A stretch of 64,000 nt of DNA from contig NC_088312.1 in NCBI RefSeq assembly GCF_910592395.1, forward strand, positions 22,515,292 through 22,579,291, read 5' to 3'. Source of the DNA: Lineus longissimus. Lineage: Eukaryota > Nemertea > Pilidiophora > Heteronemertea > Lineidae. The position numbers were made by a program, and so were the translations under genes. Of this stretch, positions 1-64,000 are shown in pieces (within the stretch, counting starts at the first letter, position 1; each line of letters begins with the position of its first letter). Under the pieces are notes generated by a model. It was not told the origin of the DNA. It made no database searches and saw only the letters and a program-made list of their open reading frames with translations.

Positions 1-1319
1 CTTGCCACATGACTTCTTGATCAGTTGCTTTCTCTGTCTTTTACACCATTCTGTTTTGGAGGTCTTAGTGAGTTCGAATCATACTCGTGTCTGATGATGT
101 GAAGCCTGTGTGCTCCTGGTGTCACTTGGTGGAACAATTTTTATGCCTTGTTCCTCTGAGTGTCTTTTCTCCAAGACGGTCAAGTGCACTTCATAGCTAG
201 GCCTAACACTTCATAGCTAGGCCTAACCTTTAGGTAGATGCAAGGATCCAGAGACAAGCATTGTAGAGAAATAGATAATAGCTGAATAGTCAATGGCACC
301 TGGGACGTTTGGAGGGAGAAAACTTAGCTCTTTGGTGGAAATGTTAAAGTTGTGGGAAAGGGAGAAAAGGCCTTCTCTGCGTTTAGCAAAGTTTTTTATG
401 ACATTTTTAGTCACAACAGACTTGAGTAGACTTCATGCTCTCAGAAAATTTTGCCATTGCTTATGTCAACTCTTTAAAGAGTGTTTGACGGTCAGCCATG
501 TTGGTGGGCATAACAATGATTTGTCATGCCTGACTTAACACTAAATCAAATGCTGTCATGGTCATTTGGACAAGCTTTCTTTTGTCTGTCCCTCTAGCAT
601 GGCAGGTGATGACGTCACGTGAAACCACTCTATTGTCTCATGATCCTTGCATTGTTGTGTCATTCATTTTCACCTAGGCCGCCAGGTAGATTATGTTCCC
701 CCTTATGTAGGTGCAGGAGTTGGGACCTTGAATTTTCACCCAGTTTCCTGAATCTACATGAAAACTATAGTATTTCGGTCGGTGTCAATACCGAAGGCAG
801 ATCAAAGAATAAAAAATATCAGCGACTGAATTGTTTTTTCCTAAAATGTATGATGAAAAGAATTTTTTTTTTAAATGTTGAAAAGTTTTATCTGATTTTA
901 AAAAAGTCAAGGTGCTTGAGTTCACTTACGACTTAGACGAAAAAGTTTTAAGTTACATACAATAGAAGTCAAGGGATAACATTTTACTTAAGTTGCATAT
1001 TCTGAAATTACGGAGAAGGCTAAAAGACTCAGTATCACCGATTGGTACCAACAGTCCTGAAAGTTTGTCACCGATGCTTAGTGCTGCCCCCTGTAGGCCT
1101 TTCCAAAGGTAAGTCCAAATGAAGTGTGCTTGGTCATTGTTTTAGAAGTTGATTTGTGATATTTTGTTACCTCAAGCTGCTGGAGTGGAGATAACAAGAC
1201 AGTTGTTCAGTTCTAATACCATAATAAGACAACAAGGTGAACTTGAATTTACTTCATGAGGATTTGAATTATCAACTTTGGGTTTGTGGCATAGCAAAGT
1301 TTGAGGGTAGCTGGGTGAT

Positions 1320-1715
1320 TTCTATAGCCGCACGTACACCACGTGAAAATGGACCACCAATCTTGGTACGCGAACCAATGCCGCACCATCGAAAATCCAC
1401 CAAGCGCGTACACCAGCGCTGCAGCTAGTTATAAAATCCGACAACAGATGGCGCGCAAACAGTAAGCAGAAAGCGCCATTTCGAAAGCGCCACCTAGAGC
1501 CGAACCATAGCTAATTGCCGATCCATTAGCGCGTACACCACGACAAAGCCGAGCTTTTAACAAGCCGGGCGAATTTGGACCATCAAGTTTGGTGGAACAA
1601 ATTCGCCCGGCAATTTGTATCGGCAATGGATTGCCGAACCAATTTGTCACGGCAATGTGGTGGTGTACGTGCAATTGGTCCACAAATATTTCGTGGTGTA
1701 TGCGCAACTTATCTC
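1320..1715. repeat. Foldback-like element with repeated GTACACCAC blocks
   Basis: The block GCACGTACACCAC near 1327 recurs in inverse orientation as GGTGGTGTACGTGC near 1660, and GCGTACACCA occurs again near 1410 and 1530. An inner pair, GCCGGGCGAATTTG (about 1563) and CAAATTCGCCCGGC (about 1599), forms a hairpin. This looks like a non-autonomous foldback or MITE. Boundaries are approximate and no target duplication was identified. Confidence 0.45.
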
Positions 1716-2334
1716 TTCTGTTGGGGAAGTGACCTGTCACTCTTCCACTCAAATGTATCCATGTCATGCTGCTCCAACAGCTTGAGTTTTGATTACCTTC
1801 CTGATTGATGCCTCACCTGTCAGATACATGTCAAATCATCAGCCCCATCTGCAGAATTCCCATGTGCCAGTCGTGTCAGAGTGATAAGGTAGAGCATTGG
1901 CTGTGGATTAGGAACTCCACTTACAGAAAGGGTTCCGTATGGTGTCCAAAGAGAATGGCCTCACTTTTGGTTGTGCACTGTAATGGCAAGAAGATCCTAA
2001 AGCACATCTCGATCATTCCCGAATGCTGGGTTTTGGCCTTACTCGGGAAAATACAGTGTAGTGCAGAAGCTTTGCCTGTAAAACTATGGGGGTTCGTTGC
2101 ATGCCAACCTCAAAGATTTATAAAAAATGACAATGTCTTTCCATGCTTGTTGTTGCTTTATAGATTGTAGTGATTGCGTTTCAGGATTTCAGGGAAGACC
2201 ACCAGATAGAAATAGTGAAATTGCATTTTAACACATGTGGGCAAACCATTCTGTACTGAAACAAAATTTCCCTCCATTGCTCCTTTCATGCCTTTCTGAA
2301 TGCGTCATTGTATCTGATCCCTGACTTGTACAAT

Positions 2335-2424
2335 ACGCGCCGGTCACCGATCCAAAGTTTGACTGCGCTCAACGTTGCTTAACTTCCACTCTGGGGCCAA
2401 CGCGCCAACCACTGAGCCATAAAG
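2335..2424 (-). repeat. 5S rRNA/tRNA-like SINE fragment
   Basis: On the - strand a tRNA A-box-like stretch (GGCTCAGTGGTTGGCGCG) is followed by AAGTTAAGCAACGTT and then GGATCGGTGACCG. The last two match the internal A-box region and C-box of 5S rRNA. The order is that of a Pol III retroposon built from 5S and tRNA pieces. It is too short and divergent to be a functional 5S gene. Confidence 0.55.
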
Positions 2425-3241
2425 GAACAGTATACTCCTTCGAGTACAAGTCATTCTTTATCTAGTTCACTTACCACTTGGTCTGAAGTTTTGCATTTGT
2501 ACTGAATGGTTGCCCTTGGAAAGACATGGTCATTTTGGTTGGTAATTCTGCAGAAGGGACGAGTTGATTTTAATTACTTGCATCTGACTTGTATTTACTG
2601 AAAAAATGCTCCGTTCTTGCGATGATGTCGTGTTATTGTGACTCGCTCACGAAACACTATTCCTATCATACAGGGTGACCCATGATCACTGATAACTCTG
2701 GCATTTCCCTCACGTGATGGAGAAGTGTAGTATTCCGTAGAAACATAGATCTGCACACGATCGCTAGCTTTGAAAAACGTATTCTGAATTTATAGTGATA
2801 TCGACCCGTGATCTGATCCCTGACTTGTCTCTTAGGAACAAACTTCTACTAATAACAATGTTCTTTCTAGAAGAATATTTCCCTTCAGTTGATAAGATGG
2901 AAGGATGAGGGGGTGGGGGCGGGGGGTCTGTACATGTACCAAATTGCATATCAGGTTGCTTACATTTGTTTTTTGTTCAAAAAGTGTGAAAACATTGTGT
3001 TTTTCTGGCTGTGTTGTGTACCATGCTAAACTCGCGTTTCTCCGTTCCAGTTGTCTTGTGCTTCTATCAAGACACCTCATGTGAAAATGACATCTGATGT
3101 GAACTTTGTCTGTCAGAGGTGATTCCGTCTGGTATCTTTCCTCACTTCGGGCAATATCTCTGACCACATCTCTTGAAATTCAATCTGTTTTGAGGGAAGA
3201 GACGTTGAGTCCTAATACACTGTTTTACTTATGTCTTGCAG

Positions 3242-3574
3242 TGGATTGGACTCGGGAAGTCTCCCTCCACTCATCTGGGGAAACCACGCGCGAAGGTTTG
3301 GAAATGCGAGATTTGTAGTAAAGACTTTGTAAAAAAGTTCAATTTGAAAACGCATTTCAATACTATACACAAAGGATCTAAACCGTTCAAGTGTGAAATA
3401 TGTGAGAAGAGCTTCAAGCAGAAGGTTCATTTACAAAGTCATTTGTTGGTTCATAACAAAGTTGACGTGCCAGATGGCTTTGTTTGTCGAATCTGCGGGC
3501 GCAACTTTGCTAATCAGATGAGTTTGAATGTCCATATGTACAGGCAGGCAGCGTTGAATAAATGCACTGACTGA
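3242..3574 (+). CDS. Zinc-finger exon E1 (3 C2H2 fingers, partial gene)
   Basis: The acceptor is atgtcttgcag (3231-3241) and the first whole codon, TGG, follows it directly, so the exon is phase 0. It adds 110 residues and ends at TGA (3572-3574). Fingers start at Cys22 (CEIC), then CEIC and CRIC. Helix contact residues (-1,2,3,6) read K-F-N-T, Q-V-H-S and N-M-S-V. The first linker has an extra residue in the His spacing (HFNTIH) and the second is long and non-canonical, VHNKVDVPDGFVC. There is no ATG before the first finger, so translation must enter from another exon. An AATAAA at 3557 lies inside the coding part; a likelier processing signal is at 4165. Confidence 0.85.
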   Translation, partial: WIGLGKSPSTHLGKPRAKVWKCEICSKDFVKKFNLKTHFNTIHKGSKPFKCEICEKSFKQKVHLQSHLLVHNKVDVPDGFVCRICGRNFANQMSLNVHMYRQAALNKCTD

Positions 3575-4409
3575 TAGAAGATTGCATACGTTATTATATC
3601 CATTCTCGAATTCAGTTCATAGACTTGTCATAGATTGTGTTCAGTGAAGCCACGGTCCTGCTGGAAGCCATTTTTGTGCCAAAAACCACATTTCACACAC
3701 CCAAGTTGTCCTTTTAAAATCTGTTGTTTAATGTTATTCTGCTGTGTCTTGATCGTTCTAAATTCTCAGGAATGTCGGAAAGGGAATTGCTGGTTTCATT
3801 TCCACCACATGCTCTTCTTGTAATGATAACTCACACCTCTCATGCCCACTATGAGATGATCTTCATTAGTCGTCTTGTTATAGGAGTCTGGTGATCTTAA
3901 AAGACATTTCATAAAAGTCACCAATCCTTCCTGAAAGAATATCTCATGACAGTTGTTCTGACAAGCTAAAAGTATCATTTGGTAGATGATTCCAGAATGG
4001 ACGAATGTATGTGTCAATGTCCCCTGACCGGATGTGCAAATATGTCCTCAGTTTAACCCTCAGTTTGAAATTTATTACATAATGGGGTATATCAATACTG
4101 TTATTATTGTTGTGTTTGCAGTCTATGTGCATGCAGTGTGAAGTAACTTTTTGTCATTGATTGTAATAAAAATGTGCTGATATCAAATCAGTCTTTATTC
4201 AGTCCATCCATTGGCTTACTCACTCAGCTTTCATCCGTCTTCCTTTCCCAATCAACTACAGTCTGGTGGTGAAGATACTGTACCCTTCGTCTCGCCACTA
4301 TGACCATATAACTGCATTGCATCTTGGCGTACAATGACTGTCCCTTGTGGAGCATGACACATCTCTGACATAAAACTCAGAGTCTCAAATAACCTGTTTT
4401 ATTTTACAG
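3575..4409 (+). other. E1 3' UTR and following intron
   Basis: AT-rich and without coding signs. The 3' UTR of E1 probably ends near 4190, after the AATAAA at 4165. The remainder leads to the polypyrimidine tract and acceptor of E2. Confidence 0.5.
4165..4170 (+). terminator. Poly(A) signal for E1
   Basis: Canonical AATAAA about 590 bases after the E1 stop and about 240 bases before the E2 acceptor, followed within 40 bases by a T-rich stretch. Confidence 0.6.
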
Positions 4410-4727
4410 TTCTCTGGTCAACAAAACCTGGCCAAGTTCCCAAGAGAAGAAGGCGGCCAGCTAAAGCCTGTGTCGTGGTGGAGTTCTGTCACCCCTCCGC
4501 AAGGTTATTTGAAGGTGTATCAGTGTCCGATTTGCGAGCGGAGATTCCCGCGTTCAAGTAATCTTCGCGGCCATCTTCGGACTCATACGGGAGCGAAACC
4601 GTACATGTGCAGTTGTTGTAAACGAGAGTTTAATGACCGCTCGTCTCTGAGGCGCCATCTACGTACCATTCATGGAAAGATAAATCCAAATGAGGCCATA
4701 AGTGTCGACCGAGATTTGCTGAAGTGA
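4410..4727 (+). CDS. Zinc-finger exon E2 (2 C2H2 fingers, partial gene)
   Basis: The acceptor is tgttttattttacag, ending at 4409. The frame is open from TTC at 4410, giving 105 residues. The first 38 form a Gln/Pro/Ser-containing arm and the fingers start at Cys39 (CPIC) and at CSCC. The linker is TGAKPY, close to the canonical TGEKP. Contact residues are R-S-N-G and D-S-S-R. A 17-residue acidic tail follows the last finger. The first ATG-like start lies inside the exon behind the splice site and leaves out part of the arm, so entry by splicing is favoured. Confidence 0.85.
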   Translation, partial: FSGQQNLAKFPREEGGQLKPVSWWSSVTPPQGYLKVYQCPICERRFPRSSNLRGHLRTHTGAKPYMCSCCKREFNDRSSLRRHLRTIHGKINPNEAISVDRDLLK

Positions 4728-4738
4728 ACTTGAATCCT

Positions 4739-4995
4739 TAAGGTCAGTGTTCGACCTTGAATATTATTGTTAGAGCCTCTGTTTGAAGGTCATTGTTTGC
4801 CCTAGAGTCCTAATGTCAAGGTCACTGTTTGACCTAGAATCCTGTTGTCAAGGTCAGAACAAGAAATCTTGTTTTATCAAGGTTAAAATTGACGTAACAT
4901 TCAAATTGTCAGTGTTTGACCAAGGTTGAATCCTTTTGTTCAGGTTAATGTTTGACCTTCAGGCCTTTGTGAGAGACAGAATTCCAAGGTCAGTG
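4739..4995 (+). repeat. Degenerate tandem repeat rich in AGGTCA half-sites
   Basis: In the E2 3' region short phrases such as AAGGTCAGTGTTCGACCTT, TCAAGGTCACTGTTTGACC and TCAAGGTCAG recur every 40-60 bases with heavy divergence. TCAAGGTCA is the extended nuclear-receptor half-site used by ERR and NR5A-type receptors. The cluster may simply be a decayed minisatellite; regulatory use is not shown. Confidence 0.55.
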
Positions 4996-5172
4996 TGGTC
5001 AGAGGAATTGCGTGTTACTCTGTTGTTCTGCTGAGAATGAGAGATTGCTTTTCAACCAGATAACTATAGGTGCTTTCAAGTGTTTTATATAAACAAAGCT
5101 GCCTGTGGATATGCCTATTGGAAGTTCCAATTGTGTACCTCGAATCTAAACATTGGTCTCTGTATTTTTCAG

Positions 5173-5478
5173 TGGCCATCTTTGCCGTTCAGATGCAACA
5201 AAATTCAGCCTCCGCCAAAAGTAACCTGCAAGTTTTGTCAAAAACATTTCAAGTCGAATTACAGCCTAAAGGTTCATTTGGTGACCCATACGAATGATGG
5301 ATATAGGTGTGGGATCTGTGGAAAGGCATTTTACCAGCGAGTGGCCCTTCAGAGGCACTCCCTCACCCATACAGGGGAACGGCCTTTTGCTTGCAATCTC
5401 TGTGGGAGGACATTCATAAGGAACAATTTATTGAAAGTGCACATATATAAGGAACATTTTCATCAGAATTTGAATTGA
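5173..5478 (+). CDS. Zinc-finger exon E3 (3 C2H2 fingers, partial gene)
   Basis: The acceptor is ctctgtatttttcag, ending at 5172; TGG at 5173 starts the frame, which runs for 101 residues. Fingers begin at Cys19 (CKFC), CGIC and CNLC. The linker between fingers 1 and 2 is HTNDGYRC, one residue shorter than TGEKP; fingers 2 and 3 are joined by TGERPF. Contact residues are S-Y-S-V, Q-V-A-R and R-N-L-V. It is the first member of the E3-E10 family. AATAAA lies at 5772. Confidence 0.87.
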   Translation, partial: WPSLPFRCNKIQPPPKVTCKFCQKHFKSNYSLKVHLVTHTNDGYRCGICGKAFYQRVALQRHSLTHTGERPFACNLCGRTFIRNNLLKVHIYKEHFHQNLN

Positions 5479-6033
5479 AAGAGCCTCAAGTCTGTATCAG
5501 GCTTGGGTTATATCGGGTTCTCATCTTCATGTGTAACGGTTCACTTTTCACTTGTAACTTGTGACGTGAAGAACAGGTCATTTCATAAAGGTGGCTTCAT
5601 CGAATTCACAGTGTCATTTTTCACCCTCAGGCCGTGTCACCTCGGTTCGTGTTGGAGGACTTCCCGAAATGCTTTCAACAAGGATTTGACTACCTTAAAT
5701 ATCTACTTTGAAGAATCAGTATGTAAAAAGTTATAAAAATCATTCTCAGAGGAAGATTCTATCAGTTTCAGAATAAAGATGCATCCCTGTTGTATTGGAA
5801 CACTGTAAAAGTGCTTACTGACTGCCATCAGTAATTCTGATTGACTGCTGTAAGTGTTGTATGGTTTGGTTCATTTGTTTCTTCAGCTGCATGGAAAATT
5901 TATTTGTGATAAATTAAAGCGACAAGTTTGCTTTATCATTCTGTGCTTGGTGTCGTTTTATCGGAATTGCCCGAAAAAAAACTAGCAGAAAAAACAATTG
6001 CAATAAAATTAAAAAGCGCATTGTATTTTTCAG
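5479..6033 (+). other. E3 3' UTR and intron
   Basis: No coding content seen. AATAAA occurs at 5772-5777, 294 bases past the E3 stop, and again at 6002-6007 just before the E4 acceptor. Confidence 0.5.
5772..5777 (+). terminator. Poly(A) signal for E3
   Basis: AATAAA in CAGAATAAAGATGC, at a normal 3' UTR distance from the E3 stop codon. Confidence 0.6.
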
Positions 6034-6363
6034 TTGTCACCCGTTATCGTTCACTCGGTCACGTTCTTGAACTCCTTGCAGCAAAACCAAGACGATTATC
6101 GCCGACACGTATGCCAGTACTGCAACAAGGAGTTTAATTACCCAACAAGTCTCAAGTCTCATCTTGTTACGCACACCAACGACGGCTATCGTTGCGAACA
6201 ATGTGGGAAGGGATTTTATATGCGGAAGGATCTCGACCGACATTTGTTGGTTCATACGGGAGAATGGCCATTCTCTTGTGACATTTGTTCAAAGAAGTTT
6301 AGGCGCAAATATTTGTTGAAGCAGCATATGCTGTTGAAACATAAAGTCCAACTTTTGGATTGA
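6034..6363 (+). CDS. Zinc-finger exon E4 (3 C2H2 fingers, partial gene)
   Basis: The acceptor is ttgtatttttcag, ending at 6033; the first codon, TTG, is in phase 0 and the exon gives 109 residues. A 26-residue arm precedes Cys27 (CQYC); then come CEQC and CDIC. Linker 1-2 is HTNDGYRC; linker 2-3 is TGEWPF. Contacts are Y-T-S-S, M-K-D-R and R-Y-L-Q. Fingers 1 and 2 are very close to those of E7, which suggests a recent duplication. No clear AATAAA was seen before E5; a variant signal may serve. Confidence 0.87.
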   Translation: MSPVIVHSVTFLNSLQQNQDDYRRHVCQYCNKEFNYPTSLKSHLVTHTNDGYRCEQCGKGFYMRKDLDRHLLVHTGEWPFSCDICSKKFRRKYLLKQHMLLKHKVQLLD

Positions 6364-7013
6364 ACATGGCCCGTTCCACCAAAATGGCTACAATTCTGGA
6401 TATTGGGGTTTTATACTCTGATGTTTCTTGAGAAAGTCTTCACAATTCTTTTGGTGTGACATTAAGGATAGAAAAGTTTAGGTTGCTTGATGTGAGTCCA
6501 AAATATATCAATAACAAAAGACTTCCCAGTCAGCTATCATTTTGAATGAATCTCAACTTAAATGTTTCAAGTTGGTCCTTTTTTCCAAGTAAAATGTATT
6601 GTGCAATATCTGTTTGAAAGTCTCTACATTTCCAAGTATTCGTTTCCTTGTTGTTATTTGGCTCAAGTTTGTTTTTGTCTTGAAATGATGCTGAAGGCAA
6701 AGGTCAAGGTTGTAATGATGCTGCAGGTCAAGGACATTATAATCAGACAAATTGCATTGTTTTCTAGCAAAGTGAGTTCCATTAGTCACACTTGTGAATC
6801 GTCATCTTCACGTTTTCACTCAAAGCATAATGTCAGTTTTCACTAACACATTAACATTAACAACAACACAACCTGTGGAAGGGCTAACTGTAGAGAAACC
6901 TATAGAGTTTAGACACAGGTCTTTTGGTCATCTATTTCTTGCCTCTCCTCTTTCATTTGAGAACTTTTGACTCCCAGCCACTAAGTCTAAGAGTCCTGTT
7001 CTGTATTTTTCAG
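6364..7013 (+). other. E4 3' UTR and intron
   Basis: No coding content or canonical AATAAA recognised. It ends in the acceptor ctgtatttttcag of E5. Confidence 0.5.
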
Positions 7014-7334
7014 TGGCTTTTCGAGCAGTCCACGGAGGATTCAATGCAAACATTAATCGTGGAAACGGAGGCCTACTGGTGTCGTACTTGTCATAAGAAG
7101 ATTCCGAGATCAATCAGTCTCAAGGCACACATGCTCGAGCATTGTCGCTATCCATGTCGTTATTGTGGGAAGCCATTTCAGAAACGTTCGGATCAGGAAC
7201 GCCATCATCTTGTTCACTCCGGAGTCCGCCCGTTTTCTTGTCACATCTGTGGGAAGGCATTCAAACGAAAATACGAAGTGAAGAATCATAAACTTAAAGA
7301 TCATATGGACGTTCTATCATTATCTCCTCAGTAG
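7014..7334 (+). CDS. Zinc-finger exon E5 (3 C2H2 fingers, partial gene)
   Basis: The acceptor is ctgtatttttcag, ending at 7013; the frame opens at TGG and gives 106 residues. Finger 1 starts at Cys23 (CRTC) and has Ile in place of the core Phe. Only four residues (CRYP) separate its last His from the first Cys of finger 2, against seven in a TGEKP linker. Fingers 2 and 3 are joined by SGVRPF. Contacts are R-I-S-A, K-S-D-R and R-Y-E-N. It pairs with E6, which shares the four-residue gap and the SDxERH helix. Confidence 0.87.
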   Translation, partial: WLFEQSTEDSMQTLIVETEAYWCRTCHKKIPRSISLKAHMLEHCRYPCRYCGKPFQKRSDQERHHLVHSGVRPFSCHICGKAFKRKYEVKNHKLKDHMDVLSLSPQ

Positions 7335-7822
7335 ATCGCAGATCGGTAGATCGCAGTTTGGTAGATCGCAATTCGTATCACCCACATTGAAGTTTGTGTC
7401 TGCTATTCTTTAACAAACTAGTTTTGTGATAAATCATAAAGTTTTGAGACCATCAAAGGATGTTCTCTCGTTTTCTTCACATTAGGTCGGCAGATCTCGA
7501 TGTACATCGAACACCTACCATTCATGAACAACTATAAGACTACTTGAGGTGACCTTCAGGTTTCAAAACAGTAGAAGACTGTTCATATCAAAAACTAAAC
7601 CAACCGTCATGTAGAATCAATAGGGGTCGTCCCTTTTAATACAAGCACGTGCAATTACACTATAAAATGTCAACAGAATTTCATGAGGTTTCTGCCTGGA
7701 TGAAGTGATTGTTTTGTCCGCTCTTGAACTGACTTCGGTGAACGTCTTCCATTGCTCTGGTGACTTGGTCAAGGCATGTAACATTCTAACCATTTCTCTG
7801 CGATGAACTGGTATGCAGTGAG
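7335..7822 (+). other. E5 3' UTR or intron, upstream of the minisatellite
   Basis: It starts with three short echoes of the phrase gtagatcgca at about 7333-7368, then shows nothing recognisable. Confidence 0.4.
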
Positions 7823-8583
7823 TGCTATGAACATCCTTTGATGCCGTGCCCGTCTATAACGTCACGCTATGAACATCCTTTGATGCCGTGCCCGTCTATA
7901 ACATCACGCTATGAACATCCTTTGATGCTGTGCCCGTCTATAATGTCACGCTATGAACATCCTTTGATGCTGTGCCCGTCTATAACGTCACGCTATGAAC
8001 ATCCTTTGATGCTGTACCCGTCTATAACGTCACGCTATGAACATCCTTTGATGCCGTGCCCGTCTATAACGTCACGCTATGAACATCCTTTGATGCCGTG
8101 CCCGTCTATAACGTCATGCTATGAATATCCTTTGATGCCGTGCCCGTCTATAACGTCACGCTATGAACATCCTTTGATGCCGTGCCCGTCTATAACGTCA
8201 CGCTATGAACATCCTTTGATGCCGTGCCCGTCTATAATGTCACGCTATGAACATCCTTTGATGCTGTGCCCGTCTATAACATCACGCTATGAACATCCTT
8301 TGATGCTGTGCCCGTCTATAACGTCACGCTATGAACATCCTTTGATGCTGTGCCCGTCTATAACGTCACGCTATGAACATCCTTTGATGCTGTGCCCGTC
8401 TATAATGTCACGCTATGAACATCCTTTGATGCTGTGCCCGTCTATAACGTCACGCTATGAACATCCTTTGATGCTGTGCCCGTCTATAATGTCACGCTAT
8501 GAACATCCTTTGATGCCGTGCCCGTCTATAACGTCACGCTATGAACATCCTTTGATGCTGTGCCCGTCTATAACGTCACGCAA
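7823..8583 (+). repeat. 42-bp minisatellite, about 18 copies
   Basis: The unit contains CTATGAACATCCTTTGATG followed by a G+C-richer half ending CTATAACGTCACG. Copies differ by a few C/T transitions. Since 42 is divisible by three, the array stays open for 265 codons with a 14-residue period. That ORF has no domain, no splice context and arises from the period alone, so it is not called a gene. Each unit carries ACGTCA, a CRE half-site. Confidence 0.9.
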
Positions 8584-8641
8584 CGTATTGTGCCATGACA
8601 GCACCAGACCACAAAACCAGGCCAGCGTAGTTTAATTGAGT

Positions 8642-8647
8642 AATAAA
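8642..8647 (+). terminator. Possible poly(A) signal for E5
   Basis: AATAAA just after the minisatellite. If used, the array would lie within the E5 3' UTR. It sits only 90 bases before the E6 acceptor. Confidence 0.35.
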
Positions 8648-8736
8648 CTTCTTCATGGCTAATTTCACCTTTTACGACAAAAATCTAACTTGTTGGAATA
8701 CAAATCTGTCACGCTCTAATTCTGCTATCGTTTCAG

Positions 8737-9165
8737 TTGACAGTTTTTCTGTCGCAGTCGTCATGGTCGTCAGACCCGCTTGAAATACAGATAGCAGACG
8801 TCCCAAAGGTTGAAAAAACATGCGACAGGGAGCTCAATAACAACAACGTCCCCAAGGTAGTAAGCACTGCTAAAAGTGCCACCTGGTGTAAAATATGCCG
8901 CACTAATTTTCCGGAGTTGAAGGAGCATATGGCCCAACATGCAAAATACTTGTGCAGTTATTGTCAAAAGACATTTTTGCAGAAATCTGATTGTGAACGG
9001 CACGTCGTTATTCATACAAATGAGCGTCCTTTTGTTTGTGAAGAGTGCGGAGTGTGCTTTAAGCGAAATTACGAGAAAACGCGGCACCGGGTCCAGCATC
9101 ACGGACACGTACCATTGCCTTCAAAGAGGTCACGTGGACCATATACCAAACTGAAATATCAATGA
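8737..9165 (+). CDS. Zinc-finger exon E6 (3 fingers, one shortened; partial gene)
   Basis: The acceptor is tctgctatcgtttcag, ending at 8736. This is the longest exon of the array (142 residues), with a 50-residue arm containing acidic and poly-Asn parts. Finger 1 starts at Cys51 but only two residues (Pro-Glu) lie between the core Phe and Leu where five are normal, so its helix is shortened and zinc folding is doubtful. A four-residue gap (AKYL) leads to finger 2 (CSYC); finger 3 is CEEC. Contacts of fingers 2 and 3 are Q-S-D-R and R-Y-E-R. The C-terminus is basic (KRSRGPYTKLK) and could act as a nuclear localisation signal. Confidence 0.85.
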   Translation: MTVFLSQSSWSSDPLEIQIADVPKVEKTCDRELNNNNVPKVVSTAKSATWCKICRTNFPELKEHMAQHAKYLCSYCQKTFLQKSDCERHVVIHTNERPFVCEECGVCFKRNYEKTRHRVQHHGHVPLPSKRSRGPYTKLKYQ

Positions 9166-9177
9166 AATCGATAGTAT

Positions 9178-9616
9178 AGTCGTAGTTCCACCTATCATAA
9201 AACCCCGTGTTTTTTCAAGACCCGTGTCTTCGCCGTGTGTCAAAAAACCCGGGAAGCACTTACACCTACCAGTTGTGTTAGATAATGGTTAATAGCCCCG
9301 GTGACAGGTGTGCTGTAGGTAGGGAGCTCTCCTGTGTTTCTTTCCCGTTGGAGGGGAATTTCGCATGCGCAATACCGAGGCAACTACACTGCGCCATCTG
9401 TCGCCGGATCTTAGAACTTGCAATTGCCGTGTCTATTCAGATTCCACCTATCAAAAAACCCATGTTGAACACGGGTCTAAATTAGCCCCCGATTAGCCCC
9501 ATCGAGCTCGATGGGGCTAATAGACACGGGGATTTGACACACGGGTCTATTTAGACACGGCAATTCATAGGTGTAAGCGCAAAAGACACGGGGATTTGAT
9601 AGGTGGAAGTACGACT
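9178..9616. mobile_element. Foldback/MITE in the E6 3' region
   Basis: Outer inverted ends AGTCGTAGTTCCACCTATCA (left) and TGATAGGTGGAAGTACGACT (right) bound about 439 bases, with further inner inverted matches around ACACGGG. No ORF of its own. Because it lies between the E6 stop and the AATAAA at 9801, it would be transcribed as part of the E6 3' UTR. Confidence 0.7.
9492..9521. repeat. Perfect 30-bp palindrome
   Basis: A perfect inverted repeat centred on GAGCTC, with arms ATTAGCCCCATCGAG and its complement, lies inside the MITE at 9178-9616. It has no unpaired loop. Confidence 0.85.
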
Positions 9617-9800
9617 TTATGACACTGATATGTATAGTGCAACCACAAAACACAAGGCACAAATCCATTTTAACATTTTTACCACTGTTTGCACTCAATG
9701 TGTATGAACAGCTAAGTAGATTTTAGTGGCTTAGTCTTTTAGTCTCATATTTGTTTTATAAATTTGTGTGCATAATACATTATAATCAGTTTTACTGCTC

Positions 9801-9806
9801 AATAAA
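9801..9806 (+). terminator. Poly(A) signal for E6
   Basis: AATAAA in GCTCAATAAAAGATT, 636 bases after the E6 stop and past the MITE. Confidence 0.55.
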
Positions 9807-10353
9807 AGATTATATCTGTTATAAAGATCTTCCGTGGTTGTTTTTAGTTTGTTTCCTTATTATCCCTATTCTGACTCTGGGATATGTGACCTGTCAAGCT
9901 ATGTCCAGAAATGACTCTGCTATGAAGTGTACCATGCCAGTCCTGTCCGAAAATCCCATTTCAAATTCTACATTACTTTATCAACAAAGCCATCCACTAG
10001 ATAGATAGGCCCCTCACTTCCTTATCACTAGGACTCTTTCTGGCTGACCTCCCAAGAAAAGTGTCCCATCAAAGTTTTGTCCTAAGGTGTGGGTTAGGAA
10101 TCGAGAACAATATCAGTAGACAGCTTGACTTCATTTTCCTTGTTTATTTCGTGCTGCACTTTCCAGTTGAAACTCGAGGAATTGCAGAGAGAGCATTTCG
10201 GTGCATGAATCATGGTGACGACAGGCTCTGCATGAATCGGCATTTATATTTTATCTGATACTTTCAATACCCTGGAGCAATCAAACGTCATAAAGCATGA
10301 GATTGTGACTATTGGCAACCACTGGTAACTTTTGGTCCTTGGTGTACTTTCAG
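9807..10353 (+). other. Intron before E7
   Basis: No coding content recognised; it ends in the acceptor ggtgtactttcag. Confidence 0.45.
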
Positions 10354-10689
10354 GGTCATCAGTCCCCGACCCAAGTTTCCAGCGCACCCCAGTCCGTTGG
10401 TCCGAGTAGTTCAATCGAAGTCTTCAAATGCACATATTGCCCGAAGAAGTTTCGATATTCAACGAGCCTGAAATCACATCTCGTTCGACACACGAATGAT
10501 GGGTATCGCTGCGAGCATTGTGGGAAGGGGTTCTATTTGAAAAAAGATCTTGAGCGGCACGTTTTGGTTCATACAGGAGAGCGGCCATTTTGTTGCAGCA
10601 TTTGTGGGAAACGTTACCAGAGGAACTTCCAGTTGAAGATGCATATGTATAGGGAGCATGTCATCGGAAACGCAGGCGGACATTGTTGA
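10354..10689 (+). CDS. Zinc-finger exon E7 (3 C2H2 fingers, partial gene)
   Basis: The acceptor ggtgtactttcag ends at 10353. The frame opens at GGT and yields 111 residues: a 25-residue Ser/Pro/Gln arm, then CTYC (Cys26), CEHC and CSIC. Linkers are HTNDGYRC and TGERPF. Contacts are Y-T-S-S, L-K-D-R and R-F-Q-M; finger 1 contacts are identical to those of E4. The stop is TGA. Confidence 0.87.
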   Translation, partial: GHQSPTQVSSAPQSVGPSSSIEVFKCTYCPKKFRYSTSLKSHLVRHTNDGYRCEHCGKGFYLKKDLERHVLVHTGERPFCCSICGKRYQRNFQLKMHMYREHVIGNAGGHC

Positions 10690-11531
10690 TCAAATCGGGC
10701 ATGAAAATACTTTAATGTCAATATGAACTTAGAGTAACCAACCCATGAATGACTACTTGATGGCCTGAGGTTTGAAGTGAGAGAGAATCGCAAAAAACCT
10801 TTCATTTCCCAGGAAATATGTTTTGAAATGTGCATTTGTGTTTAACATATCTTTGTCTACCAATTGCCTATCTTTGTTTGACCATTGCACATTGCACTCA
10901 ATATGGAATGCTGTGCAGACGTCTGCCATAATGGCGGCCATTTTGCCAATACACTTTACTTCATGAATCCTCCAACCCATTATTGAGACACAACCCATGG
11001 CGCCCACCAACGTTCTTCAATGAATACACAATAAGCTTGTAGAAGCTATGAGCCAGAGCTCACTGCTTGTATGAATACATAATGGTGTCAGATCAATCCC
11101 AATACCAGACATCGCCATGGCAACCATAATGGTAATACCAGACAGCCATGCATTTGGTATAGGGGCTGCTATTTGGAGATAAGAGCTCTTGTTAGTGTTG
11201 GCACTGACATGTACACAAGGTATACATGTCTCAGACGGATACCGCTGATGGAATTACTTGGCGAAATTATTAACCCTCTTTAACCAAAACAGAATTTAAA
11301 ATATGAAACCATCATTTTCTCATATAAGTGGGCAAGTCTAAAAAAGATTTTTCCAGCATTCATTGACTATTTAAACAAGCTTTATGATGATCAGTAGTGG
11401 CATTCAAACTAATTGATGCTATTTTATTATGGCTATTGTGAATACCGGCTATTGTGACTACGAGGTCATGTATAAATCTCACATATTTCTTATTGTTTAC
11501 ATGTCCCCCTCACATGGGCCTTTTGATTATA

Positions 11532-11537
11532 AATAAA
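11532..11537 (+). terminator. Possible poly(A) signal for E7
   Basis: AATAAA 843 bases after the E7 stop. A closer canonical signal was not seen. Confidence 0.4.
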
Positions 11538-11740
11538 TATTTTGGTCCTGTGCTCTAAATGTGAAAAAATTAGTGTGTGGGTATGTTTATTACAGTGACA
11601 CCTGGTGTTTTTAGGCAAAGCTACTCATGCTGAAGAAAGATTTAACTTTGCCGTTTAAAATGGAAAGAGGTTTAAAGGGAGGTTCCACTGTGTATGGCCC
11701 ATCTTTGCCAAAGATGATTCCAGGTGACTGTTTCTAACAG

Positions 11741-11850
11741 AATGTGGTGGTGTAGTGGTATGAATGCCAGACTCCTAAACCAAGGGGTTGTGGGTTCGAA
11801 GCCCTTTCTAGGCACTTTGTTCTTTCCATTGGAGTTTGAGTGAGCGTCAG
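11741..11850 (+). repeat. tRNA-derived SINE-like element
   Basis: An A-box-like GTGGTGTAGTGGTATGAATG is followed 30 bases on by GGGTTCGAAG, a near-perfect Pol III B box (11792-11801). The intervening arm resembles a tRNA anticodon stem. The 3' acceptor stem does not pair well, so it is read as a retroposon head and not a tRNA gene. Confidence 0.55.
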
Positions 11851-12070
11851 AAGCTGATCTGGAAGATTCTGAGATGAACATTTTTTCGCAACAGTATCGG
11901 GTACAAACTAAGCTTTCTTTAGCTGAGTGCAAGATTTGTGCATGCATTCTAATTTCACTATTTTCAGGTTGAGGATTTAGGCTTGAGGCGCACAAGCATT
12001 AGAGTCATTTTTTCTGCCCCTTTTACGGTCGCTGAATACTTGTACTACAGAGCTGCTCTGTATTTTTCAG

Positions 12071-12400
12071 TGTCAACCCCTCAATCTGTCAGCACACGTG
12101 CGACCCACAGCCAGACCAGGAGTTGCCAGGCCTGGACTATATACCTACCCCATGAATCGCTGCACATTCTGTTTTAAGGCGTTCGGCACGACGTCTAGTT
12201 TAAAAGTCCATCTCGTGACGCATACGAATGAGGGATTTAAATGCAACCTGTGCGGGAAAGCTTTCTACATGCGGACGCACCTTGACCGCCATCTTTTAAT
12301 GCATACGGGCGAGCGGCCATTTGCTTGTGCCGTTTGTGGGAAGAAGTACCGCCATAAACACGATCTCAAAAAGCATAAAGAATTGGAGCATGAGCGATAG
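12071..12400 (+). CDS. Zinc-finger exon E8 (3 C2H2 fingers, partial gene)
   Basis: The acceptor is ctgtatttttcag, ending at 12070; 109 residues follow, with a 30-residue Pro/Arg/Ala arm. Fingers start at Cys31 (CTFC), CNLC and CAVC. Linker 1-2 is HTNEGFKC, the one-residue-short type; linker 2-3 is TGERPF. Contacts are T-S-S-V, M-T-H-R and H-H-D-K. The third finger shares the KHDLKKH helix with E9 and E10, so these three form a subgroup. Confidence 0.87.
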   Translation, partial: CQPLNLSAHVRPTARPGVARPGLYTYPMNRCTFCFKAFGTTSSLKVHLVTHTNEGFKCNLCGKAFYMRTHLDRHLLMHTGERPFACAVCGKKYRHKHDLKKHKELEHER

Positions 12401-12693
12401 TATTCAGAGTTGGGGAGGGATGCCTTGATTTCATTGGAAGTTTAAGGATAAACATGATCTAAAACAAGCATAAAAATGGATGTATGACTGATTGATTTGA
12501 GATCTTTGGACCAAGGTGTGGCCTATTTCACTGTTTGTGTGGAACCTCATGATTATAGGCAGGGCGATTTGATTGGCGATAGACACTGTTTTCATTGTCT
12601 GTGTTTCCTAGTTAGTAGTGCAGTTCCAAGCTAGACACTATACACGCTTGGTGTCTCATGTTGTATAGAGTAGAAAGACTCCAAAACATAGTA

Positions 12694-12871
12694 CAGTAGA
12701 ACCTCTGTATTGAGGACACCCTGGGGACTGACCAGTGCTGTCCTTAATGGAGAGGTGTCCTGATTAAGGAGGTCAAACTGAATGGAAACAACCAATTTGG
12801 GACCAAAAGTAGTGACCGTAATAGAGAGGTTGTCCTTAATAGAGAGGTGTCCGCTAAGGGAGGTTCCACTG
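12694..12871. mobile_element. 178-bp MITE (copy 1), TA-flanked
   Basis: Starts CAGTAGAACCTC and ends GAGGTTCCACTG, imperfect terminal inverted repeats, with a TA on each side. That layout fits the Tc1/mariner superfamily, including pogo-like MITEs. Copy 2 at 17031-17208 has exactly the same length. Confidence 0.85.
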
Positions 12872-12917
12872 TACTCTTGTTGACACTCTGCCTCTCTTTT
12901 CGAACAGCATCTTTGAA

Positions 12918-12923
12918 AATAAA
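12918..12923 (+). terminator. Possible poly(A) signal for E8
   Basis: AATAAA just downstream of MITE copy 1, 517 bases past the E8 stop. A second AATAAA is at 13059. Confidence 0.45.
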
Positions 12924-13058
12924 GAAGCGTGAAGCGTCTCCTGGTGGTGTCTGAAGGAATTTGAAAATAGTCGATTCTCCTTTGTGCCAGGTAGCAAAAT
13001 TCAGTAAAGTCAAAAAGCATATAAGTCGTTTATACAGTTCTGTAGGATGTGTACCATG

Positions 13059-13064
13059 AATAAA
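13059..13064 (+). terminator. Alternative poly(A) signal for E8
   Basis: AATAAA in ATGAATAAAACAATC, 659 bases after the E8 stop and 520 bases before E9. Confidence 0.45.
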
Positions 13065-13578
13065 ACAATCACTTAACCATACTCAAGGCGTTCCATGAAT
13101 TTATTTTCCAGTCACGCTCGTATCCTTACAAGCCAAGGGCATCCTATTCGACTGAATTTAAGCTCCAGGTGGTCAGATTTGTGGAGGGAAATGGTGGAAC
13201 TTATGCAGCTGCTGGTCGGCACTTTCGTATCAATGAAAAGTTGGTGCGATACTGGCGAAAGGGAAAAGCTAAACTTGTGGACAAGCATCGTGAAAGTGTG
13301 AAAACTAGGGAGCACCATTGAAGTATTTGGACGTTACTTCGGAGAAGACTTATATTCAGACTTGTTTGAACGTCGGTTTAGTCCGCTATTGTCTCACTTC
13401 TTCAGCTTTCTCTCTGCCCTTTGAGGAGTGCTAAAATAGGTGTCATTTGAGTTCAATGTCCAGGTTCAAAATCCCTTTCACACTTGCAATAGAATTGTCC
13501 AGATTACCAAATCAACGGGCAATTTTTATAAAGTGCTTAAAACATTGTTTTCATCTCCAGCTATTCTGTATTTTTCAG

Positions 13579-13893
13579 ACTACGTCCACAGCAAATGAAT
13601 ATATTGGTTCGTCAGTCTTAATCCCCAGACAACCATATCGGTGCCAGCTTTGCCGCAAATCGTTCTCGTCTGTCCACAGTCTGAGGGCGCACACGGTGAC
13701 CCATACGAATGAAAGTGGCTTTAAATGTGCAGAATGTGGAAAGGCTTTCTATGTGAAGAAGAAGCTAGAGCGTCACCTATTGATCCATACGGGAGAGCAA
13801 CCGTTCGCTTGTGAAAAGTGCGGAAAGCCTTTCCGATATAAACATGATTTGAAGAAGCATGTGTTTATGAAACATTACCAATACCAGGCTTGA
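13579..13893 (+). CDS. Zinc-finger exon E9 (3 C2H2 fingers, partial gene)
   Basis: The acceptor is ctgtatttttcag, ending at 13578; the frame opens at ACT and gives 104 residues. Fingers start at Cys22 (CQLC), CAEC and CEKC. Linker 1-2 is HTNESGFKC, one residue longer than in its relatives and so of canonical length; linker 2-3 is TGEQPF. Contacts are S-H-S-A, V-K-K-R and Y-H-D-K. The stop is TGA; AATAAA follows at 14296. Confidence 0.87.
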   Translation, partial: TTSTANEYIGSSVLIPRQPYRCQLCRKSFSSVHSLRAHTVTHTNESGFKCAECGKAFYVKKKLERHLLIHTGEQPFACEKCGKPFRYKHDLKKHVFMKHYQYQA

Positions 13894-13917
13894 TAACGTT
13901 GGAACACCATTGAGAGA

Positions 13918-14110
13918 CATTTGTCAAGAGTTGTGCGTCTTCAATCGACCTGAACTTACACGAGCAGTTGCACATAAAAGGCCATAGATGTCGCCACTGT
14001 AGGGAACTCTTTGCCATGAAATGATACACACGGGCCAATGACCGTTCAAATGCAAAGTCTGTGGGAAAATGTCCCGTTATAAAGAGGATTTAAGAGGCAC
14101 ATTGCATCGG
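13918..14110 (+). pseudogene. Decayed copy of the E10 exon
   Basis: Closely parallels E10: TTACACGAGCAGTTGCAC against TTACACCAGCAGTTGCAC, then GGCCATAGATGTCGCCACTG in both, then TGCAAAGTCTGTGGGAAAATG against TGCAAAGTTTGTGGGAAAATG. The stretch that encodes the helix of finger 2 in E10 is deleted, and in-frame stops and frame changes are present. No acceptor precedes it. It lies in the E9 3' UTR and is best read as a failed tandem duplicate. Confidence 0.85.
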
Positions 14111-14295
14111 AGCACTTTTCTTTTAGCAATGAAAGTCGTGAATGAAGGCTGGCCATGGCACGAAAACAAAACGCAAAGGAATTTGGCTGAATTTGTCTGA
14201 TTGTATATATTTTTTTTGTTGGTTTTTCTTGCAGCCCATTTCAAGTTTTATCGTTGACTTAGAACCAGTACTTACACTGTTACAAGCATGGTAAC

Positions 14296-14301
14296 AATAA
14301 A
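14296..14301 (+). terminator. Poly(A) signal for E9
   Basis: AATAAA in TAACAATAAAACCTT, 403 bases after the E9 stop and only 45 bases before the E10 exon. Confidence 0.5.
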
Positions 14302-14345
14302 ACCTTCGATTCACGTAGTGATATGAGGTCCTCTGTATTTTTCAG

Positions 14346-14630
14346 TTTCATCCGTCACCACGAATTGCCTTGGCGTATCCGTGCAGATTCTGTCAAAAGA
14401 TCTGTACCTCTTTGACCGACCGAAACTTACACCAGCAGTTGCACTTCAACGATGGCCATAGATGTCGCCACTGTGGGAAACTCTTCCCTGGAAAATGGGG
14501 TCTGGAGCGCCATGAAATGATACATACAGACAAACGACCGTTCACATGCAAAGTTTGTGGGAAAATGTATCGATATAAACATGATTTGAAAAGGCATATA
14601 GGGAATGAGCACTATTCTCAGGGCAGTTGA
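14346..14630 (+). CDS. Zinc-finger exon E10 (3 fingers, first degenerate; partial gene)
   Basis: The acceptor is ctgtatttttcag, ending at 14345; 94 residues follow, with only a 12-residue arm. Finger 1 (Cys13, CRFC) keeps its four ligands but has Cys and Arg at the two hydrophobic core positions (Phe and Leu normally), so it may fold poorly. Linker 1-2 is HFNDGHRC. Fingers 2 (CRHC) and 3 (CKVC) are sound, joined by TDKRPF; contacts are G-W-G-R and Y-H-D-R. The last codons are part of a 32-bp tandem repeat that runs on into the 3' UTR. Confidence 0.85.
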   Translation, partial: FHPSPRIALAYPCRFCQKICTSLTDRNLHQQLHFNDGHRCRHCGKLFPGKWGLERHEMIHTDKRPFTCKVCGKMYRYKHDLKRHIGNEHYSQGS

Positions 14631-14784
14631 GGTAGACTAAGCACTATTCTTAGGGCAGTTGAGGTAGACTGAGCACTGCTCTCAGGGCAGTTGAGGTAGA
14701 CTGAGCACTATTCTTAGGACAGTTGAGGTGGACTGAGCACTGCTCTCAGGGCAGTTGAGGTAGACTGAGCACTATTCTCGGGGC
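14607..14784 (+). repeat. 32-bp minisatellite starting inside the E10 coding end
   Basis: Five exact-length 32-bp units plus an 18-base partial unit, each opening GAGCACTATTCTCAGGGCAG or a close variant. The first unit encodes the final residues and stop codon of E10, so the array grew by duplication of the coding end. Confidence 0.9.
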
Positions 14785-14963
14785 TTTTGTGACACGTTCT
14801 TACTTTTTATGGGATTTGCTGCTGTGAACATGTACAGTTGTAGAGGATAACATAAATGTAAATATGCAAAGTATATTGACAGTGTCATTTCAAATTGTAT
14901 ATTGTTTTGTTAGTTCCTTGTGAACGATGGACATTTTGATTCTGACTGTAGAAATAACATAGA

Positions 14964-14969
14964 AATAAA
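14964..14969 (+). terminator. Poly(A) signal for E10
   Basis: AATAAA in AGAAATAAATAGAC, 334 bases past the E10 stop, followed by a GT/T-rich stretch. Confidence 0.6.
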
Positions 14970-15604
14970 TAGACTTTGTGTTGATTTGTCTTCTTTTATG
15001 TCTATTTTATTCAAAAGTGTTGCTTAATCTAAGAGTTTTCAAGGAAAGATTCTCTTGTTGACTCTGTGTTGGATGATGATCACGGACACCTATCCGTCTC
15101 CTCCCATGACAACGCTTAAATGCGCTCAATTCACCATGGTGTAAGGCCATTTTTCAGCCTGGACCGCCTGGAAATCACACGCTGGCGTCCATCATGTCCA
15201 TGGCATCAGTAACGGCTCTCCAACCAATGGTCCTGACGCCGTTCATAAAACTAGAGAGCGGAGCATATTCATGCAGTCCTCTCACTACCGGTACCCCTAG
15301 ACCAGGCTTAAGTTGGTTTACCTTCAACACTATAGCAACAAGGCCCTCCCATCATGGTGTTGGAGGGGTACTATCGGATAAAAACAATAAATACGGGCCT
15401 AAACGCCCCTCAAAATGAACTAATCATTTGTCGGTTTCTTTTGTGTCGTCATTTCTCTTCCCGGTAAGCACATATTTTTCTTTGGCAAACCGATATCTTT
15501 ACCCACTGTGGTTTTACAGATAATCAAGAAATACAGATATTTCATGACATATTCTCAAGTTCTATCATTGGTGACTAATTCTGGGCCCTCACTTGTTCTT
15601 GCAG
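14970..15604 (+). other. Intron before E11
   Basis: No coding content recognised. AATAAA at 15386 is too far from E10 to be assigned. It ends in the acceptor cacttgttcttgcag. Confidence 0.45.
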
Positions 15605-15922
15605 TCTTCGGCGAGCCAGGACACTTTGAGGAGTTCAGCCCACGGACCGGGCTTAGCGTGCCCAGTATGCAAGCGGAACTTCTTCTATAAACACTCCTTA
15701 TCAGAGCATATGAGGTGCCACACTGGCGAAAAACCATTCAGTTGCAGAATTTGCGATATGAGGTTCTCGCACGCGAGTTCACTCAAGCGACATGTTCGAG
15801 TCCATACGGGAGAACGTCCTTATGTCTGTGAATTCTGCCAGAAAGGATTTATCCAGTCGAGTGATTTGAAAACTCATATATTCTCGCGCCACAAGAAACC
15901 TATAGTTGGAAAATATACGTAG
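15605..15922 (+). CDS. Zinc-finger exon E11 (3 C2H2 fingers, partial gene)
   Basis: The acceptor is ttgttcttgcag, ending at 15604; 105 residues. After an 18-residue Ser-rich arm come CPVC (Cys19), CRIC and CEFC with canonical linkers TGEKPF and TGERPY. Contacts are Y-H-S-E, H-S-S-R and Q-S-D-T. This is the first member of the second family (E11-E21), which uses classical linkers and does not share the CTGTATTTTTCAG acceptor. The stop is TAG. Confidence 0.87.
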
Positions 15923-16383
15923 TTAGTGAAATGGAATCTAGAGGGTGCTTCTCAAAGAAAACTGAGTTTTGAGGGAGTGTGTGGGTAGTGGTTAGAGAGC
16001 TGAACTCGTGACCTGGAAGATGTGGGTGTGAATCCCTTCTGAGGCTCTTGATTCATTCATTTAGAGTTGGGAGGATGAGTTGGCGCTCAGTAGCCTCGCT
16101 TTAGTTTCCGCGGGAGACTCCAGGATGATGCAGCACTTTGAGCAAGGATATTACAAGGAAAAGGGCTTATGAAGTTCAACATAACTTTTCTTGCCTTGTG
16201 CAGGTATGTCTCTGAACAATTCCATCTGTGTTTTGTAGATATGACATGACTTACTACACTTCTGATTTTGGTGTTGTGTAGGACAGAATGAACATGCTCT
16301 AGTATGTTGTATTTTGATCCAAAAGTAAGACAAATCAACATGAGGTAACTTGACTTAAATTTCGTGACTTTCTTATTTTGCAG
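15923..16383 (+). other. E11 3' UTR and intron with SINE
   Basis: Holds the tRNA-like element at 15975-16085. No AATAAA recognised. Confidence 0.45.
15975..16085 (+). repeat. tRNA-derived SINE-like element
   Basis: GTGGGTAGTGGTTAGAGAGC resembles a Pol III A box and GGGTGTGAATCCC a degenerate B box, about 43 bases apart. A conserved-looking tail with GTTGGGAGGATGAGTTGGCG follows. Confidence 0.5.
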
Positions 16384-16713
16384 TTTGTAACTGGCTGTAA
16401 GGAGGATAACTTGCAAGGAAATCTTACAACCCAAACTCAGGAAATCATTCCATTTAAATTTCACAAGTGTCGCGTGTGCAATTATGTTGGGAAGCGTGAG
16501 GCGCTGGTCAAGCACATGCGCCGACATACGGGAGAGAGACCATATGCGTGTAAAGTCTGCGGGAGAGCCTTCACCCTTTCCAATACTCTTCGGGATCATA
16601 TGTATATTCATACAGGAGAAAAACCATTTTCTTGTTCGAAATGTGATTGGAAATTCACCCAGAAAAGTAATCTGCGACGACACATGTGTTTAATCCATAA
16701 AGGACCATTATAG
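16384..16713 (+). CDS. Zinc-finger exon E12 (3 C2H2 fingers, partial gene)
   Basis: The acceptor is tttcttattttgcag, ending at 16383; 109 residues with a 28-residue arm. Finger 1 (Cys29, CRVC) has the compact form CNYVGKREALVKH, without the usual aromatic core residue. Finger 2 is CKVC and finger 3 CSKC; linkers are TGERPY and TGEKPF. Contacts of fingers 2 and 3 are L-N-T-D and Q-S-N-R. The stop is TAG. Confidence 0.87.
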   Translation, partial: FVTGCKEDNLQGNLTTQTQEIIPFKFHKCRVCNYVGKREALVKHMRRHTGERPYACKVCGRAFTLSNTLRDHMYIHTGEKPFSCSKCDWKFTQKSNLRRHMCLIHKGPL

Positions 16714-17250
16714 GGCATACAGTCTACTGAGTTTTACACCAACTGCTACAAGAGCCTGGTGAGACCTTAGCGCTGTCAAAGCCTTGGGTTTACAATGATG
16801 TTTGGCTAGGGTAGTTGTGTTGTCTGAAAACCATGGTTTTCAAATGTTGCAGCATTATCTAAACACATGCTTGTGACCTTTGACTATTCACTGCACTCTT
16901 AAAATGAGAAGATGATGGGCTCCTCTCTGATGAAACCAGGAAGTCATTAGACCATAATCCCAACAGAGTGTTTTGTGGTTCCCAATTGTTGCCGATACAG
17001 TGAGTTCAGAAGCCCACCTCTCGAAATATACAGTAGAACCTCTCTATTAAGGACACCCTCTGGACTTAAAAGTGCTGTCCCTAATAAAGAGGTGTCCTGA
17101 TTAGAGAGGTGAAATTGAATGGAAATAATCAATTTGGGACCAAAACAAGTGTCCTTAATAGAGAGGTTGTCCTTATTAGAGAGGTGTCCGCTAAGGGAGG
17201 TTCCACTGTACAATCAAATCTTACATCTGTTCCTTCTCTTGTCTTTGCAG
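16714..17250 (+). other. E12 3' UTR and intron with MITE
   Basis: MITE copy 2 (17031-17208) ends 42 bases before the E13 coding start. AATAAA at about 17084 lies inside the MITE. Nothing else recognised. Confidence 0.45.
17031..17208. mobile_element. 178-bp MITE (copy 2), TA-flanked
   Basis: Same ends and length as the element at 12694-12871: CAGTAGAACCTC at the left and GAGGTTCCACTG at the right, with TA on both sides. Its insertion places a hairpin-capable sequence directly before the E13 branch-point region. Confidence 0.85.
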
Positions 17251-17625
17251 TTGGGTCAAGCCTTCGGGCCACCACCCTTCTGCCGAACGGCACACAATGT
17301 CGCTGCCAAGTTTGCTTGTGACGTCTGTGGGTTCATGACATCTAAGCCCGATGAATTTAAAACACACATGAATTCTCACCTGGACCTTTTTCCATATCAG
17401 TGCACGTTATGTAGGCGACATTCGCCAAGGGTTTAGAGCTCAATGCTCATCGGCGTAGCCAAACCTCTGAAATGTCTCATATGTGGTCGCACCTTTGCTA
17501 GGAAGGACACTCTTGAAGTTCACATGAACATCCACTCGTCGACATACAAGTGTCAAGTTTGTGGCCACTGCAGCTCTGCAAAGTTCAACTTGAAGATCCA
17601 CATGAAAAAGCATGAAAAGAAGTAG
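17251..17625 (+). pseudogene. Zinc-finger exon E13, frame-broken (4 fingers)
   Basis: The acceptor is cttgtctttgcag, ending at 17250, and the frame opens at TTG in phase 0. Finger 1 (CDVC) is intact. Within finger 2 (CTLC) the frame meets TAG at 17434-17436. Between 17418 and about 17456 another frame gives TFAKGLELNAH, the expected finger core and helix, after which the original frame resumes with fingers 3 (CLIC) and 4 (CQVC). Two compensating indels therefore explain the break. Either the exon is decaying or the assembly carries two base errors. As written, the product would end after one finger and a stub. It is the only exon with four fingers. Confidence 0.75.
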
Positions 17626-17941
17626 TTAGCATCGACCTTCACATATTTGCTGTACAATGTATTTCGGAATTATCTTTTGCGATTTGTCGCAGAGACTTAG
17701 TTTAAAACCCTTAACGGACACAATCAGGATGGCATAGACAGTGTAGTGCATAACGACTGTACATATCTATACTTGTATCAGCAGTAATTGTGCATAGGGG
17801 GCGGCATTGAATGTGACGTCGTGCTCGGTCGCTGGTGATGGGTGTGTGTTGGAGTATGAATTCTGCTTCATGCTATGAGTTTGAGCCTACTAGGTACAGC
17901 TTGTGATATTGAGTAGTCTTCCATGTGTATAGTATCATGAT

Positions 17942-18321
17942 AATGAGGAACCGGCGCGATTTATCCGCCGCGTGGCGCTGCAATCGATCATACCGAAACT
18001 CTACATTTCCAATGCATTATCATGTTATTTCTGAGCCCGAAAACGATCGCTTATTTTCGACCGATTTCGGCGACGTTTGCATCTTCCTGTTTCAAATCTA
18101 TTGAGTTATCAGTTTCTTAAGATAATTTTGCGGAAAATATGTGCGATGCCAGTTATTGGGCACGTTTTCTGTTGTTGAAATCCTGTGCAAAAATGTACCA
18201 ATGGTTTCCCGTGATTGACCTCGTGCGACGTCAACAGACCAGAAAATGACGTCATGGCGTCAGAAGGTACGATCGATTGTGGCGCCGCCACTGGCATTTA
18301 TCTTAACGCCGGTTCCTCATT
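17942..18321. mobile_element. Foldback/MITE, 380 bp
   Basis: Ends AATGAGGAACCGGCG and CGCCGGTTCCTCATT are perfect complements, and the arms continue with gaps to CAATCGATC / GATCGATTG. No ORF. Target duplication not clear. Confidence 0.75.
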
Positions 18322-18339
18322 GTTCATTCATTACGTGTT

Positions 18340-18345
18340 AATAAA
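18340..18345 (+). terminator. Possible poly(A) signal for E13
   Basis: AATAAA just beyond the foldback element, 715 bases past the E13 end. Confidence 0.35.
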
Positions 18346-18707
18346 GGTGTTATATCTTGAGGAATTCAAGTTGTACGCTTTGTTGTTCAAGTTTTATCTG
18401 GAGATGTGTTGAATTAACCAGTACCGGTACTGTAAAATCAGCCAGGAGTAGTCCCAACTTTTATGATTCCAGGATGTGCTTTATACCGACATATATCATT
18501 GCAGAAGTGGTATGGCTTAGAAATTTGGATCTGTCCAAGATGGTGTGTCGATGTGTTTAAGCCATATGAGGGGCACCTGTGTGAAAGGTCTAATTTACCT
18601 GTAAAATGCCTAGATGTGCTTCAACAAGCTTAAACACGTAACACAGTATACATGCTAAAAGCTTCGGTATAACTCCCCCTCTGAACGTCTCCTTTCTTAT
18701 TTTGCAG

Positions 18708-19007
18708 TACGGGACACCGCCAGCATTTGTGCCACAACCACACTTCGTGTGCAAAATCTGTGGCTTTTTCTCTGTGACCAGAGACAATCTCGATGCCCAT
18801 GTTGCAAGGACTCATGGAGACCGGCGTTTTCTATGTCATGTCTGCGACAAGTCGTTCACGCGGAAATTCTCGCTGCGTGAGCATATGAGGATTCACACTG
18901 GAGAAAAACCATTTGAATGTCGTATCTGTGGAAAGTGTTTCACTCAAAAGAGCACTCTTCAAGGACACCAGTTGGTCCATCAGGCCAACAAGTATGGGCT
19001 AACATAA
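18708..19007 (+). CDS. Zinc-finger exon E14 (3 C2H2 fingers, partial gene)
   Basis: The acceptor is ctcctttcttattttgcag, ending at 18707; 99 residues with a short Pro/Phe arm. Finger 1 (Cys15, CKIC) has a four-residue His spacing (HVARTH) and is joined by GDRRFLC; fingers 2 (CHVC) and 3 (CRIC) are linked by TGEKPF. Contacts of fingers 2 and 3 are R-F-S-E and Q-S-T-G. The stop is TAA and AATAAA follows at 19120, the shortest 3' UTR of the array. Confidence 0.87.
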   Translation, partial: YGTPPAFVPQPHFVCKICGFFSVTRDNLDAHVARTHGDRRFLCHVCDKSFTRKFSLREHMRIHTGEKPFECRICGKCFTQKSTLQGHQLVHQANKYGLT

Positions 19008-19119
19008 CAATTGCATGACAACTCTTAAAGGAATTTCTCTATATGCACATGCGGCCTCCTGGCATTGGACCGGAAATCTATATATGATGACATGTTTTAC
19101 CGACTCCGGAAGAGCTAGA

Positions 19120-19125
19120 AATAAA
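19120..19125 (+). terminator. Poly(A) signal for E14
   Basis: AATAAA in CTAGAAATAAAAACAC, 113 bases after the E14 stop. Confidence 0.65.
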
Positions 19126-19221
19126 AACACAGGCAATTGAGTGATGTTATTAGAAAAGATGTAACATTATCTTCCAAGTTTGATCTGTAAAAACCTGTAG
19201 CTTGACCAAGCTCTGTGATCC

Positions 19222-19330
19222 TGGTGACCTCGTGGTTGAGGTGTTTGCCCTGTGAATGGAAGGCCAAAGTTTTGAGCCCCATTGATCGCTCTTCTAATGT
19301 GGTTGGTGCGCGGTCGGGTACAAACTGCCT
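19222..19330 (+). repeat. SINE-like element with tRNA-like head
   Basis: TGGTGACCTCGTGGTTGAGG resembles a tRNA 5' half and GTTTTGAGCCCC a degenerate B box. A tail with GTGCGCGGTCGGGTACAAAC follows. It is more diverged than the element at 11741. Confidence 0.45.
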
Positions 19331-19784
19331 TCTTGCCAGGTGCCTGGCATTAGAGACAGGAGTTTGGAAGCAAAGAGTGTCTCATAAGTCATAAGCCAAA
19401 TCTGGCTGGCCCTTTCATATAAGGTCTGTCTCTATAATAAACAAACTTTACTCGCGTGATAGTACAGCAAATCTGCCCGGGACCCTGCTGCTGGAAACTG
19501 AAATTGTGCATCGAAAGTGACCAGTGTTTTTGGCGATTTTCTCAGTTGCTTTTAAGGACCTCACTTGTCAATATCATTGGTGCCACAAGATTGGAACAAT
19601 ACAAGTTCATCAAAGGAATATTAAGCTGAAATACAAGTCCAAGTGTTACTCATTTACAAAACCTTTTGTTTTTTATAGCGTGGAATTAAAATGAAAATTG
19701 AAGCACATATGGCAGAAATATCAGAGACCAAAGAGTGATTCCAAGAAACAGTTGACTGTCTCATCCTCTGATTTGTCTTTCCAG

Positions 19785-20039
19785 ATGGGGATCCTGCGAA
19801 GGAGTATTGGAAAGGATTCTCCGTTATACTGCAGCATCCGAGAAGACGGTGTTGCCCGATTCAAATGTAAAATCTGCGGTCATTTTTCCTTGAAAGTCTC
19901 GCATATGAAGGAGCACATTAAGCGGCACACGGGCGAGAAACCATTCGAATGTGCGATATGCGGCAAGAAGTTTGCTCAGAAGCATAGTCTGAGAAGCCAT
20001 AACGTATCAATACACCTCAGGAACAAACTGTCAAATTGA
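19785..20039 (+). CDS. Zinc-finger exon E15 (2 C2H2 fingers, partial gene)
   Basis: The acceptor is ctgatttgtctttccag, ending at 19784; the first codon happens to be ATG, but phase and context match the other exons. 84 residues: a 27-residue arm, then CKIC (Cys28, compact form without core Phe spacing) and CAIC joined by TGEKPF. Contacts of finger 2 are Q-H-S-S. The stop at 20037-20039 lies only 43 bases before the next acceptor-linked exon, so no room remains for a separate 3' UTR of usual length. Confidence 0.85.
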   Translation: MGILRRSIGKDSPLYCSIREDGVARFKCKICGHFSLKVSHMKEHIKRHTGEKPFECAICGKKFAQKHSLRSHNVSIHLRNKLSN

Positions 20040-20082
20040 AGTACTGAAAACCGCCAAAGTTTTGCAGCTCTTTTTTCCCCAG

Positions 20083-20181
20083 AAGTCACCAAGAACTGTG
20101 GCATTCCCCTGCCCTGTTTGTGGGAGAAGGTTCCGACAACTTAGTTCAATGAAACGTCACACAAGGACAAAACACTTCTGA
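20083..20181 (+). CDS. Zinc-finger mini-exon E16 (1 C2H2 finger, partial gene)
   Basis: A strong acceptor, cagctcttttttccccag, ends at 20082. The frame opens at AAG in phase 0 and codes for 32 residues: nine of arm, then one finger from Cys10 (CPVC) with core RRFRQLSSMKRH and HTRTKH, and TGA at 20179-20181. Contacts are Q-S-S-R, the same as the last finger of E17, so E16 looks like a truncated paralogue of E17. Too short for ordinary ORF calling. It could be functional or a remnant; every expected zinc ligand is present. Confidence 0.7.
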   Translation, partial: KSPRTVAFPCPVCGRRFRQLSSMKRHTRTKHF

Positions 20182-20545
20182 TATACTGAGTACATTTGAC
20201 TGATGAGAGTCTGTACATGTGGCATCAACTGTGTAACCTCTCTATGTGAACATTTCTGTAAGGAGGACACCCTTTCTATTGAGGACAGCAATAATGGTTC
20301 TAAGTGGACCTTTTCTAAAAGACTTGACCTTTGTAGTTGGGACAACTGTCTAGGGACATCACATGTCGGTCCTAGGAACTGTAATTATATTGTCTTTACC
20401 CCTTTGAGCTTCTCAGTTTAAACTGATGATGATCCTACACGCTTTCAGTAGTTTTGCTTTGCACTTATCTATTTCACTGTAACAATACAAAAGATTATCC
20501 TCATCATTGACAAACAAGCTAATTTTCCATTTGCTTGTCTTACAG
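20182..20545 (+). other. E16 3' region and intron
   Basis: A degenerate relative of the 178-bp MITE spans about 20224-20320 (AACCTCTCTATG and GAGGACACC phrases). No AATAAA seen. Confidence 0.4.
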
Positions 20546-20779
20546 TTGCGTAAAACGTGGACGTCACCTAAATTGCGTCTGTCGCAGTTTAAGTGTAAAG
20601 TGTGCGGTATGTCGCTCGGTGGGAAGCAGAACTTGGAGCTTCACATGCGGCGTCATACGGGGGAACAGCCGTATGGGTGCTCCATATGCGGTAGGAGGTT
20701 TTCGCAGAGTAGTTCGATGAGACGTCACATGATGGTGGTCCACTCAACGATGGTCAATCTGGGAAATTCCTTTTGTTGA
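20546..20779 (+). CDS. Zinc-finger exon E17 (2 C2H2 fingers, partial gene)
   Basis: The acceptor is ttgcttgtcttacag, ending at 20545; 77 residues. Finger 1 (Cys17, CKVC) has Leu at the core aromatic position; the linker is TGEQPY; finger 2 is CSIC. Contacts are G-Q-N-L and Q-S-S-R. The stop is TGA. Confidence 0.86.
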   Translation: MRKTWTSPKLRLSQFKCKVCGMSLGGKQNLELHMRRHTGEQPYGCSICGRRFSQSSSMRRHMMVVHSTMVNLGNSFC

Positions 20780-21303
20780 AGCTTTCAGATGTGGACACTA
20801 ATACTGAGGCATGGAAATAGCCAATTCGGGACCAAATTCAGTCACCTCAAAAGTGAGGGGTCCTGCCATATTGCAGGTGTTCCCATTGAGTATGTTGCCT
20901 GCAGTCCTGCAAAGTTACAACATGAATGATATGACTGTCATGTTCAATATTGAATTCAAATGTGACAGTTTAGTCATAAAAAAGTATGTTTCAATTTCAT
21001 TCCATCATCAACTTTCTGTTTTGGTTTCTTAACGAAAGTTCCTGAGTGCCAAAGTTTGGCCTACTTGTCTTCGATGAAAGCCTAGTTTTGCTTCTGTTCT
21101 TTTTAATTCTCAGTGTTTACAATAAGTCCTTTGTAATTTTCTATTGTGTGTTTATATTCAATTCCAACGTTGATCAATGTGTGTAACTGATGTACTGTTG
21201 TGATATTTTAGCTTGTACTATACCCACACAACCCTGTGGGAGGACGGCCTCCAAGTTATACTTTTTTTACATGAGACACATCGCTCGACTTGTATATTTC
21301 CAG
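20780..21303 (+). other. E17 3' region and intron
   Basis: A short fragment related to the inner part of the 178-bp MITE lies at about 20811-20870. Otherwise nothing recognised. Confidence 0.4.
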
Positions 21304-21597
21304 TATGCATCTTCAGGCAACCCACAAGACTCTGGCTCTATACCATTCATATGCCCCGTTCATAAGAACCTCATGACACTGAGCTGTCTAAACATCCACA
21401 TCAGGAAACACACCAGAGAAAAACTGTTTAAATGTCCGTCTTGTAATATGGTGTTTTTGTGGAGTTATTCGCTCCACAGGCATAACATGATCCGTTCTGG
21501 AGAGAGACCGTTTCATTGTCGGGTTTGCGGAGAAGGCTACATTCAGTTGATTAATCTTCAGCATCATCAGGTGGTGAAACATGTCAAACTTTTGTAA
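21304..21597 (+). CDS. Zinc-finger exon E18 (3 fingers, two with lost ligands; partial gene)
   Basis: The acceptor is cgacttgtatatttccag, ending at 21303; 97 residues. Finger 1 reads CPVHKN where CxxC is expected, so its second Cys is missing. Finger 2 (CPSC) ends HNMIRSGERPF with Arg in place of the last His. Only finger 3 (CRVC) is complete. The frame is nevertheless fully open to TAA. The exon may encode a one-finger product or be losing function. AATAAA is at 21906. Confidence 0.82.
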   Translation, partial: YASSGNPQDSGSIPFICPVHKNLMTLSCLNIHIRKHTREKLFKCPSCNMVFLWSYSLHRHNMIRSGERPFHCRVCGEGYIQLINLQHHQVVKHVKLL

Positions 21598-21905
21598 TTA
21601 GGTTTATAAATCTTGCAGTTGTTTCTGTCACGCTACCAGTAACCTTGTACATTACTTTTGTTTTATCAGTTGATTTGTGTAATCAAGAGAAAGAAATACA
21701 TGTTGATATTGAAACAGATCTGATGTGTTCTTCACATATTTTTGATTTGTGTTCATACATATCTCTCTGCAATGCTCTCCCAGTATGGTTGCCAAGACAT
21801 TTTCTATACATTTGTTCCATTACTAAGCCAGCTTATTTCCTCATTAGTTAGAAATTTTGAATTTTTTCAGAACCTGGGGAAATTCACTTTGTAAAAAAGA
21901 TACGG

Positions 21906-21911
21906 AATAAA
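21906..21911 (+). terminator. Poly(A) signal for E18
   Basis: AATAAA in CGGAATAAATTCTGTG, 309 bases past the E18 stop. Confidence 0.6.
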
Positions 21912-21972
21912 TTCTGTGGGTTGAAACACCATTGTAAATTATCATTTCATTGAGGTCCTATTATATTTGCAG

Positions 21973-22302
21973 CCATATTGGAAGAGATTTACGAGCTCCG
22001 TGCTTCAGCCAACGCCACCTATAGGCCCGGCAGCAAACACTTGCCCGATCTGTGGACGCCATCTCTCGACGCCCGGATACCTACGGATCCACATGCGCAT
22101 CCACACGGGAGAGAAACCACATAAGTGCGTTATCTGTGGTGTCAGTTTCTCACACGGTGTGACGTTAGTCCGGCATATGCGTATTCATACAGGAGAGAAA
22201 CCATATGAGTGCAGATTCTGTGGAGTGACGTTTAGGCAGGCTGCTCACATGAAGAACCATGCGTTGAAACGCCATGGAAAACTGATATTTCTGAGAAAAT
22301 AA
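21973..22302 (+). CDS. Zinc-finger exon E19 (3 C2H2 fingers, partial gene)
   Basis: The acceptor is cctattatatttgcag, ending at 21972; 109 residues with a 23-residue Pro-rich arm. Fingers start at Cys24 (CPIC), CVIC and CRFC, joined by two perfect TGEKP linkers. Contacts are T-G-Y-I, H-V-T-R and Q-A-H-N. This is the most canonical unit of the array. The stop is TAA. Confidence 0.88.
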   Translation, partial: PYWKRFTSSVLQPTPPIGPAANTCPICGRHLSTPGYLRIHMRIHTGEKPHKCVICGVSFSHGVTLVRHMRIHTGEKPYECRFCGVTFRQAAHMKNHALKRHGKLIFLRK

Positions 22303-22595
22303 GAAAACGAAAAAAACTGACTGAAATGGGGCTGGTGAAAACAATATATCGACTGCATTAGGATTAGAAAACAGAAATCAAATGGGCAAAGAACACAATA
22401 TCATCAAGTTTGTGTTCAACCTGCCGCTGATCGAGACTCCATTACATGACTCATTCTGCAATCGAACCATTGCTTTTCAGATACTTGCAAGCTCACTTCT
22501 TGTGCAAACTGTCAAATTACCAAAGTTTTTTCATCAAGGTTCAATTCAGTTAAAAAACCATTGTAATCGAATATCTCACTTTCTTCTCTCCGCAG

Positions 22596-22907
22596 TTCAC
22601 TGTCTTCAAAGTAGGAAAGTTTGAGACGTGTGCATTTTGTGGGAAACTCTTCCAAGGGGCAACGTCACTGAAAGTTCATCTGAGGATCCACACGGGAGAG
22701 AAACCATTCAAATGCATGATCTGTACAGCCGGATTCACCCAGGAATGTAACCTACAGCGCCACATGTTGGTACACACAGGAACTAAACCGTATTCGTGTG
22801 TGAAGTGTGGGCGATGTTTCAACCAGAGGTCGAACCGTGAGCGCCATATGGCTACGTGTGGCCTACCAAAGAGATTAGGACCTTTGCCTAAGTTTATACC
22901 ACAGTGA
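22596..22907 (+). CDS. Zinc-finger exon E20 (3 fingers, last C2HC; partial gene)
   Basis: The acceptor is ctttcttctctccgcag, ending at 22595, and the frame opens at TTC in phase 0, 120 bases before the first in-frame ATG. 103 residues: CAFC (Cys12), CMIC and CVKC, with linkers TGEKPF and TGTKPY. The third finger ends HMATC, a C2HC ligand set. Contacts are G-T-S-V, Q-C-N-R and Q-S-N-R. A Pro-rich tail precedes TGA. Confidence 0.87.
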
Positions 22908-23431
22908 CTGATAGTTGGGAGGTGGTGCAATTTAGAATTGACCCTATGCCATTGGGAGTTGCCATTAATGATTACAGAGGTCAGATTCAATGGAAATGAT
23001 GAATTGGGGACTGAATGTGGTATCCTTATTAGACATGGTGTCCTCTGTAGAGAGGTTTCCACTAATGAAGGTTTCACTGTATCTAGTCAATGCTGTGCAC
23101 TTATTTACGACTTGAACTGAAATTGGCTGAAGTAACATCGAACAGTTGTACATATAATGATATATTTCTAAATGTCGTGAGAAATAAAGTTCATGATAAT
23201 CACTTATTTGGTGCCTTTGAATTTTTCTATAAGGAGGATGGAAGACTGCCTCAACCGATACGCGACTGAGTGGTGGTGGAGATGGCCGGTAGCAGCTGTC
23301 TCTTAGGCCTATTAGGCCGTTGGAAAAGTGTGTCCTGAACAAGGAAGTGTATATTGATATTGTTGTCTCTGTTGTTCTCACAGTTGTCTCATCATGGTTG
23401 AAGATTCAAAGATCTCACTTTACCGTTTCAG
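22908..23431 (+). other. E20 3' UTR and intron with MITE relic
   Basis: A diverged right half of the 178-bp MITE family spans about 22970-23081 and ends GGTTTCACTGTA. AATAAA is at 23183. No coding content. Confidence 0.5.
23183..23188 (+). terminator. Poly(A) signal for E20
   Basis: AATAAA in GAGAAATAAAGTTCATG, 276 bases past the E20 stop. Confidence 0.6.
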
Positions 23432-23743
23432 CAGACGTTTTCCAAGCCGGTCATCTCCACATACCAACAGGCCTGGTTGACACGCATTCCTCTGGGAATA
23501 TCACAGTTTCAACCTCCATTTTCCACAACTGACCCTTCAAACCGTGAAAGACGTAATCCAGAGACATTGAAGGCATACAAGTGCAACCTGTGCCCGGCAA
23601 CTTTCTCCAACAAGTATAACTGTCGTCGTCACCACCAACTCAAACATCTGAACGAGAAAAACTTTGGATGTGACGTCTGTGGGAAACGGTTCGCAAGTAA
23701 ACAAAGTTTGCAGTATCACTCGGCATTACATCGCATGACATGA
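23432..23743 (+). CDS. Zinc-finger exon E21 (2 C2H2 fingers, last of the array)
   Basis: The best acceptor is cactttaccgtttcag, ending at 23431, giving a 50-residue Gln/Pro/Thr-rich arm before Cys51 (CNLC) and CDVC. In-phase alternatives exist at the AG ending 23470 and the one ending 23506, both with weaker pyrimidine tracts. The first finger has a four-residue His spacing (HHQLKH), and the linker LNEKNF departs from TGEKP. Contacts are N-Y-N-R and S-Q-S-Y. The stop is TGA; AATAAA is at 24013. Confidence 0.82.
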   Translation, partial: QTFSKPVISTYQQAWLTRIPLGISQFQPPFSTTDPSNRERRNPETLKAYKCNLCPATFSNKYNCRRHHQLKHLNEKNFGCDVCGKRFASKQSLQYHSALHRMT

Positions 23744-24012
23744 AATCAACACGCCTTTGAGAGAAAGGAAAATTCTTTGGGAACACAACCTGTCTCACTC
23801 CTATCATAACAACTTAGCTGTCTTGATAGCAGATATTTCTAAATTGCATATGACGATTGGCAAATTTTGTTAATTTTTCGAGGACTGTTACTGTGAATGT
23901 GAGGCGTAAGGCCTATATATGTATCAGGCCGAATACAGTTTAAATGGTGCATTATTATCGTTGTAAATAGATATTTGCTGAAATCATTTCTAATCATTCC
24001 TGTTATAAAGAT

Positions 24013-24018
24013 AATAAA
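24013..24018 (+). terminator. Poly(A) signal for E21
   Basis: AATAAA 270 bases past the last stop codon. A second AATAAA at 24114 belongs to the MITE at 24102-24223. Confidence 0.55.
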
Positions 24019-24101
24019 CAAATTAGCCTTCTGAACATATTTATCTTTCTTGTTGTTATATCTGTCTCCCACAATGATCTGCTGGGTTAGTGTTTGTGAT
24101 A

Positions 24102-24223
24102 GTGGGTGATATGAATAAAGAGTAGTAAATGCTTTTATCTAAAACTCCATGTACATTTACACTTGGCCTTTCTGTACAAAATTGAAGTAAAAGCATTTGC
24201 TAGCCTTTATTCATATCAGCCAC
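24102..24223. mobile_element. 122-bp MITE with AATAAA in its ends
   Basis: The left end GTGGGTGATATGAATAAAG and right end CTTTATTCATATCAGCCAC are inverted repeats, and the arms continue to AAATGCTTTTA / TAAAAGCATTT. A relative lies at 52632-52733. Confidence 0.8.
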
Positions 24224-24591
24224 TGTCTCGACAAAGATCTGGTTGGTTGTGATTCTGCCTCCAACAGTGATCCGACCGATTGTTGTTCTGTCTTTGTCTG
24301 ATCAACCTCCATGCGATTAGACCTGGTTGGCTAATTCTGATGTGGGTCCGTCTGTCCGTCGTCATGGAATTATCCCCCCACCAATCTCTGTTCATGATGC
24401 AAAGTCTTGCAGACCTGATTCCATAATCACATCTGAAAATCTAATGATAGCCCGAGACCTAGATCAGAACTCGATCAGACCAAAGGACTGGTTGTGACAT
24501 TGTCCTGGACAATGATTGTGACAACTTCTTTTGGTTGGTTGCGATAGGCTGTCGTCTCTGCAACATAGTCATTTTAACAACAATTTTGGAA
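24224..24591 (+). other. Unassigned stretch
   Basis: Contains repeated phrases such as GATCTGGTTGG and GACCTGGTTGG, perhaps an old degenerate repeat. No gene signal. Confidence 0.35.
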
Positions 24592-25464
24592 GTTAATGTG
24601 GTTACCTGAGGGATGTGGATTCACACTGGTGATAAACCATCCAACGGGAACTCAAGTTAATGTGGTCATTTGAGGGATGTGGATTCACACTGGTGATAAA
24701 CCATCCAACGGGAACTCAAGTTAATGTGGTCATTTGAGGGATGTGGATTCACACTGGTGATAAACCATCCAACGGGAACTCAAGTTAATGTGGTCATTTG
24801 AGGGATGTGGATTCACACTGGTGATAAACCATCAAACGGGAACTCAAGTTAATGTGGTCATTTGAGGGATGTGGATTCACACTGGTGATAAACCATCCAA
24901 CGGGAACTCAAGTTAATGTGGTCATTTGAGGGATGTGGATTGATACTGGTGATAAACCATCCAACGGGAACTCAAATTAATGTGGTCATTTGAGGGATGT
25001 GGATTCACACTGGTGATAAACCATCCAACGGGAACTCAAGTTAATGTGGTCATTTGAGGGATGTGGATTCACACTGGTGATAAACCATCCAACGGGAACT
25101 CAAGTTAATGTGGTCATTTGAGGGATGTGGATTGATACTGGTGATAAACCATCCAACGGGAACTCAAGTTAATGTGGTCATTTGAGGGATGTGGATTCAC
25201 ACTGGTGATAAACCATCCAACGGGAACTCAAGTTAATGTGGTCATTTGAGGGATGTGGATTGATACTGGTGATAAACCATCCAACGGGAACTCAAGTTAA
25301 TGTGGTCATTTGAGGGATGTGGATTCACACTGGTGATAAACCATCCAACGGGAACTCAAGTTAATGTGGTCATTTGAGGGATGTGGATTCACACTGGTTA
25401 TAAACCATCCAATGGGAACTCAAGTTAATGTGGTCATTTGAGGGATGTGGATTGATACTGGTGA
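24592..25464 (+). repeat. 64-bp satellite derived from a zinc-finger linker, 13.6 copies
   Basis: Exact 64-base periodicity from 24592 (GTTAATGTGG...) to 25464. Each unit contains ATGTGGATTCACACTGGTGA followed by TAAACCATCC, which in one frame reads MWIHTGDKPS, a C2H2 linker. The preceding CATTTGAGG reads HLR in the neighbouring frame, so the source was HLR-MWIHTGDKP with one extra base. Two unit variants (GATTCACACTGG and GATTGATACTGG) are interspersed. The array begins about 850 bases after the last zinc-finger exon. Confidence 0.9.
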
Positions 25465-26241
25465 AGAAAAACATTCAACATACAACTAGCACCACTATTG
25501 ATTAACACCCCATATAATTCCTACAAATCAACAAATTGTCTTTGTGTTTTTACCAGTCCCACCCAAATCAAACAGGTCACTTATTAATCACATTACCAAC
25601 TTGGATTAGCCTTGGCCATCTGACACCTTTGTTTGATTGTTTGGAGGGACAAAAGACTATGCCAACCTTGAAAGAATGTGTGGGAGTGTTACATAAAACC
25701 ACTACCTGTCACATTTTATACCTTGCAATGCTTGATTTGGCTTTGAGTGTGTAGTGCAGGCTGAACATTCATTGCAGCAAGGTGCACATGGTTTTGCTCG
25801 AATTTTGACTGTAGCAAAATTACTTGTGTTATGCAGAAATCTTGTACCAGGTGGGTATCACCTTCTGTCTAACTGAATCTTGATGCTAGTCATGTTTCAT
25901 CTTTGTATAGGCCTAATGGATTTTTGAAGAGGGCAAGATGGGTCCATTACATTGGCCTAAAGGGACAATATAGGCAGCAGCTTGGCAGACAAGATAAAGT
26001 TACACGAAGTCGCCAATAGGGGTCTCTCACATCTCACAGTATGTCAAAATGACTCATGCTTGTACGAGGAATATATTTAGCACTGAATCTGACATGACCC
26101 AGGGCCCTTACTGTGTATATTTTAAGTCACCTGAAGATGGCCAAATTAGTCCCTCTGCTCCTGCATATAGTCTGCCTTATTCTACATTTGTAGAAATGAA
26201 TAACTTATTTCAAGCATTATTTCTAATCTAAGACATTAATT
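25465..26241 (+). other. Unassigned stretch with a dispersed-repeat match
   Basis: About 25960-26190 shares an order of phrases (AGTTACAC, CTCACAGTA, TCCCTCTGCTCCTGC-like) with 41090-41290, so both are probably copies of one old repeat. Nothing else recognised. Confidence 0.35.
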
Positions 26242-26742
26242 GGAACGAGTTTACAATCCCCGATCACACACCCAAAAAAGGTCATCGGTTGACTAACGAA
26301 GCACCACTATTCAATGGATTTATAGTTGAATGCGATCAAACTACGTCATTTCCGATCCGGGATTGTAAATTTTAGCCCATTAATTTGATGACTAGTTTCT
26401 TATTTGGTTGAAAGCCCCCCCCCCCCCCCGCTGAAAAAGTTAATTTGTGCCAATTTATCATTACAGATGACGCATACGTTGTCCGCAATTGCAACGAAAG
26501 ATTCTCGCTGAGATGGTTTGCAAGGTGAAGGCTTCGGTATGTATTACATCATGCAAAATATTGAGAAATAGAGTTCAACCATCCTTTTTAGGCATTTAGT
26601 ATAATGGGTTAAAATTTACAATCCCCGATTGGAAATGACGTAGTTTGATCGCATTCAACTATGAATCCATTGAACAGTGGTGCTTGGTTAGTCAACCGAT
26701 GACCTTTTTTTGGGGTGTGATCGGGGATTGTAAACTCGTTCC
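26242..26742. mobile_element. Foldback element, about 500 bp with ~140-bp arms
   Basis: The left arm starts GGAACGAGTTTACAATCCCC and the right arm ends GGGGATTGTAAACTCGTTCC. The arms match through GGTCATCGGTTGACTAACGA-like and ATGACGTAGTTTGATCGCAT-like segments. The centre holds a poly-C tract (about 26418) and an exon-like segment. Confidence 0.85.
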
Positions 26743-27483
26743 CTATAATGACTACTACAGAACAGAAGTGCTGTAATTACTAGACTCTTTCACCAGTCTC
26801 CTCCGTTCACTCATTACAGAGACTGGTACTTGACGGCAATGAACTCGTCATGAACTCGATTTGGGGGCGTAAGCTTCTGGTGTCCGGTCACGTGTTTTTC
26901 TGTAGGATGGGTAACCTCGATCCTAGTGAATAATCTACAATACCAGAGTGCTCGGTATGACAGTGCATCCACTGTGCGCGCTGAACATGTGTGTGGCTTG
27001 CCTCGGGTAAATCAACGAGGCTTCCTCGACCCCCCCCCCCCCCGCTGCGTGGTGGATAGGGTCGAGGTTACCTGGACTATATAATTACGTATTTGTGCCG
27101 ATTCATCATTTCAGATGACACAACTAGGTCAACCTTGTCCGCAATTGCATTTGAGGATTCTCCTTTGATTTCCAAGAAGAAGGGTAGGTATCATATCTGG
27201 TGAAGACTGCCAGACTTGTCAATAGAGGAGTCACTGTGAAATCTGGGTTATTGTTGGTAAAATAAACTTGTAACTTGGCCTCAACAGAGCCTCAAGGCAG
27301 TGAAAAGAATTATAGACTAACAATCGGCGAGTTATATGGAAAAAGAATGAATCGATTTATTTTTGGGTAAAGTATACAAATCATGAAGCAGATCGGACTG
27401 TTATCCCCAATGCAACCCTTCTATGAGATCAAAGATATTACAACTTTCAACTTATTCATATTTTGCATTTCAAGGAATGTTTA
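26743..27483 (+). other. Unassigned stretch with exon-like segment
   Basis: A poly-C tract near 27030 is followed by ttcatcatttcag (acceptor-like) at about 27102-27114, an open 60-70-base segment and a donor-like GGTAGGTA near 27183. The segment resembles one inside the preceding foldback element (ttatcattacag then GTCCGCAATTGCAACG). Coding status unknown. Confidence 0.3.
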
Positions 27484-27593
27484 AATGAAACGGCCAGGGG
27501 CCATTGTGCTCACCGTATACATATTTTAGTAGGCAGGATCATGCTTAGTTTGCAGGTGAATATGGCGAACACAATCAGGCACGAAGAATTGTT

Positions 27594-28488
27594 TTAGATG
27601 TGTATTGATGCCAAGTAATAAGACAGGGCAGTATATATAAGTTTATGATCTGACCAATAATTGTCTATGACATTGACAAGATCAATATTGTGTGATAGGG
27701 TAGCGTTGGTGAAGACGAGGTCTAACTGTGAGTCATAATCTGTGGTGTATTTTGTCATGTGCTGGGTGAAATCAGTTGTATAGAAAGACTCTGGTGAAAT
27801 CAAATCCTTGCAGCATGTAGGTTTCTAACCTTGAATTATAGTTTTCGGTACTGGCTATTGACTTCATGTTGAAATCACCCATGATGAGGTATCGTTCAGT
27901 TGGTTCATATGTTGAAAGACATTCTTGTAGTCTGTAGACCAGGTTTTGAAATGTGTAAGTTGGTGCTGTGTAGATTGCAATGACATGGATCACTGTATGG
28001 GAGTCTTTTGGATTGATGCAAATAGAGATTGATTCAAAGTCATTGTTGGAAATAAATTGCTTCTCCATGATCCTTATGTCATTTTTCACATAAACCATGA
28101 GTCCACGTGGTGGTCTTTGCATGGGATTGCTAGTGTTTTGGTCATTGCGGACAAGTTTGAAATTGGTCATTGTATAGTGGTCGTTGGTATCAGATCGGTG
28201 TAAACGTGTTTCTGCTAATGCAACAATTGATGCAGCTGTCATGTTTGGATCCAGTTTCAAATCATGAAAGTGTCTGTGAACAGATCTAGCATTGTGACAA
28301 TTTTGAGTAGATTTGACGGTTGATATGACAGGGCAGTTCGTATTATTCGATGATTTGACCAAGTCTGGCTTATTACTTGCACTGAGTGAATGTATTGGGA
28401 ATTCAATCGATTGGTGAACATCAAATCTAATTCTGCATGTGGGCAATGGTATACTTTTTTCTTGGTTTTTTTGTGCTCGTTTCTTCAT
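27594..28488 (-). pseudogene. EEP-type endonuclease domain (module 2), frameshifted
   Basis: The - strand reading contains NARSVHRHF, ALAETRLHRSD, RGLMVYVKNDIR, ERYLIMGDFNMKSI and, after a one-base frame change near 27800, SQLDLVFTN and YWSDHKLIY. These correspond to the ETRL, GDFN and SDHK motifs of exonuclease-endonuclease-phosphatase nucleases found in LINE and Helentron proteins. The frame change and lack of linked reverse transcriptase or helicase mark it as a relic or fragment. Confidence 0.75.
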
Positions 28489-28975
28489 TTAATTGATAGG
28501 TGGTCAACATACCATTATCTGATTGTGTAAATAGATGTTGATCCCTTTTGGATCGTTTTGGCAGATCTTTTGTGGTTTGCTCTCCAATATATTGTTCGAG
28601 TTGATATTTCTGCATCATGATGGTTTGCAAGTCATTTTGGTACATGTTGAGCACTATTTTTTTGACTTTCGTTGAATCTGGATCATTTGCCAGTACCGGT
28701 TTGTCAATATTATTGAAATTTCCAATGATAAAGCATTTCTGTAATTGTTGGTACGGCAAATCGCAGGTACGAAAATTGTTCATTAGTGTTGGCCAAGTGG
28801 AATTTGGATACACATTTATGAAAAGGACATGGCATTGTTCACAAGAATTGGAATGTGGAGGCTGTAAGTGCAGTAGGATTGTTTCGAAAGTGTCTGTTCG
28901 ATGGGTTGTTGTGTCTTAGACAGTGACATCATTCTTGATGTATAGCATCAGTCCATGCATTGGTCTCATGATATT
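28427..28975 (-). pseudogene. Second endonuclease-like module (module 1), with in-frame stop
   Basis: Upstream on the same strand, RPMHGLMLYIKNDVTV ends in TAA, but the same frame continues with FETILLHL, CHVLFINVYPNSTWP and KCFIIGNFNNID. This parallels RGLMVYVKND, FESISICI and RYLIMGDFN of the module downstream. The element thus carries two endonuclease-like modules in tandem, the first lacking its N-terminal part and broken by a stop. Confidence 0.6.
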
Positions 28976-29009
28976 GTCTATTGGTGGGTAATCTTTACGC
29001 AAGGGTCTA

Positions 29010-30100
29010 CATACTAAATTTAAAGACAAAACGTGCCACGATCGGTGAAATTTTAGTGTTTGACCTCTGTGACCTTGAACAGTAGGTCAAATCAAAAACC
29101 CGTGCGACATTGACCTCATTTTGTGTCAACATGTAGTGCTGCCTTATCGGGGTCTACATACTAAATTTAAAGACAAAACATGCCACGATCGGTGAAATTT
29201 TAGGATTTTGACCTCTGTGACCTTGAAAAGTAGGTCAAATCAAAAACCCGTATGAAATGTGATGTATCCTTGCTAGGGGTAACCGCCATAAAAGTTTTAT
29301 CAAAAACAAATCTGTAATAAGCGAGATATCACACTTTTTAAGTTTTGTGTTTTAGCCCCCTGGTGGCCAAGTCAAGAATCAGACCCGAGCGAAATTCAGT
29401 GTCAGGGTACATATGACCTTGGGCATGATGTTATCCAAGTTTCAGGTCCATAGCACAAGCGGTTAAGAAACGTGCCGCTATTGGTGAAATTTTAGAGTTT
29501 GACCTCTGCGACCTTGACAAGTAGGTCAAATCAAAAACCCATAATATGGGTTTTTGATTATGATAGCTAGGGGTAACCACCATAACAGTTTTATCCAAAA
29601 AGAACAAGTAATAAGCGAGATATCACACTTTTTACGCGATTTGACCTCCATGACATTGACACGTAAGCAAAATTGACCTCATTTTAGAGTTTGACCTCTG
29701 TGACCTTAAAAAGTACGCGACATTGACCTCATTTTTTGTCAACTTGTAGTGCTGCCTTATCGGGGTCTACATACTAAATTTAAAGATAAAACATGCCACG
29801 ATCGGTGAAATTTTAGGGTTTGACCTCTGTGACCTTGAAAAGTTGGTCAAATCAAAAACCCGTATATGTGATGTATCCTTGCTAGGGGTAACCACCATAA
29901 AAGTTTTATCAAAAACAAATCAGTAATAAGCGAGATATCACACTTTTTAAGTTTTTGGTTTTAGCCCCCTGGTGGCCAAGTCGAGAATCAGACCGGACCG
30001 AAATTTAGTGTCAGGGTACATATGACCTTGGGCCATGATGTGTAAGAAGTTTCAGGTTCGTAGCACAAGCGGTTAAGAAACGTGCCACAGGATACGACGG
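29010..30100. repeat. Internal tandem units of the Helentron-like element
   Basis: Phrases such as TTTGACCTCTGTGACCTTGA, AGCGAGATATCACACTTTTT and GCCCCCTGGTGGCCAAGTC recur in a fixed order with partial units. The same unit forms the arrays at 54140-54600 and 55200-56600. Confidence 0.85.
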
Positions 30101-30106
30101 ACGACG

Positions 30107-30150
<44 letters not shown>
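30100..30150 (+). repeat. (ACG)n simple repeat
   Basis: A run of GAC/ACG triplets at the right end of the element. A similar run lies at 56605-56680 in copy 2. Confidence 0.9.
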
Positions 30151-30189
30151 AAACAGAGCTAACGTGTAGACTCCCCTTACGGTGAGCCA

Positions 30190-30345
30190 ATAAGTTTAAG
30201 ATGAAGCTGCCCTGAATAAGTAGATATATCGATGTTTTTGTAGCTCTATACCAAATTATTGACACAATTTACGCTTATTTCTACCATAATTGCCAAAGTT
30301 GTGGAGATTATTGCACAAGCTGTGTTGTGTAGCATGTACCCCAGA
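30190..30345. repeat. Inverted repeat partner of 31710-31870
   Basis: The complement of this segment (ACATGCTACACAACACAGC, TACTTATTCAGGGCAGCTTC) matches 31719-31860 in the same order. The pair may be the arms of an element about 1.7 kb long that contains the ORF at 30456. Confidence 0.6.
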
Positions 30346-30455
30346 ATAGGAAGATTCAACACCAGAAAAACCTGACCAACGCCGTCCGATAGAGGCCGCC
30401 AGTGTAATCAGTCACGTGCCGCCATTGACGAATCAGCTCGCAGCAATCAATCACA

Positions 30456-30794
30456 ATGGCAGCCTCAACGAGACGCGGTATCTGTTTGAATTACGCTTTG
30501 TTATCTGATATAAAATTGCCGAATTACAAGAGAGAAAAACGAGTAGTCCATAATAACACCAGTCAAGAGTTTTATGATATCTCAAGGATCATATGGAATG
30601 CCTACATCAATTTCAAACCTGGATGCCAACAAGACCAACCTCCACCCCACCCCACCCCCAAGGTAGGAGAGGCCAAGACCACAGTACACTCCCCACAAAA
30701 TGCCCAACGTTTTTACATTAGACAATTAGATATAGGAAAGCTACCATCAGTAATAAACTTTGGGTGCAGGGAAACTGGACTCATGCAGTCATGA
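30456..30794 (+). CDS. Hypothetical protein, possible first coding exon
   Basis: An ATG-initiated frame of 112 residues starts MAASTRRGICLNYALLSD and continues with a basic stretch (NYKREKRVV). It is preceded by G+C-richer sequence with CACGTG and two AATCA/CAAT-like motifs. A donor-like CCCAAGGTAGGAG lies at about 30658, after which the composition turns Pro/Thr-rich, so the real exon may end there. No family recognised. It lies between the arms of an inverted repeat, so it may belong to a mobile element. Confidence 0.3.
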   Translation: MAASTRRGICLNYALLSDIKLPNYKREKRVVHNNTSQEFYDISRIIWNAYINFKPGCQQDQPPPHPTPKVGEAKTTVHSPQNAQRFYIRQLDIGKLPSVINFGCRETGLMQS

Positions 30795-31463
30795 TTAGCA
30801 TGATCATCAAGTGAAAAATGAATTTTCAAACTTCATTTAAAATCTAGAGTGAAAAATTTAAATCTCAGTAGTATCAGAATGATGGTGTTTCACATTAGCA
30901 TGAAACAAGCACGATTTAAAACTAGGTATATTGCATAGATCAACCCCCCAAGCTCCCTAGTGACCCCCTCGCAATGACCAATTCAATTTTTTGCTGTCAC
31001 ATCATTAAAACCTCCAATTTCGGCATGCAAGTGGACAAAGAAAAAATTTTTCCAAAACACCAGAAGCAGTGTTATTATGACTCTAGATGGTATTGCCCTC
31101 TCGCGGATCTATCGGCAACTAAAATATTATCGCTAGAAATGCCAGTTTTTGAGCCGTAAAAACGCCTCAAAGGCTTATTTTCCTGATTTTCCCTGTTAGA
31201 ACTTCATCAATGCATGCAAAGCGGCGGTACAAAGGTGGACAAAGGATTTTTTTGACTAAATTCACTGAAATTTCGCACAGTATTAGCTAGACATTAGAGG
31301 AAACCAATGGGCTATCGGCAAAGTGCGTAATGCTCCCCACCGCCTGATTAACTCTGCTTTTGGAGATTGCCCTAAGCTAAGCGCACTACTGCGTTGATCG
31401 GCCGAGATGGTAATTAGTGCGCATGCGCAAGTTCGAGGTCGGGGATTTCTGGTATTGAGGAGG

Positions 31464-31583
31464 CAGACTGTCCGATATGGTTACATGTGGACACTACTGT
31501 CATGACTGTCCGCTATGTTTATGGTGTAACATTAGCGGACAGTCACACAGGTGTACAGAGGTAACCATAGCCGACAGTCTGCC
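31464..31583. mobile_element. Small palindromic element
   Basis: Ends GGCAGACTGTCCGATATGGT and ACCATAGCCGACAGTCTGCC are inverted copies, with an inner pair GACTGTCCGC / GCGGACAGTC. Length about 120 bases. Confidence 0.7.
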
Positions 31584-32040
31584 GTATATTTTTGCATTTT
31601 AAGTCACTTTATAGAACACTTTGAGCCAAGCGCTGGTTATCAAAATTACTTATAACTGCATTTCAAGACACGTTATGAAACACCTTGAGCTAAGTGCTTG
31701 TTATCACATCATTCTATTCTGGTGTACATGCTACACAACACAGCACGTGCAATGATAATCACAACGTAGGTAGATATGGAAGTAACATAAGTTCAATTTG
31801 TACCCATAGGGCTGCAAAAACACAGGTTTCACTGCTTATTCAGGACAGCTTCATCAATATAAACCTAATAACAGATGTTGTGTTTAAGCTATCATCTACA
31901 ATCAGCAAATCCATGTCGAATGCCATAGAAGAGGAAATATTCGCGGTTGAATCTCGCCGTGTTTTCAATATTTTGCTGTCATCTGCTGCCACTTTGCTAA
32001 CCATAGTGGACAGTAATTTTCTGACGCTGTCAGAATCCCC

Positions 32041-32440
32041 ACACTGATTATTATGCCGGTGCCGGTGATGCCGACCCTGTTTTGCCGTCCTCCATCGGTG
32101 ATAGCCCTAACGTTTATTCCGACCACTACCGAAGTGAACATTTTCTGATGCAGGTGCCGGTGCCGGTGATGCCGGCGCTGTTCTCCCGTCCTCAACCATG
32201 ATCGGATAATCGGAGATTGCCCGATCGCTTCCGATTACTAGTAATACCGAGTGAAATCATTTCTCAGTGTCGATGTCGGTGATGCCGATGGTGTTTATGC
32301 CTTCATCTCGTCAAGAGGAATCAGAGTTTGCCCGAACGTTTCCGATGAATACAGAGTGAAATCATTCTGGTGTCGATGTCGGTGATGCCGATGCTGTCTC
32401 ATGCCATCACTCAACCTCATAATCGGAGATCGACCGAACT
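32041..32440 (+). repeat. Degenerate tandem repeat, about 110-bp units
   Basis: The phrase GTGTCGATGTCGGTGATGCC or GTGCCGGTGATGCC recurs at 32054, 32157, 32270 and 32371, each time followed by ATCGGAGAT/GAATCAGAGTTTGCCCG-like text. Confidence 0.65.
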
Positions 32441-32824
32441 ATCACGAAGCACCACCGAATTGCAGAAAAGTAGTTCAAGGCTCCGACCTAGCTTTGCTAT
32501 TCATACATAAGTAAAGCCGAGGCTGTTTAAATGTTATAACTTAGAGCCTCCAAAGCCGATGCAGTGGAAGTGAATATTCTAGTCGCTCCTTTTCACCCGA
32601 ATTATCGATGCTGATGGTTTTAAGGTGGCACGACAGTGGGGAAGGGCGGGGTCCTCCCCCCCCCAAAAAAAAAAAATCTGTAGTTCTTCAGACAGTTTTA
32701 CTCTAGCGTAGTTGTGCGAGTGTAAATTTCCAGGCCATATATATGCGAAAACAAATCGCACCAAATAAAGAAACTCTTATGCGTTTGGCTATTTGCTAGT
32801 GGTAATGCCATTAATTTTTTGGGC

Positions 32825-33445
32825 AATATTCTACAATTTTTAGGATTCATGTGGTTGCAAAGGTAGTTTCACCTGTTAATACATTGATAAATTAATTGTC
32901 ATGGAAATGCCGTAGACTTCTTTGTTGGTTACCTCCGATCCCGGAAATGAGTACATTACGGTGTTTGTGATATAAATGATTGACACTTAACTTTAACAAA
33001 AGTTTCTGAACAAAAAAAGCACAGAAAGAGAGGAGATAAATGGAATTCGAGCTTGAGATATTCTGCAATGCACGCTGTCAGTTACAGGTTTATCATGTTA
33101 GTTCTGCTGATGGGTTTGATGGTGGAAACTGTGAGCACGGTAATTAACCGTAGAAAATTACAGGGGAATTGAACCTGTACTTACGCTTATTTTTTACAGT
33201 GTAGGAATTGACACTCAAAGATATAAGCTAAACCTCGCCCTGAAACGTGACACTTCTTCCGATCATGCCATTTACTTATGAAACTTTTATTACCTCCTCT
33301 TATTAATTGATCAATGTAGTTTTGAAGCAGCATAGTCCACTTTTAAAAATGCAAGCGTGGTTTCTATTCCCATAGATATGCACTTTGACGAAAGCCTTTT
33401 TATCATTTCATTGATTTCAATGTCGATAGGTTTTTTTTCACGAGT
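32825..33445 (+). repeat. 600-bp segmental duplicate, copy A
   Basis: Matches 38648-39255 in the same orientation with short indels, for example GGAAATGCCGTAGACTTCTT against GGAAGTGCCGTAGACTTCTT. It includes the signal-peptide-like ORF at 33068. No LTR-type ends (TG...CA) and no gag-pol between the copies. Confidence 0.8.
33068..33172 (+). CDS. Signal-peptide-like mini-ORF or first exon (copy A)
   Basis: A 34-residue frame MHAVSYRFIMLVLLMGLM... with a hydrophobic core, then VETVSTVINRRKLQGN and TGA. A donor-like ACG|GTAATT follows codon Thr23-Thr24 and an acceptor-like tattttttacag lies about 60 bases on, so the frame may instead be a first exon for a secreted protein. Copy B at 38859 keeps start, length and stop. 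No family recognised. Confidence 0.35.
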   Translation: MHAVSYRFIMLVLLMGLMVETVSTVINRRKLQGN

Positions 33446-34151
33446 TGTTCAAAACGGTTATACTACAATGAAAGGTTTTTGTGAGATTGTCGATATCACT
33501 GAAAGACTCTTGTTCGATGTTTAACAACGGATTTATTCGGTAGACGAAAGACTGGCCCGATTACATAGCAGCTCGCTATGTTCCGTGACGTCACATACCG
33601 CGTCACGTCAAACAGCGAGAGATTTGAATATAAGAGTATGGACATTACATCCCTCCTTAAGTTTAAAATACTTGCAAGTCCTCAAGTATACACAACAGTC
33701 TTAGGAAACAGACTTTTGAAACTAAAGCTACCAGTATATGCATACTACTGAATATTCACAACACAACAAATTACAAGTGTCCAGAGTATGCCCTGGAATA
33801 AAGAACGGGTTATAATTGTCTTCAAACAAAGACCTCAAAACATGGAGGTTACTTAAACACAACCAACCACAAAGCAATCTCAAAACACAGAGACTGTCTG
33901 AACGGTCTGAATGGTGAAAAAAAATTAACTCGAACGCAGAGTGATTTATTGTGTTGAGATTCGTAATACATGATCTGGCCGTGGCAAAATGTGTTATTTT
34001 CAGTGTTTTTGGTTCCTATACACTATACGAATGCCCTTTCGACATACGAAACTTCCTTTCCATGCATTAACTCTGTGCCAGGAACATGGCCAAGAGACAG
34101 CGATCTCGCAATTAGACTGATACTGAATTTGATGTTTTAGTGGAATTCTAC
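33446..34151 (+). other. Unassigned stretch before the transposase relic
   Basis: Contains TGACGTCA-type motifs around 33590 but no coding signal. It may hold the end of the Harbinger element. Confidence 0.35.
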
Positions 34152-35055
34152 TCAGAACTCAATTACAAGCTGGCGAATTTGATTGCCGTTCATATCCATG
34201 TCTCGAGGAGGAAAGTCATCATCCCCTGCGTCATCATCAGAGTCCTCGTCATCATCGTCATCGTCATCTGAATCCTCCACTAAGGGCAATCTATCCCGGA
34301 CAGCAATGTTGTGGAGCAGGCAGAATGGACTGAATAATAATGCTTGCCTTTTGTGGTGTGTATATTGAATCGCCTTGCGGAGGCATCTGAACCGTTGCTT
34401 TTATAGGAGACCGTTGCAACGTTCTATGATGCATCTGGCTCTAGCTTATTTGCATCCGCTGGAATGCCCATTCCTGTCTGGTTTGGGCATTGGCAAGAGG
34501 TGTCAGAAGCCACCTCTTGCAAGGATACCCCGAGTCTCCCAACATCCGACCATTCGGTGGATTGTTTTCAAATGTCTGGCCAAGGGCTGAACTGTGAAGA
34601 ACGAAGGCGTCATGAGACCCTCCTGGAAAACGTGCCACACAGTTATTTATGATCGTATCCCAATCACAAACTAGCATGACATTAATGCTGTGGTATCCTT
34701 TCCGATTGATATACACGTTTTCGTTGATGAGAGGCTTGCGTATACGACAATGGGTCCCATCGATCGATCCAATTACTCTTGGAAAACCCATGTTATCAAA
34801 AAATTTGGTTTTGACCTTCTGGAGGTCCCTTTCGAAGTGAACGTGTTGGTCAATGCGTGCTGCAAACGCGGATGACACAGCGCCAATACACCTCGATGTT
34901 GTCGCAAAGCTCACATGGTGAATATCACCGATACTAGATTGTTCATGCCCGGTCGTAATGTATACACACTTGAAATGATACTGGGGGGGGGGGAACTCTA
35001 GACTACCTTCAGGTTTAAAGGAACCGAATAAAATAAAGACAGGATAGAACCACAA
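34152..35055 (-). pseudogene. PIF/Harbinger transposase (HARBI1-like), degenerate
   Basis: The - strand frame from 35055 has GFPRVIGSIDGTHCRIRKP, YINRKGYHSINVMLVCDWD, ARFPGGSHDAFVLHSS and LLGDSGYPCKRWLLTPL, the DDE core of the HARBI1/DDE_Tnp_4 family, including the first Asp (SIDGTH) and the second (GDSGYP). After NAQTR the frame shifts near 34440, runs RARCIIERC, meets TAA, and goes on with FCLLHNIAVRDRLP, the family's C-terminal helix with LHNI. A long Asp/Glu tail follows to TGA at 34152. The N-terminal third is missing. Not functional as written. Confidence 0.88.
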
Positions 35056-36055
35056 CCTGAAACACTCTTAATGGTAACATTAACCTAGATATTTTAAAGG
35101 CACGTTTATGAAACGCGTTCTTCCTTTAAGGAGTGACTTTATCCTAGTATTAGGGCTAAAGGCACTTTATTAGGCTTTATGAAACAGGTCCCAGGTGTGT
35201 TGCCGAGATGTTTCCGAAAATGTTACCGAAAATGTTGTCAGTGTGTACAGAGCTTAGTGATGAGTGTTTGTCTGAGGTTCGCGATGGATACTCTGGATTC
35301 GATACCGTAAAATAATGAAACAAAATTGGTACAATAATCAAATCAAAGTTGAGAAAACTAGCTGAGGGGATGACCTAGAAGTCAAGTGATTTGAAAATTT
35401 TAATGAAATAAACTGCTTCCTTTGATTTCGAAGAGGGATTTTCTGTTTGGATCTGGTGCAGATTTAACTTTATAAATTGACAGTAGTGGCTATTTAGTTT
35501 CTTAACCGCAATGAAAGATCTGCACGGTCTGGTTAGAATGCAGCTAACGGCGCAAGCAGAGGAACTCGGGATATGTCTAGTCTTTGCAACGCGTGACAAC
35601 AGGGGCAATAGGACTCTCATTCGCTTGAATATTCGCCCTGAAAAAAGGAATTGGTGTCAAAATAGGAATAAGGCTTACTCACTTCCTTTGCTGATTGTCA
35701 TTTAGGACATTCATCACATGGTTTACCTGCCAAATCTGCTAAGCACATGCATCTGTTCCAAAGCACTTTGAGTGTAAAATCGTGTGACGTCGAAGAGGTG
35801 ACCAAAATGTATCAGATTGACAGAATGGCGTATTTTGTCCCAGGGTCAGTGCCATTTTTACCATTTACAAAGGAGCGTGGCATGGAGGTACGAATTTGTT
35901 TTTAAAGCATGATCACGTGATTACACGCATGAGTCATCTTGCTGAACAAATTGTGAGGACTGGTTGTTTGTAATAATTCTCATTGGTGCTTCGCTTCTGG
36001 TGTCTCGAATTAGAGTGAATACTGTATAGCCCCACGGTTGACTGCCCTTAAAGGT
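35056..36055 (+). other. Unassigned stretch
   Basis: No recognised gene. A poly-G tract lies near 34983-34991 at the left edge. Confidence 0.35.
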
Positions 36056-36090
36056 GTACGCCGTTCGTAATTACTGGTGGTCCAAGAAAA
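36056..36090 (+). repeat. Terminal-repeat-like motif, partner at 40800-40832
   Basis: GTACGCCGTTCGTAATTACT followed by GGTGGTCC recurs inverted at about 40800-40832. The two could be ends of a 4.8-kb element or ends of separate copies of one family. Confidence 0.5.
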
Positions 36091-36208
36091 AAGAAATTCA
36101 TTGCAAACCTTCAATTTCAATTACAGATTTCTAATTTTTAACGAACGACGTACCGACGTACCGCTTTAAAAGAACCGTCGGCTATGTTTCAACCGCCCTC
36201 AGATATGA

Positions 36209-36281
36209 TATACAGTAGGACCTCGGGACTGACAAGTGATGTCCTAAATAGAGAGGTGTCCACGAAGGAATGTTGCACAAT
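36209..36281. mobile_element. Internally deleted relative of the 178-bp MITE
   Basis: Begins TACAGTAGGACCTCGGGACT and contains ATAGAGAGGTGTCCACGAAG, then a decayed right end. The middle 100 bases of the family are missing. Confidence 0.65.
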
Positions 36282-36425
36282 ACTAACTTTAACCATGGCG
36301 GTCAGGCGGTCAGGCGGTCAGGCGGTCAGGCCTTTATCGGCTCTTTTCATGTATGCATATCAGCTAAAACTAGACACCGCTCCACGTGTGTTCTGGGATA
36401 TGTAGGAAGGAGAAACTGATCCTGG

Positions 36426-37247
36426 TCACCTAAATTGTTCAAACCAACCTGAAATCCACTGCCAGTAGGATGCGATATTGGCAGCAGTGACTTTCTTATT
36501 CGACATCAAGAGCTTGGTTACGTAATGAGTTCCGATCACATGGCAAAACGGCTGTTTACTTCCAAAGCGCAAGTCGAAGTTTTTCCGTCCATGCATATCA
36601 CGCAGTGTGATCACCTTCCGAACGATCTTTATTGTTGTGTCTGCATTGAAAATTAGAGACTGAGCCGAAACGTCCAGCTGAATGTAAATCCGTACCCATT
36701 GATTAATCAGACACTTTTCTAGCAAGATATTTTTTCCATAACGTTCATCCCCTTTCGAATCAAATGCATCAACGTATTTATAGAGAGTTATTCCACACTG
36801 TACTCTGCCCCACTTCTTTGTTATCTTCATACATATGTTAAGTACCATGCCGGCATGTCTCCTAATTCTGAATTCCACAATCGAATAGATTCTTCTCCCA
36901 TTATTGAAGAGAAAGAAAGCGTTGAATGCAAGGGTCCATGTAGAGAAGGGCATGCGTAAGTACAATGACAGTTGACGTTGGCGTTGACGTTCATCAGCTT
37001 TACAAGTTAATTTTCTGGCATCTTGCATTCTCAAGGGACCGACCACCAAACGGGGTAGTCCTCTCCAAAAATGTCGATCTCCAACTATATTATCATCAAC
37101 GTTAAACCTGTCAAATGGCCAACACCACAAACTGGAGCTCGCCCCAGATAGAAGTCGTAGAGAAATCGTAGCAAATGTTAACGCCATGAGAGTTAGATAC
37201 CAACCCTTCCTTATAAATAAGTGGAGATGAACATATCTTCTTGCCAT
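36426..37247 (-). CDS. Possible secreted LamG/concanavalin-like protein
   Basis: An uninterrupted 273-residue - strand frame. A hydrophobic stretch at residues 16-33 (WYLTLMALTFATISLRLL) looks like a signal or membrane segment. It is followed by SSSLWCWPFDRFNVDDNIVG, which resembles the start of LamG-like jelly-roll domains (WPLD...N...D). The rest alternates short strands (GRRIYSIVEFRIRR, VRIYIQLDV, SLIFNADTTIKIV) as expected for a beta sandwich. The sequence is basic and contains no stop, which is unlikely by chance at this length in an AT-rich region. Family assignment is tentative; it could be one exon of a longer gene. Confidence 0.45.
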   Translation of the reverse strand: MARRYVHLHLFIRKGWYLTLMALTFATISLRLLSGASSSLWCWPFDRFNVDDNIVGDRHFWRGLPRLVVGPLRMQDARKLTCKADERQRQRQLSLYLRMPFSTWTLAFNAFFLFNNGRRIYSIVEFRIRRHAGMVLNICMKITKKWGRVQCGITLYKYVDAFDSKGDERYGKNILLEKCLINQWVRIYIQLDVSAQSLIFNADTTIKIVRKVITLRDMHGRKNFDLRFGSKQPFCHVIGTHYVTKLLMSNKKVTAANIASYWQWISGWFEQFR

Positions 37248-38647
37248 TTTATGTTTGAGGAGCTCAAGGATAGGATATCACAGTACACCATGCAATGCAT
37301 TCTGCACAAGGAAAGCTGGAAAGCAGGAAACGTTGTTAAACCACCGATATCCTCGCAAATCGGTGCGAGATTTTTTGACTGTATTATGCCCAAGAATATG
37401 CATCTATTACCTGAGCTCATTTCAAAGTTGAACTGAAATTAATTTCAGTATGACACTGCATGTGACTGGAATCATTTTGCATCAAAACTATAGCGACTGG
37501 TAAACTATAAACTTCCCAAAAATCTGCTATTGGGAATCTTCGGAAACAAAATATTGGAACATTAAATACCACTGGTTAATGAAGAAAAAGTGCCTAGAAT
37601 TTTAAGTTTAACTTGTATTAGGTAATTGGGTCTGCTTCGGAGTACTATACTCGGGTAAGCCAGAGTTATTTCGGCAAAGTGACCTCTCCTGCAGCGCGAA
37701 ATCAAGCGAGTGGCATTTTCACCAAAAAAAACACTTCAATGTGAAATAGCAAACAGTCGAAAGACCAACAGACTTATTAATGCTGATGGGTCAGATAAAC
37801 ATTCCCGGGTAAGGTCGAAGCCGATATGAGCACTCGTAGATGTTCGTGTTGAACATTTAGATCTTCTACTGAATTTACCCATAACCCCCAGTGCGGCACA
37901 ACTTGAAATCGAGGCATTCTCTGCAGACACCGTTGGGTACACTGATTCAAGCGGAAGTCTAGACATCAGTATCTAAAATAAGCGGCCCGAGATCAGTATA
38001 TTAAGTACTGGTACGAAAATTCCGAACACGATTCAATCACTGACCTCCTCACTGTATTGGTAAGGGTTTTGTTTTTAACTTGGTAGTGCAAAGACCGTTA
38101 AATAGAAATCCACTAATACACAATTCCGTAATGAAGTTATTTTGAATACAAATTTGTTTATACTTGGTAATCATAATATTTGTATATCAGTCTACACTAC
38201 GGCAATGTTGAAATTTATAGTTAGTACGAATATCCTCAATTGTACCTACTTTATTCCTGTTCAAAAGTCCGGCGCAGATCAGTTACTCTAATAAGGATGA
38301 ACGTATTGACAATAGGCTTCTACTCAGACACTCACGTTTGACTTGATGACGGTTATTCTAAGATCGCTTTGATAATGATTTTGGCGCGGGAAGGGCATTG
38401 TGCATGTTGCTCGTGCGAAATCCGCTTTTAATACAGATGGACGCTCTGATTGGGTGCTTTTTTCATCCGCTACAACCCGTCTGAAAGGCATAAATTTCAT
38501 CAAGGGTTTGAAATATCGAGGCGGATTATATTAAAAATCACTGGTTATGTGAGGAGGGCTCTTCAAAATTCACACTAAATAACGAAACTATAATGCTATC
38601 TGCTGGTGGTATCAAAAAATGTCATTCCAAAACCATTCACATTTGGG
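37248..38647 (+). other. Unassigned stretch
   Basis: A - strand frame at 37736-37966 has no domain content. A segment at 38095-38190 is the inverted match of 40695-40795. Nothing else recognised. Confidence 0.35.
38095..38190. repeat. Inverted repeat arm (partner 40695-40795)
   Basis: GTTAAATAGAAATCCACTAA and the following 80 bases recur as the complement near 40700-40795. The pair brackets about 2.6 kb that includes duplicate copy B. Confidence 0.65.
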
Positions 38648-39255
38648 GAAATATTTTACTATTTTAAGGATTCATGTAGGTGCAAAGGTAGTGTGTCAAC
38701 TGTCAATATTGATAAATATATTGCCATGGAAGTGCCGTAGACTTCTTTGGTAGGTAACTCCAATCCCAGAAATGAGTAGATTACGGTGTTTGTGATATAA
38801 ATGAAAGCACAGAAAAAGAGGAGATAAACTCGAGCTTCAGATATTCTTCAATTATATAATGCACGCTGTTAGTTACAGGTTTATCATGTTAGTTCTGCAG
38901 ATGGGTTCGATGGTGGAAACTGTGAGCACGGTAATTAACCGTAGAAAATTACGGGGAAAGTGAACCTGTACTTACGCTTATTTTTTTACAGTGTAGGAGA
39001 ATCGGTACTAAAGGAAATAGGCCAAATTTCGCCCTGCGACGTGACACTTCTTCCGATTATGCCATTTACTTGTGACACTTGTATTACCTCCTCTTATCAA
39101 CTAATCAATGTAGTTCTGAAGCAGCATAGTCAATCTTTTCAAATGCAAATAAGGTTTCAATTCTCTTTGCACTTTTATATCGGAAATTGCACTTTGACGA
39201 AAGCCTTTCTATCATTTCAATGATTTCTATATCGATAGGGTTTTTTTCACTCGAT
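38648..39255 (+). repeat. 600-bp segmental duplicate, copy B
   Basis: Direct-orientation match to 32825-33445, including the mini-ORF and the acceptor-like ttatttttttacag. Confidence 0.8.
38859..38963 (+). CDS. Signal-peptide-like mini-ORF or first exon (copy B)
   Basis: Thirty-four residues, MHAVSYRFIMLVLQMGSM..., differing from copy A at four positions (L to Q, L to S, Q to R, N to K), with start, length and stop preserved. The same donor-like ACG|GTAATT is present. Downstream, a frame from 38960 encodes a Cys-containing stretch (SPCDVTLL, FTCDTCITSS), but the splice phases do not join cleanly. Confidence 0.35.
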   Translation: MHAVSYRFIMLVLQMGSMVETVSTVINRRKLRGK

Positions 39256-41749
39256 GAATTATACAAAGAAATGTTTTGTGCAAATGAAAGTTAATAGCGT
39301 TCCCAATCAACATAGTGTAATTAAGTTGAACTGGACAATTTTCTTCTCGCTGTAACATGTGCAATATGTAACTTATGGTTGCGTCCACAGCATGATGTGA
39401 ATGTAAACATGCAAACGCGCTTCCGTACACATCATGGTTTGAAAGCAACAGATAGAAGTTTTTCTGTTCACAGCATTAATATCAATATTCATTAGGCTCA
39501 TTATAAAGCTCCCCCGAAGCAATATTTTTCTGTTGGATCCCAGTCATACATAATGTAGTCCATGTACATGCAATAAGCGTGGTAGCATATGAGCTATTGA
39601 ACAGACGTACATGTATGTCACGATCCTGGGTGTTAATTCGCCTATCAACTTGTTCGGCTGCGTCCACAGCAGACATGTTGTGTACATAACCACTTCAAAA
39701 AAGAAATGCTGAAAATTGCAAATGCCTTCCCCTTGTTGCGTACATAATCATGCACGGTCCCTTAGTTTGTCCTAGGTCCAACACAATTAAGGGACCAGTC
39801 AGCTGTTCACCATATCACTACATAGTGATATTGAAAAGTCATAAACGTCTTCACCGCCCTGAATGTTGATTGTCCAGTCTTGCTGCAAACGTTTCGACTT
39901 TGCATTATTGCTTGTTATCTTCAATAGTTGCTTTCTCGTGGTCTGCTGGTCGTTCTTTATTTAAGAGTTGAAGATAGCATTCAAAAATAGTGTAACAAGA
40001 AGTACATCAGGCATTTTAATCGGCCGTTCATTATACAACGCGTTGGAACAAAAGGTATTGTCAGCCATGTACTAAGGTATACCATAATAGCTAGGTAGCC
40101 GCAACTCTGGCGTAGATTTTTACGAGACGAGTGATCCATGTCAAGGCATAGCATAACCACTTCTGAATCACAGGAGACATTCACATCGGACTATACAGGA
40201 TAGATCGATAGCGCTCTTTTAGGTCTGATCGATTCATGTCAACGGTTTTTTGACAATGACCAAGTTGTGATAAATGGTGTCCCTTTAGATGTCAGATCAC
40301 CTGGTCCTGTCACTACCTACCCTGGACATGTGTCTCGTTTGATGAGTTAGTCCTGTCAGCTGTCCACGTTGGTGAGGACCATCGCTCCAGTCTGACCTCG
40401 AGGACCTCTCTGTGCCAAGCTGGGCACAGAGATCATTCTCTATCACCTTACCCTTATGAAAGAATTTCTCCTCAGGCCCAAGTTTTTTCCTTATCGCCAA
40501 ACGTGGTCAGTTTCGCGATGATACCTTTTATGCAATAGCTTCCAGCCAGTAGAAATTGCTATCACAAATCAATGTTGGCTAAATTTAGTCAGGTGCTTGC
40601 ATAATGATCTCTGGAGAGGTCATCAATTTGTAATTGAATTTAAAAATGCCTAATTCCAGAAATACGCACTAAATATAAATTTCGACACTGCCCTTGTGAA
40701 GACTGACATACAAATATTATGAATACCAAGTTTAAACAAATTTATACTCATAATAATTGCACTACAGCATTGTGTATTAGTGGATTTCTATTTAACTGGA
40801 CCACAAGTAATTACGAACGGCGTACCCCTTCAAGTGAAAACTAAGTTAAGGGCTAAGAAGTTTTATGCACATGGGCCCTGGTGTCTTCTATCATGACCTA
40901 CCAGTTATTAGTACAATAGCCATTTATAAAGATGTAGTTGTTCGATTGCGCAAGAATCTAAAATTTGCACTCACCCCGGCCACGTCAATCAAGTAGTAGC
41001 CCTTGTGATCAAGGGGACTTCATCCCGCATTTTGCTGCATTATGATTCTGCGCAGTGAAGTCCCATGCAAAGCTGCAACAGGATCAGGCATTTCTTTATC
41101 ATCATGGTAAAGGTGGGCCAAATTCAGTTACACTAAGTCTCGGATAGGTGTCGCGACAATCTCACAGTACATTGACTCTATTTATGCCTGTGCTAGAACG
41201 GTATTTCTCACTTTAACTCTACCAGACACTGCAGTTCCATAACAGTCACCTCGAGATCAACAACTTGATCCCCTAGCTCCTGCCTACATTCCCACCTTTA
41301 AAACCTTTACTGAGATCGAGCTGGAATCAAGCCGGGACCTCACAAATGAAACTTGAGACGTTGATGCGTCTAAAGGCCGGACTGGCCCGTCCCACTACAA
41401 GAGTGTACAGCGGATAGGAGCCTATCTCAATGAACCAATAAATGCTTCCATGGCGCCAATCCGACAGCTCCGGGCGCCAGCTTTGGGGTGTGCATTTTGA
41501 CTAATTCAGTCAAAAACCGCTGGTGACCCCAGCAATGACGTATAAGGCTAATAAAAGACAAGCTACTACTTACGCTGCTATGCCGCTGACCTCCATATTC
41601 ACACTTCCCTTAGGTTTTTCATATTATCCGCTGGCATCGTTGGTATAGTGAGTTTTTGCGCAAACCACGACAAGTGTGGGTGATATTTTTAATTGCCAAA
41701 TAAGTAGGTTTCAAGTGCCGCCAAAAAAATCGCCCGTTTGCAATAAGAG
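39256..41749 (+). other. Unassigned repeat-bearing stretch
   Basis: Contains the inverted arm at 40695-40795, the terminal-like motif at 40800-40832 and the dispersed repeat at about 41090-41290. No gene supported. Confidence 0.35.
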
Positions 41750-41887
41750 CCTGGTTGTTCAAAACCGTTTTTGTCGCTGACGCTGGCGCGTTCTTAACTT
41801 GGCGTTATCTCCTTCAGTTAAGCCCTTTCGACTTAAGGCCAAGTCAACGCCAGCGTTAGTGACGAAACTTGTTTTGAACAACCGGGC
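41750..41887. mobile_element. Hairpin MITE, 138 bp
   Basis: The left arm CCTGGTTGTTCAAAACCGTT pairs with the right arm TTGTTTTGAACAACCGGG, and inner parts GACGCTGGCG / CGCCAGCGTT also pair. Confidence 0.8.
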
Positions 41888-44179
41888 CAAGCTATGAACC
41901 CACTTATGCAGGGACACAGTACTTCTTTCTCCAGGATCTCCGATGCATGCAGCCGCCGTAAATTTACCAGAAGAATATGACGAAAATGACTCTCGAGTTC
42001 TGTTTGCAACACATGTTATAGCTTAATACTTTGGTTTGATAATAATCAATAACGATAATGACATAAATTTAGACGTAGACATGACACTGTCAGAGATAAA
42101 ACTGTGGGAAGAAGACATTTGGCTGTTGCGAAGAGACAAAACAAACACAAATATCTTTATGATTGAGTTTTTCCTGGTATTGGATGGATACAGCTCTAAA
42201 GTCACCAACCTCCTCGGGCATGACTTTATTGCGGGAATTACTGACTGCAAAATGATATACGTTCGTCGATTTATGAGACCACACTAAAGCATGAGAACAA
42301 CCGAAGCATGCAGATAAAAACATTATTATTGATATTCATGTCATTCAGAACTAACCTCCGCCCACACCCCTACTCTTTACGCGGGTTGTCTGGAAGCTTG
42401 GCGATGTCAATACATCGAGAATCAAGATGGTTTATGTGAGCTCGGGCTAAAGCTCTCCGCAAACTGGTGCCCCCCCCCCCTTCCCTACGACAAGCGATAA
42501 TTCTATCACTTGTTTGCGGGTAAAACTGATATTGCTAGTGGTGTTGATATTGAATGAGGTCGAAGCCACCGCAAACGAGAGATTTTTTATCCAAGAGAGC
42601 ATGAGTTCACGATGCAGCGACAATATTGCCCTTAATCCGGGGTGCATAAAGCATCATTTCTTATTTTCTCTTTGCTTGTTTTGTTGTGCTTTCATCAATG
42701 GGGTTCTTAACCCAGGTACGTAGGAATAGTTTCGCCTCACCCGATTAGACTCCTGGGGCAGTCCATTTCGTCATCCTATTCGTACTCTCTCATAGGGACC
42801 AGGCCGGTCCACTGTGTCCGGAGTGTACACACGATTCATTGCGTGAGCAGTTCGTTGCCATGGGTTAGGCCTGTCGGGACCGGGAGGGAGTCATTTCATT
42901 GACTAAACCCGGGCCGTAATGACAATACCAAACGATTTATAACGTGATTCAAGGGATCAAGACCAGGACCGTGACGGAATAATTTCCTCGGAACCGCAGA
43001 GAATAGATTAGACCATCGAAGAGCTTCAGATAAGGTCGTTCGTCGATAAAAGCTGGTCACTTGACAAGAACTTTACCACAAATAGGGAGCCCAGTCGGTT
43101 GGCCTTTTCTATCACCGGGCAAAACCGGTAATGCCACTCTGGTCATCGCCACTATCATCAAGCAGTAATATGGGACGTCCTGACAGGCATTGACCAATCA
43201 GGAGGGAGCTATCATGCTTGTTCGGCACAGACAGCACGGCCATGATCACATACGGGGGTTTGATTGGTCAAGACCTGTCACCTGACAGATAGTACCTCGT
43301 TCTATTTGATTCGTTTTACAGAGTTTCCCCTGGCCACAGGAAGGTCCCTGGCGCTCTGCGGAATGTGCTTCGTCCGTCCGTAAATTCTTCACATACTAAA
43401 GGAGGAGCTCCTGCATTTAGTCCCTCTTTAAACCTCAGGCCTGCATAAAAAGGAATGAAGAACGACCAACGAAATCTGCATATCATATCTTATTCTGCGA
43501 AAACTATACAGAAAAGCCGGAATGTTTATTTTTTATTAGCCCGGTATCTCACTTGGCAATCGGTCGGAAAGGAACTAGCTTGAATTGCTAACACTTTCAA
43601 CATCAAACTTGAAATAATCGAGAGATTAACTGCTGAAAACGACTTGCCAGTTTTAATCAGTCAGCAGTGATATGATTGGCTCTCTGGATCGGACGTCATA
43701 CACCGGGTATAGTACATTGTATCGTCTACTGATTAACGGCGGCGCTTCATAGCTTCTTTGGCAAACATGCTTGAAAATATCATCATCACTGATTCCTCAG
43801 GAGGAGTGACCTGTAAAATATGGAAGTACTTTTCTGTAACCCGGCAGCGAACGAAGTTCATCAAGTCCAATAACAACCCACATCGGACATCTTTGAGGCT
43901 GAGATTGGGCCGGCTATAGGTCTCACTAGCCTATTTTGATATAAAAGATTGAAATAGTTGTCAGTTGGCTTTTTTCAAGGTGATGAGTAGATGTGTATGA
44001 AAATCTTTTTTCACCATCTTGAAGTTATAAGCATAAACGTGAAATTTTTCAAATTTGCCTTAACATACAAGGTGTCTCATGCATTGTGCTGCATCAGTCT
44101 ATGCATGACTGTATGTCCAGACGACGTTGAAAGTTGTTCTAGAAGTGACAAGCTATTCAAAAATGTATAGGTTTGTGTG
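41888..44179 (+). other. Unassigned stretch
   Basis: A frame at 42514-42723 starts at TTG and has a hydrophobic segment but no ATG or splice support. No recognised gene or element. A poly-C tract lies at about 42471. Confidence 0.35.
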
Positions 44180-45029
44180 AGAGTATATGGCAAGCCGTCT
44201 GTCTAATAATTAAGAAAAACAGGTTTTATTGAAAAAAAAATGGTTTTCTTCTTAAAAAACTTAGTTTATGGAAGAAAACCATGTTTTCTTCAATGAAACT
44301 AGGTTTTCTTGCCAGAAGCATAAGTTGATTAAAAAAACCTGTTTTTTTAACAAGATAACTTGGTTTTTAAAATCAACCTATGCTTCTTCCAAGAAAACCT
44401 AGTTTCATGGAAGAAAACTATGTTTTATGGAATAAAACAAGGTTATATGCATTTCTTTTTCAAAACCAAGTTTTTAATGTAAAAGACCAGGTTATTTTCA
44501 AAACCTAGTCTTTTTACCTCGTCCCGGACTGGCCCAAGCCAAAGGAGCCACGCGAGTGCTGAGGTAAAAAGACTAGGTTGTTTCGAAACCAGGTTTTCTT
44601 CTTTCGAAACTAGGTTTTCTTCTTAAAAAACCAAGTTTCATGGAAAAAAAAATGTTTTCTTCAACGAAACTAGTTTTTTTTGGAAAAAAAACAGGTTTTT
44701 ATGAAAAAAACTAGGTTGTTTTAATTATTAGTCAAATGGCTGGATGAAAACATGGTTTTTCTTTTTTCGAAACTTGGTTTTGAAGAGAAATCATGGAACC
44801 TACACTTTATCTAAAAAGAATAAGTTATTTTTTAAAAAACTAGTTTTATGGAAGAAAACCTAGTTTTCTTGTTGAAAACAAACTTTTCGGGAAGAAAACC
44901 ATGTTTAGTTTCAATGAAAAAAAACATGGTTTTCTTCCATGAAACCAGGTTTTTTAAGAAGAAAACCAGGTTCTTTTCAAGAAAACTAGGTTTTCTTAAT
45001 TATTGGACGAACGGCTTGCCATAAGAGTA
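44180..45029. mobile_element. Foldback element with 6-bp target duplication
   Basis: The element runs 44186-45023: left end TATGGCAAGCCGTCTGTC, right end complementary to TATGGCAAGCCGTTCGTC, both followed inward by AATAATTAAGAAAA. It is flanked by AGAGTA at 44180-44185 and 45024-45029, a target-site duplication. The interior consists almost wholly of short inverted phrases such as AAAACCTAGTTTTCTT, and a central hairpin has arms AACCTAGTCTTTTTACCTC (about 44511-44529) and its complement (about 44559-44577). No ORF. Confidence 0.88.
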
Positions 45030-45163
45030 AGGTACTGCCGAGTCTACAGCCGCTGGAACAGGGGTATGAATGAAATGACGTCGCGTCATTTTTGGAGGCA
45101 GGTAGGCCTGGCCTCCGCACCGGCTAGTGAGACCATAGGCTGGGTGCCATAGTTTGCTGCTAC

Positions 45164-45652
45164 AGTCCATTCGTAAATGTTACCTCCGCATCGTTTGGGG
45201 CTCTGGAGGGCGAACTACTGGTCTGATTTCTTTGAAGTTTGGTATTTGTTGATCCTTGCCTCAAAACTAACCGGGATTTTTTCATTCTGGTAACCATGGT
45301 AAAAAATAGAACAATTTGTATGCATTTGTGTACATTGACGTAGTGCATAAAATTCGGACATTTTCCGCGCTGTACAGTATATTTCTCGACCAATCTGGAT
45401 GAAATGTTTTTTATGTCCATTTACTTATGTGCCAAAAATGAATGAGAAATATCCAGAAGCAAAATATGGCCTATCCTGGGGACCCCCCCCCCCCCCCCCC
45501 CCCAAATGACAATTGGACTTCGCTGAAGAGTTTCTTTCATTTCTGCCATGAGAATGCTAAACCCCTAATATCATGTTTGGTTTTAAGGCAAGTATAGTAG
45601 TAGTTCGCCCTCCAGTGCTCAAACGATGTGGACATATATTTATGAATGGACT
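45164..45652. mobile_element. MITE with poly-C core
   Basis: The left arm from AGTCCATTCGTAAATGT through GGAGGGCGAACTACT matches the complement of the right arm ending ATTTATGAATGGACT. A C-tract of about 22 bases (45482-45503) sits in the middle. Confidence 0.75.
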
Positions 45653-45684
45653 AGCCTATAGTCTTACTTTGCGGCATTTTTTTC

Positions 45685-46091
45685 TTATGGCTGGCGCGAG
45701 TGGGCAGAATTCAGAATTATGCCACGGCATGAATCGGAATTGTGGTGTGGCATAAATTAGTCAATCAAAACCTCGGATCTCGTGAATTATGCCGCGGCAT
45801 TAAGCTGAATTTAGCCCCATCAAAAAGCATGAATTATGCCTCGCCATAATAAAACCAATCAGAACTTGGCAATCGTTTCATTTATAGTGCGGCTTAATTC
45901 ACGAGATCCGAGGTTTTTATTGGTTGATTTATAGTGCAACATAATTGAGAAATATGCCACAACACAATCCCGATTTATGCCGGGCATAATTCACGAGATC
46001 CGAGGGTTTGATTGGCTGATTTTTGCCACACGACAATTCCGATTTATGCCGTGGCATAATTCTAAATTCTGTCCCCTTGCGCCTGCCATAA
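45685..46091. mobile_element. Foldback element, 407 bp
   Basis: Ends TTATGGCTGGCGCGAGTGGG and CCCCTTGCGCCTGCCATAA are inverted copies. Arms extend over about 110 bases through GAATTATGCCACGGCAT / ATGCCGTGGCATAATTC and CTCGGATCTCGTGAATTATG / CATAATTCACGAGATCCGAG. An inner inverted pair repeats the last motif. Confidence 0.85.
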
Positions 46092-46392
46092 ACGTGGGGA
46101 GTTATCATTGCAGAAGTAGGCCAAACGCAAGCTGGAATCCAGCTAGCACACATAACTCCAGCAAACACAAGCCATGACACAGAACTCCAGCACGCAAGGT
46201 TTTATAATATGGTCTGGCAGCCGAAGCGAAAGTATGCACATTATGGCATATTATTTTCAGTTACAGTATCTAACCGAGCATATATTTCTCGTTATGGTCA
46301 TAGAGGGCGCTACCAGTGCAAATCACTGGCAATTAAAGGGACGAGCATGCGATATTAGGGTAATTTGGAATATAAATTTTGGCTGGTTCATC

Positions 46393-46512
46393 GGGATTGG
46401 TAGGTGGCGCCAGCATCTAACTAAGCATGTATTTGCCACTATGGTCATAAAGGGATTGGTAGGTGGCGCCAGCATCTAACTAAGCATATATTTGCCACTA
46501 TGGTCATAAAGA
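46393..46512 (+). repeat. 59-bp tandem duplication
   Basis: Two near-identical copies of a unit with GATTGGTAGGTGGCGCCAGC and TTTGCCACTATGGTCATAAA, and a more diverged third relative upstream from about 46268. Confidence 0.75.
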
Positions 46513-46610
46513 GAGGGGCTACAAGTGCAAATCACTGGGACTATCCTGTGACATGGGATGGATAGGTGGCGCCAGCGCGGCAGATGGAAGGTATATTACA
46601 ACTTGAGGTG

Positions 46611-46835
46611 TATTGAGACCCGCACCACACCAAAGAGTAAATCTCAAGATCGAAACCGCGACCAAAGCACTGCAACAACCAATTGAAGAGTAAATGTCAA
46701 GACTCAAACCCATGACTAACGTACTACGCCACCCTATTGAAGAGAATGTATCAAGAATCGAACCCATGACCAATCAAGAATCGAACCTATGGCTAACGTG
46801 CTACACAACTCCATTGAAGAGTAAATCTCAAGCAC
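46611..46835 (-). repeat. Tandem B-box-like repeat
   Basis: On the - strand CATGGGTTCGATTCTTGA and variants recur about every 57 bases. GGTTCGATTC is a Pol III B-box consensus, so this looks like an amplified piece of a tRNA-derived SINE. Confidence 0.5.
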
Positions 46836-47139
46836 TACACCATCCACAATTATGGAGGTATTCTGTAGCCATGTTGGCACCAAAATTATTGTAGGATCAA
46901 AAACTGGCGGGGTCAAAAATAATGGTCGCTCCCCATTTCTCTCGTTGCGTTGCGTTGTTGGCCAACAGGTGTGAGCAATTAACAATGGGTATTGACCAGG
47001 CCAATGGGCACAGGTACACAATTCCCTTTCATTTGCGCTGCGCTGCGTTGCGCAAAGTCCAGTAAGCCCTACTGACGAACTACATCGGGACGCATTTGAA
47101 CCCAGCACAAATGTGACATGGTTCAGAACATCGTCTCAC

Positions 47140-49647
47140 CTTCATCGGAGGTCCAGGCGCCATCAGGGGATTGTCACATGGGGGTGCGAAGTCAGCATCT
47201 TCGACCTGAAGCTCAATGCCATCGACCGAAATCTTCCTATCGAAATCTGAAGAAAATGTTTTGGGCAAATGTAAAGTCATCAATTTGGTTTTTTTAGGTG
47301 TTTATTTTCATCTGCCAAAAGGAATGAGGTTATTGGACTGAAAATGGCCGCGGCCCCAGATTCGGACTGACTTTGGGGATAAAATAGCAAAAACTCATAC
47401 CGTTTTAAATAATATAATGTCGACCAAAATGTTTGAATGTAAAACTTCAACCATTTCACAAACTTTCGAGTGACTAGAAGCCCCGAACATCTTATGATAA
47501 TACAACGGCCATTTGGAGGCAATGGCGGCCAATTTAAGCAGAGCCGGAACGACGTCATCAATAGAGTTCCGGTCATGTGCAAGAAGGATGCCTTTATTGA
47601 TCTTTGGACGAGCTGAACAGCCAATTCAGTGGCCACCAATATCCTAATGAGAGGATTGCTAGCATTTTTTGCGGAGCAAAATTACGCTAGCACCTCTCCC
47701 ACACTTTCAGTCACGGACCACGTATCACAAGGCAACCTCTACCAATGGCGAGGCTTGGCGATTGAATGGGCACCAAGACGAAAATGGGAAGAAAACAAGA
47801 AGTGTGCAAGAGAACTGCAATTCCTTTGGAAGTGCCTCTGTTAGAACTTACATCCTTTGTAACCGGGCAGTGTGGACTCAGACTGAAGAAGTTTTGGCAT
47901 GCAGTTGGCATCGACGACGAGGGCAACCTGGGTATCTTCATCGGTCATCGCATATATGGTCATCTCCGGTGCGCTCATTACTTTCATCATGCCAGAATTT
48001 TCTGAGAGAATCAAATAAAAAGGTCAATTTCTACTTAAAGTATAATCGGATACAGCGCAGTCGGGTGCTCAATCTGAAGTGACTGAAGCCAATGTGAAAA
48101 CCGGGTTATTCGCCAAGAAAAAGTGTCCATTGTTTGTCTAATGTAGAGTGTACCCAACCAAAAACAAATTTTTTAAAAACAATCGTATGGCTTAAAACCG
48201 CATTGAATTGGTGCGTTAGTTTGCAAATGCACATGCCATGTCCAAAGCCTCCTAGCAACACGGGCGAAAATCCTAATCAGAGATCAGCATAAGTGTGATA
48301 CTACAAGTTGCGGCGCATGGTAGCAAGCATGGGTATTATCCTCCTGGCCAGGTTAATCCACGCCCAAGTTGTCCCTTTAAACTCACTCACCTATCATGCA
48401 CTGGTGCTTGTCTGTTAATTTTCCTTTTATTTTCTTTGACACACACTGTTCATATTTATCATCTCCTCCAACAATGCTCATGGTCACCGTTTCCTGGCAG
48501 AAAATCCGACAACAATTAATTGACATGGGTAAGAATTCATAAAGACTTGAAATGTAGAAGCAATATTACAATCTTTAGCACTAGGTGCCAAATTTTTGAG
48601 CTTTTCAGAAACCTTTTAGGATTTTCAACCAACCCAAATATGCACCCCCATAGATATTTTTTGGGGAATAGAAAATCCCGTTAAGGTTTTAAAGCTAGAA
48701 AAAATGGGCAGGGTATCATTTCCCTGAAAAGGTCTACGGGGTACACATTATTTAGTTGACTGCAAAACCATGAAAGGTGTTCCAAAGGCTAAAAAACTTT
48801 GTCTTTAAGAGTATACTATACTCATGAAAAAAGAAACAGATTACGCAGTTTCAGGCCTAGGCCTCACTGATGTAGTTTCAAAGGTCAGTGTCATATTAAT
48901 GCGCCACATCCCGTATTTTTTCTTCCAGAAATCATAACACTTACCACTGGAAAGTCCACTAAGAAAGCAGCCCCGGATATGAGGGTTTCCTCACTTGTGC
49001 CGACCCTGCCTAACAGAAACGCAAACTTCTGTGCTTTGAAGTCGAATGCGAAGCTAAAATGCAACAGGATTACACATCAATAAACATTATATCTTAAAGT
49101 GACAACTTGGGCGTGGCATTCACCTGGCCAGGAGGATAATGACACTGCTTGCTACCAAGCACCGCAACTTGTAGTAGTCCTATCAGACTAAGGTATCGTA
49201 AGGGAGTTATTCCGAAATGGACGCGAGGACGTAACATCTGTTTCAAAGTGCGTTTCCAAGGTGTTTGTATAAAAAAATCATTTGTGTCGTATATATCACT
49301 GGAATCACTTGATTCCCTTCTTCAACGCAGTGTTTTTCTTTGGAGAGGATACAGTCTGTTTGCGTTAGACAGTTATGCGCAAACCGTACCATCGTCACTT
49401 TATCCGAAGTTCCGAAGTGTCGTATACTCACGGAAAAAGTGAAAAACTATTATATGCTAACTTACTTTCCAATTCCGCTGATCTCCATATTCAAATTTTT
49501 ATTGGGCGTCGTCATAGTCAGATTCATGATGAAGAACACGTCCGCCTTGACCTGGTCCGGAAAACAACACGTCTCCGCGATACAACACGCCTCCGTCATC
49601 TTTGTTGCCATATCAACCAAAACAACAATTGCCAAGATAAACTTCAT
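47140..49647 (-). CDS. Ependymin-related secreted protein, five exons, 3' end missing
   Basis: The exons on the - strand are A 49647-49466, B 49053-48945, C 48493-48391, D 48001-47852 and E 47246-47140. Donors are GTAAGT, GTAAGT, GTGAGT, GTAAGT and GTGAGA; acceptors end gcattttag, ttttctgccag, attctctcag and ttttcttcag. Phases agree at all four joins and total 651 bases, 217 codons with no stop. The product opens with a signal peptide (MKFILAIVVLVDMATKMTEA), then CCIAETCCFPDQVKAD. A central part has KYEQCVSKK and KHQCMIENSG. It ends DGIELQVEDADFAPPCDNPL, matching the C-terminal (N)xxLGxxDPxxFxPPxxC motif of ependymins. Such proteins are secreted and expanded in marine invertebrates. The last short exon was not found. 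Confidence 0.72.
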
Positions 49648-49782
49648 TTTGGTCTATAAATACGAGATGAAATTGAGGTCAAACATCATGCCAACATTCG
49701 CTATGCACGAAGTACTCGATCAGCAAAAACTTATTTTTTTTGTAATAGCGACTTGAAGATTTAGAAAAAAAAGAAAGCATCA

Positions 49783-50203
49783 GGCCATTCAAAATTAATT
49801 TTTAGATTTACGTCACTCAGATCTGAAAAATTTGGTGGGGAGGGGAATTTTTTTTTTACTTTTTGACATTTTGAAATCCGTGTACTCCTCAGTTCGAAAA
49901 GGATGAAATAACCTTCCACTCTAGTCTATTCCCGCAATGCGGCGTCGGTATACTATTGCGTACTACATCTAACGGGAGTTGGATATTTTGGATAGTAAAT
50001 GGTCATATAAGCACTGTACCGAAGTTATCCCTATGAGGAGTTGTGCCAGTAGGGCCATAAAAAAAGGTTTCCAATGGGCTTCAAGACCGAACTAATACAA
50101 AAGAACGGTTTTTTAAAATTTAGCAAAAAACAAAAAATATTGGGACGGAGGCAAAAACCGGGGCGGGCGGTAACGTAAATCTAAAAATTAATTTTGAATG
50201 GCC
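49783..50203. mobile_element. MITE 136 bp upstream of the ependymin-related start
   Basis: The left end GGCCATTCAAAATTAATTTT and right end AAAATTAATTTTGAATGGCC are perfect inverted repeats of about 31 bases continuing to TTTACGT / ACGTAAA. The G-rich interior has no ORF. Confidence 0.88.
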
Positions 50204-51317
50204 TTATGGAAACGTAACAGCATTCATTTTCAGTGCGTATTTACACAATTAGAAATTTTCTCAGAAATAAAGTTTTTAGCTTTTGAGAAACTTTTAATGG
50301 GTTTTCGGCCAAGACAAATATCCACCCAGTAGAGCTTTTTCAGCCAAGTTAAAAACCCTTAGAGGTTGATCACTATCCCAAAACCATTTGGGGTTCTTCG
50401 TGTTACCAAGGAACCTCTACGGGGTCATAGACCATTGGCATAATTAAGGGCAATATTACCCGGCTGTCGGCTGCCAAGTCACCTCTTATTCTACATGAGT
50501 AGTTTCCATCAACAAATTGCCTAAGAAAGGGAAAAATTCAAAATCTGACTGAATTATCGCGCGCTTTTCCGATGTTGACTCCGATTTTAAAGATGCTTCG
50601 TTCGCAAACTGATCTTGCAAAAACGGGCATAGGTCTACCAGTAATGTGATGGAGTGAGAGTTGGGGCTCCGTGATTGAACGCAAATCAATGTATACACGG
50701 CCAGTAAAATCAGGAATTTTTTGCCAAAAATGACGAAATAGACTGTTGGAAACTGCACTGTATAAATGCCCCGCTTGCTTTGTTTGCCCTGGTGGTGACG
50801 TTCATGTCGGCAAGGATGGGGTCATTGACTCGCTTTGGCCTCTTCTCCTCGACGACAGCTACTGCAACCTGGGCTCTGATGAGCGGGGTCTGGTTCGATT
50901 ATTGGTTCAAGCATTCTGAAGATTTTATCATGTGTTAACTGTTAATAATTGCCAATGTTGTACTAGTGTCCTTGCTTGTTCCCCTTAAAGGAGGTTTTAA
51001 TAAATAATGATGATAATAAATGGGTTATTTATTGATATAAGCAAGGAAACCATTTACAGCTTCCAACCCATGAAACTTCTGAGGCATGATGGGATTTATT
51101 TCTAGAATGATTAAAAGATGATTTCTACTCACAAAGTCTTCCAAATCACTACGACTGAATCCAGATTTGTCTCCGACGCAAGTGTGATACAGACAAAGCT
51201 ACCCTGCATTAAATACTAAAATTACTCGAAATCTGCAAATTCTGGTCCGTGCATGTCTCATTAAAAACAGTAATAAAACAGTCAGCGCTGATCATGTTCT
51301 ATTATTCTTGCTTGTAA
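50204..51317 (+). other. Unassigned stretch
   Basis: A - strand frame at 50486-50758 has no domain content. No feature recognised. Confidence 0.35.
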
Positions 51318-52421
51318 GGCCCCATAAAAAAAATGTCAGTTTTCATCCCCGCCCGCATCACTTTTTTGACCCGCATCAAAAAAAATTTTATTTGTTAATT
51401 TTCAATTTCAATCACTAAATTAGGCTTTCAGCAGGTAAGAATTGATTCACTATCTATTCAGTTGCATTTCTGATGAAATTCTCTTTCCAATGATACCAGA
51501 CATGTCTACTTTGGTTCATTTTAATCAACTGTTATTCACTTTTATATGAGGAAACTCGCCCCAGCGTAGATGACGGCCGGCGGCATGCCGAACGGACGAC
51601 GATTGATTTGGCGCGAAAAACGCTACACTCATCAAATATGCCAAACACCATTGACACATCAGAGTTTTCAGCGTAACAAACAATATCACAGTGATTTTAG
51701 ATAGTCAATGCTGTTTTACAATACTTTTCAAGGAGGTTCAGAGGAATTTGTTGAAAGATTTTGTCTTCAATTGCCAAATTCGCGCCTTTTTCAGAACACG
51801 TGCTCTCCCGGCGCTAAATGTATAGCGCATCTCATGGCGCCTCGTTGAACTAAATCTTCCACTTTTTGATACTAGCTGCCAGAATGCCGTTTGTCGTGTT
51901 ACAGATTGTGCATAAAGCACGTATTTTGAAGGCGTGGTACGGAACATCTGTCCCGCCTCAAGCCACAATGAGTGACATTTATTCTGAGTTTTCAAGTGGC
52001 ACATGGAGATTCCTTATTACACCTCATTTCCAGAGGAACCACTGTGCTTTGAATGTGGTACAGATGAGGATTTGTGCATCTATGATGCCAAGAAGAACTT
52101 CCCATTGTGTGAAAGGTGCAGGGGTACTGGAAAAACCTTCCAGGAAAGGCGAACAAAGGCCTTCGCACCTCGGGGGGCGGGGGGGGAGACTAACTTTTCA
52201 CTTGTGAGAATGACGTCAGGCCTGTAGGACAATGAAAGAGGCACCAGGGTGTAGTTAAGCATAAATTTATAGCATCAATTTCATGTTCAATTGTTCATGT
52301 TGCTTTCATTTAAATACCCGTTTCTGTTCTGAAAAAATAAAAAATAAAAAATAAAAACCGCCCTCCCTCATCACTTTCTTCAGAAAAAAGGATGATAAAC
52401 TAACATTTTTTTTATGGGGCC
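51318..52421. mobile_element. 1.1-kb DNA transposon with internal ORF
   Basis: Ends GGCCCCATAAAAAAAATGTC (left) and a right end whose complement reads GGCCCCATAAAAAAAATGTT are inverted repeats; similarity continues through the G/C-rich CCCGCC tracts. It encloses the frame at 52003-52227. Confidence 0.75.
52003..52227 (+). CDS. Cys-rich ORF inside the 1.1-kb transposon (partial)
   Basis: A frame with CFECGTDEDLCIYDAKKNF and then PLCERCRGTGKTFQERRTK. Two CxxC pairs (CFEC, CERC) suggest a zinc ribbon. The 5' start is unclear: ATG at 52003 is possible, but a spliced entry is equally so. It is likely element-encoded; the family is not recognised. Confidence 0.4.
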   Translation: MEIPYYTSFPEEPLCFECGTDEDLCIYDAKKNFPLCERCRGTGKTFQERRTKAFAPRGAGGETNFSLVRMTSGL

Positions 52422-52631
52422 TAATAGGCCGTATATAGGTCGGTGTAATTGTATTTCCCTCTCAGTTCCCATTTATCTTCAACTGTCATATGGTCATTGA
52501 CGTACTTAGTCATTTTTGTGTGTTTTTGTCCACAAATTAGTCATCAAATGTTCAGTTTAATGGCAATGATAGAGAAATAATGACGTGCGGAGTTTTTTAA
52601 ATATCACTTCTGAAAGCAAATATCCAATACA

Positions 52632-52733
52632 TTGGCTGCTATGAATAAAGTCTAGCAACTGTTTTAAGGCCTAGTGAATTTTGTATGGAGTTTTAGATAA
52701 AATCACTTGCTAGCCTCTATTCATATCACCCAT
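52632..52733. mobile_element. Relative of the 122-bp MITE
   Basis: Ends TTGGCTGCTATGAATAAAG and CTCTATTCATATCACCCA match the element at 24102-24223, and TTTTAGATAAAA lies inside. Confidence 0.7.
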
Positions 52734-52737
52734 TGAT

Positions 52738-53060
52738 TCATAAATGGGGCAACTCGTACTGCAGTTACAGTCGATGATGTGAAATCCAAGATGGCCGCCT
52801 GGCAGCCACCTTTGATATTCATAGGTGACCTCTCCCACCCAGCCCCATCATGACACAGACTATTCAACCCCATCGGGCAACTCGTTGTTCAGCAGCAGTC
52901 CAAAGACGTAAAGTCCATGATGACCCCTGGCAGCCTTCTTTGATGTTGGATTGGGCCCAAAATCAATAGGTTACCTCTCCCATCCCAACCCATCATGTCA
53001 TTGAAAATTCAAGCCCATCGGGCGTCTCGTTCAGTAGTTACAATCCAGAATCCGAAATCC
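52738..53060 (+). repeat. Degenerate ~150-bp tandem repeat
   Basis: The phrases GGGCAACTCGT, GGCAGCC, TCTCCCA and CAGCCCCATCATG recur in order about two and a half times. Confidence 0.5.
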
Positions 53061-53572
53061 AAATCCAATCCTTGCGGTGATTGGGATCAATAGCTGCAGT
53101 GGTTACGAAATGTGAACATTTCGCAATTTTACATGATCTTTGCCCTCTGTGACCTTGACAAAAGGTCAAGGTTAAACCAGTATGGTACATTATGTCCCCT
53201 CATAAAAGTACATTATGTCCCCTCATATAGTATATATATATGACCAATTAACTTGCATTTGCAGCTAAATTGAGACGTCTATAATTCGTAGTCATTTCAA
53301 GGTCAGTGCGCCTACCAAAAGTAATTGTTTTATTTCACACACCCCTGGACTGTTCCGGCCTAGTATTCATAATTCGGAGTGGAAGTTTTCGAGGACTGTG
53401 TTAGTACATTTGCGGTGTTTACTATAGACTGTTCAATTTATATGAGAAGAGGATGTTGTGATATCCATCACGCGACTGGGGTTGGAAAGATGGACGTTTT
53501 GTAATATTTAGTATCAACAATAACGTACAGCTAGATATTCGTTTACCTCATCAAACATCCATATTACAACAC

Positions 53573-54150
53573 ATGCAAACACCAGTATGTCGTGTTGAAG
53601 AACTTCCATCTCTCTTCTGGAATTTCATTCCAGTGAGTGTCCCAGGAATGTGCAGTTTGATATACCAAGTAGCAACAGGCAACACTACACCCCCCTGTGC
53701 AGAATGGTTCCAGTCCTTGAAGACACCACCAGTGCCAGTCACAACACCGCCAATCCCCACTGCGACTGTCACAGGTGTTGAAATGGAGAACACTTCATCA
53801 GTTTCCAATGAAGACAATGGCGAAGATGAAAGAACGATGGATTCCACCTCTAGTTGTTGGGAGGTTTCGACGAAATGTTCTTGACTCCTTGAATTTGCAG
53901 CGCCAGCTTCAGCACAGGTTTAGTCTGAGGCCCAGTGAGGGATATCGACAGCACAGGTTCAAATTCACAGCAGGACCAGCATTACTGAACGAGCTTCGAA
54001 ATGTGTTTCAGGATATTGAAAAGCGCTACTGTGATGATCCCCAATACTTTGAAGAGCCAAGATCGAAGTTCATCAAGGAGGCACAGTCACTCTCTTCTAG
54101 TTCTACTCTTGTTTCTGCTCTCGTCTGCAAAAAGCCCCTCGTAGTCACTA
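53573..54150 (+). pseudogene. Unrecognised coding relic, frameshifted and cut by a repeat
   Basis: A frame from ATG 53573 (MQTPVCRVEELPSLFWNFIP...) with a Pro/Thr-rich and then an acidic part stops at 53884. An overlapping frame takes over with RNVLDSLNLQRQLQHRFSL and FEEPRSKFIKEAQSLSSSS, until sequence of the Helentron-like repeat begins near 54140. The overlap suggests one frameshift in a single former protein. No family recognised; it could itself be transposon-derived. Confidence 0.35.
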
Positions 54151-54608
54151 ATAAGCGAGATATTGCACTTTTTACCTTTTTACGTTTTGGCCCCCTGGTG
54201 GCCAAGTCGAGAATCAGATCAGACCGAAATTCAGTGTCAGCAGTTATATGATGTAGGGATTCCTGTGTACAAAATTTTAAGTTCATAACTTCAGTGGTTA
54301 AGAAACATGCCCGACTCAAACGGCCAATTTACGCAATTTGATCCCTGTGAGCTTAAAAATTAGGTCAAATCAAAAACCTGTACGATATGTGATGTATCCT
54401 TGCTAGGAGAACCTACCATAAAATTTCTATCGAAAACGAGTCACTCATAAGAGATATATCACACTTTTTAGGTTTCCACTTCTGGCCCCCTGGTGGCCAA
54501 GTCAAGAATTAGATCGGACAAAAATTCATTGTCAGAGGTCACCTGACCTGGGAGGTCCTGTGTACAAAGACGATGACGACAGACGACGGACACAGCAGTG
54601 TTGAATAG
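54140..54608. mobile_element. Partial Helentron-like copy
   Basis: Carries the same phrases (ATAAGCGAGATATTGCAC, GGCCCCCTGGTGGCCAAGTC, GGTTAAGAAACATGCCC) and ends in a GACGACAGACGACGGACAC run. No left end. Confidence 0.75.
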
Positions 54609-54611
54609 ACG

Positions 54612-54800
54612 GTTTATGCCTGTTTCGCCTATTCCTGTTTCGCCTACAAAATTCCTGTTTCGCCTATTCCTGATTCGCCTATTCCTGTTCCGCCTATTCC
54701 TGTTCCGCCTATTCCTTTTTCGCCTATTTCCTGTTTGGCCTATTTCCTGTTTGGCCTATTTCCTGTTTCGCCTATTCCTGTTTCGCCTACTTTCCAGTAC
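54612..54800 (+). repeat. CCTGTTTCGCCTATT short tandem repeat
   Basis: About a dozen 14-16-base units with small changes, such as CCTGTTCCGCCTATT and CCTGTTTGGCCTATTT. Confidence 0.9.
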
Positions 54801-55408
54801 CCCTACAATAAATCGACTCTCCCACGGGGAACCTGAGGGATGCATGTCCATTTTATGGGGAAAATGTGAGGGGACAATTGGATGATGTTAACGATGTGAT
54901 GACAATTTGACTAATCAAATGCCATCAACTTTGTTAACAAACCATGCCATGACCGTTTTGAAAGAGTCACCTTGAAAGCGGGGACAGTCCGGGACTTATT
55001 TGACCATAGGACCATAGGACCATACTGACACACAGTAATGAAACGGCCAGGGGCCATTGTGCTCACCGTATAGATATTTGGTGCTTTGTAATTCATCCAG
55101 ATTAAGACACATTGTACATGTATAGTATATAGGTCAAACCAAAGTCGGTATGACATGTGATGTATCGTTGCTTGGAGTAAGTACCATAAGAATATCATCA
55201 AAAACAAGTCAATAATAAACGAGATATTGCACTTTTTACCTATTTTAGTTTTGGCCTCCTGGTGGCCGAGTTGAGTATCAGATCAGATCGAAATTCGGTG
55301 TCCGAGGTTACATGACGTAGGGAGTCATGTGTATCAAATTTCAAGTTCAAAGCTTTAGTGGTTAAGAAACGTGCCATAGTTACAATCAAACGACAACTTT
55401 ACGCCATT

Positions 55409-56346
55409 TGACCTCTGTGACCTTGAAAAGCAGGTCAGATCAAAAACTCATATGATATGTGATGTATCCTTGCTAGGAGAACCTACCATAAAAATGTTAT
55501 TGAAAACGAATCACTAAAAATAAGCAAGATATTGCACTTCTTACTTTTTCCATTATGGCCCCCTGGTGGCCGAATAAAGAATCAGATCGAGCCAAAATTT
55601 GGCATCAGAGGTTATCTGATGTAGGGGGTTATATGCACCAAGTTTCAAGTTCATAGCTTTACTGGTTAAGAAACGTGCCATAGTTTACACTCTAACGGCC
55701 AATTTACGCCATATGACCTCTGTGACCTTGAAAAGTAGGTCAAATTGAAAACCCGTAAGATATGTGATGTATTCTTCCTAAGGGTACCTACCATAAAAAT
55801 TTTATCGAAAACAAGTCACTTATAAGCGAGATATCACACTTTTTAGATTTCCACTTTAGGCCCCCTGGTGGCAAAGTTGAGAATCAGATCAAACTGAAAT
55901 TCAGCACCAGAGGCTATGTGATATAGGGGGTTATATGTACCAAGTTTCAAGTTCATAGCTTTAGTGGTTAAGAAACGTGCCATAGTTTACACTCTAACGG
56001 CCAATTTACGCCATATGACCTCTGTGACCTTGAAAAGTAGGTCAAATTGACAACCCCTAAGATATGTGATGTATTCTTCCTAAGGGTACCTACCATAAAA
56101 ATTTTATCGAAAACAAGTCACTTATAAGCGAGATATCACACTTTTTAGATTTCCACTTTTGGCCCCCTGGTGGCAAAGTTGAGAATCAGATCAAACTGAA
56201 ATTCAGCACCAGAGGCTATGTGATATAGGGGGTTATATGTACCAAGTTTCAAGTTCATAGCTTTAGTGGTTAAGAAACGTGCCATAGTTTACACTCTAAC
56301 GGCCAATTTACGCCATATGACCTCTGTGACCTTGAAAAGTAGGTCA
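55409..56346. promoter_or_regulatory. Repeated nuclear-receptor half-site clusters in copy 2
   Basis: Each unit contains TGACCTCTGTGACCTTGAAA followed by AGCAGGTCA or AGTAGGTCA: two direct TGACCT half-sites three bases apart (DR3 geometry) and one opposed AGGTCA. TGACCTTGA is the complement of TCAAGGTCA, the ERR/NR5A monomer site. Binding is inferred from the motif only. Confidence 0.4.
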
Positions 56347-56604
56347 AATTAAAAACCCGTATGATATAAGATGTATATTTGCTATGAGTACCTACAACAA
56401 AAGTTTCATCGAAAACAAGTCACTAATAAACGAGATATCACACTTTTTAGATATCCACATTTGGCCCCCTGGTGGCCAAGTAGAGAATCAGATCGGACAG
56501 AAATTTAGTGTCACAGGTCATCTGACCTAGGGGGTCATGTGTACAAAGTTTTAAGTTCATAGGCCTAGCGGTTAAGAAACGTGCCACTGTTTTTGAACTA
56601 GGAT

Positions 56605-56610
56605 ACGACG

Positions 56611-56650
<40 letters not shown>

Positions 56651-56680
56651 ACGGACGACGACGGACGACGGACACTGCGG
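56605..56680 (+). repeat. (ACG)n simple repeat
   Basis: GAC/ACG triplets with GGACGACG interruptions at the right end of copy 2. Confidence 0.9.
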
Positions 56681-57021
56681 TATTGTATAGACTCCCCTAC
56701 GGTGAGCCAAAAATGCAGTAATAAATTCGGTACATACATGCTGCCACTACTGAAACATGTTTTAGTCATGCAATTAAAAAAATAAAACAAATTGACAGTG
56801 ACACTTCTATCTGCAAATCTGGCGTTGATTCAGAAGTTGTAACAATAGTAAGATGTTGTGTTCGTGGGTGCGTGTGTGTGTGTGTGTGTGAGATGGGATT
56901 GAAAAAGGGTGTGGGAGGTCTTGGGGAGGAGGGGGACTCTAGTAGCTGTAGTGAGTGCTGGACGTGTGATTGATCAATGTTGTGCTAGTTGTGTAGCTAT
57001 TGTTGTTATTTTAGCTGTTAG

Positions 57022-57172
57022 AGTAGTTATCGTAGTTATCTAGCTGGTATAGTTGTTAGAGTAGTTATCGTAGTTATCTAGCTGGTATAGTTGTTAGAGT
57101 AGTTATCGTAGTTATCTAGCTGGTATAGTTGTTAGAGTAGTTAGAGTAGTTATCTAGCTAGTATAGTTGTTA
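57022..57172 (+). repeat. 38-bp minisatellite, about 4 copies
   Basis: The unit holds GTAGTTATCGTAGTTATCTA followed by GCTGGTATAGTTGTTAGA. The last unit is shortened. Confidence 0.88.
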
Positions 57173-57780
57173 TTCTTTTGGTTTTGTGTATCCTGCTCAT
57201 CATCTATTTTAACCTATTCAGCTTTCAGTTGTCCAGGCCAGGCCAGGAGACCGATGACAATGATAGATCGGGTTCGATTCAAGCTATACGCTTGGTGTAT
57301 TTGGTTATCGTGACTGGCGACTTGAGTCTAACTCATCTCATGTCCAAAGCGCGGTGGCTGGGTCCCAGGCATGCTTGCCACTTTGTTCTGCGGTCCTCAT
57401 CTAAGTTTCGACGGTGATGACATGGACTTAGGTTCAGGGTACGTGTTCCCCTTGAGTCATCGTGGTTGATTGATGCGGGCAATAAGAGTTGCGTGTCGCT
57501 AGTCATTCAATTGGTCCCCTTGTTTTAGAGTGTTGGCGGGATAAGTCTTACGACTGTTAACAATAGTAAGCAATAGCTGGCCAGCGATCCCCTACCTGAT
57601 CTCGAGGGGGATGGAATGACTGGGGTCCAAGTCCTGTTGTTAACCTGCGGAATTTCGTCGGACGAAATGTCAGGCGTGTCCGTGTGGGACTAGTGCTAAA
57701 CCAGTTTAGTACTTATGACGAAGACATTGGGCTCTTTGGATAACAACAGTGTACTTGACCTCCTTGTGCTCCACAAAACT

Positions 57781-57788
57781 TATAAATA
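57781..57788 (+). promoter_or_regulatory. TATA box
   Basis: TATAAATA in a G+C-mixed context, about 30 bases before the likely start of an exon that ends at a good donor (57915|GTAAGC). Confidence 0.5.
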
Positions 57789-57809
57789 TACCCGCTGAAA
57801 TTGACACGA

Positions 57810-60800
57810 CGGAGTAGAAGAAGAAGAGCCGGCCTCAGCTTGTCAGCCGAGAAGAGCAGAGAAGACACTGGACCCCAAGAATACAGTGTTCCTGCCGATG
57901 TTGGAGCCCAACAGGGTAAGCATCACTTAGTCCTCAGTCACATCTTGATTAAAAGATGTTAAAATAACTTTGAAAAAAGTATCCATCTGACATACACTAT
58001 TTCATTTATGCGGTGGTCACACTGAAATGAACGACTGTTATGAATAATCGCATTTGTTTCGACATGGCCACATCTGAAGCTGGTAAGCTAGTATGAAAGT
58101 TGACCGTTAATGGTGCCTTGTGACAAAACGCGGCAAGAGTGGCACTTTTCAAATTGAATCGAATGCTCATTAGGCCAAGTGTTATAGCACCGAGACTCTT
58201 TTGAAAACAATTTTAAATCCGATTCTGTGTGAACACAGCATAATAACTGATGCAGTAAAAACACTCCGAAAGCCATATTGAAAAATTAGATAAACCCCTC
58301 AACAAAAATATGATTCTTATTTTGCAGCCCGGGCCAACATTGTACAAGGGCCACAAGGACCAGGGACACAAGGACAAGGGACACACCAGGACCAGCCCGA
58401 CTGAGCGATGTTGCAGAGATGAACGTCGATCGCTCTCTGAAGGAGGTGTAAAGGAGGATGCAAACATTGGTAACTGTACTCTGAAGCATATTTTTATTCA
58501 AAATCATCACTGACACTGTCACTAGATGCTTGCAGTGACATCGTGGTCGTTTTATGTTATCAGTCAAAACCAAACAAGTGTCAAACATTCTAATTTTTAA
58601 AGAGGCAGCCAACTTGAGAATTTGTTTGTAGATCGAAGTTGGTTTTAAAGCTGAAATTTTGATCTGACCATTGGCACCCAAAGAAATTGGGGCTGATCAG
58701 TGAAAAATGATAAAAAAGCAAGCAGAAATTGAAGGGTGTCATTGAAATTAATGTCCACTTATACTTAGGAATCATCCGAAATAGACTGAAGCCAAAAGAA
58801 ACTATTTTTTCTCTGGGAACCCTTTCCCCCCAGCAAGATATTCAGCAGTGCCACTTTATACAAAAAAGGAAGCCTGAAAGTTTATGAAAATGAAACCTGA
58901 CACTTGAAGTGACACCCAACTCGCCCAAATGAAAAACGAAAATTCTTTGGGTTTCAATCTATTCTTTTTGAGATAGGTCCTTGAATGTATTTTTCCTGTT
59001 ATCTAGCCCTCTGCAGTTTGAGATGATGGCTGTCGAGAAGACCCAACGACTCAACCAAGATCTACAATCGTACTACGGTAGACGGGACTCTCAAAGATTT
59101 GGATGACGAAGGAATCCAATGCTTATACGGTAAATATAAACTTGAACTTCAGATGATGACATGACAGTATATGAGCATCCAACCGTTTCCAGAAACGAGT
59201 GATGATTTTTTGAAAAAACCACTTCAGTCGCTATTTAGATTTGATCGACCCAATTATTCGGGCAGAGATGTGCTATGGTGACGATACCCACATATTGCTT
59301 ATACCCCCATGTTGCTTGAAGACTTCAGCAACTCAGGGAGATCTTGAATGTTGATTGGGAAACCTTGGACCGTAAAACCGAACAAACTCAGCCCTGAAGT
59401 GTACTAACAGGGTGTACCGATATTAAAATAGGTAATCCATATGTTCTGTAGCTGCACCTATAATAGACAGGCTATTAGATTTTCCACCCATGGTTTCATC
59501 ACTGCATCAATCCAGTTACACTTTACTAAACACGAACTGCGTCAAAAGTAAAAGAGACACATCTGTGCAGTGGTTTGGGTCCTTGACAAGCGGCCATGAG
59601 CTTCTGGGCTCACCGGTTGAAAATGCTCAGGTTGTCGTGCTGATTGAGCAGCTAATCTGAGTTCCAGTTCCACTGAAAGGTTTCAGAGGAAACAGCTGGG
59701 CGATGACCACAACCATTGTCGACATGGTGTAGGATTTAAGAGTTGTGATTCTATCAATTGAGTAACCCTAAATTTTGTTTTCCAGTCGCTCAAAGATGCG
59801 GGCAGACGATTGAGAGTCGAGTGGATTCAGTGGATCGAATGGTTGTGCTGAGGGATATCCATGTGCAGGAGTGATGAACCACAGTGCAGCAAACGATGCC
59901 TTGACAGACCAATTCAAGGAGAACCTTCGCTAAGATCAGGAAGGGAACGTGTTTGCTGTGTGGATGGATTGGACACACAAATGTCCGTCATTCTAATAGA
60001 CTATAATGACAATGCTCTGATAGACTATAATGACATTCCAACTCCGAAGGGACTCTCTGGACTTAGGGAAAGCTACGGACATAGAGCCCGGACATGATAT
60101 CCTGCAGCCACCACGAGGACAGCCTATCTCATACCTTCGGAGGGATGCCATCACACGGTAATATAAACAAATCAATTTCAATTTTTAAAATGTCCTTGAT
60201 TAGGTGTAGCCTGATTTAGAGATCGTCAGCTCTCTGTTGAGGAACAATTTTCGAATCTTGTTTTTGGGATACCAATTACAGTGGGATTTTCATCAAACTC
60301 CCACTGATGATAGTTTGGACCAATCTTAAGTACTAAGGAGGTGTGACCTTAGACTTCCGTTTTTCGTATAGGCAACAGGTCTTAATTCAACGGACTATAC
60401 TTATCATACTATACAGTTATGGATTCAAGTCCTATTTATACCAAAGATGTTTAGTAACTCGGATATAACATTGCGTGATAGAATAAGTTCCCTCCGTGAC
60501 ACTCTATCCTGGGACAGATATTCCTGCTGCACCAGTATTCTTCATAGTGTCCTATCTAATACATTTCCGTAAGATGGGCATGGCATCTGGTGTGGTCTAT
60601 TTCTGGTCACCATCAGACGACTGCAGGCTGCACCTGGGAAAAATATCCAAATAGTCATCGATGGAGCCTTCTGCTGACAAAATATCCAGTAGATACAAAT
60701 GATAACAATCACAGCTTCATCACAAGTCGGCATCTCCCAATAATCGCAATCATCACAAATTCCTTGCTTTGTATGAATGGCAGTGGGCGAGGGAAACCGT

Positions 60801-61060
60801 GTCAATGGTTGTAAAAAAACTACAGCCCGTTTCTAAACCAGCATGAATTGTCTACTAGATATCTATACAGTCAGCACAATGGCCCCCTTGACAAATTATC
60901 GTCTTAGCAAGTGCACCTACATGTACAATCTCAATTTCATGTTGTCTTTTTCTTTTCAGCATGATGAGCCATCCCGCAGAAGGGAGAAGGATGCTCCCAT
61001 CGCCGTCAAGTAACAGTACGACGGTTAGATTGTATTTTGTAACCGTAGGCTTCATCGTTT
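57810..61060 (+). other. Candidate multi-exon transcription unit, coding status unclear
   Basis: Exon-like segments with matching splice sites: about 57810-57915 (donor AGG|GTAAGC), 58328-58469 (acceptor cttattttgcag, donor GTAACT), 59007-59129 (acceptor tgttatctag, donor GTAAAT), 59786-60157 (acceptor ttgttttccag, donor GTAATA) and from 60960 (acceptor ttttcttttcag). ATG at 57898 gives MLEPNR, which joins in phase to PGPTLYKGHKDQGHKDKGH in segment 2, a short Lys/His/Gly repeat. Segment 3 has a stop soon after the join in every tested phase. It could be a short-protein gene, a non-coding RNA or a decayed gene. Confidence 0.4.
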
Positions 61061-62715
61061 TATCAAAATATCTGATTGAAAGGTGATTTAATGAAAATTC
61101 TAATTTTTCTGATGGTGAGAAGGCAAATATTTACCTTGCTTATGACAAGCATAGATCCTTTTAATCTATGCTTGGTTATGACCATGACCTATGCCATGGT
61201 TCAAAATCTTACACTTATTTAGAGAAGGAATTGAAATTTTCATTATGGGGGGGGGGGGGTGTTTTTGTCTAACAAGGGAGCCAATACCCAAACAAAATAA
61301 TTTTCAAGCAAAATTTTGTGCTTAATGAAATAAGGAAGAACAATCTAGGGGGGGGGGGTTGTTTGTGGCTACAAGAGGAGCCAACAGCCGCCTTGGGCAT
61401 ATCAGGACCCTGAAATTCTTTCAGGCAAATTTTTCTGCTTTAAAAAATCACCGAATTCATCAGATATTCATTTGATTATATCCATCACTTTAGACATGGG
61501 GTCCATGTGTTGTTGTTTCGCTGACCCCACGAAACAAGAACACATGTGTCTGGTGGAACCGTAGGCCTTTCATACTGTTTCTCGATCTCATCAGTACCAC
61601 AGAATCAACTGACATGGCCTGGGCTCCGATGCCCTGGACCCTTCACACTGGCTGGATCGGTTGCTCTGTACATGTACCTTCATGCTCGAGACAACTGACC
61701 AACAGTGATATGTTGAATTTGAATTTTCTTACCCGGGCAATGCCCGTTGGCAAAAATCTTGAAATACCAAAACATCTTTACAATTGAACTAAAACAGTTA
61801 GTTGAACTCTCACTGTTTTATTGAAAATGAAACATGCCAGAATATCAAAAGTTTGAATTTTTGATATTCGTATGAAAATTTTAAAAAATTTTACAAACAA
61901 GACTGATCCTACCCTAGTGGTCACACAGGAACAAAGTCAGCCTCTTTTCATTTTTATTCAAAAGACCTTTCATTGTAAGGGCATTGTCATGATCTGTTGG
62001 TTAGGAAAGTATCTTCTAAACCCGTCATGACAATTTTGGTTGGACTTGATACTGAATTGATCGAGAAAAGTGTAATTTTAAAACGTAACTTTTAGACGTT
62101 TGTCCTGTATGAATGTATTTGTAAATCCTGTGTGTAAAATTTTAAAAAATTGTGAAATGTATTAAATGACTTTACGACTTGGCCAAAAGTATGGCAAAGC
62201 CAACTTTTAATCTTTGCCCTGTCAAGGTCACCTCTTTTGTCATGCAAATAACATATCCGAACTGCGCCTTTTGTCATGCTAAGTGGCAGCCAGCTCTGTC
62301 CAGCGGCCATGACAAAAGTGGTTCCTTTGTTATTCAAATTGGGTCCTGCAAATCAACAGCAGTGACCAAACCTATTGTCAGCTGACATGGCTCACCTGAA
62401 GCCATGAACAATAGGTTTTAATACAATAGCTATTCATGTATAATAAACAGGATGAATGCATGAAGAGGTTTAGTGCCAACTCAAACCATTGTGTATAGTT
62501 GAGTCTATTGTGTTTGATCTCAAGTCAGCATTGTGTTGCAAGGACACTTATTAGTGTTTCTTTGTGACCTCTTGTAAAGAAGTTGACCATGTCTTGAGGG
62601 GATAGTGCTACTATCCTATCTCCTGGTCCTCTTCTTGTATTGGGCTTTCGGAGTGGTGCAGCAAAAAAATGTAGACGTTCATTGTATAATGTACAATGTA
62701 TTGAGTCATTTTAAA
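61061..62715 (+). other. Unassigned stretch
   Basis: Two related segments with poly-G tracts (about 61248 and 61350), each followed by AGGAGCCAA/GGGAGCCAA, are a small diverged duplication. No gene recognised. Confidence 0.35.
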
Positions 62716-62719
62716 CATA

Positions 62720-62880
62720 AGCGCCTGTCACCTGTGTGATGGAGATGGCGACTCCCTCCGATTGCGTAGGTTTTCTCCCGGTATGTGGGTTTCCTCCTAC
62801 ACAACATTCCAATTCGTCATGTGTCTTCCTTGGAATGTACAACAATAAAGATTTTTTTGAAAGAAAAACAGTTTTTTTCT
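62720..62880 (+). repeat. Retroposon 3' end-like segment
   Basis: GGTTTTCTCCCGGTATGTGG, GTTTCCTCCTACACAACATT and a terminal AACAATAAAGATTTTTTT resemble the conserved 3' parts of SINEs and LINEs seen in many marine invertebrate genomes. No head was identified. Confidence 0.4.
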
Positions 62881-63591
62881 TATTGACTGAATAGCTCTCT
62901 TAAAGTCTCATCATTGGACCATGGCCTCACTCACAGCCTCCCTCTGCCTCCACCATGGACACCAGATTCCCTGCATTTATTTAATACAACATTGGCAGCC
63001 CAGATAGGAAGATTAACAGGATGTAAAATCAGGCTGCTGCAAGAGTCTACTCTATGGTACTCTGCTCTCCGGCTCGATGACCATGACCGTGCCAGAGTCG
63101 GAACAGATTTCCAGTAACAACAGGTCCCTGTCTGATCATTTCTCAAACCAAAAGAATTTAAAAGGTGGTGAAATTCACTCCTTATTACAACCCTCAATTT
63201 CACCAGCCATAAAAGATCGGGTAGGGTATTGTTACCATAAATCTCCTCCCAGCTCGAGTACGGCCAATCGATTGGCCACTTTGATGACTGTAATACCGAA
63301 CCTGAGAGATGACTGTCGATGTAGCCATCAATAATAAGACAAGCCTGATTTTAATTTTTGGCATAAGGGATAAAGAAACATCTTCCTATTTTGGCCTGAC
63401 AACCTGCAAAAACAATAGGGTTCTCAAGCAGCTCACACAAAAGCTTAAAGCAAAATTAACAGCACCTGGCTGGCTTCACAGTAGGCCTTAACCCTTGGTC
63501 TTAACCATTGTGAATAAGAGCTTGGGTGATGATTTTTTGGCCAATAATACATTGACCACTCTCACTGGGACTGTTGATGGCCACAGTCACT
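62881..63591 (+). other. Unassigned stretch
   Basis: A frame at 62914-63117 and its - strand shadow show no domain. Nothing else recognised. Confidence 0.35.
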
Positions 63592-63692
63592 TGAGTTTAC
63601 ATTGAATGGTTTATCACCAGTATGAATCCACATCCCTCACTTGAGTTCACATTGAATGGTTTATCACCAGTATGAATCCAGAATTGCGGTTG
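63592..63692 (-). repeat. Zinc-finger-linker satellite, second site (2 units)
   Basis: On the - strand two 50-base units contain TGGATTCATACTGGTGATAA followed by ACCATTCAATG. One frame reads WIHTGDKPFNVNSS, a C2H2 linker. It is the same family as 24592-25464, in opposite orientation and 38 kb away, with a shorter period. Confidence 0.85.
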
Positions 63693-64000
63693 TTTCGCGC
63701 CGTGTCGTTTTCGCCCCCAGTCTTTTCGCTCCAAATCGAAGTCGTTTCGCTCCCTTGGACTTCTGTTGGGATTGAGAAAGTACCCCGGGAAAGTGCAAGT
63801 GGCAAAGTAGATGTGCTTTCGGGGGTTGTCAAATCCACAAAGAAGGAATCGTTTGGTCATCTACTGTGTGATATTTGGCAAGTCACTTGTCTTTCATTCT
63901 TTATCATTCGTCCAGTCATCAAGAGTGTGATCCTGGGCAAGTCTATCTTCTCTTGCAGTCATACCACGAGTGAGCTCTGGGACTTATTTTGGGAGTTATT

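Follow-up and report, generated by a model that had tools for sequence, protein, structure and literature searches.

The stretch of DNA analysed here (the window, 64,000 nucleotides) lies on chromosome 5 of Lineus longissimus, a nemertean, which confirms the suggestion, made from the sequence alone, that the genome was not that of an arthropod. Between positions 3242 and 23743 it contains an array of 21 C2H2 zinc-finger tail exons, arranged head-to-tail on the + strand, each in phase 0 behind an acceptor-like site. We read it as the part of LOC135487923 that varies, the 3' half of this gene. Finger-pattern matches in the window were all on the + strand, from 3305 to 23743, except for two chance matches that are not fingers (33992 and 53633). 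A tblastn search with 69 family proteins (E 1e-3) found neither further tails in the 24-64 kb part nor any shared exon within the window. Both shared exons sit 3.6-2.0 kb 5' of it. An ependymin-related gene had also been proposed in the window; three ORFs tested gave no Pfam match. Rfam and tRNA scans were empty. The features, in window coordinates, are as follows.

-3593 to -2949, + strand: shared coding exon 1 (P0004 residues 1-215, zero mismatches)
-2612 to -2007, + strand: shared coding exon 2, exon B (P0004 residues 216-417, zero mismatches)
1..3241, + strand: 3' part of the intron from the shared donor to the first tail (upstream exon mapping, junction sequences)
3242..3574, + strand: u01, C2H2, 3 fingers by Pfam zf-C2H2 (acceptor 3242, phase 0)
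4410..4727, + strand: u02, C2H2 (acceptor, phase, Pfam)
5173..5478, + strand: u03, C2H2, first member of the expansion within the array, u03-u10 (acceptor with TGTATTTTTCAG; Pfam)
6034..6363, + strand: u04, C2H2 (acceptor 6034 or 6082; Pfam)
7014..7334, + strand: u05, C2H2, in-frame ATG at 7044 (acceptor, Pfam)
8758..9165, + strand: u06, C2H2 (acceptor 8758 or 8737; Pfam)
10354..10689, + strand: u07, C2H2 (the end of P0004)
12071..12400, + strand: u08, C2H2, in-frame ATG at 12152 (acceptor, Pfam)
13112..13321, + strand: uBrk, probable Brinker-type HTH tail without zinc finger (PF09607; weaker acceptor, phase 0)
13579..13893, + strand: u09, C2H2 (acceptor 13579 or 13561; Pfam)
13895..14140, + strand: gapped relic of u10 that contains stops, a dead copy (80% mean column identity in alignment A2; tblastn fragments)
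14346..14630, + strand: u10, C2H2 by pattern (usable acceptor 14346)
15605..15922, + strand: u11, C2H2 by pattern (acceptor, phase)
16384..16713, + strand: u12, C2H2 by pattern (acceptor, phase)
17251..17625, + strand: u13, C2H2, probably dead; TAG in frame at 17434-17436, second finger damaged (part after the TAG matches zf-C2H2)
18708..19007, + strand: u14, C2H2 by pattern (acceptor, phase)
19785..20039, + strand: u15, C2H2 by pattern, ATG at exon start (acceptor, phase)
20083..20181, + strand: u16, single C2H2 finger, 32 codons, 44 nt past the u15 stop; doubtful as an independent tail (pattern, acceptor)
20546..20779, + strand: u17, C2H2 by pattern (acceptor, phase)
21304..21597, + strand: u18, C2H2 by pattern, first fingers degenerate (acceptor, phase)
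21973..22302, + strand: u19, C2H2 by pattern (acceptor, phase)
22596..22907, + strand: u20, C2H2 by pattern (acceptor, phase)
23435..23743, + strand: u21, C2H2 by pattern (the end of P0007)

Two predicted proteins connect this array to a common front end. P0004 (zinc finger protein 236-like isoform X2, Lineus longissimus) and P0007 (LOC135487923 isoform X8) are identical over their first 417 aa and end, letter for letter, in two different tails: the last 111 residues of P0004 are those of u07, from 10354, and the last 102 residues of P0007 are those of u21, from 23435 (the start in the annotated isoform; an alternative start at 23384 runs into a stop). These isoforms are NCBI predictions ('Xn'), and 2 of the 22 tails were seen joined to the shared N-terminus in this way. 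Exon B ends in a single phase 0 donor, AAG/GTAGGGATC, at window coordinate -2006 (chr5 22513285; L009 base 7994), with the junction reading GATGGAAAG/gtagggatcagttt. The original prediction held that one upstream donor could serve many tails; such a donor was found, and the two predicted proteins are joined exactly at unit acceptors.

The shared part was modelled with AlphaFold2. Helices were predicted at residues 16-74 and 83-213, with 10-residue block means mostly of 83-98 (69-77 around residues 71-90), while the linker was mostly below 50 and the fingers scored 87-96. The common 417 aa are predicted to form a coiled coil (approximately residues 16-213) followed by a disordered linker. P0004 also carries an EIPDSPP..LDLS-type motif. 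Among the 60 of 144 PDB matches listed, we found no solved relative of the N-terminus: the best stretch lay in the fingers, with one exception that starts at residue 386. A search of the upstream sequence for a BTB or other shared N-terminal domain had been suggested. The shared part does exist, as this 417-aa sequence; no BTB domain was found in it. P0004 matched five families at E 0.01, all of them zinc finger and none BTB, and among 89 BTB matches in the genome, those on chromosome 5 occur only at 0.31 Mb, 22 Mb from the locus. A BTB head was therefore rejected. KRAB, ZAD and SCAN domains were likewise absent from the five P0004 families and from those 25 of 34 families that were listed for A1.

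Within the 160 nt that precede each unit's first zinc-binding stretch (stretches picked by eye), we took the acceptor site that scored highest with ad hoc weights. By this test the best site was in phase 0 in all 21 C2H2 units (chance 1/3 each). For u10 the best site, 14235, is closed by a stop. When the test was rerun automatically with a stricter finger pattern, the best site was in phase 0 in 19/21 window units and in 38/47 units of neighboring arrays; out-of-phase best sites thus numbered two and nine, respectively. The 12-mer TGTATTTTTCAG occurs six times in the 64 kb, searched on both strands, and each occurrence is at a unit acceptor. In 20 of the 21 C2H2 units (u21 counted from 23435) the frame stays open from the acceptor until a stop that follows the final finger. 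The original description of 21 phase 0 C2H2 units thus stands as to phase, while u13 is cut by its TAG and u16 has a single finger. Its statement that the units lack a usable donor agrees with our search, in which a few strict patterns detected no strong donor-like site between first finger and stop in any of 22 units. The parallel claim of no usable start was too strong, as in three of 22 units (u05, u08, and u15) an in-frame ATG follows the acceptor and precedes the first finger. Downstream of the units AATAAA is only weakly enriched (16 occurrences, at 11/22 units; permuted words occurred 4-15 times and TTTATT 7 times).

The array also includes a 22nd candidate tail, uBrk, which had been overlooked. 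It matches BrkDBD (PF09607) at 31.7 bits against a cut-off of 23.4, and its codon score is 0.16 in frame as compared to -0.24 and -0.49 in the other frames. We consider it probably a Brinker-type HTH tail of the array. Another possibility, less favored yet serious, is that it is a transposon's leftover HTH that lies here by chance. Pogo-like transposons carry similar domains; the uBrk acceptor is weak (score 0.27, with the best nearby site out of phase), and 2/73 acceptor-led open frames taken elsewhere as a control also reach a codon score of 0.13. On the other hand, uBrk lies on the right strand in phase 0, is coding-like in that frame only, ends in a stop and exceeds the Pfam cut-off, and family members elsewhere (P0017 and P0018) end in Tc5-type HTH tails. 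Outside the units, 15 acceptor-led open frames, several of them nested, were listed between 1 and 26 kb; none attains a codon score of 0.13, and no further tail lacking zinc fingers was coding-like by this score.

Our reading is that LOC135487923 has one shared front end and one donor that can be joined to any of approximately 20 alternative DNA-binding terminal exons. We assign it a probability of about 0.9; at the level of sequence it rests on the exons, the donor, the acceptor-like sites and their phase, the two exact junctions in predicted proteins and the paralogous loci described below. The phase 0 donor of the last shared exon would be spliced to one of about 20 downstream phase 0 acceptors, each opening a terminal exon with its own DNA-binding tail and stop. 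Most tails would supply two or three C2H2 fingers, and one probably a Brinker-type HTH. The 20 tails beyond u07 and u21 may be used in the same way. The products would be transcription factors in which a common part for dimerization and effector functions, possibly including co-repressor recruitment, is combined with interchangeable ends that may bind DNA. On this reading the array gains units by tandem exon duplication and loses them by decay, and whole loci, front end and array together, have been duplicated, for the most part along chromosome 5.

Clusters of C2H2 genes are common, and every unit could instead be a small zinc-finger gene in itself, with a separate promoter and first exon, in the manner of KRAB-zinc-finger clusters. 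The three in-frame ATGs are consistent with this; however, 19/22 units lack an ATG in that position, all 21 C2H2 units have phase 0 acceptors, and two annotated proteins join units to one N-terminus behind a single upstream donor. On these grounds we rejected separate genes, which we consider highly improbable. It is also conceivable that shared-exon and tail transcripts are made separately and joined by trans-splicing, as reported for lola and mod(mdg4) in excerpts of PMC11426971. Since every unit is found on the strand of the donor, 3' of it and no more than 25.4 kb away, cis-splicing suffices, and trans-splicing is very unlikely here.

A closer variant accepts the shared donor and proposes that a minority of the tails (about eight, as annotated) is used and that the others are left over from an array in decay. 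Database cluster sizes imply approximately eight annotated isoforms of the gene, and u13 and the copy at 13895-14140 have decayed. None of the 11 other tails longer than 102 aa was returned as its own database cluster; the annotation may therefore miss over half of the array. Against extensive decay, 20/21 C2H2 units are uninterrupted from acceptor to stop, and constraint is strong among u03-u10, including tails with no observed isoform: pS exceeded pN in 28/28 pairs, and dS was saturated in 27 of them, so that these tails are old and constrained. We regard minority use as unlikely, although not negligibly so. The 52 fingers in the window have 49 different sets of contact residues. In u03, u04, and u07-u10 contact residues differed at a frequency of 0.72 compared to 0.54 for the remaining positions (F and L excluded), which is suggestive.

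The shared-donor architecture is not confined to one locus. Although this could not be seen from the window alone, the genome sequence indicates a multi-locus family. There are at least 24 annotated paralogous N-termini, that of P0004 included, all but one on chromosome 5, and 19 of the 24 contain EIPDSP. Tail arrays of 5 to 22 tails were present behind all five loci examined. In each of 17 tabulated N-terminus groups (P0038/P0058, with only the first 236 residues in common, were left out) the members share one sequence as far as a single point, beyond which they diverge; this point follows ...DGK in 11 groups and another sequence in six. In the P0055/P0056 group the tails, too, resemble each other (77% alike). 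Thirteen annotated tails from four loci of the local 144-kb region were searched for, and 11 map as single phase 0 exons immediately after AG, on the same strand and in the same array as their own N-terminus. The P0031 tail was not found as one exon, and that of P0046 is in two exons; not every tail is therefore a single last exon. The exon-end-plus-donor pattern (AAG/GTAGGNATC after ...DGK) occurs at 15 sites in 391 Mb, 14 on C5 and one on C11, and includes the studied locus; its reversed control gave none in the same 391 Mb. An open frame lies upstream of all 15 sites, and for 14 its last 40 residues occur exactly in annotated family proteins. Database searches returned the family only from Lineus and from one metagenome contig, whose product P0074 (protein only) reads ...EGK/VGIK, as if through the same donor. 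We found no title or abstract start describing the family; most subscription journals were outside the scope of that search.

Among known systems the closest parallel is Drosophila lola, described in excerpts of PMC11426971 and PMC10514308 as having a common N-terminal part and about 20 or more alternative C-termini, most of them C2H2. In both, one donor appears to serve many alternative C2H2 terminal exons (here 21 phase 0 acceptors and two predicted junctions). However, the shared part of lola is a TTK-type BTB domain whereas that in Lineus is a predicted coiled coil with a disordered linker, and lola is described as one locus, in another phylum, whereas Lineus has at least 24 paralogous N-termini. 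The lack of BTB in the shared part and the nemertean host support the earlier proposal of independent evolution, and the Lineus family looks like a multi-locus analogue of lola rather than an orthologue. Excerpts of PMC11426971 also describe Drosophila mod(mdg4), in which a common BTB part is found in at least 30 isoforms differing in their C-termini. It differs from the Lineus family in its BTB domain, its mostly FLYWCH tails and its trans-splicing; no FLYWCH was found among the best 25 families per tail (10/22 tails scanned, E 0.1). Vertebrate KRAB-zinc-finger clusters share with the array the tandem growth and divergence of C2H2 sequences, but in such clusters every gene comes with a front end of its own, whereas Lineus has one per array and P0004 has no KRAB. 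Clustered protocadherins combine variable first exons, which have their own promoters, with one constant part; the logic is a mirror image, as the variable exons of Lineus come last and the proteins are unrelated. Host-transposase fusions, which arise by transposase capture, likewise place a transposase-like HTH on a host regulatory protein (as in P0017, P0018, and perhaps uBrk), but in Lineus the HTH is an alternative alongside zinc-finger tails.

It could be speculated, at rather less than even odds, that the ribbon-worm lineage has a combinatorial transcription-factor system unrelated to those described. At least two dozen genes for coiled-coil front ends, each followed by an array of exchangeable DNA-binding tails (C2H2, Tc5-type HTH, and probably Brk-type HTH), would yield hundreds of factors, with pairing of the homologous coiled coils possible across loci and with tails that are continually born, diversified at DNA-contact positions, and lost. 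If so, nemerteans would have in it a counterpart both to neural identity codes of the lola type and to transposon control of the KRAB type. The main reading, for its part, would mean that the design of one head with many DNA-binding tails, best known from insect BTB genes, evolved a second time in a different phylum, from an unrelated protein scaffold, and was then copied to some two dozen loci; the reasons for such loci (cell-identity codes, transposon control, or others) would become testable. Automatic annotation can hide such systems: the isoforms of this family bear names as unrelated as 'sal-like protein 4', 'Krueppel-like factor 8', and 'zinc finger protein 236-like'.

A finger-pattern scan of the 64 kb identified 21 C2H2-encoding stretches (u01 to u21) on the plus strand between 3242 and 23743; in the rest of the window the pattern matched at just two places, both chance matches in non-finger sequence. 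As originally predicted, these stretches form an array of acceptor-led units: each frame is open, follows an acceptor-like site and runs to a stop, although the stop of u13 sits within its finger region. Acceptors were scored with ad hoc weights. The top-scoring site within 160 nt 5' of the first zinc-binding stretch was in phase 0 in 21/21 units when that stretch was picked by eye, as had been claimed for all units, but in only 19/21 when the test was automated. As a control, we scanned other acceptor-led open frames in 1-26 kb (at least 45 codons, some nested; n = 15), and none had a coding-like codon score.

To find the gene behind the array, a protein search scored on u04 was used. It retrieved P0004, the predicted Lineus longissimus “zinc finger protein 236-like isoform X2”. 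The C-terminal 111 residues of this protein match u07 without a difference and start exactly at acceptor 10354. The P0004 N-terminus led to P0007 (LOC135487923 isoform X8), which is identical over the first 417 residues and has u21 as its tail, from 23435. Because both tails lie behind one front end, we take P0004 and P0007 to be isoforms of one gene. No front-end exon was found within the window; both exons lie upstream of it (negative coordinates):

22515292-22579291 of chromosome 5 (C5): the window
window -3593 to -2949: front-end exon 1, P0004 residues 1-215, no mismatch
window -2612 to -2007: front-end exon 2, P0004 residues 216-417, no mismatch

The second exon ends GATGGAAAG/gtagggatcagttt (slash, exon boundary), and from this donor position the introns to be spliced out would measure 5.2 kb for u01 and up to 25.4 kb for u21. 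Thus the proposal that one upstream donor serves several units is supported by two predicted proteins, both annotation models, that join one front end to u07 and u21. Cluster sizes (label X8; 1 plus 7 members) suggest about eight annotated isoforms of LOC135487923. For the 11 other tails of more than 102 residues, the N-terminus search of the protein database returned no cluster of their own.

The suggested upstream search for a BTB or other shared N-terminal part thus yielded a 417-residue front end, but BTB was tested and not found. The comparison with insect lola holds for the logic of one head, one donor and many C2H2 tails, seen here in sequence and annotation models. However, the lola family is defined by its BTB head, and the Lineus gene, which works like lola, is therefore not a member. 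Among the papers listed by literature searches, none described this Lineus coiled-coil/variable-tail family, and in the Lineus genome paper (PMC8593623), which gives chromosome 5 as 23.94 Mb, no word starting with “zinc” was found.

AlphaFold2 predicts helices at residues 16-74 and 83-213 of P0004, mostly with high confidence, then disorder up to about 430 and three fingers. Heptad contrast over residues 21-215 was 0.42-0.48, compared with about 0.27 ± 0.03 in shuffles, and it exceeded shuffles in all eight N-termini tested. Two linker motifs recur: EIPDSP in 19/24 N-termini and PPTLDLS in 16/24 (P0067 included). The second resembles PLDLS, the CtBP-binding motif of transcription factors (PMC9907507); the family protein P0050 carries PLDLS itself. 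Beyond the gene anatomy documented here, we infer how the locus may work: one promoter would drive transcription, a single acceptor would be chosen per product, the coiled coil would pair proteins into a dimer, the chosen tail would read DNA, and CtBP would perhaps be recruited.

The N-terminus search, which scored only the 8000 candidates with the most shared words, gave 69 clusters, 68 from Lineus (189 member sequences) and one metagenome protein. The Lineus clusters fall on the 23.94-Mb contig (67) and on a 19.19-Mb contig that fits chromosome 11 (one). In all 17 tabulated N-terminus groups (the table leaves out P0038/P0058, with 236 residues in common), members are identical up to one point and divergent beyond it, the switch point being ...DGK in 11/17. 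Groups and singletons, with P0018 counted as its own locus, amount to at least 24 distinct Lineus N-termini, a lower bound because a single group corresponds to two genomic loci, and one locus corresponds to no group.

Two N-terminus searches of the protein database returned nothing outside Lineus and the one metagenome protein. The latter, P0074 (contig of 6893 bp), is a relative of locus P0026 with 80% identity over 88% of the query region, which suggests that the family is present in at least one other organism. A tree with all 24 N-termini places it beside P0026 (support 99/98), which dates that branching before that species split.

Genome-wide, the donor pattern occurred at 15 places, 14 on C5 and one on C11, and the reversed control gave 0 matches. 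An open frame precedes the donor at 15/15 places, and at 14/15 the last 40 residues before it are exactly present in annotated family proteins. A further locus, L021 (chr5 11.434 Mb), has the shared donor, and its last 40 residues before it are absent from all proteins fetched.

Five loci, one inverted, lie in 144 kb around the window, with 14, 17, 5, 21 and at least 11 finger ORFs. Among the 13 annotated tails of four of these loci, 11 map to one phase-0 exon each, within the array that belongs to their N-terminus; P0031 was not mapped as a single exon and P0046 spans two. Tails as last exons are therefore the rule, with exceptions. P0067-P0072 (LOC135488797 and differently named isoforms) are a divergent family member; the P0068 and P0071 tails had no Pfam match at E 1e-4 and are possibly further domain types.

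The first reading overlooked a candidate tail, uBrk, between u08 and u09 (13112-13318). It too follows an acceptor-like site in phase 0 and closes with a stop, and its product would be a Brinker DNA-binding domain (PF09607; 31.7 bits vs cut-off 23.4). The acceptor is a weak one, with a stronger site close by out of phase. The uBrk codons are coding-like in that one frame only, at a score also reached by 2/73 control frames. Since Tc5-type HTH tails end two family proteins of other loci, a non-finger tail here is plausible.

The closest relatives of u03-u10 are one another, and six of them have in common a 12-mer at the acceptor, TGTATTTTTCAG, that is absent elsewhere in the window. All 28/28 pairs combine almost saturated synonymous differences with moderate amino-acid differences, which marks u03-u10 as old, constrained exons. 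A dead copy of u10 lies at 13895-14140, and u13 is broken. The best relative lay within the same array for 35/68 finger ORFs of the five loci and for 25/81 in an earlier set (window plus annotated tails). We infer that exons were duplicated inside arrays and that whole loci were duplicated too. The contact residues of a finger are at positions -1, 2, 3 and 6; among the 52 window fingers counted there are 49 different combinations of these residues, only three of which recur in 184 fingers of other loci.

Two neighboring loci on opposite strands, L013 (chr5 22.473 Mb) and L012 (22.479 Mb), have N-termini that, where compared, seem almost identical, and clearly unlike tail arrays (14 vs 17 finger ORFs). 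The pair is a natural experiment on the pace of array divergence.

Repeats accompany the array. A minisatellite between u05 and u06 (7824-8581, 42-bp unit × 18) has a unit length that is a multiple of 3, and its open frame persists for 281 codons. Another, directly beyond the last tail (24590-25464, 64-bp unit × 13.7), may stem from a decayed finger exon, because its translated unit includes the finger linker IHTGDKP. Related repeats spotted by eye in non-coding array DNA at 12690-12870 and 17025-17212 (TAATAGAGAGGTGTCC...GGTTCCACTGTA) are perhaps a short mobile element. On the minus strand, a signal-peptide-like ORF at 49465-49653, with no Pfam match, may be the ependymin-related gene of the original prediction. 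Also on that strand are a Harbinger-like DDE_Tnp_4 fragment (34444-35067) and a LINE-like endonuclease fragment (27775-28488).
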